DNA of 64,000 bases from the NCBI GenBank assembly GCA_031213475.1, contig JARUPZ010000013.1:9464794-9528793 (forward strand), given 5' to 3'. The notes beneath the pieces were generated by a model. It saw only the letters and a list, made by a program, of their open reading frames with translations, ran no database searches and was not told the DNA's origin. The stretch comes from Nereocystis luetkeana. Lineage: Eukaryota; Sar; Phaeophyceae; Laminariales; Laminariaceae. How positions within the stretch are numbered: the stretch's first letter is position 1; the number at the start of each line of letters is the position of its first letter. Position numbers and translations under genes: made by a program. Positions 1 through 64,000 of this stretch are shown one piece after another.

Positions 1-218
1 TGCCTGTCGTATCCAGTATCATGACATGGCATTGCATCGCCCATCATTGCTGTGCTTGCTGCATAGGTACCTGGTACGTGGCAACGTAGTATCTACGTGG
101 CGTAGCTTTGTGACCACAGAACTTTGTATCTCTTCTAGGCTTCAAGAATCGGCACGGACACTGGTTGTGCTGGATATCGAGTGGTAGAAAGAACGGTTTC
201 ATTTGAAGAACACACACC
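1..218 (+). repeat. E repeat, copy 1 (near full length)
   Basis: Member of a dispersed repeat of about 200-250 bp with at least ten copies here. Shared landmarks are GCCTGTCGTATCCAGTAT near the start, GTGACCACAGAACTT in the middle, and CGGCACGGACACTGGTTGTG followed by a GTCGACGGGTAGAAAGAACGG-like block near the end, closing with an (AC)n run. This copy carries TACCTGGTA at 68-76, where copies at 2560 and 24555 have only TACGTGGC or CACGTGGC. Copies with the upstream flank begin after a T-rich stretch, so on the opposite strand the family would end in an A-rich tail like a SINE. I found no convincing tRNA A/B box, so its class is open. Confidence 0.8.
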
Positions 219-868
219 CCGACCAATGGAAGAGGGAACGAAACAGCGCGGATTCGTCGTACATGGGAAAAAAAATAAAGACGGGGCCGGGGGGGGGGGG
301 GGAAAGAATACCCAACCTGCGGTGTTGCTGCATCCACAAAAACCCAAACCAACCTAACACCCCCAACCCAACCTCCAAAAGAAGCACAATGCGTTGCAAT
401 TTCCTGCGTTGGCGGAGAGGGTTGGAATTCGAAGGAAGCGTCTGGGGACAATGTTTGTTGAGGAATCAACGCATGATCCCAGATGAAACCTGTTTGCGGC
501 AGTCACTGCACTCACCCCCGTTTAAGGCACAAACGAATAATACCATTAAATATGAAGCTACAGCTGTCTGTGCTTGTGGAATTAGACGGGGGGAAAGTGG
601 CGATGTACCAATAATACTGTGCAAGACAAGTAATACTCTGTTGTGCTAGGTAGAAGGGTCAAGTTGCGAGAGAGAGGGGGCTGCTGAAACGAAGGGTGGT
701 AGTACGTACATAGTAGAAGTTGCGCTACGTAGTTGTCCAAGGAGTAGGCGGACACCCAAATGCGTGTTTACTACCAGGTATGATATTGATAGCACTTACC
801 TGGGGGACAGTATAGTAGTAAAAAAAGGCGAAAATATTGTACTATTCACAATGCCTATTAAAAGTGAT
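219..868. other. Spacer, no recognised gene
   Basis: Contains a 14-base poly-G run near 289-302. An open frame of 148 codons (203-649, plus strand) starts inside the E repeat and crosses the G run, which argues against a real gene. TACCAGGTA occurs at 772-780. Nothing else recognised. Confidence 0.5.
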
Positions 869-1081
869 GTGTGCGTGTTCTTCACATTAAACCGTTCTTT
901 TTACCCGTCGACATCCTTACCCGTCGACATCCAGCACCACCAGTACCGATTATTAAATCCTAGAGCGATACAAGTTATGTGGTCACAACACTACGCCACA
1001 GAGATACTATTAATGCCATAGGTTGCCACGAACGCAGTAAGCACAGCAGCAGACAATGCAATGTCATGTACCAGGATACCA
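869..1081 (-). repeat. E repeat, copy 2
   Basis: Reverse-strand copy: the GTGTTCTTCACATTAAACCG end lies at the left and the GGATACC end at the right. The block containing CCCGTCGACATCC is duplicated in tandem (about 905-933). The remainder aligns with copy 1 in reverse complement. Confidence 0.75.
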
Positions 1082-1510
1082 CAGCAGCGGTAGATGGGAT
1101 GAGGGAATGACGGCAGGGTCTCGAATCGGAGCGAAAGTTCGATCGAATTTCAAAATATTTTCATCGACAAGGCCAATTCGAAGAATTAAAAAAAAACATC
1201 TATTAATACTTCCTGAATTTCGAGTGAAGTCGAACGCGAATTCGAAGCAACAAGAGAAACAAAGGTTGACGGTGGGGTCAGTCAATCAATCAATCAGATT
1301 GAAAGGCCCCTTTGTGTGGTTTTCCTCTGGTGGGTTCCCTCTCTATGCGAGGTATAAGGCAGGGGCCATACCAACAGGTGTTTGCTATCCCGCGGAGGGC
1401 ACGACATTGTTTTTTTTTTCTCCGATTCATTCTATGTTTTCGTCTCGATTTGTTTTTTATTATAGCTCGAAGAATCTGGAGTGCTGGGGCGTAAGTATGT
1501 TGTGTTTTTG
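1082..1510. other. Spacer, no recognised gene
   Basis: AT-rich sequence with several TTCGAA/TTCGAATT-like words between 1120 and 1260 and a poly-T run near 1410. Open frames on both strands are short and overlap the flanking E repeats. Nothing recognised. Confidence 0.4.
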
Positions 1511-1692
1511 ACATGCAGTACGAGGCCATGGCATTGCGTTGACTACTCTCCTCGCTGCAATGCCACCCACCGGAGTACGAAGTAGTATCCTGAGGTGTGT
1601 TGTAGTTTTGTGACAATAGAGCTTGTATATATCTCTCTAGGATAAGGAATCTGCACGGACACTGCTGCTGCTGTGTTTTCTGGGTGTCGGCA
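1511..1692 (+). repeat. E repeat, diverged copy 3
   Basis: Recognisable from the order of landmarks: CATGGCATTGCGTTG, then TTTTGTGACAATAGAGCTTG, then CTGCACGGACACTG. Substitutions and small indels are much more frequent than in the other copies, suggesting an old insertion. Confidence 0.55.
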
Positions 1693-2116
1693 GGCAAAAA
1701 TAACGCACACTGGGAGCGGGACCCAATCACCCCTTCCCCCCGACGGGGCCAACATAGCCAGTAAAATACGTTCCGAATGAATCGCCGAACAATCGCAACC
1801 ATCTTTCTCCATTTCAAACGTGCTGTACGAAGAGTATGTCGTATCCAGTGCAATTTTTTTGCGTCGTCCTTTCTGTCTACCTATTCTGCTCACTCCAAGA
1901 AGTATATCCGCTGTGTTCTACCAGTATCTTTTTTACGCTTATCAATAGGGTTTTCTGAGCTGTTTTTCCCACCGGCATTATTATGTACGTATGGTACACG
2001 CCTTATTTCGACTACAGTAGAATCCGATGTATGTATTACATTAAACATTAGTAGTAGTCCCTCGTACATCAGTCTGAACCAACATGTATCCCGCTTTCCC
2101 TTCCAGAAGAACTTGA
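1693..2116. other. Spacer, no recognised gene
   Basis: Mixed-composition sequence. The 194-codon plus-strand frame at 1777-2361 runs through a degraded family B MITE and part of an E repeat, so it is not a believable gene. Confidence 0.4.
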
Positions 2117-2210
2117 GGACTACTGTCAGTCGCGTTGTGGGGACAAACAACTTGGAATTAAGGGTCGGTGTTAGGTTTCTGTGCAGTGCGGTACTCAAAG
2201 GGTTAGAGGC
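2117..2210. mobile_element. Family B MITE, strongly decayed
   Basis: The core GTGGGGACAAACAACTTGGAA and the right end GTGCGGTACTCAAAGGGTTA match the family B consensus (GGGGACAAACTACTTGGAAT; GTGCGGTTCTAAAAGGGTTA). The left arm is nearly unrecognisable and the hairpin is no longer perfect. Confidence 0.5.
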
Positions 2211-2330
2211 ATGTAATTGCGGCTTCCTTCCTCGGCAAACCCTTACTTACCCTACTTTTCTCGTCATCGTTATATCCCCACGTGATTGGTCAACGTTTCA
2301 CCCCCACGTCATTCTTCCCTCCGCCCCCGC

Positions 2331-2396
2331 ATTGAGGAATCGGCACGGCACGGACGCTTAGTATGATGGATGTCGACGGATGGAAAAAGCGAAAAC
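2331..2396 (+). repeat. E repeat fragment (3' portion)
   Basis: Only the AATCGGCACGG...GATGTCGACGGATGGAAAAAG part of the E repeat is present. Confidence 0.55.
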
Positions 2397-2559
2397 ACAT
2401 TATGATGTGGATACGTCGATACAAGGCACGTCGATGCAGACATGTTGCTATTGTACGTCTTCGTTGCCGATTGAATCGCAGTGTATACATGTGCGCTGTC
2501 TTGACATTACATCATCATTTCCACCTAGCCTCATCAGTGCACCCAGTTTTTTTTTGTTT

Positions 2560-2930
2560 CCTTTCGTTTCTCTATTTCATAGAATGTGTATGCCGTGCCT
2601 GTCGTATCCAGTATGATGGACATGGCATTGCATCGCCCACTGCTGTGCTTACTGCGTACGTGGCAACGTAGTGTCTCCGTGGCGTAGCTTTGTGACCACA
2701 TAACTTGTATGATATATCTTCTAGGATTGAAGAATCGGCACGGACACTGGTTGTGCAGGATGTCGACGGGTAGAAAGAACGGTCTATTTTTTTTCATTTT
2801 TTTTTTGCTCATCCCATTATTTATCTTCGCCCATCTTCTTTTCTCTCTCCTTCCAACTCGTGACTCAGATCCGGGGTCACATAGCAGGCTCTTCTCCCCC
2901 CTTCCCGCTAATGCGAAGAACACACACAGC
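2560..2930 (+). repeat. E repeat, copy 4, split by a SINE
   Basis: A long and well preserved copy. It starts at a T-rich stretch followed by TTTCATAGAATGTGTATG and reaches the GTAGAAAGAACGGTCTA block at about 2785. It is then interrupted by a minus-strand SINE (2788-2909) and resumes with GCGAAGAACACACACAGCG. Comparison with the uninterrupted copy at 24555 shows the junction falls inside the AACGGTTTAATGTGAAGAAC segment. This copy lacks the TACCTGGTA insertion and has plain GCGTACGTGGC, so it is a useful empty-site reference. Confidence 0.85.
2788..2909 (-). mobile_element. tRNA-derived SINE (family D), 5'-truncated
   Basis: The poly-T left edge is the reverse complement of the SINE A-tail. 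It is followed by the family D 3' body: CATCTTCTTTTCTCTC, then CAGATCCGGGGTCACATAGC. The tRNA-like head is missing. 5' truncation is typical of target-primed reverse transcription, and the fragment sits inside an E repeat. Confidence 0.8.
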
Positions 2931-3440
2931 GTCCGCTCCAATATCTCATCCTAGCAAGATATCATTAATTCATCATACGAAAAACATCATTTGGTCACAG
3001 ACTGCGAGACAGAGAGAGCCCACCAGCAAAAACAAAGAATGGCAAAGTCAGGCGTTACTACATCAAGCAAGTACAAATAAGATGATGCCAGGGCACCGAG
3101 TACGAGAGCACCACAAAAGCAAGAAAGAGCAGGAAAGGAGAAACGGGCAACACATCGTCTGAAATACACAGAATAGAGCTGACGTGAGGAGATGAGAAAG
3201 GCTTTATTATTATTGATATCAGCACAAGCAAGAAGAAGGAGGGGAGAGGTACGAAAGAAAGAGAGATGGGAGGACCGCGGACGAGGCAACACGAAGGAGA
3301 GGAAGAGGAATACACGAATCACATACTCGTATCAAAAACAAGTTACGATTCACAGCAAAAGATGTGAAGGTCAAAATATCAACATTTATTTGCGCATGTT
3401 ATGTGGCCCTTCGACACGAGGATAAGTACGAACTACTATT
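2931..3440. other. Spacer, no recognised gene
   Basis: Purine-rich on the plus strand around 3000-3340 (AGAAAGAG/GAGGAAGAGG runs), which gives long but featureless frames on the complementary strand. Nothing recognised. Confidence 0.4.
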
Positions 3441-3544
3441 TTACGGGGGATATAGTTAACAGGACCAAATATTGTTGGTAAAAATGGTTAAACATATAGG
3501 TGTTTATTTATACGTTAGGTCCTGTTAACTATGGTCCCCCGTAA
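3441..3544 (+). mobile_element. Family A MITE, copy 1 (TA target, Tc1/mariner-like)
   Basis: Hairpin element of about 105 bp. It opens with TTACGGGGG and closes with CCCCCGTAA, with inverted arms of about 30 bp (AGTTAACAGGACC / GGTCCTGTTAACTATGG). The asymmetric core ATTGTTGGTAAAAATGG gives the orientation. The right side is followed by TA; the left flank reads TT, so the duplication has decayed there. No coding capacity, so it would need a transposase supplied in trans. Confidence 0.85.
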
Positions 3545-3895
3545 TAGACGGTTATAAATTACGAAAATATAGTTGTACGATACGAAATAGATAGAAAAGA
3601 CTGACGGTTGCATATATATGTACACGAAAATAAAAATGTAAGTAGAACTCGAGAATGTACCTGCTCAAGCCGCCATTAACATTCCCACTACGAAATAGAC
3701 TTCTCCTGACATTGTCGCGCGTACTCGCTCTATAGTTTTACATTATCTTCGTGCCGAATTCGTGATCTGTGTCAAGGCAGTGTCGGTAGCTCGGAAGCTC
3801 TCGTACATGCATGTAGAGAGCCGCCACATGTCCGTTTCTGTTTGATGTCGATACGATACATTTTGTGCCCTCACCGAGCTTGCATCCCTCGAGAA
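3545..3895. other. Spacer, no recognised gene
   Basis: Unremarkable AT-moderate sequence between a MITE and an E fragment. Nothing recognised. Confidence 0.4.
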
Positions 3896-3944
3896 AGTGA
3901 AGAATCGGCGCGGACACTGGTTGTGCTGGATGTCGACGGTTACG
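3896..3944 (+). repeat. E repeat fragment
   Basis: The CGGCGCGGACACTGGTTGTG...GATGTCGACGG segment only; both ends are lost. Confidence 0.6.
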
Positions 3945-4043
3945 AGGATTCATTGCAGGATGTCGATACCAACCTGTGATAAATGTCACACGTCAGTATA
4001 TCTATATTATGCTGTACATGGTTGAAACTGGTATGTTGCTTCT

Positions 4044-4385
4044 ATTTTTTGTTTATTTTCTTTGCTCATCCCATTTATTATCTTCGCCCATCTTCTTCTC
4101 TCTCTCCTTCCAACTCGTGAACTCAGATCCGGGGTCACATAGCAGGCTCTTCTACCCCCCCTTCCTGCTACGGTACGTGCCTTCATTTTTATCGCGAGAA
4201 GATTTCAGCCTTTTCTTCCCTCGTCGACTCGCATCGAATTGTGCCTACCCACGCTGCAAGGCGCTCTCAACAATTGAATGCTTTTTTATTTTGATTTTTA
4301 CGAATAAAGTCAAATGTCCGACCCATCTGTCATCTGGGGCTCGAACCCAGGACTCAAACACAAGTAGAATTCGAGGTTAACCACT
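4044..4385 (-). mobile_element. tRNA-derived SINE (family D), nearly full length
   Basis: Minus-strand copy. From right to left it holds part of a tRNA-like head, with a B-box-like GGTTCGAGCCC (reverse complement at about 4337-4347), then a body containing CAATTGTTGAGAGCGCCTTG, and an A-tail seen as T runs at 4044-4060. The very 5' end of the head is cut where the next SINE abuts. Internal pol III promoter boxes plus an A-rich tail define a SINE; its mobility would depend on a LINE RT. Confidence 0.85.
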
Positions 4386-4755
4386 TTTGTTTTTTTTTTT
4401 TGTTTTTTTTTTCATCCCATTCATTATCTTCGCACATCTTCTTCTCTCTCCTTCCAACTCGTAACTCAGATCCGGGGTCACATAGCAGGCTCTTCTCCCC
4501 CCTTCCCGCTACGGCGGTACGTGCCTTCATTTTTATCGCGAGAAGATTTCAGCCTTTTCTTCCCTCGTCGACTCGCATCGAATTGTGCCTACCCACGCTG
4601 CAAGGCGCTCTCAACAATTGAATCCTTTTTTATTTTTGCGAATAAAGTCAAAGTCCGACCCACCTGGGGCTCGAACCCAGGACTCAAACAAGTAGAATTC
4701 GAGGTTAACCACTTGAACCACCGGGGCGACCGGCTTGAACCACCGGGGCGACCGG
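4386..4755 (-). mobile_element. tRNA-derived SINE (family D), full length with duplicated head
   Basis: Complete minus-strand copy whose T-rich tail abuts the previous SINE. The head reads CGCCCCGGTGGTTCAAGTGG (A-box region) then GGTTCGAGCCC (B box, reverse complement at 4667-4677), the spacing expected of a tRNA-like pol III promoter. The outermost 22 bp of the head are duplicated exactly in tandem (4712-4733 and 4734-4755). It is not a functional tRNA gene: no cloverleaf closes and the unit continues into the SINE body. Confidence 0.88.
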
Positions 4756-4822
4756 TGAATATACTTATACTACTGATGTACGTACGTACATGCACATTAT
4801 TGTAAAGTACGAGACAGCGCCA

Positions 4823-4919
4823 TTACCCCTTTTTGAGCCGCAGTTCCGTTTTGGGGACAAACCACTCAAACTTGAGGTAGTTTGCCCCCAAAACGGGACT
4901 GCGCTTCTAAAGGGGTTAA
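4823..4919. mobile_element. Family B MITE, copy (TTAA target, piggyBac-like)
   Basis: Near-perfect 97 bp hairpin. Consensus ends are TTAA-CCCTTTTAGAACCGC and its inverse, with a central GGGGACAAAC...GTTTGCCCCC loop. The left edge here is TTAC and the right edge GGTTAA. TTAA flanks and CCC-starting ends are hallmarks of piggyBac-type cut-and-paste elements; the element is too short to encode a transposase. Confidence 0.85.
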
Positions 4920-5021
4920 TAGTCGATAACGGAAGAAAGGGCTGGAGGCACGGCCGTAGTGAAGGCACGAACTTTGTATTGCGGGGGACCGAGGACCAAA
5001 AAAGGCCAGTAAAAATACCTA

Positions 5022-5133
5022 TTACGGGGGATCATAGTAAATAGGACCGAATATTGTTAGTAAAAATAGCGCACTATATACCTGGTATATTTTTGTGTGT
5101 ACCGTAGGTCCTATTTAATAGGGTCCCCCGTAA
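5022..5133 (+). mobile_element. Family A MITE, copy 2, with motif insertion
   Basis: Same terminal arms as copy 1, flanked by TA on the right. The core differs from other copies by an insertion that creates TACCTGGTA at 5079-5087, where the consensus has ATATATAGGTTTTT. Confidence 0.85.
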
Positions 5134-5185
5134 TAACACGTAAAAATATAGTTTTCGTGTCACCAGTAGGTCCAATTTACTACTA

Positions 5186-5305
5186 TTACGGGGGACCACG
5201 GTTAATGGGACCCCATGATACACTCAAAAACCTCTATATTTGCCTATTCTTCTAACGATATTTGGTCCTATTTACTACGGTCCTCCGTAATATGGCCCCC
5301 CGTAA
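5186..5305 (-). mobile_element. Family A MITE, copy 3, doubled right end
   Basis: Starts TTACGGGGGACCACGGTTAA and has the core in reverse orientation (CTAACGATATTTGGTCC). The right arm ends at CCTCCGTAA (5290) and is followed at once by a second terminus, TATGGCCCCCCGTAA (to 5305), as if a second copy had inserted next to or recombined with the first. Confidence 0.75.
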
Positions 5306-5597
5306 TATGGTGGGGAGCGAGTAGCCTGCTGTGTGACCACGGGGGGTCTGAATTGCTATTGCTATTACTACATATTTCTGATTTATGTATGAGTAACCTG
5401 GTATCAAATATTACAGGACAGGACAGGACGAAGAGAAAAAGGAAGGGCGAAGACGGGAAAAAAAAGTGAACAAAACGAAATACCAGGTAGGGGACAAAGA
5501 AGTATACCTACCTATGTGTGGTATTTAAATACAGTAAGAAGTGCATACTGGTGCATACCTGGTCCAGCGTATGGTACCATGCCTGCGTTTTACAATT
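5306..5597. other. Spacer, no recognised gene
   Basis: Contains TACCAGGTA at 5481-5489 and a related TACCTGGTC near 5555. No gene recognised. Confidence 0.4.
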
Positions 5598-5832
5598 CTA
5601 AACCGTTCTTTCTACACCCGGCCGTCGATACCCGGCACAATCAGTCTCCGTGCTGATTCCTCAATCCTACTCGCAGGGAGTTACAAGTTACCTGGTATTA
5701 TGTGGTCACAAAACTACGCCACAGAGATGTTATTATTAATACTGCTGTTCCTGCAGAGCAGGCAGAGTAAACAACGCAACAAAATCGTAGTGGATACGAC
5801 AGGCACGACATACGCATTCTATGAAAAAGGGA
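5598..5832 (-). repeat. E repeat, copy (reverse strand)
   Basis: Runs from TAAACCGTTCTTTC to GACAGGCACGACATACGC in the reverse orientation of copy 1. It carries TACCAGGTA (reverse strand; TACCTGGTA at 5689-5697 on plus) inside ACCACATAACTTG, a different place from copy 1. Confidence 0.8.
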
Positions 5833-8800
5833 AAACGTACCGTACTTTTACTACAAAAGCAGTACTACCATTCACATTAGTACATTAATACTGCTTGTAA
5901 TACTGCTGTTGTAGTGTATCAGTACGTATTGTGTACGACAAATACGCCTACCCGCCCTGCCTGCCTCGTCTTTCATCGTATATATGATATGTACGAATAT
6001 GATAGGATACGTAAGAAGATGGCTGGTACAGCCCTTTCCCACAGCAGCAAACGACAACAGCACAGATCGTAGCGATGGCAAAAAGTTCGACCGTGCCTTC
6101 CTTGGCATGAAGAGCTATGCATAACAAGGCGGCAAAAATAGATGCTGAGCCTCGACGAGAGCTTTCGAGCTATATCCTGGGGTTGGTCGATGCAGACTGG
6201 CTGCTGACGCAATGAGCAATCGAGTGAGGTAGTGGTATCAGTACAACACGCTCGTACGGGCCCAGGGCTGCCGGCCTTTCTATGCTTTTCGTGGCTCTGA
6301 GAGACCTACAACAGCATGACAGAAGAAGCAGTTGATTTCCGCAGAGTACCAACGGTAATGAAAGCCACAACAACACACAGACCATGGTGAATTAAGTCTG
6401 TCTTAGACAGACGTAGAATCCTGGTAGGGTACGAAGTGTATGTGGTACGTAGACAGAACAAGCGGTACTCGATAGGAGGCTCGAAGATGTACTTTGTATG
6501 TACAGTAATATAATAGGTCTGACTTCTGCGCGGTACGTATCAAGCATTGTCTTCTTGTTAACCCTCCGCCGCCTGTACTTTTTCATCATCTCTCTGCTAT
6601 CTGCTGTGTTGTCAGAAGTCAGGTAGCAGGGGGTCATCACCCACACATACATGGATCCTTGATGAAGTCTACCGCTCGCCACTATTATAGCCTATGGACA
6701 TGAATACATGTTTGTGTTAGACAATGTGAAACACGAGCGTGCCACGGACAGTTTCCGAAGCTTACCAGCTCCGAAAATATCGACCGTAGGACCAGACAAC
6801 AGACATCGTCGCTGACACACTTGAAAAAAAAAAAGCCAAAAACAAACCCCACGCGATATCGTATTCGAAAAATAATCGATAAAAAAAATAATAACACAAA
6901 AACTCAAAAACGGGCAGCGTCCGTCACGAGGATTCAGCTTTGTGAGTCCGGCAAATCCAGTCGTGCGGTCCACGCATTGATCAATCTATTGTCTGTCGCC
7001 CACCGTAATGCGTCGAGGGCGATGCTGGCCAGTGCTGGCAGCATCTATCTGTCCGATGTGTATCCCAAGCCATAGGACGGCGGTGACAGCAGTAGTACGT
7101 AATGGAACAGCACTCAGCAGCAGAAAAACTCTACGGTACCTGGTACGGCTGTACTACAACAGATGTTTCGCTGACCGTGTACAGCTGTATACAGAGGCCG
7201 CTCTGTGCCTGAACAGACATTTTGAATAAGGTATATACGGGTTTTCTTCTCCAACAACAAAAACTACACTGCACTTCGCTGTTCGTTTTCTGGCCTTCTC
7301 GTGTCTCGAGAGCAGGGGCAGCTGTGAGCTGGTTCAAGGTACAAAGAGAAGGTCAAACCCTCTTCATCCAGGGCTACAGAGTATCGCCAGGGCATAAACA
7401 TCGCACCGCTACTGACGGTAGATCAACGCTTTTGCCCAAGGAAGACGGAGCGACACACAAAAAGCAGGGACATAAATAGTATACATGTGATGCTGCTGAT
7501 GACTTCCTTGGCCTTACGTACAAGATTGCATCGCCGTACGAACGAGTGGAACCCTCTGTATCTACAGTCAGTTTTCCTCGGTGCATGTGTGTGTGCATAC
7601 CTCAGATCCCGGAGGACGTGGCGAAGAACACTCTGCAGTGTTTTTGGCGGACAGGTGCTGCAGCAGAAGAAGAACGGCAGAGCTGCTCCGAACTCCTGCC
7701 CAAGGAAGCGTGTCCTGCTTCGTATCCTCTCCTTAATACTATGATGCTTCACCGATGCACCCCTCTTGTGGATGAGAGGCCAACGCGGTTTGTTTGCTGG
7801 CATTCACCGCGAGAGGCAAAAGCTGAGGGCTACGAGGATATCTGTCAAGCGGCAGCAAGAAGAACAGAAGACGCACAGCGAGAGGGTCTACGACACATTC
7901 TTTCATGGTTGGCTGATGAGAGAAAGAAAAGCACTGGATTTTATCTCAGGGGTTGCCCATACCCCGTGCCAGGCACGTCGTAACGTCACAAACATCACAT
8001 TCTTCCACGTATTGTTTGTCGTTCGGAAAATCTGCCAGAAGAATCTTTTCTCAAAACGACGACTGTACGACCAGGTGCCTACAACACTCGCATTGTACCA
8101 GTAGAATTTATTTGTCGTAAAAGGTAAAATGGTAAAATGTGTCGAGGTATACGGGTGTACGCGCCTTTCATCTATCATTTTGTAGGGCTCTGAGTTTATC
8201 ATCCATTGTACTCTTTCATGGCCACTATCGACAATAATGGTACATACATTCCGTGAATTCCTTCGGAAAAAGTATATCGGGCTGCAGGTACTTATTCCGT
8301 ACCAGGTGCGCGCTGGGACGGGTATAACAATTTACGACGGTTGTCCGCCGTGGTTTACGACTCTCGTAGGGAGGGGTGTGAATTCCTCAGCGAAAGTCCG
8401 ATTTTTGGATTTCAGGAAGTTTAAAAATAAAACGATCAATCCAAAACAAGTAAAGTGTGTGAAAAAAAAGGGGCCATTTTTAATTTAGAGTAATATCGAC
8501 CCAGCGAACCGAGCGAAAAAAAAGAAAACCCGTGACCCTGTGTGTGCCGGCGTTTTCAAATGCCCCACGACTTCTATCGCCTAATGATTGCCCCAATCCC
8601 TCCCGCAGAGGGTTGGGGAGGAGTAGTAAGTTGTTGTAGCTTAGTTAGGCTACTGACTGTCCTGTAAGGGAGGTGAACCGCCAAAACAAAAAACTAAAGA
8701 ACACAATATTGGTACGACATGTACAGTACACCGTTTTTTGCGATTCCGATACCATCACCTGATGATACGTACTACCTGATACATACGACGACACAAAATT

Positions 8801-8900
8801 CTCTGAATCGAATGAAAAGTTCACTACGAGTATATACCGGCAGGACATTCTGCGCGTACGTACTTCGAAGTATATGTCATGATGTATGCTTTGTTCAAAA
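5833..8900. other. Low-repeat stretch of about 3 kb, no recognised gene
   Basis: Apart from TACCTGGTA at 7137-7145, this block holds none of the dispersed families. Open frames of 60-145 codons occur on both strands, none with a family resemblance I recognise. An unusual A/T boundary (8 As then T-rich) sits near 6825-6895. The best frame is listed separately at 7546-7983. Confidence 0.4.
7546..7983 (+). CDS. Unrecognised open frame, 145 codons
   Basis: I do not recognise this frame. The second half (residues about 85-130) is rich in Ala, Arg, Glu and Gln and could form a charged helix (motifs AAARRTEDAQREG and SWLADERKKS). The N-terminal part is Cys- and Pro-containing with no clear domain. 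No signal peptide or membrane segment is apparent. The region has no dispersed repeats, so it could be part of an exon. However, frames of similar length exist on the opposite strand (7423-7803), splice sites were not resolvable, and the start codon is arbitrary. It may well be a chance frame. Confidence 0.15.
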   Translation: MEPSVSTVSFPRCMCVCIPQIPEDVAKNTLQCFWRTGAAAEEERQSCSELLPKEACPASYPLLNTMMLHRCTPLVDERPTRFVCWHSPREAKAEGYEDICQAAARRTEDAQREGLRHILSWLADERKKSTGFYLRGCPYPVPGTS

Positions 8901-9012
8901 AGACACTGAGAAATGTAAACGTCAGCTGTGAGTTTAACCGATCCGTCGGTACTCAGCTTTGCAGAATTGAAGAATTGGTTAAAGCACAGCAAGCAGCATA
9001 GTAATACGCGTA

Positions 9013-9250
9013 CATTTTTTATTTTTTTTTGCTCATCCCATCCATTATCTTCGCCCATCTTCTTCTCTCTCTCCTTCCAACTTCGTAACTCAGATCCGGG
9101 GTCACATAGCAGGCTCTTCTACCCCCTTCCCGCTACGGTACGTGCCTTCATTTTTATCGCGAGAAGATTTCTGCCTTTTCTTCCCTCGTCGACTCGCATC
9201 GAATTGTGCCTATACCCACACGCTGCAAGGCGCTCTCAACAATTGAATCA
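9013..9250 (-). mobile_element. tRNA-derived SINE (family D), head missing
   Basis: T-rich left edge followed by the SINE body in reverse complement up to CTCTCAACAATTGAATCA. The tRNA-like head is absent (5' truncation). It has a small TACCCACACGCTGC variation relative to other copies. Confidence 0.85.
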
Positions 9251-9321
9251 TTTTGATAGATTCAAATATTAACTTTCGTATATTATTATTGATAGTATAG
9301 GTACAGCAGTATGTCGGTGTG

Positions 9322-9610
9322 TGTTCTTACATGTGTGTGTGTTCTTCACATTAAACCGTCCTTTCAACCCGTCGACATCCAACACAACCAGTGTCCGTGC
9401 CGATTCTTCAATCCTATTAATAGAAGAGATACAAGTTGTGTGGTCACAAAGCTACGCCACAGACAGAGATACTACTACTACTGCTGTACGGTGCCACGTA
9501 CCAGGTATGCAGTAAGCACCGCGGTGGGCAATGCGATGAATGCCATGTCATAATACTGGATACGACAGGCACGACATACACATTCTATAAAACAGAGAAT
9601 AAACAAGGAA
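9322..9610 (-). repeat. E repeat, copy (reverse strand), long
   Basis: Extends from GTGTGTGTGTTCTTCACATT to GACAGGCACGACATACACATT and on into an A-rich run. It carries TACCAGGTA at 9499-9507, at the same TA as the insertion in copy 1 (68-76), so the two copies either share one event or descend from one inserted copy. Confidence 0.82.
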
Positions 9611-9889
9611 ACAAAAAAAGAAACAAAAAGCAAGAAGACAAAATCAAAAGAGAACGAAGAAAAAAATAAAATATATATATATATATAAGAAACAAACTGT
9701 CGTGCCCCCCTCGCAGGCGATGTGGCAAACTCTTGAAAAATAGAAAAGAAATACAGTAAAAGGGAAGAAAAACACCACTACTTGTAAACGAAGTAAGACA
9801 AGAACCAAGGGAAAATAAAGAAGGGAAAATGACAGGCAAACCAAACGGCAAAGCACCCTCCCGGTAGCGGCAGAGGTGTATGTCGTACG
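9611..9889. other. A-rich stretch with (TA)n
   Basis: Strongly A-rich sequence, with (TA) repeats at about 9670-9686 and many AAGAAA words; it may be the extended tail of the preceding E repeat. No gene recognised. Confidence 0.45.
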
Positions 9890-9985
9890 AGGAGCATAGC
9901 CACATTCTCCCTGCTAGTCCGCCTGGTACAGTGCTACCCCGACTGCCATCTTCGCCCTGCGTTCGTCAACTATGCCCAGCCCCTC
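9890..9985 (-). mobile_element. LINE type 1, 3'-end fragment
   Basis: The reverse complement contains GACGAACGCAGGGCGAAGATGG, then a CAGTCGGGGTAGCAC...ACCAGGCGGACTA block. This matches the 3' ends of the LINE remnants at 10190 and 31500 (GGCAGACAGGGTAGC...CACCAGGCCGACTA). Only the terminal segment is present. Confidence 0.6.
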
Positions 9986-10594
9986 GTGGCGTCAGAGAGT
10001 ACGAAACAAGCAAAGCAGGCGCGTCATCCACCCACGCCACACGACTCCTGCAATATGCATGGCTTATCAATCGACTAAAGGAAGAAAGAGAAGAAAATAA
10101 ATTGAAAATCACAGAAGATCAGCCCAAGAAATAATAAAACAAGAAAAATTAAGAAGAGAAAACAAAGGAAAACCACGCTCGATCCAGCTGCACCAGTTAT
10201 AGCGCCACGAGTATTACAGTCATGTTCTACTTCCTAGTCGGCCTGGTGCCCTGCTACCCTGTCTGCCATCTCGTCCCTACTTCCGTCCACGGCAGGTTCC
10301 CTTCTACTTCTCCTGTTCCCCTTCCTCTCCGCATTCCCTAGCTCGGGCTTTCTGCCACTCCTCCTGTTGCCAACACCGCCCTCATTTCCTTGGACACCAT
10401 CCACGGCGGGTGCGCGGCGCTGCCTGCGTATCTCAGCGTCAGCCTCGTTCCACCTCACCATGAACCGTTCGGCTGCTTCGAGGATCCCCCGTTACGATTT
10501 CACCACTTATTTTGCTGCAGTGGACCACAGCGCGGTCTCAACTCCAAGCACCAAGGGGACGAGTCTCGTTGACCCTTCGGTGGCTCGGAACTCC

Positions 10595-10866
10595 CTAACT
10601 AAGGTCTTCGACTAGGCATCTATGCCAAGTCTTCAACTGTCCGCCAGGTCTCGGGTTCTCCCCACCAGCCGTCGTCCCGAACATTACCCGATTGGGTAAT
10701 CGCTCCTTGCTTTGCCGTGCCACGCCCCCTGCAAAGAAGAGTTGCCGTTTACGGATGGTCGTTTCGATGCTCTCGCAACGTGTCTGCTTGAGGGCCTTCG
10801 CGTACGAGAGGGTGGCATGGTCAGTACGACGTCGGCGCTGGAAGCCAATGACTCGCAACAGGACTT
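10595..10866 (-). pseudogene. LINE type 1 ORF C-terminal remnant
   Basis: Continues the same protein downstream of the frameshift. It contains a segment like LRVIGFQRRRRTDH, then ESIETTIRKRQLFFAGGVAR and ERLPNRVMFG, aligning with CIGWRKR, ESVETTVRRRRLLFAG and ERLPKRAMFG of the type 2 LINE at 29.6 kb. This block is common C-terminal to LINE RT domains; its function is not firmly known. It ends in a stop and is followed by the 3' UTR. Confidence 0.75.
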
Positions 10867-11446
10867 ATGGTGGTTAGCCGTTCGAAGCTTGGAAAAAGTG
10901 TTCCACCCTGAGGGTCCACGTCACACACCCGTACAGCAAGGGTCTCAATCACCTCGGCCTTCAGCATTCGGACTTTCAGGCTAAGGGGGGCGGTCGTCCT
11001 ATCATACAACTCCGGGCCCAACCGTTTGAGGCATGCTCGCATGAGGCGGATCCGTCGGTCGATTTCGAGCGAGAGGTCAGCGTTTTCGAGGATAATGCCG
11101 CCTAGATATAAGAACTGGGTCGTCTGCTTACACCTCTGGCCTGTTCCTTCGATGACGAGCGATGGTGCGAGGGTTGTCTGGTCTGGGGTTTGTAGAAGCA
11201 TTGTCTCCGTCATATTTCCCGACACCGTGAGGCCTGCTGCTTCGAAGACAGTCACGATGACTGTCTTCATTATTGCGAGCCCTTCAGCCGACTCCGAGAT
11301 AATTCCTGCGTCATCGGCGTACAACATGCCCCAAACAGCCCTTCGCACGCACGGCAACGGATCCTGCTCCTCCGTTCGATTAACCCCAGCATCACTGAGT
11401 TGGACCAAATCCCTTACAATGGCTTCGTCTTAGCTGAATCGTACTA
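10821..11446 (-). pseudogene. Reverse transcriptase remnant, YADD region (LINE type 1)
   Basis: Copies RNA into DNA during target-primed retrotransposition when intact. The frame shows the RT motif C signature LYADDAG (YADD at about 11310-11321). It is followed by a stretch spaced like the thumb/connection region of LINE RTs (AAGLTVS..., FLYLGGII..., EIDRRIRLMRACLKRLG, LKVRMLKAEVIETL). After VIETL the homology moves to another frame (about 10945) and crosses stops, so it cannot encode a working protein. RT motifs A and B lie upstream and are lost or interrupted by the family A MITE. The closest relative here is the plus-strand LINE at 48.6 kb; I assign the class (endonuclease/RT LINE with 3'-terminal conserved YLGG/RMLRAKVIETL motifs) from general family knowledge. 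Confidence 0.8.
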
Positions 11447-11551
11447 TTACGGGGGGGCATAGTTAACAGGACCTATGGTATACATAAAAACCTATATGTT
11501 TGACCATTTTTACTAACAATATTTGGTCGTGTTAATTATGGCCCCCCGTAA
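11447..11551 (-). mobile_element. Family A MITE, copy 4, inserted in a LINE
   Basis: 105 bp; both ends intact (TTACGGGGG / CCCCCGTAA) and both flanks TA. Removing the MITE and one TA rejoins LINE sequence that aligns with the uninterrupted LINE at about 32.70-32.72 kb (ACTGTAGTACGCTTCGG against ACTAGTACGATTCAGC, reverse strand). This gives direct evidence of a TA target duplication. Confidence 0.9.
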
Positions 11552-11602
11552 TAGTACGACGTGTATCGCAGAACGAAGAATACGTTGACGAGTAGGACCA
11601 AT

Positions 11603-12420
11603 ATATAAATGTTATCAACAAAGTATATATCCTACCCGTTAACACCAAGAACACCGGTACTGACAGTCAGTATAGGGGTAGCCTTGGCGAGAATCAACTA
11701 AAAAATAGAAAAGGGCTTGATTCGATGATTATTGGTTATTTCGGGGTTATTTTTGTGTCTTAACTACCCGTAACGATGATGTTGATCGAGCATTGTATGG
11801 CGTTTATTATTGCAAAATATGTGAAGTCTATATGCGTGTAGGCTATGACATTCTAGCATTAACAGACAAATCGGAAAAATGGGAACGAAGCCTAAAATGA
11901 GAACCAAGCCGTATCTCCAGAACCATGTGGTGTATCAGATAATAACCAAAATGATGCTGCGAAACCCCTTGGCCAGCCCTGTGGGAGGAGCTCGTCAGAA
12001 CGGTCATGCTCCATCTCGTGCCTTCGGGCGGGCGCAAAAAGCGATATACGCTGGCTCTATTGTGATTTCTCTAGATGCTGGCTACCGCGGCGATGCCGAG
12101 GACTTCCAGCCTGAGCGACAGCTCATTCGAAGGCTGCTGTACAGCCCCACAGGAGAGTCAACTTTTTTTCTTGGAGTTGTACACAATTAATTGGTTTGCT
12201 TTCTAAAAAAAAACGTCCGTTCTCATTTTTTGTTTCGTTCCCATTTTTCCGATTTGTCTGTTCATTGTGTATGGTGATACTGAAGACCATACAATACATT
12301 CAATTATTCGTACACACCAGAATATACGCACTTTTCATGGTTTTTAGAATGTCACATACAACAACCCATACACCTCAAAATTTTAGAGTATCAAGGCCCT
12401 ACTACTGCTGCTGATGATGT
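11603..12420. other. Spacer, no recognised gene
   Basis: Open frame 11879-12190 (plus, 103 codons) is unrecognised. The phrase GGAACG/ATTTTTCC around 11870-11890 recurs inverted near 12236-12256 (AACAGACAAATCGGAAAAATGGGAACG against CGTTCCCATTTTTCCGATTTGTCTGTT). This marks an inverted repeat of about 28 bp roughly 350 bp apart, possibly the ends of a small TIR element. Confidence 0.45.
11861..12263. mobile_element. Putative small TIR element (about 0.4 kb)
   Basis: The left end near 11861 reads AACAGACAAATCGGAAAAAT then GGGAACGAAG. The right end near 12236-12263 is its reverse complement (TTCGTTCCC then ATTTTTCCGATTTGTCTGTT). The inverted repeats are about 28-30 bp and nearly perfect. The interior includes an unrecognised frame of 103 codons. 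The outer flanks do not show an obvious target duplication, so the boundaries are provisional. Confidence 0.55.
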
Positions 12421-12429
12421 GGATGTGTT

Positions 12430-12560
12430 ACGGTATCTCCTGTTGCGGCGTTATGATTTGTAGCAAGCGTCCCCTAATGTATCGCGTAGTTGACTGATCG
12501 ATGTCTCGCCCCGTCGTTCAGAAAAACCCCGGCGAGGCAAGCAGAAAGTAAAATACTAAA
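12430..12560 (+). repeat. Member 1 of a diverged direct-repeat pair (possible LTR remnant)
   Basis: Shares ordered blocks with 17700-17840: TGATTTGTAGCAAGC against TGATTTGCAGCAAGC, GACTGATCGATG/GACTGACGATTG, CGTTCAGAA, and GCGAGGCAAGCAG against ACGAGGCAAGCAG followed by A-rich sequence. Same orientation, about 5.3 kb apart, which would fit decayed LTRs. No gag-pol frame is recognisable between them. Confidence 0.45.
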
Positions 12561-12676
12561 AACTTGCACAGGGATCACTTCCATCATCGCCAAGTACCTT
12601 GTGTGAGACACCAGACCGAGTAGAGCAAGAGGCACGCCTTCGTCGGCCTCTATAATAGGTCAATACTGCCATACAC

Positions 12677-12773
12677 TTCACCCTTTGAGGACCGCAGTCT
12701 CGTTTTGGGTACAACCTAATTGAAATATGAGTCGTTTATCCCCTAAACGGGACTGCGGTACTGAAAGGGTTAA
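12677..12773. mobile_element. Family B MITE, diverged copy
   Basis: Left edge TTCACCCTTTGAGGACCGC, right edge GCGGTACTGAAAGGGTTAA; 97 bp. The loop is diverged (GGGTACAACCTAATTGAAAT), but the arms still pair. Confidence 0.8.
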
Positions 12774-17699
<4,926 letters not shown>

Positions 17700-17840
17700 A
17701 TCCTCTCCCCTGTTGCCTTACAGTGATTTGCAGCAAGCCTCATCGTACCTGGCACGTGCTATCGCCTGCACGACTGACGATTGAATCGCCCCCTCGTTCA
17801 GAAGACATTCAACGAGGCAAGCAGCAACTAAAACAGGAGG
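17700..17840 (+). repeat. Member 2 of a diverged direct-repeat pair (possible LTR remnant)
   Basis: Partner of 12430-12560; see that entry. The best-conserved words are TGATTTGCAGCAAGC and CGAGGCAAGCAG. Confidence 0.45.
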
Positions 17841-18065
17841 CTACTAGTAATTGGTGGTAATGAGGCGCGACCTCAGTAATACCTGCAGTAGTCATATCTG
17901 CGATGCATCATGCTGGGCGAATACGGAATATTCTGTATTGTGCTGAACGAACACGAACGAACATCTACTGTACGTACTACTGTGCGCCGTCGTGGGTGCA
18001 TCTCAATCTTGTAAATGTTCTTGGCCTCTTCTACTCTTGATATATGAAAAACACAGCAATACGCA

Positions 18066-18990
18066 CACACCCGCACCAAATACTGGATTTGTCGTGTGTA
18101 TCCTGGTTTCCACCTCGAAATCCGGCATAATAATTTGAAGACGAAAAACCTACACTGCTGTGACCACAGAACTTGTATATCTCAGGGATTGAGGAGTAAA
18201 CACGGGCACTGGTTGTGCTGGATGTCGACGAGTAGAAGGAGTCAAGAACACACAACACCTGATATGTTTTTTCCAGCAGTGTTTTGTGGTTGAAATTCAG
18301 CACAATGATAATTCGAGGACGAAAAAATTGCATCTCATCACCTGTTTTGTCCAACAGAAAGAGCTTATTTCTCGTACCAGTTGTCACCACTACTTCTTCT
18401 CCTGATGTACGACATCTACAGCAGCAGTGCGCCTCCCGCAGCATACCAGCAGCAGGAGGAGTAGCAGTAGGACACACGAAGCCAGGTTCAGCGTCGCCGT
18501 ACGCTCGGGTTGTCGGTCTAACCCTTGCACCCTTTGTACGCGTACATACACCCACGTAGTACGTACGCTGTACCCTGGTACTCGTTTTTTTTATATGCTT
18601 CCAGCTTCCCACCTCGAAAGTCGGCATAATATTTTCGGGACGAAAAATCTACAACATGTCCAACAATCCTAAGAGGTTCTCGTAGCAGGTGCCGCCACCA
18701 CTAATGCTGTAAAACATCTACAGCAGAGCTCCTCCAGCAGCAAAACAGCGGCGACAACAGCAGTAGGACCCACGAGACCAGGGTCAGCGTCGCTGTACGC
18801 TCGGCTTGTGTCGGTATAACCCTTGAGCCCTTTGCACACCGTACTCGATGTTGTGTGTATCCTGATTCCACATACATAATTTGACGACGAAAAATCTATG
18901 ACCTGACATACATGTGCATGTGTCCAACAGAGATTCTCGTAGCAGGTGCCACCACTACTACTGCTGTACAACATCTACATACAGCGGATA
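18066..18990 (+). repeat. Tandem array of 250-300 bp units (about 3 units)
   Basis: Landmarks recur in order. GACGAAAAA occurs at about 18143, 18320, 18641 and 18889. A CATCTACAGCAG/CATCTACATACAG word occurs at about 18410, 18714 and 18968. CAGCGTCGC(C/T)GTACGCTCGG occurs at about 18489 and 18788. The units are diverged and contain indels, and an E fragment interrupts the first partial unit. No gene recognised inside. Confidence 0.7.
18158..18258 (+). repeat. E repeat fragment
   Basis: Contains GTGACCACAGAACTTGTATA, then GGGCACTGGTTGTGCTGGAT, GTCGACGAGTAGAAGG and CAAGAACACACAAC. The first half of the E repeat is missing. It is inserted in, or captured by, the first tandem unit of the surrounding array. 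Confidence 0.7.
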
Positions 18991-19182
18991 TTTTCCTGCT
19001 TTTCCGTCTCCTCGTCAGTAGAAGGGTGGGCCTGACAATATCGCCTGCAGCCTGTCTTGGGGACATGGCCCGAATGTTGCTGTGGACAGACAGGCACAGT
19101 CTGCCTACGAGTACACGACGTAGTTGGGTTTCGTTAGTTATCACGTGTAATAGGTAGAAGAGCTCAAAAAGCAAAAGCCGTC

Positions 19183-19312
19183 TCTGCCTGCGGTGGACAG
19201 GCCCAGTCTGCCTGCTGTGGACTGCTGCGGACAGGCTCAATCTGCTTGCTGTGGATAGGCATAGTATGCATGCTGTGGACAGGCACAGTCTGCCTGTTGG
19301 CAGGCACAAAAG
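19183..19312 (+). repeat. Minisatellite, about 27 bp units
   Basis: About five imperfect units of CTGCCTGCTGTGGACAGGC followed by a CAGT-like word. A further isolated unit lies near 19079-19104 (GCTGTGGACAGACAGGCACAG). The minus-strand frames here are translations of this repeat. Confidence 0.75.
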
Positions 19313-20074
19313 AATCGTAGTGATTTTGTAAGGCCCAGCACAGACATGTGCCTACACACGTTGCCACACCTAGCTCGACCAACTGTGAACGACTTTCCAC
19401 CCCACCAGGATGAGAAAGTGTCTTCCGTGCGTATGCGTGCACAGAGCCCGCGGGGACTGGTTTTGGTGACGTGTGCGTTGAGCGCGGTGGTGAAACGTGG
19501 ACCAAAAAAATGTTGAATCTCACACACAAACCCACGCACGCACGCACACACATACATAAACACTCAAAACAAGGCACCCTACCCTCGTATCCGAGCCGCT
19601 ATGAAGAGGTTTTTTTTTTTAACCAAGGAAAAAAAGGCTCGCTTCGAAACATGACTAAAATTCATGGTTAATCGTGCATGGTGATCTATCTGTCTTTTGT
19701 ATCGGTCCCCAAGACTACATCGATATGAAATAGGCAGTGTGCGTGTGGTTTCTTCATTGCGCATCAATCACGTGAAGTAAGTGTGAGTGTGCGAATGTGG
19801 GTTGGGCGCATGAGTATACACGAGAAAGACAGCTTTTATTTAATTTACATCTATTCGAGAAATTTGCAACAACCACGCCCCGCCTGGTGGTGGTGGTCAC
19901 GAATGAATGCCATTCTTGTTTTTTTGGCTTTTTACCACCACTTTCATTTTCCAGCTTATTATGAGAGGTTTTCCCCTCATTGATCTTCTGGACAAGCCGT
20001 GGTCACAGGTGTCCTATCTTCTCCTCCCCGGATCAAGCCTTAATTTCTTATCGTCGATAGGGTTCGGCATTCCC

Positions 20075-20075
<1 letters not shown>
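19313..20075. other. Spacer, no recognised gene
   Basis: A poly-T/poly-A pair near 19612-19634 and short frames only. Nothing recognised. Confidence 0.4.

Positions 20076-20109
<34 letters not shown>
20076..20109. repeat. (CTG)n microsatellite
   Basis: About 11 uninterrupted CTG units. Confidence 0.95.
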
Positions 20110-20194
20110 GCTCGTCGATGTCCATCGAATGAATGTCGCTGACTCACGCTCTTGCGCCTTACCCCAACTCATTTTTTGAGCAAGAAAACGTCAT

Positions 20195-20197
20195 TAC

Positions 20198-20256
<59 letters not shown>
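20195..20256. repeat. (TAG)n microsatellite
   Basis: About 20 TAG units directly upstream of the divergent SINE at 20313. Confidence 0.95.
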
Positions 20257-20312
20257 TGCACTCGGTGAGACTTGGACCCACGAATTTGATCGTATTAGTA
20301 GTGAGCACACGC

Positions 20313-20687
20313 GGACCACCTACCAAGTCACCGGGGACTTCCTAAGACCTTTGGTGTTGTTGGAGTTCAAATCCCACGTGGGTCGGACCGACTTTCGAGT
20401 TTATTTTGTCAACACTAAAAATAACAAACGGAGTTGTTACTGATAGCGTCTATTATTTATAAAACAGTAGTTTATCGTGGGTGGATAGGTGAAATTCGAT
20501 GCGAGTGCAAGATGGAAGGAAAAAGGGTCGAGGTATTCTCGCGATAAAAGTGGGAGTCATGAGCCGAAGCGGGGAGAGGAAGAGCGAGAACAGCCATCTT
20601 TGTGACCCCGCCGGATCTAAGTTTCGAGAGAGAAAAGAAGGGCGTAGGCGCTATTCATGGGATCGAAAAAAATAAAATAAATAAAGA
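20313..20687 (+). mobile_element. Divergent family D-related SINE, full length
   Basis: Same architecture and order as family D but strongly diverged. It has a tRNA-like head with a B-box-like GGAGTTCAAATCCC (20362-20375), then CACGTGGGTCGGACC. In the body, AATTCGATGCGAGTGCAAGA and TTCTCGCGATAAAAGTGGGA align with family D AATTCGATGCGAGTCGACGA and TTCTCGCGATAAAAATGAAG. An A-rich tail lies at about 20669-20687. It may be an older subfamily using a different tRNA-like head. Confidence 0.75.
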
Positions 20688-20771
20688 GGGTAAATAAGTT
20701 AACTCGTACGAGAACGAGTGTTGAAGTTTTTCAATAATAATGTCGGTTGGTTGAGTAGGTATAGGCGTTCG

Positions 20772-20868
20772 TTAACCCTTTTAAAACCGCAGTCCCGTTT
20801 TGGGGACAAATTACTTAGAATTTGAGTCGGTTGCCCCCAAAACGGGACTGCGGTTTTAAATGGGTCAA
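20772..20868. mobile_element. Family B MITE, copy
   Basis: 97 bp. Starts TTAACCCTTTTAAAACCGC and ends GCGGTTTTAAATGGGTCAA; the right TTAA has become TCAA. The arms are almost perfectly complementary. Confidence 0.9.
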
Positions 20869-21105
20869 CCATTTACCAGTAGTAGTAGCTCAACAGACTG
20901 AAACCTTAACAATGGCGTCATCGGCAGAGCACATGGGTCGTTCGGTTTGAGTTTGTACCTCATGTCCGCTATCAAAAACGCTTAGTTTTGTAACGAACGT
21001 GACTGTCTCCTCATTCATGTCAAGAATCTCAAGAATATGTCTGCATCTCCAGAAATAATTGGAGTCTCGTGTGGGTGACACAGGTTGACCCGAAGATATA
21101 TATTA
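20869..21105. other. Spacer, no recognised gene
   Basis: Short frames only; nothing recognised. Confidence 0.35.
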
Positions 21106-21109
21106 TACC

Positions 21110-22010
21110 AGGTATGGGTATTTGCCAAAATCAGGTATACCTGACCGCTTTTCGGCCAAAATCAGTTACATTCTAAAAACAAGTACAAAACACACCCCAG
21201 GAGCCCTGCTATTGGCCAGGCTGACATCGGAACTGATTTTGGCTCGAAAAGGCCAAGATATATCTGGTTTTTTTTCCACTCTGTCTAGCTTTCAACTGAT
21301 TTTGGCCAATAAGAGAGGCAATATACGTGCACTGTTTTCTCTCTCCGTACGCGTCTGCCCTCCCACGGTTGAAAATTATTATGTACTAACTTATAAACTC
21401 TGTACTCGTACGTTGTACCTCGTACGTGAAAGTACGTATTTACAAGTGCATATATGCGTACGCTAATTGTTTCACTTTTCTTCGTTGGGGTGTGCGTCGT
21501 GCTTCAGTTAGTTGTTGTGATGTGTACAGCTGTGTTGTTTTCTATGGTGGTCACAGAGAGAGGGCCCTACAGCACCACATGGTCTTTATCTGGACCACCC
21601 CGCGCAGAGGTGGTCTCAGGTTTGGTATGGCAAGATTAATTCTTGCCGAGCAGGCGGTTCCGCGTGGACGGTCTTTAAGATTTTTAGGTGTCAAGGGAGG
21701 GCGGGGCGCCAGAATAGATACTCTCACTTGTTGGCGCCCCCGCCGTGGGAAAAAAATGAAGCCTATTAAGAGTGACTCTCTGCAGGTCCAAGTGAAGCCC
21801 GTGGTATCTATACCCTAAAAAAGGAGACAAACCGATTTAGATTTTGGAGGCCATGTGGCACGCTTCTCTTTTACCGGACTTTCATGGACAGAACATCGCT
21901 CGTGGCGCGCGTTTTTTACTTGGTTTTAGTACGTAACTGATTTTGGCTCAAACGGATCATCAGGTATAATAACTGATATTGGCATTTATTTGCCCTATAT
22001 ATATCCGGTT
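21110..22010. mobile_element. TIR element of about 0.9 kb, non-autonomous
   Basis: Terminal inverted repeats of about 65-70 bp. The left end has TTTGCCAAAATCAG, TATACCTGA, then GCCAAAATCAGTTAC followed by TTCTAAAAAC. The right end has the inverse (GGTTTTAGTACGTAACTGATTTTGGC, TCAGGTATAA, CTGATATTGGCATTTATT). Extra CTGATTTTGGC words at about 21235 and 21294 act as subterminal repeats. TACCAGGTA (21106-21114) sits at the extreme left end. An open frame of 130 codons (21426-21818) has no transposase resemblance. A hairpin with GGGCGGGGCGCCA/TGGCGCCCCCGCC arms lies at about 21699-21747. Confidence 0.7.
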
Positions 22011-22094
22011 CGTTCCAGGGGGGGGGGCGTGTTACAGCGCTTAGCGTAGGTTGGGCAGGCAATCGATAAATCTTTCGCTAGTAGCCCAACGGAC

Positions 22095-22103
22095 TACCAG
22101 GTA
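22095..22103. other. TACC(A/T)GGTA motif, example site
   Basis: One of 31 exact sites in the window. Starts of the others: 68, 772, 5079, 5481, 5689, 7137, 9499, 21106, 22920, 22927, 22951, 25191, 26035, 28378, 28999, 29579, 31026, 47629, 47813, 47858, 48494, 50490, 50497, 51140, 51755, 54211, 60909, 60916, 61615, 61622. Interpreted in the findings as a candidate transposon excision footprint. Confidence 0.75.
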
Positions 22104-22319
22104 AGAGCTGGTTCCAGCAACAGCCGGAACATTTCGGCTCCAAAGGTTTGCGTCCTGGGTAACTAGAATAAATAGTTGGAAAACGAACTTTGACAGGAAG
22201 GGTTGTTTTTCATGACCATCCGACAAAACGCACTACAGACGGCTGTTCGCCTTTTTTTCAAAAAATGATTTCTTCGTTTGAGGTTCACAATAACGTGTTT
22301 CGAGGTTTTCGCGACGACT

Positions 22320-22417
22320 TTAACCCTTTAAGACCGCACAGTCCCGTTTTGGGGACAAACTACTTGGAATTTGAGAGGTTTGTTCCCAAAACGGGACTGT
22401 GCGGTTCTAAGGGTTAA
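22320..22417. mobile_element. Family B MITE, copy
   Basis: Starts TTAACCCTTTAAGACCGC and ends GCGGTTCTAAGGGTTAA, with intact TTAA on both sides. Both arms carry GCACAGTCCCG/CGGGACTGTGC, a compensatory pair of changes that keeps the hairpin. Confidence 0.92.
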
Positions 22418-22547
22418 ACCAAAATCACGGACTAAACAAAAAACAAAATGAAAAGGCTACCAATAATTTATTTCTTCGTGTGGTCATGAACACCTCTCAC
22501 CTCTATCCCTCCCCGCCAAAGCTCGATTTTCAACTCTTCTGCAATTA

Positions 22548-22652
22548 TTACGGGGGACCATAGTTAATAGGACCAAATATTGTCAGTAAAAATGGTTGAA
22601 TATATAGGTTTTTATGTATACCATAGGTCCTATTAACTATGGTCCCCCGTAA
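22548..22652 (+). mobile_element. Family A MITE, copy 5
   Basis: 105 bp, both ends intact, flanked by TA on both sides. Core GGACCAAATATTGTCAGTAA in plus orientation. Arms AGTTAATAGGACC/GGTCCTATTAACT are fully complementary. Confidence 0.93.
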
Positions 22653-23255
22653 TAGGGTACGTATAGACGAGACGTATTACGCAGCTTGCAGAGCTGAGTA
22701 TCAACTCGAACTCACAGCTCGAACTCTCACAGCTCGAACTCACAGCTGACGAGGCATTTCATAATTTTATACGAGGTATTATTAATAATTAGGCTGCAGA
22801 AAAAAAGATTTCTGTGAAGAAAGCGAATAATAGCTGCCCAAAGGTTTCAAAAAAACCCATCATAGTTATTCCGGTACTACTTTGACAGGCGCTCCTTACA
22901 TCACATACTCTGTATGTGATACCAGGTACCAGGTACTACTACTGCTGTAGTACCTGGTACGAAGTAGCCTTGTACGGCTCGCAGAACAAAGCATGTATGG
23001 TGTCACTGGCGTCTTTCCCTTTCTTTCTCTTTGATACGACCATGCCAGTCAACAGGTTTACTTCTTCTTTCTACCACCATCCACCGTCGACATATTCAAA
23101 GCATTGATCGGCCCGATGTACGCGACCTGAAGGAAAATCGTATGGTTTCTTACATTGACCGCCTAGATCCCTATGCAATAGAATAACGCCTCCGCAAGAT
23201 ATACGAACAATTCCCACAACTCACGAACCACGATACCACGATCGCTAAAACCAGC
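22653..23255. other. Spacer with two adjacent hairpins
   Basis: ATCACATAC-TCT-GTATGTGAT at 22900-22920 is followed directly by a second palindrome at 22927-22959, built from TACCAGGTACTAC and GTAGTACCTGGTA. A small CAGCTCGAACT repeat lies at about 22705-22745. No gene recognised. Confidence 0.5.
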
Positions 23256-23362
23256 TTAACAACCCTTTTAGGACCGCAGTCCCGTTTTGGGGACAAACTG
23301 CTTGGAATTTGAGTGGTTTGCCCCCAAAACGGGACTGACTGCGGTTCTAAAAACGATGGGTT
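23256..23362. mobile_element. Family B MITE, copy
   Basis: Starts TTAACAACCCTTTTAGGACC; the right arm GGACTGACTGCGGTTCTAAA has a 4 bp GACT duplication. The right terminus is decayed (GATGGGTTG). Confidence 0.82.
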
Positions 23363-23465
23363 GCCCTTGTTGCTGCTGACATCCACGTGGATAATAAGCT
23401 TCTAGGTGTAGTGGGTTTCAGTATATAACCATTTTGGGCTATTGGCCGAAGGTCATATATATATA

Positions 23466-23690
23466 TATTTATTTATTTTTCTCATCCCATTCATTATCTT
23501 CGCACATCTTCTTCACTCTCTCCTTCCAACTCGTAACTCAGATCCGGGGTCACATAGCAGGCTCTTCTCCCCCCTTCCCGCTACGGTACGTGCCTCCATT
23601 TTTATCGCGAGAAGATTTCAGCCTTTTCTTCCCTCGTCGACTCGCATCGAATTATGCCTACCCACGCTGCAGGGCGCTCTCAACAATTGT
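23466..23690 (-). mobile_element. tRNA-derived SINE (family D), head missing
   Basis: T-rich left edge, then the family D body in reverse complement to GCTCTCAACAATTG. Truncated before the tRNA-like head. Confidence 0.87.
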
Positions 23691-24554
23691 ATATATGTGT
23701 TGTTCCGCTTTTTTTCTGTCACCAGCTCGTGAAGAAATGTTCGTTGTGGCGTTTCTGGTGTTGGCTGCTCCTTGATGGAGAAGTTGTTGCTGATGGGACA
23801 CTCGGTGCGTCAACAAAAAGAGCCGACAAGTAGTAACTACGGACGTTGGTTGTTTGTACTATTATAGCAGTAGTGAGTGTGGTCTCACAGCAACAAGGCA
23901 AAAAATATTTTCTCATGTATGTACGAACCGAGCGAAGTCGTTTTGTCGTTCACCGCAATCTGAATGAAACATTCTGCACGTATATACGTATGTATGTGTA
24001 CGTACGGTTTTGTCGCTCACGCATCTCGTACTCATCGCCAAGTATACCACAGGTACCCGTGATACTCTGCTGTCCGTGACACCCAGCACCCAGAATACCT
24101 GCCACACCTTCTCAACGCAGGCGGCTCCGAGCTTTCACCACGCACACGACGTGTACGAACAAACATGACAAATTAAAAATAACAAAAAAAAGTGTCAACC
24201 CTTATTATTTAATAGCAGACGGGATGTCGTTTTTGCGCAGACATAATCATAAATGTTTTTTTTTTACGGTAAGTAATACAAATGAATAATATCAACATGA
24301 TAATATCAATATAATAATTATTGTACACCCTGGTACAGAACTCTTCCGCGCTGATTGATGTTTCCCCGCCCAGCGTTTGTTATTCCGTTCCATATACGGC
24401 GGCGGTGGTTGTGTCTGTTTTCCTATTTCTACCCGTATTTCTACCCGTCGACAACCACCACACCACACGACAGATTGTTTCTCTTAGATTTTGCTTTCAT
24501 TTTTCTTCTTTTTCTCTTTCGATTTGTCTACCTTGTTTTTGTTTTCTCTTTGAT
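23691..24554. other. Spacer, no recognised gene
   Basis: Unique-looking sequence with short frames on both strands, T-rich towards 24480-24555 where the E repeat begins. Nothing recognised. Confidence 0.4.
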
Positions 24555-24807
24555 TGTTTCTTTTCGTTTCACTATTTCATAGATTGCGTATGTCGTGCCT
24601 GTCGTATCTAGTATGATGACATGGCTTTGCATTGCCCACTGCAGTTCACACTGCACACGTGGCAACGTAGTATCTCTGTGGCGTAGCTTTGTGACCACAG
24701 AACTTGTATCTCTTCTAGGATTGAAGAATCGGCACGGACACTGGTTGTGCTGGATGTCGACGGGTAGAAAGAACGGTTTAATGTGAAGAACACACACACA
24801 CACACAC
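24555..24807 (+). repeat. E repeat, best preserved copy
   Basis: Complete from the T-rich leader and TTTCATAGATTGCGTATG through GTGACCACAGAACTTG and CGGCACGGACACTGG to AATGTGAAGAAC and an (AC)n tail of about 10 units. It lacks the TACCTGGTA insertion and has no nested element, so it serves as the reference copy. Confidence 0.87.
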
Positions 24808-24976
24808 CCCCGGCGTTGTCGGTGCTGATAGATTTTTACCGTCAAGACTGCTGTGGGTATAAATATGATATCTTGAGAGAGATATGCGAGCTCTGGGAAA
24901 CACTAAACTACGACACTGACAGACAGATACATACTACTATTAATTACATGAATACTATTATTATTAATATTGTTTC

Positions 24977-25110
24977 CCTTGCCATCCGACAATGTGCAGC
25001 ATGATCTTCAACACTGATCACTCATAACTTTCCCGAAAGAAGAAAACCTCGGGGAAACAAAAGAAACCCATCCATGCACCAAGTCTACCTCCCTGCTGTG
25101 CCAACTAACT
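24977..25110 (+). mobile_element. Terminal segment of a CTTGCCATCCGACAATG element
   Basis: Starts CTTGCCATCCGACAATGTGC and continues through GAAAGAAGAAAACCTCGGGG to CCCATCCATGCACCAAGTCT. The reverse complement of the same 134 bp occurs at 52237-52370. The first 20 bases are shared with the termini of the long-TIR element at 25133-25589, so the families share ends but differ inside. Confidence 0.7.
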
Positions 25111-25132
25111 TTCGGACTGTCTACTCCAATGC

Positions 25133-25589
25133 TATTACGATTATGCTTGCTTGCCATCTGACAATGTGCAGTGTTGTTCTAAAAAACGACTACCTGGTAT
25201 CAATAACAGAAAGTAAGTAAGTGGAGAACTCTCCAGAGCAAAAGCGCGGCAGTATCATACGACAAACCAAATACTATTATTACGGGGGACCATAGTTAAT
25301 AGGACCAAATATTGTGAGTAAAAATGCTTGAATATATAGGTTTTTATGTATACCACAGGTCCTGTTAACTATGGTCCCCCGTAATAATAATGCATGACAA
25401 GGACCCTCTTCTCTCCGGGGCGTGTCGAGAGGAGTGGCGCAAGAACGAACTGAAACAGGAAAACGATTTTATTTGTCGTAGGATACTGCCGCGCTTTCGT
25501 TCTGGAGAGTTCTTCGCTTTCCGTTATTATAATATATAATAGTCGTTTATTAGAACAACACTATACATTGTCGGATGGCAAGCGTAATA
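25133..25589. mobile_element. Long-TIR element with a nested MITE
   Basis: Inverted arms of about 125 bp: left 25133-25268, right 25462-25589. Matching blocks are CTTGCCATCTGACAATG / CATTGTCGGATGGCAAG, GTGTTGTTCTAAAAAACGAC / GTCGTTTATTAGAACAACAC, GAACTCTCCAGAGC / GTTCTGGAGAGTTC and CGCGGCAGTATCATACGACA / TGTCGTAGGATACTGCCGCG. The loop contains a complete family A MITE. The left arm carries TACCTGGTA (25191-25199), which the right arm lacks. No coding capacity. Confidence 0.85.
25280..25384 (+). mobile_element. Family A MITE, copy 6, nested
   Basis: 105 bp, ends intact, flanked by TA on each side. Located in the loop between the two arms of the long-TIR element, so it is younger than that element. 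Confidence 0.93.
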
Positions 25590-25621
25590 ATAATAAAACT
25601 ACAGCGTACGATATTGTACCA

Positions 25622-25893
25622 GGTCGGACTTTGACTTTATTTGCAAAAATATAAAAAAGGGATTCAATTGTTGAGAGCGCCTTGCAGCGTGGGTAGGCAC
25701 AATTCGATGCGAGTCGACGAGGGAAGAAAAGGCTGAAATCTTCTCGCGATAAAAAATGAAGGCACGTACCGTAGCGGGAAGGGGGGAGAAGAGCCTGCTA
25801 TGTGACCCCGGATCTGAGTTACGAGTTGGAAGGAGAGAGAGAAGAAGATGTGCGAAGATAATAAATGGGATGAAAAAAAAAACAAAAAAAAAA
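25622..25893 (+). mobile_element. tRNA-derived SINE (family D), 5'-truncated
   Basis: Plus-strand copy starting at GGTCGGACTTTGACTTTATT, just downstream of the B box, and ending in a long A-rich tail (about 25863-25896). Confidence 0.9.
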
Positions 25894-26205
25894 AAATACG
25901 CATCAGATAGATACAACAAAAAAGTAGTTCCACATTATGAAATACTTACCCGCATATTACGCTGCTGCTGCTGTGGACATACATACCAGGCACATTTATT
26001 ATAGACATTGAGGAGAAGATCGTCTTTTATTAAATACCAGGTATAAGCATATTATTGCTGTTACAGCATTGCTGCAGTACCTGTACCACCTGCTTTGGGG
26101 GGGGGGCAAAACATGCATTGTGGAAATGTTACCCTGACCTCCAGAGATTTTCTTCATGATTCAGATCAACATCATCACCGTATCAAGTTTATTTGTCGTA
26201 CGACA
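25894..26205. other. Spacer, no recognised gene
   Basis: TACCAGGTA at 26035-26043 and a poly-G run near 26097-26106. Nothing else recognised. Confidence 0.4.
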
Positions 26206-26559
26206 GCCGGTCGCCCCGGTGGTTCAAGTGGTTAACCTCGATTTTTTCTTGTTGTGTTCGAGCCCCAGGTGGGTCGGGCATTTGACTTTATTTGCAAAAA
26301 TAAAAATAAAAAAAAGGATTCAATTGTTGAGACCGCCTTGCAGCGTGGGTAGTAGGCACAATTCGATGCGAGTCGACGAGGGAAGAAAATGCTGAAATCT
26401 TCTCGCGATAAAAATGAAGGCACGTACCGTAGCGGGAAGAAGGTAGAGAAGCCTGCTATGTGACCCCGAATCTGAGTTACGAGTTGGAAGGAGAGAGAGA
26501 GGAAGATGTGCGAAGATAATAAATGGGATGTCATTGAGCAAAAAAAAAACAAAAAAAAC
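26206..26559 (+). mobile_element. tRNA-derived SINE (family D), full length
   Basis: Best plus-strand full copy, about 354 bp. Head: GCCGGTCGCCCCGGTGGTTC with A-box-like TGGTTCAAGTGG (about 26219-26230). B box: TGTTCGAGCCC (26255-26265), one change from GGTTCGAGCCC. Then CAGGTGGGTCGG, the common body, and a poly-A tail with a GAGC interruption. The tRNA-like part is about 80 bp, consistent with tRNA-derived SINEs transcribed by pol III. Confidence 0.92.
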
Positions 26560-26767
26560 ATTGCATGTATTTTAATTTTGCTGTGCATGTGTGTGTGTGT
26601 TTGTGGGTTAGTGTGTGGCGCTTAGGGTGAAGAAGGTACTTCCCGCACAAAACCGAGGACTGCCAACAGATGAAAAAGAAAAATGAAAGCACTCCGAGCG
26701 TGACACACGGGGACACACACCGACGCACAATGAACACGAAACGCACCAGTACATACCAAAACTACTC
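26560..26767. other. Spacer, no recognised gene
   Basis: A short (GT)n near 26587-26600; otherwise nothing recognised. Confidence 0.35.
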
Positions 26768-26853
26768 TTAACTCTTTTAGAACCGCAGTCCCATATGTGG
26801 GGACAAACCAGTCAAATTTCAAGTAGTTTTGTCCCCAAACGGGACTGCGGTTT
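26768..26853. mobile_element. Family B MITE, right end clipped
   Basis: Starts TTAACTCTTTTAGAACCGC. The right arm GGGACTGCGGTTTCTGC stops short of the terminal GGGTTAA and passes into a T run. Confidence 0.82.
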
Positions 26854-28248
26854 CTGCATTTTTTTTTTACAGAAATAGATGGAAAAGGACGCACCGAAGA
26901 AGGGGCTGGAACTCTCTCGACCACACCCGGCTGCCGACGGATATCGCATTGCATGCAGCAGCAACAACAGCAGCATGTACCTCACAACAAGCGACAGAGA
27001 CCCCCAGTTCTATACAGATCGCAGCGTCCGATAAAGGAAAGCAAATTAATAGATAAGAAACCACAGAGTAGTGTGGAAACCAGGGTCGGATACTACTATT
27101 ATAACTGTAATACAGCGCGGATAAACTACCGCGCACGCGTGATGATACTTCCTTTTTTGCTTGCGGGGGGCAGGCGTGTATAGCGTCATATATATGATAG
27201 CCAGCTGGCTATGCGAGTATAGCACGCACCCTTCAATGCGCATGTGCATCGGTGGTGTCCGGGTTACGTACCAGTATGTATATACATACATAAGTACCCT
27301 GGTGCATAACTATTACTAGTTCACAAAGATCCAGATGAACTGGTACCGGTATCATTCTTCGAGGCGCGCACAGCACACCGCACACGCATGCACACACAGC
27401 AAGCACCAGACAGAGCAGAATTGCTCATTCTTCGAGGCGCGCACAGCACACCGCACACGCATGCACACACAGCAAGCACCAGACAGACAGAGCGGACACA
27501 GCAGAATTCAGAGAAGAGGAGGCCGATGCCAGATAACGGATAACGGACGGCAGCCTCTCTCTGATGTAGAAACCTGAGCCGCGTAGCAGTATGCACCACG
27601 GGCCCGCAACACGCGCGTGGTGTGGCCCGCTGCGGCTTGTGCTGCTATACCGCTGTACGCGGGGTTGTAACTGTGCGTTCTTTGCATACTAAGTAACTGC
27701 CGTATTTTTTTGTATTGTTCGAAGTTTAGATTTCTTTGATGTCCCTCGGCCAAGAAACAATTAACGTCGGAAGCGTAAGGACAGTTGAGGTACTCATCTT
27801 TGATCCAAACGGTTCTTTCTTTTCCGTCCTGAGTGTGCGAGTATCTACCTGTCACTAACCGCTAACACACACATAGCAACAAGGAGAGGTACAGCAGTAA
27901 GTAGATGGTGGGATACAAATTGCAGGCTCCGATGAGCACAACAACCGGCCACAACAGAGCACAACAAGCAGTGCACAACATACATGTGTGTGTCGCACAC
28001 GTACAGCGTGTGGGCGGCTGCAGTGTACGGTTGTACTCTGTGCATGTTGTCTGTTGTCGGCCTGGAATACAGACGGTATGGGCCCGCCAAAAAGAAACAC
28101 CTATCTGGTAGTTTGGGCAAGCCTGAGATTCTTATTGGGGCGTCACCCTCAAACATCCTCGAGCATAGATAGATAGGCTGTTACATGTTATATAGGATTT
28201 AGTGTGGCGTCCACCACTGAGGCCTTTTTCTTTATCCAAATTTTCCTA
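26854..28248. other. Spacer, no recognised gene
   Basis: Contains a 73 bp tandem duplication (listed separately) and short frames on both strands. No domain recognised. Confidence 0.4.
27352..27497 (+). repeat. Tandem duplication, 73 bp x 2
   Basis: TCATTCTTCGAGGCGCGCAC begins both units (27352 and 27425). The first about 65 bases are identical; the second unit gains an extra CAGA before diverging. Near-identity indicates a recent event. Confidence 0.92.
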
Positions 28249-28353
28249 TTACGGGGGACCATAGTTACCAGGACCTATGGTAGAGATAAAAACCTATATA
28301 TTTGACCATTTTTACTAACAATATTTGGTCCTGTTAACTATGGCCCCCCGTAG
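28249..28353 (-). mobile_element. Family A MITE, copy 7
   Basis: Left end TTACGGGGGACC, right end CCCCCGTAG (one change). Core in minus orientation. Flanked by TA on the left and by TAG-type sequence on the right. Confidence 0.9.
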
Positions 28354-28482
28354 TAGCGTTCTCCAAAACTTGAGCATTACCTGGTATGTTTTTATCTGGC
28401 ACTGTCTCACGGGCGGTCCTATGCCGTATGTCTGGCCTGAGCTGTGTGGCTTAATATGCAGACCTGCTCAGGGATACTATTA

Positions 28483-28586
28483 TACGGGGGGCCATAGTTA
28501 ACAGGACCTATGGTCTAGATAAAAACCTATATGTTTAACAATTTTTACTAACAATATTCGGTCCTGTTAACTATGGCCCCCCATAA
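28483..28586 (-). mobile_element. Family A MITE, copy 8
   Basis: Left end TATACGGGGGGCCATAG, right end CCCCCCATAA; minus-oriented core CTAACAATATTCGGTCC. It lies only 130 bp from copy 7 in the same orientation. Confidence 0.87.
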
Positions 28587-29116
28587 TCTTAACATGTGTG
28601 CCCGTGAGATCTAAGGGAAAAAAACACAGACGAAAATTTACTGGCGCGTGCGTACCCTGGTACAAAATTAGGCATCTCGCACTATTGTAATAGTAAAACA
28701 AGGTGAAATCTTCTCATTGTCCACTCACGCACTCACGCCTACCAGGGAAAAAAAAAAAGTTCGAGCGCCCCCCACGCGCTCCAGGGTGAACGGATCTCGC
28801 CGAGACCTCGACCAATGTGTCCGGCCGAGCTTCTCGTGTCTGGGTCTGGGACCGGGGCACCTAGGGTTTTGTCGAAAGGTGGGTAGGTAGGTGTTCATAC
28901 GGCCGAAAGGGTACGAATGATTCGCAAACATACGCACACGTATTCGTATACTTACTGCTGATGTTCATTGTTACCAGGCACCAGGAACCAGGAACACGTA
29001 CCAGGTAGGTGCGTACGTACGCAGCAAGAGTAACAATGCAGCAACAAAACAAGACAGGCAAACCGAAGCTAACCCAAACAATAACGAAAAAAAAACACAC
29101 ACACACACACACACGA
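28587..29116. other. Spacer, no recognised gene
   Basis: Includes TACCAGGTA (28999-29007) preceded by several ACCAGG words, and an (AC)n run at about 29095-29114 that abuts the LINE below. Nothing else recognised. Confidence 0.4.
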
Positions 29117-29239
29117 GGATGACGGTGATCGTGTCTGCATGCGCCGCTTTCGGCGTGACGGTCTCGGAGGCCAAGACGGAGATAATGCGTCTGCAAACGA
29201 ACGATGGGGGGAACGTGCCGTTCACCGTCACCGCAGCCG

Positions 29240-29588
29240 GCTAAGTGAAAAACAAACGACCGAGTTTGTGTATTTGGGCGGGGCTATCAGCGCAGATTGG
29301 ACGGGCAGAAGTATCGAAGTAACGCGTCGACTCCAGAGGGCATGGGCATGCTTCGGGCGGTATAAGAGGGAAATCTATGACCGCCCGGGTATGCGCCTAC
29401 GCCTGAAGGTGCGAATGCTGAGAGCCAAGGTGATCAACACGTTGCTCTACTGTTGCGTTACTTGGAGCCCGAGCAAGACTGATTACGGTAGGCTACGGGA
29501 GGTCCCCCACATGATGCTCCTCCGATGCATCGGCTGGCGAAAACGAACGCGTGAAAACACATTCTATCCTATCTATGCTACCTGGTAG
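29240..29588 (+). pseudogene. LINE type 2 RT C-terminal remnant
   Basis: Encodes the region after the RT catalytic core: TTEFVYLGGAISADWTG, EVTRRLQRAWACFGRYK, LRLKVRMLRAKVINTLLY and LREVPHMMLLRCIGWRKR. An in-frame TAA (GCCGGCTAAGTG) lies where the long copy has GCCGGCCAAGGG, and the frame is lost near 29560. No RT active site is present, so it cannot be functional. The nearest homologue in this window is 49400-49730. Confidence 0.8.
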
Positions 29589-29820
29589 TGCACTTCTCAG
29601 GACAAAATCTGAGAGCGTTGAGACGACGGTACGCAGACGTAGGCTGTTGTTTGCGGGCTTTGTGACACGCATGGGAGAGGAGCGTCTGCCGAAGAGGGCG
29701 ATGTTTGGGGAGATGGTTGGGGGTAAGGGTTACTCCGGAGGACAGGAGTGGGACTGGATGAGGTACCTTGAGGAGGACCTCAAGGAGTTCGGCATCATCA
29801 AGCTCGAAGGGTGGCGTTAG
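29551..29820 (+). pseudogene. LINE type 2 ORF end
   Basis: Contains LLRTKSESVETTVRRRRLLF, GEERLPKRAMFGEMVGG and MRYLEEDLKEFGI, ending at TAG 29818-29820. It contains the TACCTGGTA insertion (29579-29587) that the copy at 49.75 kb lacks; the 7 bp insertion itself shifts the frame. The same block in the long copy continues further (CEAAQKAGKWFRRIEEGAE) because this copy has an early stop. Confidence 0.8.
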
Positions 29821-30563
29821 GCAGCACAGAAAGCCGGCAGATAGTTCCGACGGGTCGAGGAAGGGGAGGAGGTTTCATGCGGAAATGTCATAAATATGAG
29901 AAGGAGGCATCGGCAGAACAGCATAGGATAGCTGCAACTGCGATCACGACCACAACCGTTGACGCCAACGCGCGTGCGCAGAATAGCTAGGGAGAGAGGG
30001 GGGGCGAAAGGGGGACGAAGGGGAATGGGGGGGGGGGGGGGGGGGGGAGGGGAGGCGGTCTGTCCAACAGACTGAAGCCTGGTTATGGCCATCATCGTCA
30101 TGATGCACTCCCTTCTTTGGGACCCAAGTAACGATAGCATGGTGCCACCTGGGCAACTTTGCGTGTCTGTATGCTCCAGTGCCTACCTTTCGTATTTTCT
30201 TTCTCCCCCGCCCGTGTTTGTCCCTTTTTGTCCCATTTTTTTAATGTTGCGTTCTTCCCCGTTTGTACCTCTTTGTGTCTCTATTTGTATGCTCCGTTTT
30301 GCTTTTTTGCGTTTTGCTATCTGCTTTTTTTTTTTTTTTTGCTTCGCTTCATCTTCTCTTTTTAGTGGTTTGTCCGCTAGTAGTGTCCTTTTTGCTTCCC
30401 TGGTCGAATGCGTATTATGCTTGTTTTTTGTTTTTGCCTCTGTTTTACTACCGAGGTATTTCCTCCACAGTGACTCCAGAGATATTGGAGCCTGTCCTTC
30501 GACCACGGACTGCATTAATTGTATTGTGGCGATGAGTAAACGTGAGAACGACAACAACAACAA
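29821..30563 (+). mobile_element. 3' UTR of LINE type 2, with poly-G and T-rich tracts
   Basis: Aligns with 49990-51130. Holds a poly-G tract (about 30026-30048) and T-rich pyrimidine tracts (30180-30440). The terminal segment ACGACCACGGACTGCATT is shared with the 51.06 kb copy. The (ACAACA)n end suggests 3'-end microsatellite-type target priming. Confidence 0.75.
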
Positions 30564-30582
30564 CTATGGCCCCCCGTAATAG
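30563..30582 (-). mobile_element. Solo family A MITE terminus joined to a LINE 3' end
   Basis: ACTATGGCCCCCCGTAATAG follows the LINE (ACA)n tail directly. No matching left half is found nearby. Either the LINE integrated into a MITE whose other half was lost, or this is a rearrangement junction. Confidence 0.75.
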
Positions 30583-30654
30583 TACTTGTTTGTTCTTGTT
30601 TTCTTTCGGTCTGTGGCGTTCGTGTTTGGCACGAAGACGAGCGATTGAGCAGAA

Positions 30655-30815
30655 AGTGCCACACTCCGTTATATGGTTGGCGTTCAAGTGGATGGGGAGG
30701 GTGGGGGGGGTCAACGGCGGTGGGGGAACCGCGTTTGATGAAAGCAGGAAGAAGACGCTAGACAGGGTAACAAGGCATCAGACCGACTACGTCGAACAGT
30801 ATAGGTAGAACCTGT
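30655..30815 (+). mobile_element. LINE type 1, 3'-end fragment
   Basis: Plus-strand fragment ending in AGACAGGGTAACAAGGCATC then AGACCGACTACGTCG and GGTAGAACC, matching the 3' ends at 10200 and 31510. The earlier part (TATATGGTTGGCGTTCAAGTGG) resembles TTATGTGGCTCAAGAATCAG upstream of the same region in the 31.7 kb copy. Confidence 0.55.
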
Positions 30816-31063
30816 GTTGTACTATACTATATATAAAACTCGCACCACGATCTGCTGCTGCTGCTGCTGCTGCCGCCTGAAGCATGTGTGGCCGTTAGGT
30901 AATCGAGATACTGTGCCCGCATCGTCAGCGTAGAGCATAGCCCACAGTCTCTGGGCCTCTTTATCATTCCCCTGTCCGTCCGCATAGGACTCCGCATAGG
31001 ACCGAATAAAAAAAAGAAAATATCGTACCTGGTAGGTTTTTTGTTTTCACCTCAGCTCCTACT

Positions 31064-31082
31064 TACTATGGCCCCCCGCAAT
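31064..31082 (-). mobile_element. Solo family A MITE terminus
   Basis: TACTATGGCCCCCCGCAAT; only one end remains. Confidence 0.65.
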
Positions 31083-31499
31083 ATTAATAGTTTAAACTGC
31101 AAAAATAATAATATCAGACACGTAACTACAGCAGGAAAACAAATGAAGAAAACTCACAGAGATATATATACTGAAAGCCAGGAAGCAAAGGCAAGCGACC
31201 ACAGCAACGACTAAATAAACAAAAAACTCCGTGCGAACGGTTGTGCGTATCGCTGGCGTGCCCCCCTTGGGGGAGCTGCGACGAAAACGCATGGCGAAGG
31301 GAACTATAGAAAAAGTAAAGACAGAAAGAGCCACCAAGAGAAAAAAAAAACACCGAGAAAACAGGCTCGCCCCCCCTCAAGCTGTAGACAGGACTTCTTT
31401 CAGTTGGAAGGATAAGAATGAAAGATAGGATTAACGGAAGACAGCTCGAAACACAACAGCGTCACACTCGAACCAGCCGCAAGGTGTTTGCGGTTCGGG
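31083..31499. other. Spacer, no recognised gene
   Basis: A-rich, featureless; nothing recognised. Confidence 0.35.
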
Positions 31500-31608
31500 T
31501 GGCCTAGACAGCTTCTACCTTGTAGTCGGTCTGGTACCTTGCTGCCCTGCCGGTTGCCCCGTTCCTGCGTTCGTCAACCGGAGTTTCTTTCATTGTAACT
31601 GTTGTTGC

Positions 31609-31632
31609 CCCCCCCCCCCCCCCCCCCCCCCC
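31609..31632. repeat. Poly-C tract
   Basis: About 24 consecutive C; similar tracts lie beside the related fragments at 55.9 kb (C run) and 58.97 kb (G run). Confidence 0.95.
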
Positions 31633-32584
31633 TACCCCCCCGCCGACCATTCATGTCTATGGTCATACGACTACGGCCATGCATAACATCGAGTGAATAT
31701 CTCCGATCGAGTACACCCCCCCCTACCATTCTCTTGGGATCCACCTGATTCTTGAGCCACATAACCATGAACCGCTCGGCTGCTTCGAGGACCTCCCTGA
31801 ACCACCTGCTCTCCTTCTTCGCTGCTGCAGTGGTCCACAGCGCGATATCAACTCCGAACACCAACGGGAAGTGTTCCGTGGACCCCTCGGTGGCTCAAAA
31901 CACCCTGGGGTCTTCATTTAAGCATCTACTGTATGCTAAATATTCGGTTGTCCGCACCGTTTCTGACCCCCCCCACCGGTCATTGTCGCGGACTTCACCC
32001 GACTGAGTAAGAGCGCGTTGGTTTGTCGCGCCACGGGCCCCGCAACGAAGATCCGCCGTTTACGAGTGGACATATTGATGCTCTTATGTCGTCTCTCCTC
32101 TCGTGTAGTCTGCACGTAGTCGGCGCTGGAAGCCAATGACGCACAGCAGAACTTGGTGATGCGCCCTCGAAGCCTGGCTAAGTGTTGCGCACAGAAAGTC
32201 ACGTCAAACATCCGTACAACAGGGTCTGATTTATGTCGACCTTTACCATCCGGGCTTTCAGACTGAGTGAGGCCGTCTTCATTTCGTACAACTCTGGGCC
32301 GAACCGTCGGAAGCATGTGCCCACAGGAGACGGATCCGTCTTTCGATTTCGAGCCAGAGGTTGTTTTATTGGATACTGCCGCCGAGGTACAAGACCTGGA
32401 TCGTCTGTCTTTTTGCTTCTGTCCAGCTGCTTCGATCACGCGCGGTGGAGCTGCAGGTATCTGGTCCCATGTTCGTAGGTACCACCATTGTCTCCGTCGT
32501 AGGTTCAGACACCGTGAGCCCTGCCGCTTCGAATACAGTCACGATGGCAGTCATCATTTTATCGTGTTCGAGGTAGTCCTTGCG

Positions 32585-32977
32585 TCATCGGCGTACAACA
32601 TGCCCCACAGTGCCCTTGGCACACATGTTGAAGGTGCCTCTTTCGGGAGCCACCATATCCCCGTGAAAGTGAACTAAACCCATTGTGTTGTATTTCTCTT
32701 CACCGAAGCGTACTACAGTAGAAATGCGTGTATCGCACCAACGAAAAAAACGTTGAACAACAACGGCGACAGGGCAAAGCCTTGTCGCAACTCCTGCGTG
32801 GCACCTAACCAAGCATAGTGCTCGCCGCGATTCGCACGCACACGAGCCCGAACGCCGGCGTGGAGCTGGTGGATGACTGCGGAGGCATCGTCGCTGGTAT
32901 GCTGACGGGTGTGAGCACCTGCCACAGCAGCTCTCGGTCGACAAAGTCGTACGCTTCTGTAGGTCAACGAAGCACAT
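32585..32977 (-). pseudogene. Reverse transcriptase remnant, motif A/B region (LINE type 1)
   Basis: The frame starts at MCFVDLQK, matching [15 protein letters not shown] of the 48.8 kb copy (motif A; the Asp would coordinate Mg2+ in a live RT). Homology then moves through other frames: the second frame, 32713-32967, carries the motif B-like segment LRQGFALSPLLFNVFF. The remaining residues of this frame are not RT-like, so it is a frameshifted fossil. Motif C (YADD) is not readable here and appears degraded to a VLYAD-like stretch near 32590-32605 in another frame. Confidence 0.7.
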
Positions 32978-34739
32978 GTCTGAGGGGTGTTTCCTCTTCA
33001 GTCCGAGTTTTTACGTTTTCCGTACGACGAACAGCATGTCGACTGTTCCAAAGCCGCACTCTTCCTCGGGGAGGTTTCCCCGAGCCTCTCAGAAGGCGCT
33101 ACGAAGGCGGAAGGCAACGAATTTAAACAACACCCTACGCGGCTATATTACTGTTTAACGTTCCTTCCGACAACGTGCAGGGCATTATTCATTCAGGTTA
33201 AAAAATGTGACCCTATTCGTTGAAGGCCGCCAGTCTGATCCATCCAAAACTGTACTCCTACTTGCGTATACTCAATTAAATACGCACTACCACCCTTTCC
33301 CCAAATATCGCACCTGTTATTATAGCGCCATCAGGTTACACATTGCTATCTTCATTCAATATGCGTCCTACTCCGCTTCTACATTCCACCCCTACGCCGT
33401 GTAACATGACCATGCTTCGTCCTCAAATCTCCCCCTGGCGGCCTGGTGGGCTTGCAGCGCGAACCTGTATCGGTACACTCGGCGTGAGATCGCCACTCGA
33501 GTAGTCACCGATAGGATCTTGAACAGGTTCTCGTTTCAGACACCGTTTCTGGCCAAGGATCCCCAGTTCGTTCCTCCGGCGATGCTCGCCGCCAACTGAT
33601 CCATGAAGTCGCTACCTTCCTTTCCGAGGCGCCCGACGGTTTCACCGCACGAGTGACAAGCAAGCGTGGGTGGCTACGCTCGTCACCTGTCCTGAAAGAG
33701 CGCAGTGGTTGCGTGTTCGGGCCTCAGCAGTAGTGACAGTTGATCCGTCTCGACCAGCGCTGCCAACCCGCATGTGGATCCTCATTTCGAGGTCTGCATG
33801 CGTGACGTCGAGGAGGATTCCTTGTCGCGTCATTCTGAGAACTAAGCGTCTCGGAGGTCTCACTCCCGATCACTATTCCATGCGGAGGTTATTGTCGGCA
33901 TCCAAGGGCGCTCCGCGTTCCACTTGATGGGGGGATGGGCAATCGCCTGAAGGTGTGGGACAGCGCGTGGGCTAGCGGCTGATGCTGGTGTACCTGCGCG
34001 CGTGCTCGGTTGGCGTGCAGCGAATACCTCGCGGTATTGGCTGGCTGCTGGTTACCATTCCCTCGGTCGGGGAAAATTGAGGTAAGCCCTTTGGAACAAA
34101 CCAAGAGCATCGCTGAAAAAGGAGCACAGCAAGGTTGTATAGGTTGGGCTCCTCTCATGTGTCATCATCATCAGCTCAAACGTTTCGTGGGAGCCAGTGG
34201 TCACAAAAATTGCCGACTGCAGCAGCTGAGTGCTCTCCTCCTACTCAATGACTGCGGCAAATTGCAGTGCACCTCCCACCACCGGCCACCCTCCCTCCGG
34301 CCATTCCCATGGAAGTCCTCCTCCATATCTGCCGGGTGGCGAGGCCGAGTTCTTGCCGGCCATTGGGGGTGACACCTACTACATGGCTGCGGGTCTGGGT
34401 ATCCACTCACATAGCATTCCGCACGGTCCAGCATTGCAGCTAGGGTGCGAGTGCTGTCGGTGGGGGCACGGGGTGCATGCCCACAATGATCTCGCCGCCG
34501 AATCCCCGGTCGAGTCCTCCAGGACCCGCCCGAAGCAGGTGCAGAGAGATTCAGCCCGGTTTCCCGCGGTCTGACCGCTCTTTGTGACGCACCGAGCAGC
34601 ACCTCCCGGCTGTAGCTGCCCCCTTTTCTGACATGTCACTCTCCAGCGCCGAATCCGTTCCCTCCGGCGCGGCTGTCAATGCCGTCATAACAAAAGGGAG
34701 CGTGTCGTTCCTCTCCAACGCTATTTGCACCCCGAAGGT

Positions 34740-35015
34740 CTATATCGTCAGGCGTTCTTCACCTTCAGCGCCAAGACTCGCCAGAGGTTCTCGGACGCGA
34801 GGTTTGATGCCAAATCGTGTTTTCACAAGTCTGAGCAAGACATCCTGCGGTTGGGAAGCGTGCGCAGCGAACAGCATACGGTAGTGGACGGCAATTTCTT
34901 CCCATAGCATAGGTCGGGGGAAATCGAGGTATTCACCTCGAGGGAGGCCCAGCGCACCGCTACAGAAGAGCAGCAACAACGAGGAACTTGGGCTCCTGCC
35001 GAGAGCGCGTACCAT
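34740..35015 (-). CDS. Unrecognised open frame, 91 codons
   Basis: I do not recognise this protein. The N-terminus has a hydrophobic Ser/Leu stretch (RSPSSSLLLLFCSGALG, residues about 7-23) resembling a signal sequence. It is followed by a Pro- and aromatic-containing part (EYLDFPRPMLWEEIAVHYRM) and an amphipathic stretch (DVLLRLVKTRFGIKPRVREP). A diverged copy may lie at 33889-34158 on the same strand (AMLLVCSKGLTSIFPD against ALGLPRGEYLDFPRP), which would suggest a decayed duplicated gene. No upstream promoter or splice sites could be defined. Confidence 0.15.
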   Translation of the reverse strand: MVRALGRSPSSSLLLLFCSGALGLPRGEYLDFPRPMLWEEIAVHYRMLFAAHASQPQDVLLRLVKTRFGIKPRVREPLASLGAEGEERLTI

Positions 35016-36348
35016 GAGCTCAATGTGCTGTAAGCACCGGTAATCGCGTCACTGGCTGGCCCCGGTCCAGAAACCCGCTGAAAGAGGGCAGCGAGGTGCA
35101 ATGCCCTCCTCACCGCCGCCCACCTTTCCCCATGCCCGGCCATGGCCAGCCTTCTAGTCAAGGCCGCCGGGCGGGGAGGTCGGTATCCTTCCGCCCTCGC
35201 CAAACGACACGCGGCGCAGGGGCTCGGTGGGGATGCCCTTCGGTGAGGTGTTCTGCTCAATCAGAGCAAGCAGCGGGCGTGCACCAAGCCTCCGTGTGTG
35301 CACGAAATGGGTACCTATCGTGGTGGTCCTCTTACACCCCAGCAGAATCATCGAGAACCCGTCCGCAATAAATACACAATTCGTTGGCGTCCCCCTACCC
35401 TCGCCTTTGGGTGAGCTGACCGCCGTCGCCTTGGCCCACGATCGCTTCGTTGTCTGAAGGCAGTGATCGCTAAAGTATCTCCAACTGTAGCTGGTGATCC
35501 TCGGTAGTAGTTTTGAACGGTGGGACGTTCTCCAGCGGGACGGGGGCTGCATTATCTCGTATGGCCACCCAGAACCTACTGGCTGCGTTAACGGATACCC
35601 CCTCTGCACTTTCTACCACGCTTCTCCTGAGGACGATGCAGCCGGAGGAAATAAAAGAAGCTTGTCCTCCATGTACCAGTCACGGACCCCACACCCGCGG
35701 ATACCCGTGTCGCAGAGGGGTCGTGCTACGTCTTCCTTCTCGGAAGCTCTCTGCTTCTCACCCTGTGGCACTCTACCTTTTCTGGAACAGCGTGGGTCCG
35801 CCGCGAGAGCCGGAGCTCGGGTGCGTCCACTCGTTGCCTGATCACACAATCTCCCTTCGTGTCTGCAGACCTGCCGATAGCGGAACTCTGTTGAAGGAGG
35901 GGGGTTATATCCACCTGGTGATGGTGCTGCTGTTCATGTAAGGCCGGGCTTAGGCACGTGACTTGGCCTTCTCCACCAGCGCATCCTGCTCTAAGAATTT
36001 CGCCCTCACAAATCCTAGAGCGCAACGGCGGTGTACGTCGCGCGAACGAGGCGTTTTCACGTGGGCAGTCCCCTCGACCAGCCCGTCGTAAACGTTGCAA
36101 GTTGGTCGTCGTTTCCTCTAGCTCCTTGTGGTCCTTGTTGGTTCTCCTCCTGCTCCCCCAGCCAGCACCTCGTGCCGCGCAACCGAGAGCACCTCCAGCA
36201 TAATGTCATCGCTGTGCTGATGAAACATCATCCTATCGGCCTCGTTGACTGTTAAAGTCGCACCGGCAAGCCGGCTACCACAGGTTGGCACCCGCTCCGA
36301 CTCGGAGTGCGGTGTAGCACGGGAGGTGGAGTCGGTGAGGGAAGATCC

Positions 36349-37053
36349 CTAGGCGGACCATGCGAGCCGCCAAGGCCTCGTGGCATACGCAGCAGTCGTC
36401 TGAGGCCGTTTTGTACGGGAGTCGGCGGTGGTGGCCATGGCAGCGACGGAGGCGATAGGGGCGTCGGCGCGAGTCCCCACCTCCTTCCCTTCGACGTTCT
36501 TGCGAGTGTCGGCTGTGGTAGTCTTGGTAGCGCCAACGGCGCCGTCCTGACCGCTGCCTGTGATTACGATTCCAGGACCACACCCGATGTTAAGAGTGGG
36601 GTCGCTACTGAAGTGCGAGAAGCTGTTTGTCTGGCGGACGATGGGGTAGTCGGCGGGGATTGCAAAGCCGTCGGATAGGACGATGCGGGCACAGAGACGA
36701 CTGGTCTGGGGGCTGCAAAAATATGATTGGGGCTGCCCTTTGGATCGAGTCTGCTGTGGGCCCGGCACGAACACCGTCGGTCGCGCTGTAGGCGATATGG
36801 CATGTCGAAGCGACTGCTGCGGAGGCGGCTGCAGGATTACAGGAACTCCTCTGGAAGTTGATAGCTGATCTCCTGGCAAAATGAATTTGTAAGAAGACAC
36901 ACTCATATTTGGATGCGGCGGTCGAGATGACCCTAGCTCCCTGATTTTCTGCGTCGCGGGTGGTTGCCGGCGTTTCGAGGTCAACTTTACGGGCGGCTCC
37001 AATCCGGCCATTGTTATAGACGGTGAGCCCGGCAACTCAAGAGCGCCGATCAA
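36349..37053 (-). CDS. Unrecognised open frame, 234 codons
   Basis: The longest frame in the window not explained by a simple repeat. Composition is Pro/Ser/Thr/Gln-rich in the first two thirds (segments PPVKLTSKRRQPPATQK, VILQPPPQQSLRHA), then Ala/Thr/Arg-rich. No catalytic motif, membrane segment or signal peptide is seen. In an overlapping frame (36275-36583, minus) a cysteine/histidine cluster reads CCVCHEAL...FPHRLHLPCY, reminiscent of a damaged RING-type C-x2-C ... H-x2-H-x2-C pattern. The two frames may be parts of one old frameshifted gene. GC-rich composition also permits a chance frame. Confidence 0.18.
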   Translation of the reverse strand: MIGALELPGSPSITMAGLEPPVKLTSKRRQPPATQKIRELGSSRPPHPNMSVSSYKFILPGDQLSTSRGVPVILQPPPQQSLRHAISPTARPTVFVPGPQQTRSKGQPQSYFCSPQTSRLCARIVLSDGFAIPADYPIVRQTNSFSHFSSDPTLNIGCGPGIVITGSGQDGAVGATKTTTADTRKNVEGKEVGTRADAPIASVAAMATTADSRTKRPQTTAAYATRPWRLAWSA

Positions 37054-37140
37054 AAAACCTCGTCCAGACCGGTGATGCTAGCTAGCGGCGCCAGGCCTGG
37101 TCGTTCATGCCGTGCCTCTTCCTGAAGCGGTGAACATTCT

Positions 37141-37809
37141 ATGGCGAGTGGGCTTGACCACTCAAGCAAAGGGGGGTCGTCAGGGGTGACCCCGATCCCG
37201 TGGTCACCGATTGTGGCGACGACGACCATACTGGCTGCAAACGTGTTGCCAACGACGTCAGCCGTGTCATGGTCGGCTGCTGAGGGGAGACCTTGTGCGT
37301 CGGCCCAATGGGATGCTGCCCGTCCGTCCGTTCGCTCGATAGCCAACGCTGCGGTGGCAGGAGCCATCCGGGTGCACGCCCCCGTTCTGGTAGAGATAAG
37401 GCCCTTCGCAGGTTCAATCGTCATAACCTGCCGCCATTCGCCGGTGGCAATTCCTGCCCCTGCGGACGACCATAGTGGTACGGCCGCCCTGTCAGGAACT
37501 CTACCGGTGTGGTACCGCTATCAGGGTGGTGGTGACTCCTTCCCTCCCCTGTCCCAGCTCTATCCCCACGGGACGGATATACCTCTTGCGGTACCAGGCA
37601 TTCTCCTGAACAGTGTCAACTTCCATTTGGTCATGGAGTCCCTATTGCCGCACCCCCATGAGTTAAAAAAAATCTCGGGATCCGGGTGTTGCGCCCGTCC
37701 CTACCCCGCCGTGAGATCGGCCACCGCCGAGCGCTGGTCGGCACCCCAGCTGGCTCCTCGCAGGAGTGGCGTCCCTCAAGAGTTCCCCTTGAATAAGGCT
37801 CCCGGGTGA
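37141..37809 (+). CDS. Unrecognised open frame, 222 codons
   Basis: Begins MASGLDHSSKGGSSG and is rich in Ala, Pro, Val, Ser and Gly, with a moderately hydrophobic segment PWSPIVATTTILAANVLPTT (residues about 20-40). No known domain recognised. It overlaps frames of 92-128 codons on the other strand. No splice sites or neighbours support it. Listed because it is one of the longest non-repeat frames; it may be a by-product of high GC. Confidence 0.13.
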   Translation: MASGLDHSSKGGSSGVTPIPWSPIVATTTILAANVLPTTSAVSWSAAEGRPCASAQWDAARPSVRSIANAAVAGAIRVHAPVLVEIRPFAGSIVITCRHSPVAIPAPADDHSGTAALSGTLPVWYRYQGGGDSFPPLSQLYPHGTDIPLAVPGILLNSVNFHLVMESLLPHPHELKKISGSGCCARPYPAVRSATAERWSAPQLAPRRSGVPQEFPLNKAPG

Positions 37810-40800
37810 AAACCGAGTGCCTTTGAGACAGCGGATTGAAGTCCAGGGAGACCGGTGCTGCGTCCGGCGATAAAGGGGGAGAAGCCCTTGTCCCACTCTG
37901 AGCACCGTCGCCTGTGAGAAGCACCCGGCAGTCCTGGTGACTCCGTCTAGGCGCGGACCTCGCCAAGAGCCCCGTCTGGAAGGAGCTTCGCTGTACGTCG
38001 AGCATCGTGAGGTCCATGACCTGAGTTCCAAGCGCCCGGTGTCGCTCCCATGGATGGGTTGGTGCCCTACTATCAGCTTATCTACTTGTATGGGGCGCTC
38101 AGTACCTCTGTTGGCTCCTCGCGGGCGTGCTTCCCCCTAAACTCCCCCTCCGAACAAGTAGCTTGTTCCACGGCGGGCATCTTGAGGCCCCGAAGTCGAA
38201 GCATAATTTTGTCTGGTGTTGCTTTTTTTCGTAGGCATCAGACGAACCCTTCCCCACTCTCCACAACGATTAATTTACTTTTTGCAAGACAAAATGACTT
38301 CATTAAAAATTGGCGGGGGCGATAAACTAGATAGGTGTGTTTGCGGACGTAGAGTATAGCTTCGGGGATTTCAGAGGCGAGATCTAGCAGCATCAAAGAA
38401 AGAGCCGCAATTCCCCGGAGTGCCGTACCGTAAGAATGTGGGACGCATGTTCTATGTTTCCTCACGGCACCAGCCGAGAAGAATCGCTCCGCCGACTTAG
38501 GTATTTGTGTTTCGCTACTGTAGGATCGGCGATCTGTCTTTTTGAACAAAACGCCGTCGCGTCACAGGCACCGGTGCCTTGCCTGCCCTGTGCTGTGCGC
38601 TTCACAGCACGAATGGTACCCGCACCGACAGCACACCAAGCCTACGAATATATCACATGTTTTCTTGCCAATGGTGGACGTTTTGGGCGTAGTGCTCCTC
38701 TCATGCACCACAACGAGGGGCAACACTCCATGTCACAGCCTTTGGCCGCTAATGTTGTCCCTTGTAGGCAAGTCATTCATCCGTGGTCGCACAGGCCCTT
38801 TCCAACACAGGCAAGCTATTATTGTTTGTTTGGTGTTTCTGAATGTTCCACATTTGTTTTTATAAATTTTGCGATGCATCGACCTTGAGCCACACACAGC
38901 GCTAACGAACTGCGTAGATGAAGTAGAGGTAAGCTCCCCTACGTTACATGAAGGGGGACGTTCGTTGCGACCGTGGTGATCCCTTGACGACAGATTTTTG
39001 TTTGTAGTAGCGGAAACACCAAAAATCCCCCAGTTCGAGCCAAAACTCTTGCGTTTTCTACTCTACATCCATTTTCCCGAAAGGCGGGGATCGGGGTAAA
39101 ACCGACCTACCTAGTACATACACCATATCAGGTAATCACCATTCTTGCGAACAACGTTCGAGTCGTGGCTTTAAGCTTCCGGGACTTAACCTCGGGTCCC
39201 CTACTGGAACTGCCGACCTCGAGGGAAAAAATGGTGCGCAACAACTCAGTTTTGTTCACCAAAGAGGTGCCGCGCTGATTCTCCGGCCCAAACTAGTTCG
39301 ATCGAAAACACGATTGACCTCAGCAACAGACGACGAGCGCATTAAGACTTACTTGTCGCCACATGATTTTCGACCGCAGTAACATTCACCCGGAACAACT
39401 TCGAGGTTCCTTATACGTATCAGGTGTCATGTATTGCCTCGTCGCGGGGTCCCTTAAGGCTGTGGTTCCGCGCGGGCAAGTTTGGTAGTGTCGAGTGTGT
39501 CATTCTTCGGATTTTCTTCCGATGTTTTCTTGAGAATCAAGTCGTGGGCTTGGAAATGAAGAGGCCGCCTTTGTTGACAGTCTTGCACACGTGTCATCCA
39601 AAGGCTGAATGCAGACGTAATCTTCAGCCGATGTCGGAAGCGAGGTCACGTGGCATCGAGGACTAATCTACATGCTCCCGGTGGGATTCATGTAGGATGT
39701 TGCACTGCTATGTATGTTGCATCATTGCACCAGCCGGCATTTGCCTCTACCAACTTGTGTCTCTAGGGGCTTCAGGTATCTCGAACTGTGTCAGGATCCC
39801 CGGCAAAAGTTTCGACGTTGTATGAGGCTATTATTGCTTGTCCCTTTAGGCCACAACCACCAAACACGATGTATGCCGGCCGGCGCCGGGCGTTGTGGGC
39901 GTAATACTTATCTCACACACCACGCATAGAGCGCAGTGCTCGATACTACGAGTAGCCAAAGCCATTTTCGAGCGGCCTTGCGGTTCATGTTCTTCGGTTT
40001 TATACCCTTAACCTGGCCCCGTGTCAGCGGCCATTTCGGCCACCACCGCCGCCTCCTCCATTACCATCCCCCGGTGGGAACCGCTACCCCCGATACTGCT
40101 GTTACCCGAGCCCATTCCCTGATGGGCACGGCCAAGGCTCCACCCCCGGTGATCTCGGCTGTCGGGGCGCCTCTGGAACGAGTGAAGGTTGTTGTCCTCT
40201 GATGGAGACGACGGCCAGTAAACTACTTTTGCCGCATTCTCCTCCACGCGCGGAATGTCAACGACTTGGGCAAACGTTGTAGTGCTGTGCCTTTGCGCCA
40301 CGTATGAATCGCCCCTCCCATTGTGATCCACTTGAACAGGCAAAGAGCGACTCCAAGAGAGCGTAGAGGTGGGTTGTGCCCTTTTCCGCGACATCGGTGG
40401 TTTCGTCTTTCGAAGACACCGTCTGGGGAGCATTGGCCATGCCGGCCACGCTGGCAGATAGGAAGGATTGGTCACTGTCCCTCGCGTTAGGCCTCATGAG
40501 TTAGGGATGGGGGCGAGGTGAGAGGAGCTAAGCCCTGACGAGCGGGGGCCCGGATGGACGACCGTGTTAACGGTGCAAGTGAGGCCAGTATATTCCATGA
40601 CGTGACCAGAGTGGTTGCCGACGTCTTGGTCGGTTCGGTGCCCTCGCAGTCACGGCACCAGAGGACCACTCGTGACCTTCGAAAGGGCGTATCCCCATCG
40701 TGAGCGGTTGGTTACTGCCACCCGTCGAGTCTCGCCCATTAGGGCGCTTCTGGAGGGCGAGAAGCCACAGTCATGACGTCCGCAGGGCAGCGGTCAACTT

Positions 40801-40946
40801 CTGCGATATACGGGCCCATCCCCTCCTGTCGTGCCCTGCGTCCGAAGTGTGATCGCCTCGGGGGTGGAGCTGAATCTCTCGGCGTCGTCTCACGCTCGTT
40901 AGGCCTCGACGATGTCCGACTCGTTTCTGCGACCAGAGGACGTTTA

Positions 40947-40968
40947 GTTTATATATGTATATATATAT
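40947..40968. repeat. (AT)-rich microsatellite
   Basis: TTTATATATGTATATATATA; short. Confidence 0.85.
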
Positions 40969-42654
40969 TCGTCTTTGGCTAGAGATGATGTTCAACCCGC
41001 ACACTAGGGCCGTCTTGAACCGGAAGAGTAGCGAGTCCCAGTCCCCCAGAGGGGTGACATCAGCGAGGGCAGAAGGCAGCGATGACGACCACTGCTGCTG
41101 CAGTTGACGCTGGTGTGCCGCGTCGGTTAGGGTTTGCTGCGTGCTGTCTTTGCTGGTGAAGTTGTTCCGTCGCGTCTGGTGCAATCGGCTGGGGGGGCCA
41201 TTGTTGCTGCTGCTGCTGCTCTGCGCCGGGCCAAACCATCTGAAGGTCGGCCTTGACGATGGCGTGTTGGACGGGTGGGTGTAAGAGAAGGAAAGACACT
41301 CGAGGAAGGATTGGGCAGGGGCGACCTAGAGAAGACCTGCAGCATGGAGGCATTAGTGAAGCTCGTGTACCCAACAATGGGGGAGAACAAATGGCAAAAG
41401 GGGCGATTCCGGCACTATACGACTGTATGGTGAACAATGGGCAAAACCGAACAGTGGTTACGGCGACCTGGCGCACTAAGCGGTGACGACTACGAGCCGA
41501 AGGCTTGCGGGTATGGACCGGGAAGGTACGAGCGGAAGGCTGCCGGATATGGTCGGGGAAGCGTGGTATGGAAGGAGAAAGACTGTATATAGGGGCCGCA
41601 CTATCCGCTACTGCACCCGTAGTACTGGCAAGCGTATGCATCATGTCAACAGCGGCGGTGGCCTTACTAACAGGTATTGACAGTAGCGTTCCTTCCTAAC
41701 TCAGCCTTCCGTGTCACCGAGTGAGAGGCGGGATAAACGTTTCGACGGGTGTTTTGCCATCCTGTTAGGTCCGCCAACGATCGAGCGTACGTTTTAAGCA
41801 AGCGAACCCATAAAATAAAAAGTTACTAGAAGCGCGCGGAGCCGAGGCTAGCGAGATTTCGGTGCACCAGGCACCCGCAGCACATGACCCTTGGTCAAAA
41901 GCGACAGTTGTAAACGAGGCGGGCAGTGTGTCGGTATCCGACTGTCCGTACCAAGACGGAGTCTAAATTTTTCAGCCAACGGGCGATCGGAGTGCCGCCC
42001 AAGGTCGTCCCGTCCAGGGAAAGCCGAGAGCGGGGTATGTTGACCGAGGCTCAGCAGTGCGAGGTATGCTGCTTGGCAACGCTCAACCGCGCTCTTTGCG
42101 AGGTGCAGAGAGCAGAGACGGTGGCAATTTGCGCTCGATCTGGCTGGGCGAGGGGTACACAGGTCAGAAACGATGAGGCCTTGAAGACCAGGTCGCAACA
42201 CCCGAACACAACCGAGGCGCACCTTCTTTCGCCGGGGACATCGAGGGTCGCCGTGTGGGGCAGGCGTGTCACTATCGTGCGGCCGCGGACGGTCTGGCGG
42301 CGGTCGAGAGGTCCGGGGCCCCGCGGCTTGTACGATAACGGGCATGGGTGCTGTAAAGATTGAAACGACCACTACACTTTAATACTACACGAGCAAGGGT
42401 ATGAAATACATGGTCCCAAAGATGACCCAACGTATATTATGGTCTTGGACAGATTGGTGTGAGACAGAGAGGTGCGACCTGTGGCGTTGAGCCTTTGAGA
42501 GCCATACGAAGGGGGTACGAGCCACAGGACCCAGATCCATTCGTACAACTAACTGCTGCGTATCTTCTAGATCGTCCCCTCGACAGAAGTGAGAGGACGT
42601 ATGTATATAGCTCTAGTGGTGGTTGATTTGCTTCGCTGTGTGCAACAGCGTTGT

Positions 42655-42751
42655 TTCACCCCTTTAGAGCCGCAGTCCCGTTTGGGGACAAAACTACTTG
42701 AAATTTGACTGGTTTGTCCCCAGAACGGGACTGCGGTTCTAAAAGGGTTAA
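42655..42751. mobile_element. Family B MITE, copy
   Basis: 97 bp. Starts TTCACCCCTTTAGAGCCGC, ends GCGGTTCTAAAAGGGTTAA, with GTTTGGGGACAAAACTACTTG in the loop side. It is nearly identical to the copy at 54270, so the two belong to one recent subfamily. Confidence 0.92.
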
Positions 42752-43450
42752 AGACATGTTGCCTCATTGCTCATTGCCTATCTGGCACTGAACTGTATGC
42801 CATCGCTTGACCCATACGCTTATACCCGCACGTTTACACCTTGGAAGGGCGGTCGAGACTTAGATACCACTGTTTGAACCCTGGCTCCGAGCCGCATCTT
42901 TTGGCTCGTGTTAGCGTCGTCGCGACATCGTTATACGTGGAACACGGCACGCACAACAACAGTCTAGTCCGGCAGAAACTCTGCACTATTAGGCAACACG
43001 AATACAACCATCGTACCTACGACGTGGAGCGCTGTATTACGGGTTGGCGATTCGCGTTTGTCCCAGCTCGTACCTGGTGTGTACGCTTAGGCCCGATTGC
43101 CGATGACCGGACAATACACGGTACATATGTCGATGCAAGTGCGAGGTCATGGCCAGGTGAACTTGAATGAGAACCTTCAACCAGAAGAGAAGTCGACGAG
43201 ATGGCGTGTTGATCCCAAGCCACAAAGTTGATTGTGTCCAGCCGACAGAGCTCTCGAAGGGCATGGTGTTACAGGAGAGAGAGTAAGAAGAAGGAGGAGA
43301 GTGAGCCGGTACGGTGCTTGTGCTCGCCGCTCAGAAGAAGATGATATATGACCTCGAAATAAAATCCAGTGGAGATATCACCCCAATACCTCACGAGGAT
43401 CCTGAGCTATTTCCCGGGCCATTCTACTGGTATTCCGGGTCCAACTTAAC
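42752..43450. other. Spacer, no recognised gene
   Basis: Short frames on both strands (109 codons at 42841-43170) without recognised motifs. Sequence just before 43450 becomes GGAAG-rich. Confidence 0.4.
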
Positions 43451-43454
43451 CTTA

Positions 43455-43710
43455 ATATTCAGTGAATGGGTGGAAGTAGACTGGAAGTTTCTACTCGGCT
43501 TCATTCAGCTTCAAAAACTTGCATTTTACTACCAAAGCTCTTATTCAAATTCCGAATGACTTCCAAATGGAAGTTGAATCGAAGTCAAATGGAAGGGTTG
43601 AAAGTTGAATGGAAGTACATGCAAGCTAAAGTGGAAGTACATGGTAGTTTTGATGAAAGCAGATGCAACCTTTGGAAGCTTCCATGTAAGTATGACGGAA
43701 GCCCATGAAA
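43455..43710 (-). repeat. CTTCCA satellite, inverted left arm
   Basis: Rich in TGGAAGT/GGAAGTT words on plus (for example AATGGAAGTTGAA, AAATGGAAGGGTTGAA, GAATGGAAGTACATG), the reverse complement of the motif filling 43740-45045. The polarity switch occurs around 43675-43690, at GGAAGCTTCC. Confidence 0.8.
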
Positions 43711-45045
43711 GACAAACTTCCAAGTATTTCTGCGATAACTTCCATCTACGTCCGTAGAAGCTTCCGTCCACTTCTATGTGTGCACGCATGACTTTCACTT
43801 ACTTTCACCCACTCTCAGCCTTTCCATTGAGCTTCCAATGCCTCCATTTGACATATATTTGTCCAGAAACGTCGGTCTACTTCCGCAGAAACTTCCATTT
43901 ACTCTCGTGTACTCCAATATACGAGGAAAACTTCTACCCACTCCCACCCACATCCATCCACTTCCATCCGCTTTCCTTAAACCTCCAAAACATGCCCATA
44001 GACTTAATATGGCCACGGAAACTTTCATCTACGTCCGCAGACACTTCCATCAACTCCAACATAAAATATTACCTTCCACCTACTTCCACGTAGTTCCATC
44101 CACTTGCATTCGACTTCCATTCAACTTCAAAAAGTACCTTTTAACTTCCACAACTTCTACTCTACCTAACTTCAATTTCCACGGGAAGTTCTTCGTTTAA
44201 TGTTTATAGACGCTTCCATCCACTCCCGTTTGCAACTGTATCTTCCCGCCGACTTCCACCTACCTCCATCCAGTTCCATCCAACTCACAAAGGTTACACG
44301 TAACTCATATTTACACGAAAACTTACATATTCACCCGCAGAAGCTTATAATATCCACTCCCATACAAACCAGGCGAAAGGCCGACCTACTCCCACGTATT
44401 AAATCCACTGCAACTCATTCAATTTCCAGAGCTTACTTGTATCTCCTCTTTACACGGAACCTTGCATTAGCGTCCGCAGAAGCTCCCATACACTCCCCTA
44501 TGCAACTTGTAAAGCACATCTTCCACCTACTTCAACGTCCTTCCTCCTACTTCTATCCAGTTACATTCAATTTCCAACACATATATTTGGCTTCTATTAC
44601 CATGGAAACCTTTCATCTACGTCCGCAGACGCTTCTATCCACTCCCAAGCACAAGCATACGTCAGCCCCAACTACTTCAACGTACTTCCGTCCACTTCCA
44701 TTCAACAACCAAAATTTACTTTTGACTGCTGCTACTACGGAAAACTTCCATCTACATTCCGCAGATGCATCTATCCACTGTCATCCTCAAGCGCAACTTC
44801 CGCCTAGTTCGACGTACTTGCACCCAATCCCATTCAAGTTCCCTATCTGCCTTTTAAGTTACATAACTTCCATCTAACTTCAATTTCCACGGAAAATCCA
44901 TCTACGAGTACGTGCGTGGAAATTTCTATCCACTGCCATATGCAAGGCCTACTTCCACGTACTTCCATCGACTTCCATCCAACCTCCAAAGCTTATTTGG
45001 TACTACTGCTGTATACACGGATTATAACATCTTCCAAGATTTATT
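43711..45045 (+). repeat. CTTCCA satellite, about 140 bp period with 10 bp sub-repeats
   Basis: A phrase like CATCTACGTCCGCAGA(C/A)GC followed by TTC(C/T)ATCCACTCCC recurs near 43747, 43888, 44033, 44205, 44332, 44468, 44616, 44754 and 44905, giving spacings of about 127-172 bp. Within each unit a decamer of the form CTTCCA(N)3A is repeated (CTTCCACCTA, CTTCCACGTA, CTTCCATCCA). Frames over this region (225 codons at 44200-44877) are translations of the satellite, not genes. Confidence 0.85.
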
Positions 45046-45453
45046 CGGCGGAATCTAACAGTCCCGTTCCAGTATCCGATATTTACGACCGTCAATACTT
45101 TCATGATAGTCGTCGTGACAAAGCTTAAGATACTGCGAAACCTCTCGTGTGTCCCTGTGTGTACTTTACTTACTGTTCTGTCTTACGAGTAGTAGCTGTG
45201 CTGTCCTATACTGATTTCCCCCTACGGTATGAGTACTGTAGCTTTGATAGGCTACTAGACTCGTTGTGTGTTGTAGTCTACACAACGAGTGCAAGACCTG
45301 CTGTTGCGTACTACTGGATGAAGAACGTGATGCGAAACAGATCATCACTACTCCTAGATGGGCACTGCCTATGTATGTACTGTGGTACGTGCTACGTTGT
45401 ACCAGATAACCCTGTGTTATCAAGCAGGGCGGCTAGATGATACTTGCTTCTTC
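45046..45453. other. Spacer with small hairpin
   Basis: ACTCGTTGTGT (45259-45269) pairs with ACACAACGAGT (45280-45290) around a 10-base loop. Nothing else recognised. Confidence 0.45.
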
Positions 45454-45721
45454 GACGCGTTTTGCTATAGAAGTAGTAGTACATTTTTTTCCGGTATTAT
45501 TTGTTTTTCTCTAAACAAACGGCAGTGTTCCTTCCCCCAAAACAGTCGGAATGTCAATCTTGCTTCGAAAAAATGACGTTTTTGTATTCTGGGTTCATGT
45601 CAATATTCGTCGGGATTCAATTTGATTTTGGCTGGAGTCAGTTTTCGGGCGAGGTAGGGAGCTCCTCAAGTGAGGGGCCTCAGAAAATGTATGGCGAACC
45701 TCTACTATTATCGTAGAACGC
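45454..45721 (-). mobile_element. C element (TIR about 20 bp), copy 1
   Basis: Left end GACGCGTTTTGCTATAG (diverged from GACGCGTTCTACGATAG), right end TTATCGTAGAACGC. Internal landmarks: GTGTTCCTTCCCCCAAAACA, GTCGGAATGTCAATCTTG, CAGTTTTCGGGCGAGGTA, GAGCTCCTCAAGTGAGG. The segment CTCAAGTGAGG corresponds to the position where the copy at 54224 has a family B MITE. Confidence 0.8.
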
Positions 45722-45809
45722 CCCCTTCTGCAAATAAATGGTGCCGTCTCTAACACGACCCCTCGATACGTTATGACATCGAATGGGATTGAATATCGAA
45801 AAATAACTC

Positions 45810-45914
45810 TTACGGGGGACCATAGTTAACAGGACCTATGGTATACATAAAAACCTATATGTTTAACCATTTTTACTAACAATATTTGGTCCTGTTAACT
45901 ATGTCCCCCCGTAA
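45810..45914 (-). mobile_element. Family A MITE, copy 10
   Basis: 105 bp. Left end TTACGGGGGACC, right end CCCCCCGTAA, core in minus orientation. Right flank TA. Confidence 0.92.
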
Positions 45915-46170
45915 TAACTGTAGTGATGACAACGTGTTGCTGCGTTGCATGCCTTACGTTCAAGAATGGGCACAACAACGCTGATGATAGATAGATAGCT
46001 GTCGCGAGCAAACTGTCAAACGATACGCTACTGAGATCTAGCTCATTCTGCCACGATGCCCCGGGAGTTACACCAACCAAGCGGGTGTACAATATCCTGT
46101 TCTGCTACCGTGCGCGCTCTCCTGCATGCCTTACGCTAGTTTAGAGATGTCGGTCCACAATAATAATACT
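45915..46170. other. Spacer, no recognised gene
   Basis: Nothing recognised. Confidence 0.35.
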
Positions 46171-46552
46171 AGAATCATCACAGAGAGGTATTAATATTAC
46201 GGGGGGGCATAGTTAATAGGACCTATGGCGTGCATAAAAACCTATATATTTAAACATTTTTACTAACAATATTTGGTCCTATTAACTATGGCCCCCCGTA
46301 ATAGCACATTTATTTCGGATTTCCGCTATATTTTGTTTCTGAAAGACGGGGTTCCTTGAGCCCAAATCGTCGGAATGCCAATCTTGATTTATTTAGAAGA
46401 AAAAACGTTTTCTAGACTTGGGCCATGGGATTGTTCGCCGTGATTATATTTGATTTTAGCTGAAGTCAGTTTTCGGGTGAGGTATATATTTGAGTTTGCT
46501 CCTTAAATGAGGAGCCTCAGAAAAATTAGGGTGAGCCTTTATCGTAGAACGC
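46171..46552 (-). mobile_element. C element, copy 2, split by a family A MITE
   Basis: Left TIR remnant AGAATCATCACAGAGAGGTA, then the MITE (46197-46301), then GCACATTTATTTCGGATTTCC, the common interior, and right end TTATCGTAGAACGCC. The interior includes GCTCCTTAAATGAGGAGCC, an unoccupied TTAA at the spot used by family B in the 54.2 kb copy. Confidence 0.82.
46197..46301 (-). mobile_element. Family A MITE, copy 11, nested in C element
   Basis: 105 bp with TTACGGGGG/CCCCCGTAA ends and TA on both sides. The uninterrupted C element at 54224 has GAGGTAGCACATTTCC (reverse strand) at this point, so the insertion duplicated TA. Confidence 0.93.
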
Positions 46553-47141
46553 CTCCATACGTGAAGCACATTCCGAATCGTCATGAGAGGTAGTCTCGTG
46601 CACAGAACGCAACATCTATCTGCTCGGCTTCACCGTGAGATCCTGCCTTGATATCAGAAGATTCCTTTTTCCTCGCTCGTCGTGGGCTCCGGTAGACTTG
46701 CTGCTGCTACGGTCGTTGTGAGTTTGCAGCTACGTACGTACGTGAGTAGTGTCCAATGTTATGACATTTATTTGTGAGATTGCCGCTGTTTTTTGGAGTC
46801 TCTCAAGACGAAAGGAAATATATTATACTTGGCCAAGCGTTCTTGCAAGATTTCCGCAGTCAGTTCTTAGTCAGAACCGAATGCGTCGTGTTGAAGCCGG
46901 ACAGCAGAGCTCCGCGATGGAGTCGCTTGCTTTGCTAGCATGGTAGCCCGCGTCACCACTACCACAGATAGATACGCTTCGAGTCTTCGTATATATATAC
47001 AGTGCGCCTTTTTTTCAGGAAGTCCTTGTACAATAGTATAGATAGCAGCTACATATAATGTAGTGGTGTGTTGATATTATTGGGCCTAAACAAACGTGTG
47101 TCTTCCGTTAGTGCCGGGGACCGCACTCGACACTTCTCCTA
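46553..47141. other. Spacer, no recognised gene
   Basis: Short frames only, plus a (TA) run near 46990. Nothing recognised. Confidence 0.4.
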
Positions 47142-47252
47142 CTACGGGGGGCCATAGTTAAGAGGACCAAATATTGTTAGTAAGAATGCTTAAATCTTAT
47201 GGTTTTTATGTATACCATAGGTCCTATTATTAACTATTATTGTCCCCCGTAA
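47142..47252 (+). mobile_element. Family A MITE, copy 12
   Basis: Left end CTACGGGGGGCCATAG, right end TCCCCCGTAA; core GGACCAAATATTGTTAGTAA in plus orientation. A small ATTATTATT expansion lies in the right arm. Confidence 0.88.
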
Positions 47253-47342
47253 TACGGGTACAAGAAATATTACCAGTACTCTACTAGTGAGATAACGACA
47301 CCATGTGTTCACGTTGCAAGGCTCCTGCTGTAGAACAACCCA

Positions 47343-47466
47343 GTGGGGGTGGACCATATTATATACCAGGGTAGGACCTACGTTATGCACAAAAACACTA
47401 CACCTGGTACATATTTCGCTAATTTTACTAGCAGTATTTGGTCCTATTTACTATGGTCCCCCGTAA
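47343..47466 (-). mobile_element. Family A MITE, copy 13, decayed left end
   Basis: Right end TCCCCCGTAA and the core TACTAGCAGTATTTGGTCC are clear. The left arm is degraded (GTGGGGGTGGACCATA) and contains a large substitution. A CACCTGGTAC word sits in the core. Confidence 0.75.
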
Positions 47467-47586
47467 TAGTTCACACGATAAACGACGCAACCATTACTAT
47501 TTTAGTTTTTTTCAACTCGCGTGGTAGTTTTCGTGTACCCCACCCCCCGCCTCAGGTCTCGAAAATGTGTAAGTAGTAGGGTATCG
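47467..47586. other. Spacer
   Basis: Short, nothing recognised; followed by a poly-G run (47585-47602). Confidence 0.35.
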
Positions 47587-47609
47587 GGGGGGGGGGGGGG
47601 GGTTCACGT

Positions 47610-47667
47610 GCTCCCCTGACGCCAACTCTACCTGGTATGCTCCCCTGACGCCAACTCTACCTGGTGT
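47610..47667 (+). repeat. Tandem duplication, 29 bp x 2
   Basis: GCTCCCCTGACGCCAACTCT plus ACCTGGT(A/G)T, twice in tandem. The first unit contains the exact TACCTGGTA (47629-47637), the second TACCTGGTG. Confidence 0.93.
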
Positions 47668-48600
47668 GCCATATGAAGGGCTGGTGGCCAACCAGTTTGA
47701 ACAGACACCACACTATGTACCGGTAGCAGGTGAGTAAGCCGGTAAGGCACGCCACCGCGACGCAAGAGATTTGGTTGTTGAGTATACCTGTGGTGTATAT
47801 ATATATAATGTATACCAGGTATAACATACCGCAGTGAGTGGCAGAGTGGTAGAAACATACCTGGTATCTGACACCAGCAAACTTTTCAACGCGATGGGAA
47901 TACACTCAAAGCTTGCCGAGGGAAGAGGGGGGGTCATATTGTGTGTATGACACGTATGAATATCGTACGCAGGTAGTGAGTACACTGCGAGGCGCGTCGC
48001 TCGCATATATTATGTCAATCAAAGGAACAGTATTGCTGCGCATTCGTGGGCGGCTCCAAGCGTCAGGAGGCCATCCCTGCGTTCCAAGCGAAGAAAAAGC
48101 TGGCAATCTCGGACCCCAGACGGGATATTCTGAAGGTTGGACGCATGTAGAGCAGTATTCACGTATGACTCCAGTGCTACGAACGAAACGAGCGAAGGAG
48201 CTCTAACATAGCTGCGCCCCCCTGAAGAGCTGCGATACGTACATGCAGCCACACGAAAAATTTACCCTCCAGTACATCTCATGATTAGCTATAGATCGGT
48301 CGATGGAGGTTGACCTAATCATACTGGTACTTTACGTATCACCAACCGGGTATTATTAGTGCATGTTTCGCCGCCGTTTATCTGATCACAGGGCCACCTA
48401 ACCTGCTGGCACTGCTGCTGCTGCTGCGCCTGCTTGATGTCAGTAGGGAAAAACAAACGAAACCTGTGCAGCAGTAGTTTCCCTCGCGTTTCATACCTGG
48501 TATGCGGAACGGCTACAACATCAGCAGTATGTACACGTACCTGTCCTGTTCCCTGGCACCAGTGTATATATCCGAAGGGTATGGGTGGGGGCACTTTAAA
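47668..48600. other. Spacer with several TACC(A/T)GGTA sites
   Basis: Exact sites at 47813, 47858 and 48494. No gene recognised. A phrase TGTTCCCTGGCACCAGTG... GTATGGGTGGGGGCAC at about 48544-48595 recurs in diverged form at about 51431-51482, flanking the LINE on both sides. Confidence 0.4.
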
Positions 48601-48643
48601 CTTGCTTCGCCAACCACACTGCAGCTGCGCTGCAGTACTTGTC

Positions 48644-49042
48644 GCGCATGCCGGCAAAGTACTCCTCAAAGTCATCGCGCGCCGCCTCAGCGAGTACTGC
48701 GAACGGGAAGACATCCCGCCAGAGGGTGCAGTGTGGTTTTTTAGGCCCGAACGGCCGACGGTCGACATGATGTTCATTGTGCGACGCTTGCAGGAATTGG
48801 CAAGGAAGAAGGACACTCCGCTGTTCATGTGTTTTGTCGACCTCACCAAAGCCTATGACTCCGTCGACCGAACCCTCCTGTGGGCTGTCTTGGCTCAATT
48901 TGGCGTGCCACGTAGAATGCTCACCGTTATCCGCCAATTCCACGACGGCATGCGAGCATGCGTGCGACTGGATGACGGAGAGTGCTCAGATATGTTCGAC
49001 GTGAAGCAGGGCCTACGGCAAGGGTGTGTGCTAGCGCCATTT
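48644..49042 (+). pseudogene. Reverse transcriptase, motif A and B part (LINE type 2)
   Basis: Within a frame open from 48434, homology begins at a segment like [16 protein letters not shown] (RT block 1). It continues through [17 protein letters not shown] to motif [16 protein letters not shown]; the metal-binding Asp is at about 48839. Next come [20 protein letters not shown] and motif [13 protein letters not shown] (GLRQGC at about 49010-49027). The expected continuation [16 protein letters not shown] is in another frame, so a small deletion near 49042 breaks the ORF. A stop (TGA, 49137-49139) follows before motif C. The sequence is otherwise well preserved, implying recent activity of the family. 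The upstream part of the 48434 frame is not RT-like. Confidence 0.88.
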
Positions 49043-49203
49043 GATGTTCAACAGGTTTTTCACAGCGGTGCTGCGTGTGGCGGAGAAACGCTTCGCCGCT
49101 GTTAAAGCCATCACGGACAGATTGGTGCAACTCCAATGAAAGCAGGAGAAGAAGAAAAAGAAGAGGGGGGAGGCACGGGCCGGGCAAGCCGACGGACAGG
49201 GGA

Positions 49204-49568
49204 AGGATAAAGAGGCCCAGACACTGTGGGCTATGCTGTATGCTGACGATGCGGGTATAGAGTCGCGATCACCTAACGGCCTGGAGAGGGGGATGACGGT
49301 GATCGTGACTGCTTGTGCCGCTTTCGGCCTGGCGGTCTCGGAGGCCAAGAGGGAGATAGTATGTCTGCAAACGAAAGATGGGGGGAACGTGTCGTTCACC
49401 GTCACCGCAGCCGGCCAAGGGTACAAACAAACGACCGAGTTAGTGTATTTGGGCGGGGCTATCAGCGCAGATTGGACGAGCAGAATTTTTGAGGTAACCG
49501 TCGACTCCAGAAGGCATGGGCATGCTTCGGGCGGTATAAGATGGGAATATATGACCGCCCGGGTGTGA
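49204..49568 (+). pseudogene. Reverse transcriptase, YADD part (LINE type 2)
   Basis: Motif C reads MLYADDAG (YADD at 49239-49250), the catalytic Asp pair of the RT palm. It is followed by GMTVIVTACAAFGLAVSEAK, KQTTELVYLGGAISADWT and a frame change near 49490-49560. In the 29.2 kb copy the equivalent downstream region has RRLQRAWACFGRYKREIYDR in frame. The two copies thus carry different lesions. Confidence 0.87.
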
Positions 49569-49807
49569 GCCTACGCTTGAAGGTGCGAATGCTGAGAGCC
49601 AAGGTGATCGAAACGTTGCTCTACGGTTGCGTTACTTGGAGCCCGAGCAAGACTGATTACGGTAGGCTACGGGAGGTCCACCACAAGATGCTCCTCCGAT
49701 GCATCGGCTGGCGAAAACGAAATCGCAAAGACCACATCATATCCTATGCTAGCGTGCTTCTGAGGACAAACTCTGAGAGCGTAAGAGACGACGGTACGCG
49801 GACGTAG
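49541..49807 (+). pseudogene. RT C-terminal block (LINE type 2)
   Basis: Contains LRLKVRMLRAKVIETLLYGC, TWSPSKTDYGRLREVHHKML and RCIGWRKR, ending by frameshift near 49790 (SESVRDDGT instead of SESVETTVRRRR). A conserved region after the RT domain in related LINEs; its exact role is unknown. It lacks the TACCTGGTA insertion found at the matching position of the 29.58 kb copy. Confidence 0.85.
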
Positions 49808-49924
49808 GCTCTTGCTTGCGGGCTTTGTGACACTCGTGGGAGAGGAGCGTCTGCCGAAGAGGGTGATGTTTGGGGAGATGGTTGGGGGTAAGGGTGTTAC
49901 TCCGGAAGAGAGGAGTGAGACTGG

Positions 49925-50263
49925 ATGAGGTACCTTGAGGAGGACCTCAAGGAGTTCGGCATCAAGCTCGAAGGGTGGTGTGAGGCAGCACAAAAAGCCG
50001 GCAAATGGTTCCGACGGATCGAGGAAGGGGCGGAGGTTTTCATGCGGGAATGGCATAAGGATGAGAAGGAGGCATCGGCAGAACGGCTCAGGATGGCTGC
50101 AACCACGACCACAACCGTTGACACCAGCGCACGTGCGCAGAATGGCAGGGAAGAGGGGGGTGGCGAAAAGAGGACGAGGGGGAATGGGGGGAGGGGTGGG
50201 AGGGGGGTGGAGGTGGTCTGCCCGACAGAGACTGAAGCCTGGGTATGGCCATCATCGCTATGA
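49925..50263 (+). pseudogene. LINE type 2 ORF end
   Basis: MRYLEEDLKEFGI, then CEAAQKAGKWFRRIEEGAEVF and a basic, low-complexity Gly/Arg/Thr tail, ending at a stop at about 50261-50263. It matches the 29.76 kb copy at the start but is longer there because no early TAG is present. The last about 45 residues translate the G-rich start of the 3' UTR and may not be original coding sequence. Confidence 0.75.
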
Positions 50264-51132
50264 TGCGCTCCATTCTTTGGAACCCCAGTAACTAGCATGA
50301 TGCCACCCGGGCAACTCTGCGTGTCTGTATGCTTCCAGCGCCTGCCTTTCGTAATATGTTTCCCCCCGCCCGTTTCGGCCCCTTCTTTTGTTTTTGTCCT
50401 TTTTTTTCTTCTTTATTTCTCTCCCTGTTGTACCTCTTTGTGCCTCTGTTCGTGTCTTCCGTTTTGCTTTTTAGCTTTCTGCTGTGACATACCTGGTACC
50501 AGGTATCTGTTTTTGTTTTTCGCTCTGCTAGTCTCTTTTTTGCCTCCCTGGTGTTCTTGGTGGCGGAGTGCGTATGCTTGCTGTCTCTGTTCTTATCTCT
50601 GTTCTACACCCCTCGCGAAGCGTGCGAGCCTGCAATCTGCGAAAAATTGCCCGTTCTCTTGTGTGTTTCCTTTCTTGATTTCTTGCTTTATATTTTTTCC
50701 TTGCCTGGCTTGAACGTTTTTTTCTCTCTCTTCCCTCTTGGATGTATGTGTGTCTTTTTCGATTTTGATTTCGATTTTTCGACGTCGAGTTGTTATCTTC
50801 ATCCTGTCTATTATTTTTTCTGGGTAGTATGTGGTCTTCTCGGCTTCTATGGCGACTTTGTACAGCGTACCGCATGTATCTGATACGTACGTACGTCGTG
50901 CGCGGACTTCCCTAGTAATGTTTTGTTTGAGGTGTACTACTATAGAGAGCACTACTACCGTAGATGTGCTTCAGTTATCATGTATGTGTACCACTCTTTC
51001 TTCTTTGTTCTTTTTTATCACCGAGGTATTTCTTCCGCTCCAGAGTTATTGTAAGCCTGCTCTACGACCACGGACTGCATTGATTGTATTAATTGTGGCG
51101 ATGAGTTAATGTCAGAACAACAACAAACAGCA

Positions 51133-51772
51133 ACAGTACTACCAGGTACTAACTATACCACAGGTGTGTCGTACAGCAGATCGCTATATGGTCACTCCAC
51201 CAGAGCTCTACCTGTCCGCACAGCAGGTCCGCAATAATGTGGTGCCCGCACTTTTCAGGGTAAATAGGTCGAGTCATCCACCATACGTCCCGTAACAGTG
51301 CGGTACCGCACTATCCCGGGTCACAGAGCGAGGGGTCCCACTTCACATACGAAGTGAAGTCAATTCCGCCTGACACACCACCGCACTATTGCGGAACGAC
51401 CACTCCTGTATATACACACAAAACTCTCGTACGTTCATGTTCCCTGGCGCCAGCAGATGTATGCAGGGCATGGGTGGGAGTTCTTAGTTCACTATCGATA
51501 TTAATATTAAGATTAGTAGTTGTGGTTTATGTTTGAACGACGTACGTAAGATTCTGCAATAAATATTGCTTTTATATTGCTGTTGGCCGTTTCTCACCAA
51601 GATCTACATCTTGATGTTCAAAAATGAGCCCCTTCAGCCTGTCCTATAATTGAGGCCTCATTTTTTATGTCGTGTGTAGATTATACTTCCTTATCGGAGA
51701 GTTTTTTCCCCCGAAAAATCCAAGCAATAGTATACTGGTACATGGTGTACCCTGTACCAGGTAATATAGAAC
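51133..51772. other. Spacer, no recognised gene
   Basis: Contains TACCAGGTA at 51140-51148, just after the LINE tail, and at 51755-51763, just before the microsatellite. Nothing else recognised. Confidence 0.4.
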
Positions 51773-52109
<337 letters not shown>

Positions 52110-52236
52110 AGAATACTGGAATGTGTGGGTGTTTGTCTATTTTATCTATGGCCCGTCTTAATAACAGGACGCGAAACTTGCAATGTGTTGCAAACATCAT
52201 GTACAGCCCACCCCACCAATGAATATGTAACAGACA

Positions 52237-52370
52237 AGCCGAAAGTTGGCACATGAGGGAGGTAGACTTGGTGCGTGGGTTTTCTTTTGTTCCCGAGGTT
52301 TTCTTCTTTCGGCAAAGTTTTGAGTTGTCAAAGTTGAGATCATGCTGCACATTGATTGTCGGATGGCAAG
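52237..52370 (-). mobile_element. Terminal segment of a CTTGCCATCCGACAATG element (reverse strand)
   Basis: Reverse complement of 24977-25110. It ends CATTGATTGTCGGATGGCAAG, while the internal GGGTTTTCTTTTGTTCCCGAGG corresponds to CCTCGGGGAAACAAAAGAAACC there. Confidence 0.75.
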
Positions 52371-52518
52371 AGGTGTATACTCTCACCCCGAGGTAAACTA
52401 CAGTAGTAGTAATATTTATATGGTTGCCACAACCAACTCCAAGGAGGAGGTATTCAATTTTTCAGTGGGTCAGTTGCGTATTTGCTGTACGAGTAATATA
52501 GTGAGCCGAACGGGAGAA

Positions 52519-52701
52519 ATGCCTCCCAAAAACACATACATCCCTCTCCAGTTTGAATGTTGGGGTCAAACTCAAGTGGCGGGGGTGTTCGGTGCGGCTT
52601 TTACTACTGTGCTGGACTACCCGGGCGCCAAGGGAAAACCCCGAGAAGCTGCTGACCCTAACGCATGTTGGGCCGCCGTTCACCAAAGCTATTTGAAATG
52701 A
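52519..52701 (+). CDS. Unrecognised small open frame, 60 codons
   Basis: I do not recognise this. The frame is open from 52342, inside a transposon terminal segment, but the Met at 52519 starts a more protein-like stretch: MPPKNTYIPLQFECWG, then GVFGAAFTTVLDYPGAKGK and DPNACWAAVHQSYLK. It has aromatic and Gly residues in a balanced composition and no low complexity. The stop is at 52699-52701. It could be an exon or a small protein; no splice sites or neighbouring gene confirm this, and a chance frame is quite possible. Confidence 0.15.
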   Translation: MPPKNTYIPLQFECWGQTQVAGVFGAAFTTVLDYPGAKGKPREAADPNACWAAVHQSYLK

Positions 52702-53250
52702 TGCAATCGGGGCGGGGCGCCACGGCAAAATTCATAGAAACCGCAGGCTATAAATTAAATGCAGGTGGAAGGCCGGATTCATGCGCGTGTCCGTTCTGGG
52801 CATTTCGTGGTGTTGCGCGTGATTGCATGCCCACGACTTTATTTATCGTACAGATGTTTGTGTCGCGTTTTTTCTTCCGCATGTGCGCGTATGTATGTGC
52901 CGCTATATGTTATGCCACAGAGCGGGTTACTACTGTGTGTGTGCACGTGGCTCGGGGAAAAAAAACGACGCTGGTGCACACCAGTCCCAAGCCGCGACCT
53001 TCAGCACCCCCTCCCCATCGAAACCATAACCGAGGAGGTCTGTCACGCTCACGGGAAGCTTGATCGTGGTGGTGGTGGTCTGCAAAGCGAGCGAAAACGG
53101 CGCGCAGCACGCGCAGTCTGACCCTGGAGAGCATATAATAAAAAAAAGTGCACTAGAAAAAAGAGACCCGAAAGACAGTTTGTTTATGGCAACCAAGCAA
53201 GCGCCTGGAGCCTCGTCCTACATCCCTCGAGGGAGAGCAAGTAACAAATA
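52702..53250. other. Spacer, no recognised gene
   Basis: Frames of 60-132 codons on the plus strand with no recognised motif. Nothing else. Confidence 0.35.
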
Positions 53251-53457
53251 GACGCGTTCTACGAGAGAGGTTCACCCCAATTTTTCTGACGCTCCTGACT
53301 CAAGGAGCTCCATACCTCACCCGGAACACAGAATTCCGCAAAAAAAATCAAATCGCATCCCGATGAATAATCCCATGGCCCAAGCTCACGAAAGAGACAC
53401 ATTTCGATACAGGGTTGGCATTCCGGCGATTTCCCCGTCATTCGGAAAACATTTTAC
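53251..53457 (+). mobile_element. C element, copy 3, right end lost
   Basis: Starts GACGCGTTCTACGAGAGAGG and runs through GCTCCTGACTCAAGGAGCTC and CATACCTCACCCGG to GGCATTCCGGCGATTT. The right terminus is replaced by the start of the next C element. The unoccupied family B site reads GACTCAAGGAGC. Confidence 0.82.
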
Positions 53458-53459
53458 AG

Positions 53460-53888
53460 GCGTTCTACGATAGAGGTTAACCCTAATTTTTCTGGGGCTC
53501 CTCACTTCTTGAGGAGCTCCATACCTCATCCGAAAACTGACTTTATTTAGCAAAAATTCAAATGCATCGCGGCGAATAGTCCCATGGCCCAAGTCTGCAA
53601 AATTTAAAACGTTTTTTTCGAAATCAATATTAAGGGCATTCCGGCAATTAGGAGTGGCGAAGGAACCCCGTCATTCAGAAATAAAATAGCGGAAATGTGT
53701 TACCTTCCTCTTGTTGTTGTTGTTGTTGCTCTCACATTAACTCTCTGACGAAGGAGTCCGTGGTCACACAAAAGGTGCTGGAGCCCTAGGAAGATCCGAA
53801 AAACAAAAAAAAAAAACTCTGTCGTATAACGCGTATTTAGCGGAAAATTTAATGTGCTATTAATACCTCTATTATCGTAGAACGCGTC
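53460..53888 (+). mobile_element. C element, copy 4, interrupted or doubled right end
   Basis: Left TIR CGTTCTACGATAGAGGTTAA, interior as in other copies, first right-end-like segment TAGCGGAAATGTGTTACC at about 53687-53703. After about 130 bp with a TTG run comes a second right end, TTAGCGGAAAATTTAATGTG... CTATTATCGTAGAACGCGTC (to 53888). It probably contains part of another copy. Confidence 0.78.
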
Positions 53889-54223
53889 GTCAATAATAGC
53901 AATATGCACTTACTACGAGCCGTTCAAAAAACTGGGGATACACGATGTCACAAACAAAACGGCGCATGTAGGGGTAGAAATAGCGTGCGTGGCGGCGTCC
54001 TCTCTTCCACCTCGTGCCCTCGGGGGCGGGCATTCTCGGATCGCGCGCGCCCAAGCCTGGGGCTTGCCACATTATCTGTGTGCCACATTATCTGTGTTTC
54101 TCGTGCGGTGTGGGCGTGCCAACTAGAAGCACACCTAACCTGAGCAACCCGTAGAACCTCATCAGACCACCCTTCAACAACGTACAGCATAGTGCAGGTT
54201 CCTTTTTGTATACCTGGTACGAG
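53889..54223. other. Spacer, no recognised gene
   Basis: TACCTGGTA at 54211-54219 abuts the next C element. A phrase CCTCGTGCCCTCGGGGGCGG near 54009 resembles TCTCGTGCCTTCGGGCGGGC near 12014 inside the putative 0.4 kb TIR element. Nothing else recognised. Confidence 0.35.
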
Positions 54224-54569
54224 GCGTTGTACGATAGAGGTTAACCCTAATGTTTCTGGGGCTCCTCACTTAACCCCTTTAGAACCGCGGTCCCGTTTGG
54301 GGACAAAACTACTTGAAATTTGACTGGTTTGTCCCCAGAACGGGACTGCGGTTCTAAAAGGGTTAAGGAGCTCCTTACCTCATCATCCGAAAACTGACTT
54401 TATTTAGCAAAAAAAAATCAAAATGCATCGCGGCGAATCATCCCATGGCCCGAGTCTACAAAAAAATATATATATCGAAGTCAAGATTGGCATTCCGACG
54501 ATTCGGGGTCTAGGAACCACGTCTTTCAGAAACAAGATAGCGGAAATGTGCTACCTCTATCGTAGAACG
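54224..54569 (+). mobile_element. C element, copy 5, complete, with nested family B MITE
   Basis: Left TIR GCGTTGTACGATAGAGGTTA, right TIR TACCTCTATCGTAGAACG; about 250 bp without the nested MITE. Interior: CTAATGTTTCTGGGGCTCCT, then the MITE at 54270-54366, then GGAGCTCCTTACCTCATC, GAAAACTGACTTTATTTAGC and CATTCCGACGATTCGG. Confidence 0.87.
54270..54366. mobile_element. Family B MITE, nested in C element, TTAA duplicated
   Basis: 97 bp counting both TTAA copies: TTAACCCCTTTAGAACCGC ... GCGGTTCTAAAAGGGTTAA. Removing it with one TTAA gives CTCCTCACTTAAGGAGCTCC, which aligns with the unoccupied C elements (TTAA at 46500, TTGA at 45668, TCAA at 53300, in matching orientation). This is strong evidence for a TTAA target duplication and hence a piggyBac-like origin. 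Confidence 0.95.
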
Positions 54570-55061
54570 GGTCGTACCTCGCAGACGGTAGTGCAGCGCT
54601 CGCCGCCGAGACATACCTCCTCCTCCTGCAGTATAGTTTTCTTACAGCTTCTTCTGATGAAACGCGAGCCTTTCCTGGTGTTCCTATGTACGTTCTTCTG
54701 CGTTGCGTGTAATTCGCTTCTTGATCGTGAGCTTGTGCCGTGCGGTTGTTGTGCCAAACCGCATACAGAATGGAATATTCGCCATTTTTTGGGGGGCTCG
54801 TACGAAGCGACCCACGTAAAACGGGGCAAGCGGGTGGTAAACTCGAGGTCGGTCGGGCCGAACGGAATCAGATACGGGAACAGATGCGTGTTGTTGCACA
54901 CGGCAGTACTTTACGTAGAATCAATGCAAGCATACATCCTCACCCATGCATGGCGCTCTTTCTCGAGTTACAGCTCCTCCTTTTCGCGTTTTTTCGGCAC
55001 ATACATGCCCCGTTCCCCGGCAGTCGAGCTCGTTTCGTGGTTCCGGTCGGTGCTGCCGTGA
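54423..55061 (+). CDS. Unrecognised open frame, 212 codons (starts inside a C element)
   Basis: The first about 50 residues are translated C element and are not believable. From about residue 78 there is a hydrophobic stretch (FLVFLCTFFCVACN), then a Cys/His-containing part (LVPCGCCAKPHTEW) and a Ser/Phe-rich region (SFSSYSSSFSRFFGTYM). No known domain is recognised. An antisense frame (54557-54901) is equally protein-like. If any part is real it would be an exon starting downstream of 54570. Confidence 0.13.
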   Translation: MHRGESSHGPSLQKNIYIEVKIGIPTIRGLGTTSFRNKIAEMCYLYRRTGRTSQTVVQRSPPRHTSSSCSIVFLQLLLMKREPFLVFLCTFFCVACNSLLDRELVPCGCCAKPHTEWNIRHFLGGSYEATHVKRGKRVVNSRSVGPNGIRYGNRCVLLHTAVLYVESMQAYILTHAWRSFSSYSSSFSRFFGTYMPRSPAVELVSWFRSVLP

Positions 55062-55069
55062 TCGTCAAA

Positions 55070-55140
55070 AAAAAGCAGTGATCGTCAAGAGAGCAGAATC
55101 GACTGTGTGCTTTCCCGTGTAACGTGTGTCCGTTGAGGGC
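55070..55140. other. Spacer
   Basis: GCAGTGATCGTCAA is duplicated (around 55050-55089). Nothing else recognised. Confidence 0.35.
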
Positions 55141-55142
55141 AC

Positions 55143-55234
55143 TTAACCCTTTTAGGGCTGCAGCAGTACCCCTTCCGGGGGCAAAACCTCATAGAATTCG
55201 AGTGGTTTGCCCCCCAACAAAGACTGCAGTAACT
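55143..55234. mobile_element. Family B MITE, diverged copy
   Basis: Starts TTAACCCTTTTAGGGCTGC; the loop side GGGGGCAAAACCTCATAGAA and right arm GGTTTGCCCCCCAACAAAG still follow the family. The right terminus has decayed (CTGCAGTAACTTCG). Confidence 0.72.
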
Positions 55235-55897
55235 TCGTTCTTGGCCGCCGTAACTGAAACCGAAGGCAAGTTCAGGGTCCTACCGAAGATTGGTCAAGTG
55301 TTGGATCGATGGCGTTCGTCTTCCCTATACATCCGCATCCTACTGGGACTGAAACCTCGGTGTAGATCGCAGACAAATAGTGGGTGGCCTCGAAGCGTTT
55401 ATGCCGCAGAATTAATTGTCGCCCATCATCGCCACAGCCCTTTCTGCAGTAGTAGTAGGCCACAGAGGTCGTCGTTCCGGATTGCAAGACTGCGCTGAAT
55501 AGAAAAAGAACGATCATGTGCCTATCTATGGTTTATAGTCGTATGGTAATATATATATGTACGTTTTTGATTGCAAGGCAACAGCAATAATTGAAAGAAG
55601 CAATCGCCGTAGTGAAAATGTTGACTTCCCCGGCACCAACATCATGATCCACCAATTCGAGCATGTACGCACGCATGATCTCAATTCTGAACGCATGTTT
55701 GGAGTCATTGTCTTCTGTTGTAGTTTGCCAATTCTTGCAAAAAGGTGGTTTCATCTGGCTGCAGCGAGAGCCGCGTCATGTCAGATGGGCAATGGAACAC
55801 TTGTAATAACTTTATCGTAAGTAGATAAAATATGTTGGTCACATCCTTCACGACGCCGCGCATGGCACATCGCTGCAAACACTGCACACTTGGCCAA
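55235..55897. other. Spacer, no recognised gene
   Basis: Short frames on both strands, no motif recognised. Confidence 0.4.
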
Positions 55898-56030
55898 CAT
55901 GGCAACCCCCCCCCCCCCCCCCCCCCTTCCCGACATGCTCCGTGCCGGCATTGTGGGTATGCGAGGGTCTATGGTCATACGACTACGGCCGTGCATGATA
56001 CCGAGTACACCCCCCCACCCCTACCCCGTC
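55898..56030 (-). mobile_element. LINE type 1 3' UTR-like fragment with poly-C
   Basis: Holds a C run (about 55907-55926), then GACATGCTCCGTGCCGGCAT and TATGGTCATACGACTACGGC, CATGATACCGAGTACACCCC. The same words occur at 58970-59085 (reverse strand) and at about 31640-31720 in the LINE at 31.5 kb. The minus frame reads MHGRSRMTID in all three. Confidence 0.65.
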
Positions 56031-58964
56031 CCTTGGCTGCTATCACCGACAACATCGGCGATCGATCTGGCGCGTCGGCTGCACGGACGTATACATCAGC
56101 AGGATCGAACCTACCAAGGTCAAATAAGCCAATCTACGTAGTATACGCATCTATTTCCTCTTGGAGTATAGCTATTCATAGTTCGCAGGTCAGCCCCGCG
56201 ATGCCTCCGAAGGGGTGGGGTCCTCCTAACAACGGCAAAGGAAGGCATCCTGACTGAGTGCCCATGCCACACGTCACTTGAGATCAAGAAGAGTCACAAG
56301 CTCGCCGTACAACGCCTGCAGCGGGACCACCGCACTCGCGATCACCACCCGCTGGCCCTATTGTTTCAACAGAATAGAGATCCCACCATAGAGCTACAAA
56401 GTATCCTACCATGGTACTCAGTAAGCGTTTTGGTCAGCATTGGATATGACCAACAAGATACACTGTAGAATAATAGGCTCACGCATTACAGTACGTAAAA
56501 AGAGCAGTTGATAGGAGCGAAAGGTTCACGTTTTGAAGGATACTACGTACGAAAATTGAAACAAGAGATCGTGTCCAGCGGCGAGCGATACTCTAAACCT
56601 TACCGGGTAGGTGTTACGCTATGCTCAAGGTTGGTCAGAGAGGCTGCCGAGTTAATGCGTTGCAAGGTTTGCTCGGATTGGACGCATAAGAGGTGGTACG
56701 TTGAATAACTTGTGCGACTACACATCAGGCTATCCGGCAGAACCTCTACGTTGACTTGTTGTACAGGTGCACGCAGAGACAGGTCAAGGGCTAATAATTT
56801 CTTATGGTGGTTCTGAATCTAAGCATCGAGCTCGGGGTTCCTTTGGCACGTCCGTCGGCGCGCTTACGCTACACAGCACTCGGGCGACTGCGTCCGTTCC
56901 ACGGCCACCCACCGGCCGTCCACGAGATCAATAGAACCACGGTAATTGCTCACCGAGAGTCGCTTTCCCGCATGAGAGGGGACGTTTTCCGGTGAACGGG
57001 TCGGGCGAGTGGAGCAGTTACGCGGAGGAGGTGAGGGCGGCAACGATTGAGACACGGGCTACCGTAAGGGTGACACTTTTTGTAGCCAAACCGTTTCTCT
57101 GACCGATGAGGCTTCTCCTTGAGAGCGCTGAGAAACTGCTCATTCTGGTGGTGGAAAATGGAAACATCGTCCTAGTTGAGTTAGCGTACCGTTTTTTTTA
57201 TTCCTATGGCTTAGAATTGATTGTTCATCGGGGCTAAGCATACTAATGCCGAGACCTGTGGGGGTGTGTGGTTTTGCCACACGACAACGCGGCACCCCTT
57301 GTGACACCGACCGCCTTCCTGCCCACCTGCAAGTGGACCTCCGTCTTGCTGCTTTTCTTGAGCGGAAAAACCATCAGCCTTGGGGACAGTATGACCGGTG
57401 CTACCGTAGGGGGGTGTGATGCGAATATTTTCATGTAAAAAAAGGACACGGCAGCAGAGGCCATCGGTGTTGGGATTCACTCGCGTTGAGGCACGAGTCG
57501 CAAGCATATCTAAAGTAGCTGGCACGACCCAGTTGATGCGTATATGGACCCCACTTATTGGTGCTCCAGCGGCCGCAGGCTCCTTTTGTCCGGAATCCCA
57601 TACGCTGACGTTCCGGCGATCTCAGGCAGCGATGCTTGATTGCGGGTGATGACGACTGAGATTTCCTGGGCGCCGATGCTCCACTGTGCCTATTTCCTTT
57701 CCGACGAACTATGACAAGCGTCACACAGAAAGATGTACAAGAGACCGAAATCCTCTTCCTGTTGATTCGGCAGCGCACCACGACATCGCCCTTCCGCAGA
57801 AAAAATGTGACACGTACCTTGCTCAGCGTTCGAGGATGTTAGTGACCCCTTCCCTGACTGCCGTGCCGTGGCAAGAGAAAAAGTGGCGCCCAGAGCCTGA
57901 AGCGACCAAACAAGGAAAGCACACACGCTTTTCTTCGCCAGCGAGGGTGATGATGGTGTGGTAGAGGATTCAGCTGTGGCCCCACGTATAACAACTTCCT
58001 CGTGTTGACGGTCGCGATCGCCTTCGACGCAGTCAGAAACGAGTACTCCTCAACGTGCCCATTCAGCCCGGAGGTGGGTTTTTTGCCGTATTATTGTCCC
58101 GTGTAGTGCCGCCGTTCACTTCAAGCAGCACCAATACTACTTACACGTACCCTGCTCTGTACGCCCTTGAAGTACGCCTGGTAATAGCGGATGCGTGTGA
58201 TGTAGCAGGAAGGCCGGTCTGTCAGTCGGGGCCGCCACCCAAGCCGTCGTCAAAATTGGAGGCCACCTTCGGCGAGGCATTGGCAGGAGGGGTGAGGACG
58301 CCTGACGCAGAGGCCGCGAAAGCGCTGCCCTTCGGTGGGCGTGCCCCCCCCTCCCTCCCGGTAATACTCGGCGACATTGTGAGACGTGAATTTTCGTTGC
58401 CGGAGCACCACTGCTGGACCCCGGCTCGGTCCAACTATTATGTACCCTCGTATATGTAATAATATTGATATCAGGTCTCGTTCTTGGTCGCATTACATCA
58501 AACTCTCGAGCGTAGGAGGTGGCTCGGTATTATCCACTTACAACCCAAGCACGGTCTTGCGTGCGGGCACCTTGCTCAGTGGCTCGAACTTGACATCAAA
58601 CTCGATGGAACGGCTTGATGAGACGGAAGCTTTACGAAGTCGCCCGGGGCGTTCTCTGCACGGCGTGGAACCGCTTAGACCGAGCGCGAGAGTGTGAGAG
58701 CGTGAGAGCGGGTGAACCCGCCGAGACCCGACACGCTCGGGATTTAGGGGGGGGGGTGAATTACGTGAATTACCGTAGTTGGTGCGTGCGCTCAGACAAG
58801 ATGGCACCAAAGGCAGAGTCAGTGGTGGAGTACTAAAATAGAGGTTTCGCATCCGACCAAACAAAATCTGACTGGCAGGGGTCCTTAAGGGCACAGAGAA
58901 ACTATGTGCCAATATCGTTGGAATACAGTTATGAATAGTGTGTGGTATGCTTAATAGTTATTGA
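56031..58964. other. Low-repeat block of about 2.9 kb, no recognised gene
   Basis: None of the A to E families occurs here. Frames of 60-134 codons on both strands carry no recognised motif; one short frame (56508-56708) ends with CKVCSDWTHKRWY, a Cys/Trp cluster too short to classify. Confidence 0.4.
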
Positions 58965-59100
58965 CCCGGACGGGGGGGGGGGGGTGTACTCGATAGGAGG
59001 TGTGTACTCGATATCATGCATGGCCGTAGTCGTATGACCATAGACCCTCACACCCCTACAATGCCGGGACGGAGCATGTCGGGGATTCACCGACCAGGCA
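58965..59100 (+). mobile_element. LINE type 1 3' UTR-like fragment with poly-G
   Basis: G run (about 58972-58984), then GTGTACTCGATAGGAGGT (the GTGTACTCGATA word is doubled), CATGCATGGCCGTAGTCGTA and TGACCATAGACCC, then ACGGAGCATGTCGGGG. Closer to the 55.9 kb fragment than to the 31.6 kb LINE. Confidence 0.65.
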
Positions 59101-60908
59101 GACATTGCTGGGAAGTCGACGCGGAGATCACGGAGAGTTGGGTGGTCAGTTTGCGTGGTTCTCAAGCAATCTTCCAAAAAGGAGAATCGGGCAGACGCGC
59201 AAAATCTAGCAGCCCTTTAAGCCATGCTCAGAACTTGATAGGCGCAGGGCGCGGGGCAGGGAAAGAGCGAGAATGATAGCAGGGGACTGGCTTACCCCTC
59301 GGCAAGGGTTGCAGTTTTTGGGTCAATATTTCATGACCGATGGAGCCCCCTCATTGAGATCCATGCGATGCATTTGCTCGTATATTTCTTTCAGAACTAG
59401 CGCGTAGAAAAATCGGTCGGGTTTCCGGAAAAACCATCATCGAATTCGTGTTTTGGGTGAGATACAAAGGCACCGCACCTGCGCGAAGCCTTGCTGAACT
59501 ACGCTGCGTAGCCCCCTCCCTCTCCCAAAAGAAGCAGTACCTGGTGTAGCGTGTTTCATGTAACGCAATGGTAAACCAAAAAGCTGAAGGTTTCAAGATG
59601 GGAATCGTTCTGGCATTTGGAAGGTATCACAGCAGTGAACATTTCCTCAGCTTTTTGGTCATCTTCTAAAATATCCGACCCGTGTTCAAACACTTCCATA
59701 AACAAGCCCATATTAAATGTCAGATAGATGGCGAATGGGCCATATTCGTGACCACCATCACTGAAACAGGACCTGACGGGCAACTCTTCTCCGCCAAAAT
59801 GGTACCCCGCGCGCTCGGTCGTTGGCGTAGCACGACTTTAGACACCCACGCAGGCAGCGTTTTCTCGGGTCCAACCAACCTAGGACTCGCGTTCTCTGTC
59901 GGCAGCACTCTTTACTCCGTCGGGTTTTCGTCGTGACATCCTGGAGCAAGCGGAAGGGTACTTGGCATGGGGACAGCCTTCACTAAACAGCGTGGACGGA
60001 ACCAACTGTGTGGCCTCTTTTTCCCGGCCGGTGTTTAGAACAGGCGGGCTGATACCCGCAACCGGGTCATATATCGGCGACGTAGTTGCCAGCAAGCTCG
60101 GGGGTGCAAACAAGGTGACAATGGGAAGCCGCGTGGAAACATATTGCGTGATGGTATCGGCCTGATCATTTCGTCGGCGAGAACCCTCCTGCTGTAGCGA
60201 TCAACCGACATGCAAGACGGACCGGGCAAGACGATCATGTACCTCCTCGAAGAAGGTGTGCCTACCTCGCTGAAGATTCGTGAGAGTCACAAGATCCGTG
60301 TGTAGAGGATCGGGGTCAGGCTGTTTGAAACATGTATTTCAAGGGACGGAGGAGGTGCTGCACAGCGCCTCCAGCGCAAAGAGAATGTTTTGTTGGATTG
60401 TATTATCTTCGATCTTTAGCGGGATGCATCGATATGGATGGGGTTCGCGTAGCGCGCTGCCTGCGCACTGTGTCCACCGCCTTCCGTAGGTAAAATATGG
60501 TACGTAGGCGTAGTGCCGACGGACACCTGCTCGCGACAGGGTCAGACTTCGATGAATAGGCGAGAGCGGACTGGAATGATACGCATCGATTCTGACACTG
60601 AGTTAGGGAGGTGCCATATCCCTGGAAGATGCGAGGAGGGAGGTGCGGCACGGAACAGGAGAGAGATCAGGATCGGGGTGTACCTTAGGAGCGTTGAGTC
60701 GCACTACAAGGGGTGCAATCGTTTTTCAGCGCTCGGTTTTCCAGAACGGGAAGGTTGCTAATACCGAACAAGGGGGGGGGTTTCGGGGAAATCCGGTTGA
60801 GATCCTTCCGAACATATATATGATGTTCTCCCTTGTCGTTGTCGAGAGAAAATGAGCGCAAAAAACGATCGCATCCCGCTGCCAAATCGACGCTCTTCTC
60901 TGCATACA
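59101..60908. other. Low-repeat block of about 1.8 kb, no recognised gene
   Basis: Two overlapping antisense frames at 59556-59936 look compositionally balanced (plus: MFKHFHKQAHIKCQIDGEW; minus: FMEVFEHGSDILEDDQKAEE), but neither belongs to a family I know. A G run lies at about 60772-60781. Nothing else recognised. Confidence 0.4.
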
Positions 60909-60924
60909 TACCAGGTACCTGGTA

Positions 60925-61344
60925 CACGCTAAGCAACAGGATATCCTGGGCACTTCGAGCGCGCTTTTTTAAAGTCACTGACAAGAGTGGGGTGGAGGGG
61001 CGTGACCCGAAGCGGGTGACCGCTCGATTACAACGCTTACCGGGATGGTGTACTACTCGCTGTGGGTAATAATGCTTCACGCATCTTCAGCAACATAACG
61101 GCAAGTTGACGAAGTTTTTCTTGCTACCCATCGGCGTCAGGGGAGATCGCCCACCGCCGAGCGAGAGAGCCAAGGTCGACCCCAAACGACGCCCTTGTTG
61201 TGGGCCCGGCAGTCACGTGGTCATTCGCCTCCGCCTGCAGCTATAGGATCGGTATACCTCTGTCCGTATTTTGCAGGACTTACTGTGATACTGCAACACA
61301 GCGGTTTTAGTTGTCGAATGTGTTTCGGCCCTCGAGCATTATTA
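60925..61344. other. Spacer, no recognised gene
   Basis: Follows a double motif TACCAGGTACCTGGTA (60909-60924). Nothing else recognised. Confidence 0.35.
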
Positions 61345-61591
61345 ATGTTCAAAGTCTAAATTTCGACGCGAGGCGACGAGGGAAGAAAGTGGTGAACCCA
61401 TGTCGCGGCGAAAAATCATTCCAAGGCACGAACCGTAGTGGGCAGATGGGAGGAGAGTCTGCTGCTGTGTGTCGCCGGATCTGGGTTTCGACCATATTAT
61501 ACATCAATCATGCAATAGGAAGGAGAGAGAAAGGAAGGCCGAGAGTGAAGACTGGAACGAAAATAAAGGAGAAGAAAAAAATGATGCTGTA
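61345..61591 (+). mobile_element. tRNA-derived SINE (family D), decayed, head missing
   Basis: Recognisable blocks: TTCGACGCGAGGCGACGAGGGA, AGGCACGAACCGTAGTGGGC, GAGTCTGCTGCTGTGTGTCG, GCCGGATCTGGGTTTCGA, AGGAAGGAGAGAGAAAGGAA and an A-rich tail. Many substitutions and indels relative to the other copies. Confidence 0.7.
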
Positions 61592-62875
61592 GGTAGATGC
61601 AGCCCATTGGCATGTACCAGGTACCAGGTATACCTGGTGACCGTTCTTACGTTGTACTCCAGTCCAACATTGGCTTGTTGATTAGTTTGTCCTTTCTTTG
61701 CAGGTGTTTTCCTACAGTAGTAGCTCACTTACTTGTGTAGCTCATCATGCGGTAGGAACTACTACTACTGTACGTATAGAGTAGATTTGTGGTATGTAGG
61801 GCGAGACCATGAATACTTATACCGGTGTATGATGGGGGGTGCGCCTGCCATACCGTATCCTACCGCTGCTGCCTGGTGGGCCGACCAGAACCGAGTGTCA
61901 TCGGGGCAAATAATTCGGTAGACAATTGGAAAGCGGTATACCTGGCATTTGCTATGTGCATGCCATCGTGAACGCCACACCAGATACAGCTACGTACAGA
62001 TTCTGAACTTGGTGTCTGGCCTCTCGCTGCGAATACTTCCACCTATTATTGTGGCAGCTTACTCTGTCGCAGGTTTGCGTATGCACGAGTGGGTACGACA
62101 AGAGTACGAGAAATTCACCTGCTGCTGGTAAGCGGGTTAGACTTTGACACTATATGTACGTAAATGTAAGAAGCATTTTACAAGCGTGTATTATTTATCC
62201 GGACAGTGACGTAGCCTACTGCACCAAAGACAGCAAAATTAAAAGAAGTACGAACACTGTTTTTTTATCTACGCCAGTACGTAGCCTTACGGCTGCTAAA
62301 GATTTACAACATCGTTTGATGTGAAGCAGTACGCCCAAATGCGGAGAGAGCTTATGCGTCAATCTACACGCACAACAGTGCGTACTCGTACACTCATAAG
62401 ATGCGCGTTGTGCTTTTGACCTAACTGACAACCGGGTGTGTACATGATTCACAACACAAAAAAACAGAAACTACAAACTCGATGAACAAGGTCTCGGGTC
62501 TCGACTGAGCGGCCTGCATTACACGGGAGGAACAGGTAGGAGGTGTTATTACCCTACGTTCCCGACCAACACGAGCTCTACAGAAAGATGGCGTACGGCA
62601 TTACATATACGCCCGCTTGCACGCCCAGAAGAATCGATCTTCGTGGAGGATTTGCTGTTTTGGTTTGAGGTGGAGGATGGAGAATGGAGAATGGAGGATT
62701 TCCGTTTTCCGGGAGTTGCAACACCCGGAAGGCTGTTGAGCTTCGGGGCTGTATAACGAATTTGGTTCCATGATTTGTATATCAAGTCGTGTCTATGGCT
62801 GGCTGGGCTTGGGTGTACAGTAGGAGTTGCGCTCCAGCTCAGGACGTTGCTGCCCGAACAACCCACTCTCTTATC
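61592..62875. other. Spacer, no recognised gene
   Basis: Contains the triple motif cluster at 61615-61639 (two exact TACCAGGTA sites followed by TACCTGGTG). No gene recognised. Confidence 0.4.
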
Positions 62876-62876
62876 A

Positions 62877-63232
62877 TGGCGCCCGTACCTAAGCAGACCG
62901 CGGGGGGTTCCACCCAGAAGCGGGCGCAGAAGGCCAGGCCGTCTCACCACAAGGGGGTGAGCTTGTTTTTAGGTTGTTGGTGTTTTTCTTTGGTGGTGAG
63001 GAGCGGCGTTCGGACAGAGCAAACGCGTCGAGTCATTTTGGGATGGGTTTGTGCTCCCCCGTACGCCCGAGTAAGTGTGCAGCTGACTATGCATTTGGCC
63101 TCCCGCAGCTGTTGGTTGTGTCGGTGACTGCAGCTCTCGGCAACTAAAACCGTCTTTACAGGCCTTCCCGCACTCGTGCAGCGAGCGTTCTACAGCACCC
63201 ACGGCACCCAAACTCAAGTCTCTGTACACCCT
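62877..63232 (+). CDS. Weak candidate for a small spliced gene
   Basis: ATG at 62877 in GTTATC-ATGGCG-type context opens a basic, lysine/glutamine-rich N-terminus (MAPVPKQTAGGSTQKRAQKA then RPSHHKG). It is followed at once by GTGAGC, a good 5' splice donor (62957). Two acceptors follow: CTCCCGCAG (about 63110) and GTCTTTACAG (about 63162). Splicing to the second continues in frame for about 37 residues with a basic/aliphatic end (KLKSLYTLSKIKYLRIATAI), stopping near 63275. No protein family is recognised. The antisense strand also carries a long frame (62969-63424). Transcript evidence would decide; at present this is a guess from splice-like signals. Confidence 0.2.
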
Positions 63233-63275
63233 CTCTAAAATTAAGTATTTACGAATAGCAACAGCAATACTGTAA

Positions 63276-64000
63276 CTCGACCACCAAAGAGAGGGCCAGC
63301 GCCTGACCAACGTGTTCGATCCACGTAGGAGTTGACTGGACAGCACTGCTGTCATCCAGCTGCCGTCATCTAGCAGCAGGGTTAAATTTTTGTTGGATGA
63401 CGTTGGGCGGCAGGAATGCTCCACGCCTTTGGGTCTAGTCCGCTTGTTCGCTGGCGTGCTGGCATACCTTTTCCGATGGGATTTTGGGGTCCATTATCTC
63501 GAATTTCCGCTGGGCGATCGCGCAAGCCACAGCCAGCTTTCCAGCAGTAACTTCACATGACCAATCGTGAAGACATGGGACGCCAAGCACAGAGAAGGGT
63601 GCACCTATGATGCAGCTCAGCAATAGTGTACATAGGCCTGGTCGGTGCAAGTCACCACCTGGGCAAGTTGCATATGCGACCCGACGTTGGGTCGCTGTCG
63701 TGTTGACGCCCGTTATATTGATTAGTCTCTGTACCTGGTGCAATTTCTCCACCACCAGAAAAGACTGGAGGATTTTAGACTTGAAAATAATGGCTCCACT
63801 CGTCTAAACAGGTAGATTTATTTAACACCAGCCAGGCATCCGCAGTACTTGCGAAGCGAAGAGCATCTCTCGTCATGTCTTAGCTCTCGCTCGTCGTACC
63901 ACCGCAGCAGCAACAACAACAACAACAGCAGCAGAACGGATGTACAAGTAGTGCGATCGGCCGTTCCGTGTAAACAAGCAATTATTGCCCGTTCGTATCA
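63276..64000. other. Spacer, no recognised gene
   Basis: A minus-strand frame at 63435-63755 (106 codons) is compositionally balanced (segments GVPCLHDWSCEVTAGKLAVA, QRKFEIMDPKIPSEK) but unrecognised. A (CAA/CAG)n run lies at about 63901-63935. Confidence 0.4.

Follow-up and report, generated by a model that had tools for sequence, protein, structure and literature searches.

The nine-base word TACCWGGTA, where W is A or T, is with a probability of about 0.8 the excision footprint of a cut-and-paste element that targets TA, carries CCWGG ends and is cut with a 5-nt stagger, a mechanism that we infer from the sequence. Each occurrence is a 7-bp net insertion at TA that consists of CCWGG and a duplicated TA.

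The window, that is, the whole stretch of 64,000 nt analyzed in this work, carries exactly 31 copies of the word between positions 68 and 61630. The same count, against about 0.5 copies by chance, had been given in a preliminary description and proved exact: 100 dinucleotide shuffles gave a mean of 0.50 and a maximum of 2, and an order-3 Markov model predicts 0.6 copies (Poisson P 9e-42). Given that four overlapping pairs, TACCWGGTACCWGGTA, have one TA in common, these copies represent 27 separate loci (Table 1). Between 31.0 and 47.6 kb, where the sequence is for the most part rich in GC and poor in TA, the window has no sites; a site-free gap of this length has a P of 0.015 under random placement at TA sites. 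A Pfam search detected nothing but reverse-transcriptase pieces among the frames searched (10 open frames; X-at-stop frames, 6/6 of 31501-46400 and 4/6 of 48001-62900), and no Rfam family (gathering threshold) or tRNA was found in the window.

Table 1. Candidate footprints in the window. Rows without a remark are footprints by exact count; tandem footprints were also found by exact count.
Word	Positions	Remark
TACCTGGTA	68..76	TAGG precedes (TA-GG-TA-CCTGG-TA); 11 bp longer than empty paralogue
TACCAGGTA	772..780	
TACCTGGTA	5079..5087	within MITE copy; 8 of 11 other aligned copies exactly 7 bp shorter here
TACCAGGTA	5481..5489	
TACCTGGTA	5689..5697	paralogues 10 bp shorter
TACCTGGTA	7137..7145	
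TACCAGGTA	9499..9507	exactly 7 bp fewer in paralogues, such as 2600-2700 on the minus strand
TACCAGGTA	21106..21114	
TACCAGGTA	22095..22103	
TACCAGGTACCAGGTA	22920..22935	tandem footprint
TACCTGGTA	22951..22959	
TACCTGGTA	25191..25199	paralogue 25479-25583 without CCTGG; more indels in flank
TACCAGGTA	26035..26043	
TACCTGGTA	28378..28386	directly outside a MITE copy
TACCAGGTA	28999..29007	
TACCTGGTA	29579..29587	paralogue 49693-49810: plain TA at junction, 7 bp shorter; separate 4-bp difference nearby
TACCTGGTA	31026..31034	decayed MITE copy; by eye same TA as 5079
TACCTGGTA	47629..47637	end of a unit, 29-bp tandem duplication
TACCAGGTA	47813..47821	
TACCTGGTA	47858..47866	
TACCTGGTA	48494..48502	inside open frame 48434-49105, which carries a reverse-transcriptase fragment
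TACCTGGTACCAGGTA	50490..50505	tandem footprint
TACCAGGTA	51140..51148	
TACCAGGTA	51755..51763	
TACCTGGTA	54211..54219	
TACCAGGTACCTGGTA	60909..60924	tandem footprint
TACCAGGTACCAGGTA	61615..61630	tandem footprint; then TACCTGGTG at 61631

The excess over a control that the preliminary description proposed to look for is present in the complete genome, which is eukaryotic, of 465 Mb and, as its EsV-1-7 expansion suggests, probably that of a brown alga: with the reversed pattern as control, TACCWGGTA was counted 182,395 times against 1,744, which gives a mean spacing of one word per 2.5 kb, and tandem pairs TACCWGGTACCWGGTA 15,917 times against 2. The variant with G or C at the centre, TACCSGGTA, was found 10,882 times against 1,899, and once in the window. 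In a 264-kb sample, the top k-mers among those with varied flanks were, at every length from 7 to 11 nt, TACCWGGTA, its sub-words or its extensions.

The insertion was characterized on paralogues: the 7 extra bp were removed from each site, and the intact and emptied forms were both matched to the paralogue. Of 19 single footprints with a paralogue, which are partly non-independent (about 10 repeat families by reading, with one MITE and one other repeat giving about five sites each) and in some cases have a loosely aligned junction (L018 9564, L019 4663, L028 6649), 18 match better as plain TA, one matches equally well in both forms and none favours the word. In contrast, the control, 325 further TA-N5-TA sites for which a paralogue exists, has 270 that match better intact, 11 equally and 44 emptied (Fisher 7e-14). 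The insertion/absence difference at TA that had been anticipated between strains was thus found between paralogues, and the fact that collapse to TA improves the homology agrees with integration at TA with duplication of the TA, a trait of the IS630-Tc1-mariner group, pogo included. The junction is 7 bp longer than in the paralogues at sites 5079, 9499 and 29579, and some other scars are 10 or 11 bp longer and not 7. At one insertion site, two repeat copies read in the same orientation differ at the centre: the copy at L025 831 has A and the one at 9499 of the window has T. This paired test took the place of an unbiased scan for indels in the pooled sample, in which merged places and misplaced gaps caused noise and the word was carried by 13 of 654 places, two of them of length 7.

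At 73 single sites, once emptied, the context of the target TA is symmetric: another TA lies at 7 bp on either side in 34 of them (11.4% expected, P 6e-14) and at 4 bp in 26 (14.5% expected, P 6e-6), and A occupies position −1 in 47% against 26%. Such a palindromic AT-type preference, also a trait of IS630-Tc1-mariner elements including pogo, is what an integrase-type enzyme would display, and it bears out the earlier idea of a TA-target element; beyond it, no flank is conserved. Regarding the centre of the word, the A:T ratio suggested earlier as a check carries no information, since TACCAGGTA is the reverse complement of TACCTGGTA, and the informative contrast is that of W against S (182,395 to 10,882 in the genome). 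The S-centre excess of 4.7% is near the per-site decay of about 5% that was estimated on the remaining positions. This decay occurs mostly by transitions and is uneven along the word, with excess mismatches, in small numbers, of 18.4 at the outer T/A pair, then 7.1, 10.3 and 2.2 at the innermost C/G pair. Given this low innermost value in a small sample, the core of the word may be under a mild constraint.

The excision that would produce such scars can be outlined as follows. A cut-and-paste DNA element would enter at TA and duplicate it; at its exit, cleavage would take place at the 3' ends of the element and 5 nt within the 5' ends, and a 5-nt 3' overhang of sequence CCAGG, or alternatively CCTGG, would stay on each flank. 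On pairing, these overhangs would mismatch at the central position alone (A:A, or T:T), and the presumed repair of this mismatch to A-T or T-A would convert TA into TACCWGGTA. Under cut-and-paste the copy number stays about constant and each end-joined excision leaves a scar, therefore scars could accumulate in the hundreds of thousands from a few copies active for a long time. We lean slightly towards a lineage of TA-target elements of this kind in one lineage of brown algae, with a 5-nt stagger and a low copy number, that would have left some 180,000 scars that can still be read, or about 290,000 once decay is taken into account, and few copies of its own, with scars that beget scars in that they recreate TA-N5-TA.

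The earlier footprint reading therefore stands as to the 7-bp insertion at TA, the genome-wide excess and the symmetric target, and lacks its parent: a search of certain families and of the portion of the genome that was read (0.08%) detected neither a filled element, such as a TIR element with CCWGG ends, nor a matching transposase, which leaves the 5-nt stagger and the repair of the A:A or T:T mismatch as inferences. No common terminal repeat was observed in 109 TACCWGG ends that are not followed by TA (window and L010-L040, some overlapping), and three dispersed pairs of such ends are internal to larger repeats. Short filled forms whose interior of 7-37 bp neither starts with T nor ends in A show no excess (384 against 369 in the control). 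The DDE_3 domain (Tc1/IS630) has no match in the genome, and DDE_1 (pogo-like) has 28, several of them with open frames; at the eight DDE_1 loci that were cut out, the gene never lies between two CCWGG ends that have matching repeats, and two of these loci have another terminus in common, TACAGTGGGGGGCCC.

Several candidates were rejected. If the 9-mers themselves are taken as element ends (TIR CCWGGTA...), their flanks have no common extension, and the putative TIR CCWGGCAC (about 19 of 100 ends among those listed, by eye) is not supported by any common sequence at the sampled loci. A 722-bp candidate element at 60909-61630, whose similar ends score 13, is doubtful and was not accepted: 18 random cross-locus pairs reached this score in 50,000 draws, which for the 520 tested pairs corresponds to an expectation of about 0.2, most of the similarity falls within the tandem footprints, and the interior is repeated only through a piece of a common repeat. 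In viral contigs TACCWGGTACCWGGTA occurs at nine loci, which was taken as chance; eight hold just the matched tandem pair, and the other one (L002) has three copies within 2.3 kb of locally repetitive sequence. None of the nine matched the window (blastn, 1e-5), and two MITE words of the window were present in no viral contig. In the literature, judged by title and the opening of the abstract, the 20 papers listed out of 119 with TACCAGGTA seem to concern primers, barcodes or other unrelated matters, and the two with TACCTGGTA and 'transposon' likewise seem unrelated.

The tandem pairs bear on two other explanations. Their number exceeds the approximately 1,208 that the average hit rate of a TA would predict, an excess partly explained because the footprint itself makes the favoured TA-N5-TA context. 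Growth of a 7-bp unit by slippage, or in the manner of a microsatellite, would account for the equal centres of 40 of the 59 pairs listed (P 0.009), and some tandem pairs may be slippage copies; as the origin of the word it is scarcely credible, given that the pairs number 15,917 against a total of 182,395 copies, that single sites at unrelated TAs predominate, and that the centres differ in 19 of those 59 pairs. It is also unlikely, although the least so of the rivals, that an enzyme puts the 5 bp of CCWGG straight into TA and duplicates it, with no large element ever present. Tandem pairs as common as these and the lack of a filled element in the sequence scanned would both suit such a micro-insertion; to our knowledge, no integrase or transposase inserts a 5-bp duplex, which counts against it, and a symmetric target preference with duplication of TA characterizes the products of DDE transposases. 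Moreover, the joining of 3' overhangs naturally yields a quasi-palindrome whose centre varies, the 3-nt overhangs of Sleeping Beauty being an example (PMC7827188, excerpt).

The abundance of scars together with the absence of filled copies in the scans could also reflect programmed DNA elimination, in which TA-bounded elements would be removed in the sequenced stage, as ciliate IESs are, leaving CCWGG behind. We consider this very improbable, since a decay of about 5% per site and scar-free paralogues look like old fixed scars and not like sites recut each generation; we also know of no programmed DNA elimination in brown algae, which counts against it. Slightly more remote still is a word under selection, either a bound regulatory palindrome or a methylation signal: the word is short and palindromic, CCWGG is a known bacterial methylation word, and the innermost C/G pair has decayed little in the sample. 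Against this, the word is present or absent at TA among copies of one repeat, the outer TA and the other C/G pair decay mostly by transitions, and the flanks are conserved no further than the symmetric preference. A conserved bound motif should be retained at paralogous positions, and its absence in the best paralogue at 18 of 19 sites argues against one.

An excision footprint can be compared with several known systems. Sleeping Beauty leaves the scar TAC(A/T)GTA and prefers palindromic AT-rich targets, and the pogo/Tigger/Passer elements (DDE_1) also insert at TA. In Paramecium, IESs, or Tc1-derived eliminated sequences, are TA-bounded insertions present in very large numbers, whose excision leaves one TA and no scar; the likeness lies in the TA boundaries and the numbers, and the difference in the 7-bp scar that stays here. 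With Sleeping Beauty the word shares the TA target and its duplication, and a quasi-palindromic W-centre scar from 3' overhangs with a central mismatch; in contrast, the Sleeping Beauty overhang is of 3 nt (PMC7827188, excerpt) and the one proposed here of 5 nt, and DDE_3 was not found in this genome. The pogo-like elements share the TA target and have DDE_1 transposases in this genome; however, the single family with a readable terminus starts with TACAGTGGGGGGCCC, not TACCWGG, and Passer excision leaves 0-4 bp (PMC9976928, excerpt). The plant mariners Osmar5 and Ppmar2 also show TA-rich targets, staggered cuts and short scars, but with 1-4 staggered nucleotides and diverse scars (PMC9632168, excerpt), whereas one 5-nt scar dominates here. 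piggyBac targets TTAA and excises seamlessly (PMC7351741, excerpt), unlike the TA target and the 7-bp scar of this genome. In described members of the IS630-Tc1-mariner superfamily, the element is cut precisely at its 3' ends and 2-4 nt within its 5' ends. Among the described Tc1/mariner and pogo elements compared, in so far as these excerpts cover them, footprints are of 0-4 nt and none has a 5-nt stagger.

Footprints are usually met singly in assays or as rare relics. This genome would offer a ready record of past transposition, in which target preference, excision repair, the resolution of mismatches and the rate over time could be read solely from the scars, any one of which could serve as a strain marker. 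A further question is which kind of element leaves 180,000 scars with so small a number of visible copies; confirmation of the 5-nt stagger would widen the range of cleavage geometries on record for TA-target transposases.

The massive excess of TACCWGGTA (W, A or T) claimed in the preliminary description holds in the window, where 31 exact copies stand against 0.5 expected, and extends to the genome. The 31 copies occupy 27 distinct loci whose flanks are unrelated; four of the loci are overlapping pairs, and the form with a G or C centre (TACCSGGTA) occurs once. In the assembly (465,085,209 bases in 1,987 contigs, the window being part of it) TACCWGGTA was counted 182,395 times, or one per 2.55 kb, compared with 1,744 hits of its reversal as control, and TACCSGGTA 10,882 times against 1,899 for its own reversed control. 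Since TACCAGGTA on one strand is TACCTGGTA on the other, the A:T ratio at the centre is no test. Another TA-bounded word, TACAGCAGTA, was found 23 times against 2 expected in a 264-kb sample made up of the window and twenty 10-kb stretches; this excess may be microsatellite-related.

Comparison of paralogues reveals that CCWGG plus a TA was inserted at TA. The MITE copy at 5005-5150 bears TACCTGGTA, and eight of the eleven other aligned copies are exactly 7 bp shorter at that point; the footprint at 9499 is likewise 7 bp longer than the repeat copies in the window, and at 29579 the junction again carries the extra 7 bp, with a further 4-bp difference lying apart from it. The insertions at 68 (11 bp) and at 5689 and 47398 (10 bp each) indicate that some scars depart from the canonical form. 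A paired test set each single footprint, and as controls every other TA-N5-TA site outside simple repeats, against its paralogues, either intact or collapsed to TA, using the window and 29 loci of the same genome (L010-L013, L016, L018-L040 and L049; the overlapping L014, L015 and L017, and the loci L041-L048 carrying DDE_1, a pogo-like transposase profile, were excluded). Paralogues were available for 19 of the 83 single footprints (64 had none); 18 of these 19 aligned better empty, one equally well and none better with the word. The 19 sites are partly dependent: about five come from a MITE that has a favoured TA and about five from one further repeat family, with about ten families involved by our reading. 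Among 1,044 controls (719 without paralogue), 325 were informative: 44 aligned better empty, 11 equally and 270 better intact (Fisher 7e-14 for footprints against controls). The junction alignment is loose at L018 9564, L019 4663 and L028 6649. The 22 members of tandem pairs had no spanning paralogue in this test; when whole pairs were collapsed in a separate test, one was found at L020 2184, L033 6408 and window 50490, with a clean alignment only at L020 2184.

The target context of the footprints is symmetric. When the word was collapsed to TA in the 264-kb sample, 73 single sites could be compared with 15,330 other TAs: a further TA lies 7 bp off on either side in 34 of the 73 (11.4% of other TAs), 4 bp off in 26 (14.5%) and 2 bp off in 21 (12.8%), and A precedes the site in 47% against 26%. 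At 6 bp the TA is depleted (7 of 73 against 27.1%, a background swollen by unmasked GTA repeats). A palindromic preference of this kind is typical of DDE transposases; neither slippage nor a bound motif would be expected to produce it.

One-mismatch neighbours of the word, the centre left out, number 89 against 51 expected in the same sample, equivalent to about 5% change per site, and transitions account for 29 of the 38 excess mismatches. From the outer T/A pair inwards the excess is 18.4, 7.1, 10.3 and, at the innermost C/G pair, 2.2; with such small numbers the weak innermost decay is not called constraint, yet it is not the flat decay of an ideal fossil. The genome-wide excess of S centres gives an independent estimate of 4.7%. 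Correcting for decay raises the number of scars ever made to about 287,000, assuming independent sites at 5%.

We infer that the source of the scar was a cut-and-paste element with CCWGG ends, whose excision would leave 5-nt 3' overhangs; these would base-pair with each other apart from an A:A or T:T mismatch in the middle, and repair either way would produce the W centre. At one TA, in the same orientation, the centre is A at L025 831 and T at window 9499, which fits mismatch repair, later transversion being the alternative. Transposition of this kind without net copying would let scars outnumber copies. This excision scheme follows the one for Sleeping Beauty, whose overhangs are 3 nt (PMC7827188), whereas 5 nt are deduced here. 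As far as the excerpts of the cited papers go, footprints or cuts are 2 nt for ISY100 (PMC2170065), 0-3 for ZB with 2-4 cited for its group (PMC7913693), 0-4 for Passer (PMC9976928) and 1-4 for Ppmar2 and Osmar5 (PMC9632168); beside these systems a scar predominantly of 5 nt would be a novelty. No report of TACCWGGTA as a footprint was found among the matches listed from open-licence PubMed Central.

The proposal of an excision footprint thus stands as regards the insertion of CCWGG plus TA, the symmetric target and the W centre: the word behaves as the footprint of a TA-target cut-and-paste element. Its ends and its enzyme were not seen, so that membership of the Tc1/mariner or pogo group is a candidate only. 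The anticipated CCWGG-ended terminal-repeat element with a DDE transposase did not appear in the roughly 0.08% of the genome read or in eight DDE_1 loci. No common terminal repeat was detected among 109 TACCWGG ends lacking the following TA (window and L010-L040, some overlapping), three dispersed pairs among them being internal to larger repeats; short filled forms, with the insert still in place, were not enriched (384 against 369 in the control, with a pattern that omits interiors starting with T or ending with A). The Tc1/IS630 profile DDE_3 had no match in the genome. DDE_1 had 28, several with open frames, and in the eight cut out, of which four were extended (L047 in one direction only), no paired CCWGG ends with matching repeats were found, single TACCWGG words without the following TA being present in several. 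Filled copies are therefore not abundant; a low-copy parent would escape at the fraction read. The terminus TACAGTGGGGGGCCC (read also as TACAGTGGGGGGCCCTATATAGTGCAGGGG), common to L041 (38) and L043 (1222), marks a pogo-like family; in L043 it starts at the TA that ends TACCAGG...TTCCAGGTA.

Tandem footprints (TACCWGGTACCWGGTA) number 15,917 genome-wide, against 2 in the control and about 1,208 predicted by the mean rate; part of this excess arises because a footprint is itself TA-N5-TA, hence a new favoured target. Among the matches listed, 40 of 59 plus-strand pairs, classed by hand, have equal centres (P 0.009), and some of these may be slippage copies. Unequal pairs are A-then-T in 14 and T-then-A in 5 (P 0.06). 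Slippage, or a bias in how the mismatch is repaired, may lie behind these patterns of centres.

By its content the window looks eukaryotic. The longest of its 113 ORFs of 100 aa or more does not exceed 234 aa, neither a tRNA nor an Rfam family (gathering threshold) was detected, and MITE-like repeats are numerous. The EsV-1-7 motif, which according to an excerpt of PMC12477816 proliferated in brown algae and is otherwise found mostly in giant viruses, gave 1,710 candidates in the genome, of which 150 were scored and all matched, and none in 14 control genomes, so that a brown alga is the probable source. A reverse-transcriptase fragment and two related stretches 20 kb apart are probably decayed LINE copies. 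Footprints recur at the central AT-rich TA of several MITE copies, as well as at L026 6298 and L049 2721; the one at L030 5762 is offset by 2 bp. The second inverted-repeat family resembles piggyBac in its TTAA ends.

Repeats and other features of the window
Feature	Positions	Remarks
MITE family	3430-3560, 5005-5150, 11431-11567, 22532-22669, 25264-25400, 28233-28369, 28466-28602, 45794-45930, 46181-46317, 47126-47270	about 115-120 bp; near-perfect terminal repeats (CTATTACGGGGGACCATAGTTAA...)
Inverted-repeat family, putatively piggyBac-like	4823-4922, 12677-12776, 20772-20871, 22321-22420, 23259-23358, 42655-42754, 54270-54369	~100 bp; best copies end like TTAACCC(C)TTT...AAAGGGTTAA
Reverse-transcriptase fragment	48434-49105	RVT_1, 3.6e-11
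Related stretches	29117-30318, 49291-50483	~1.2 kb
(AGT)112 microsatellite	51773-52109	nearly pure; footprint ten bases upstream
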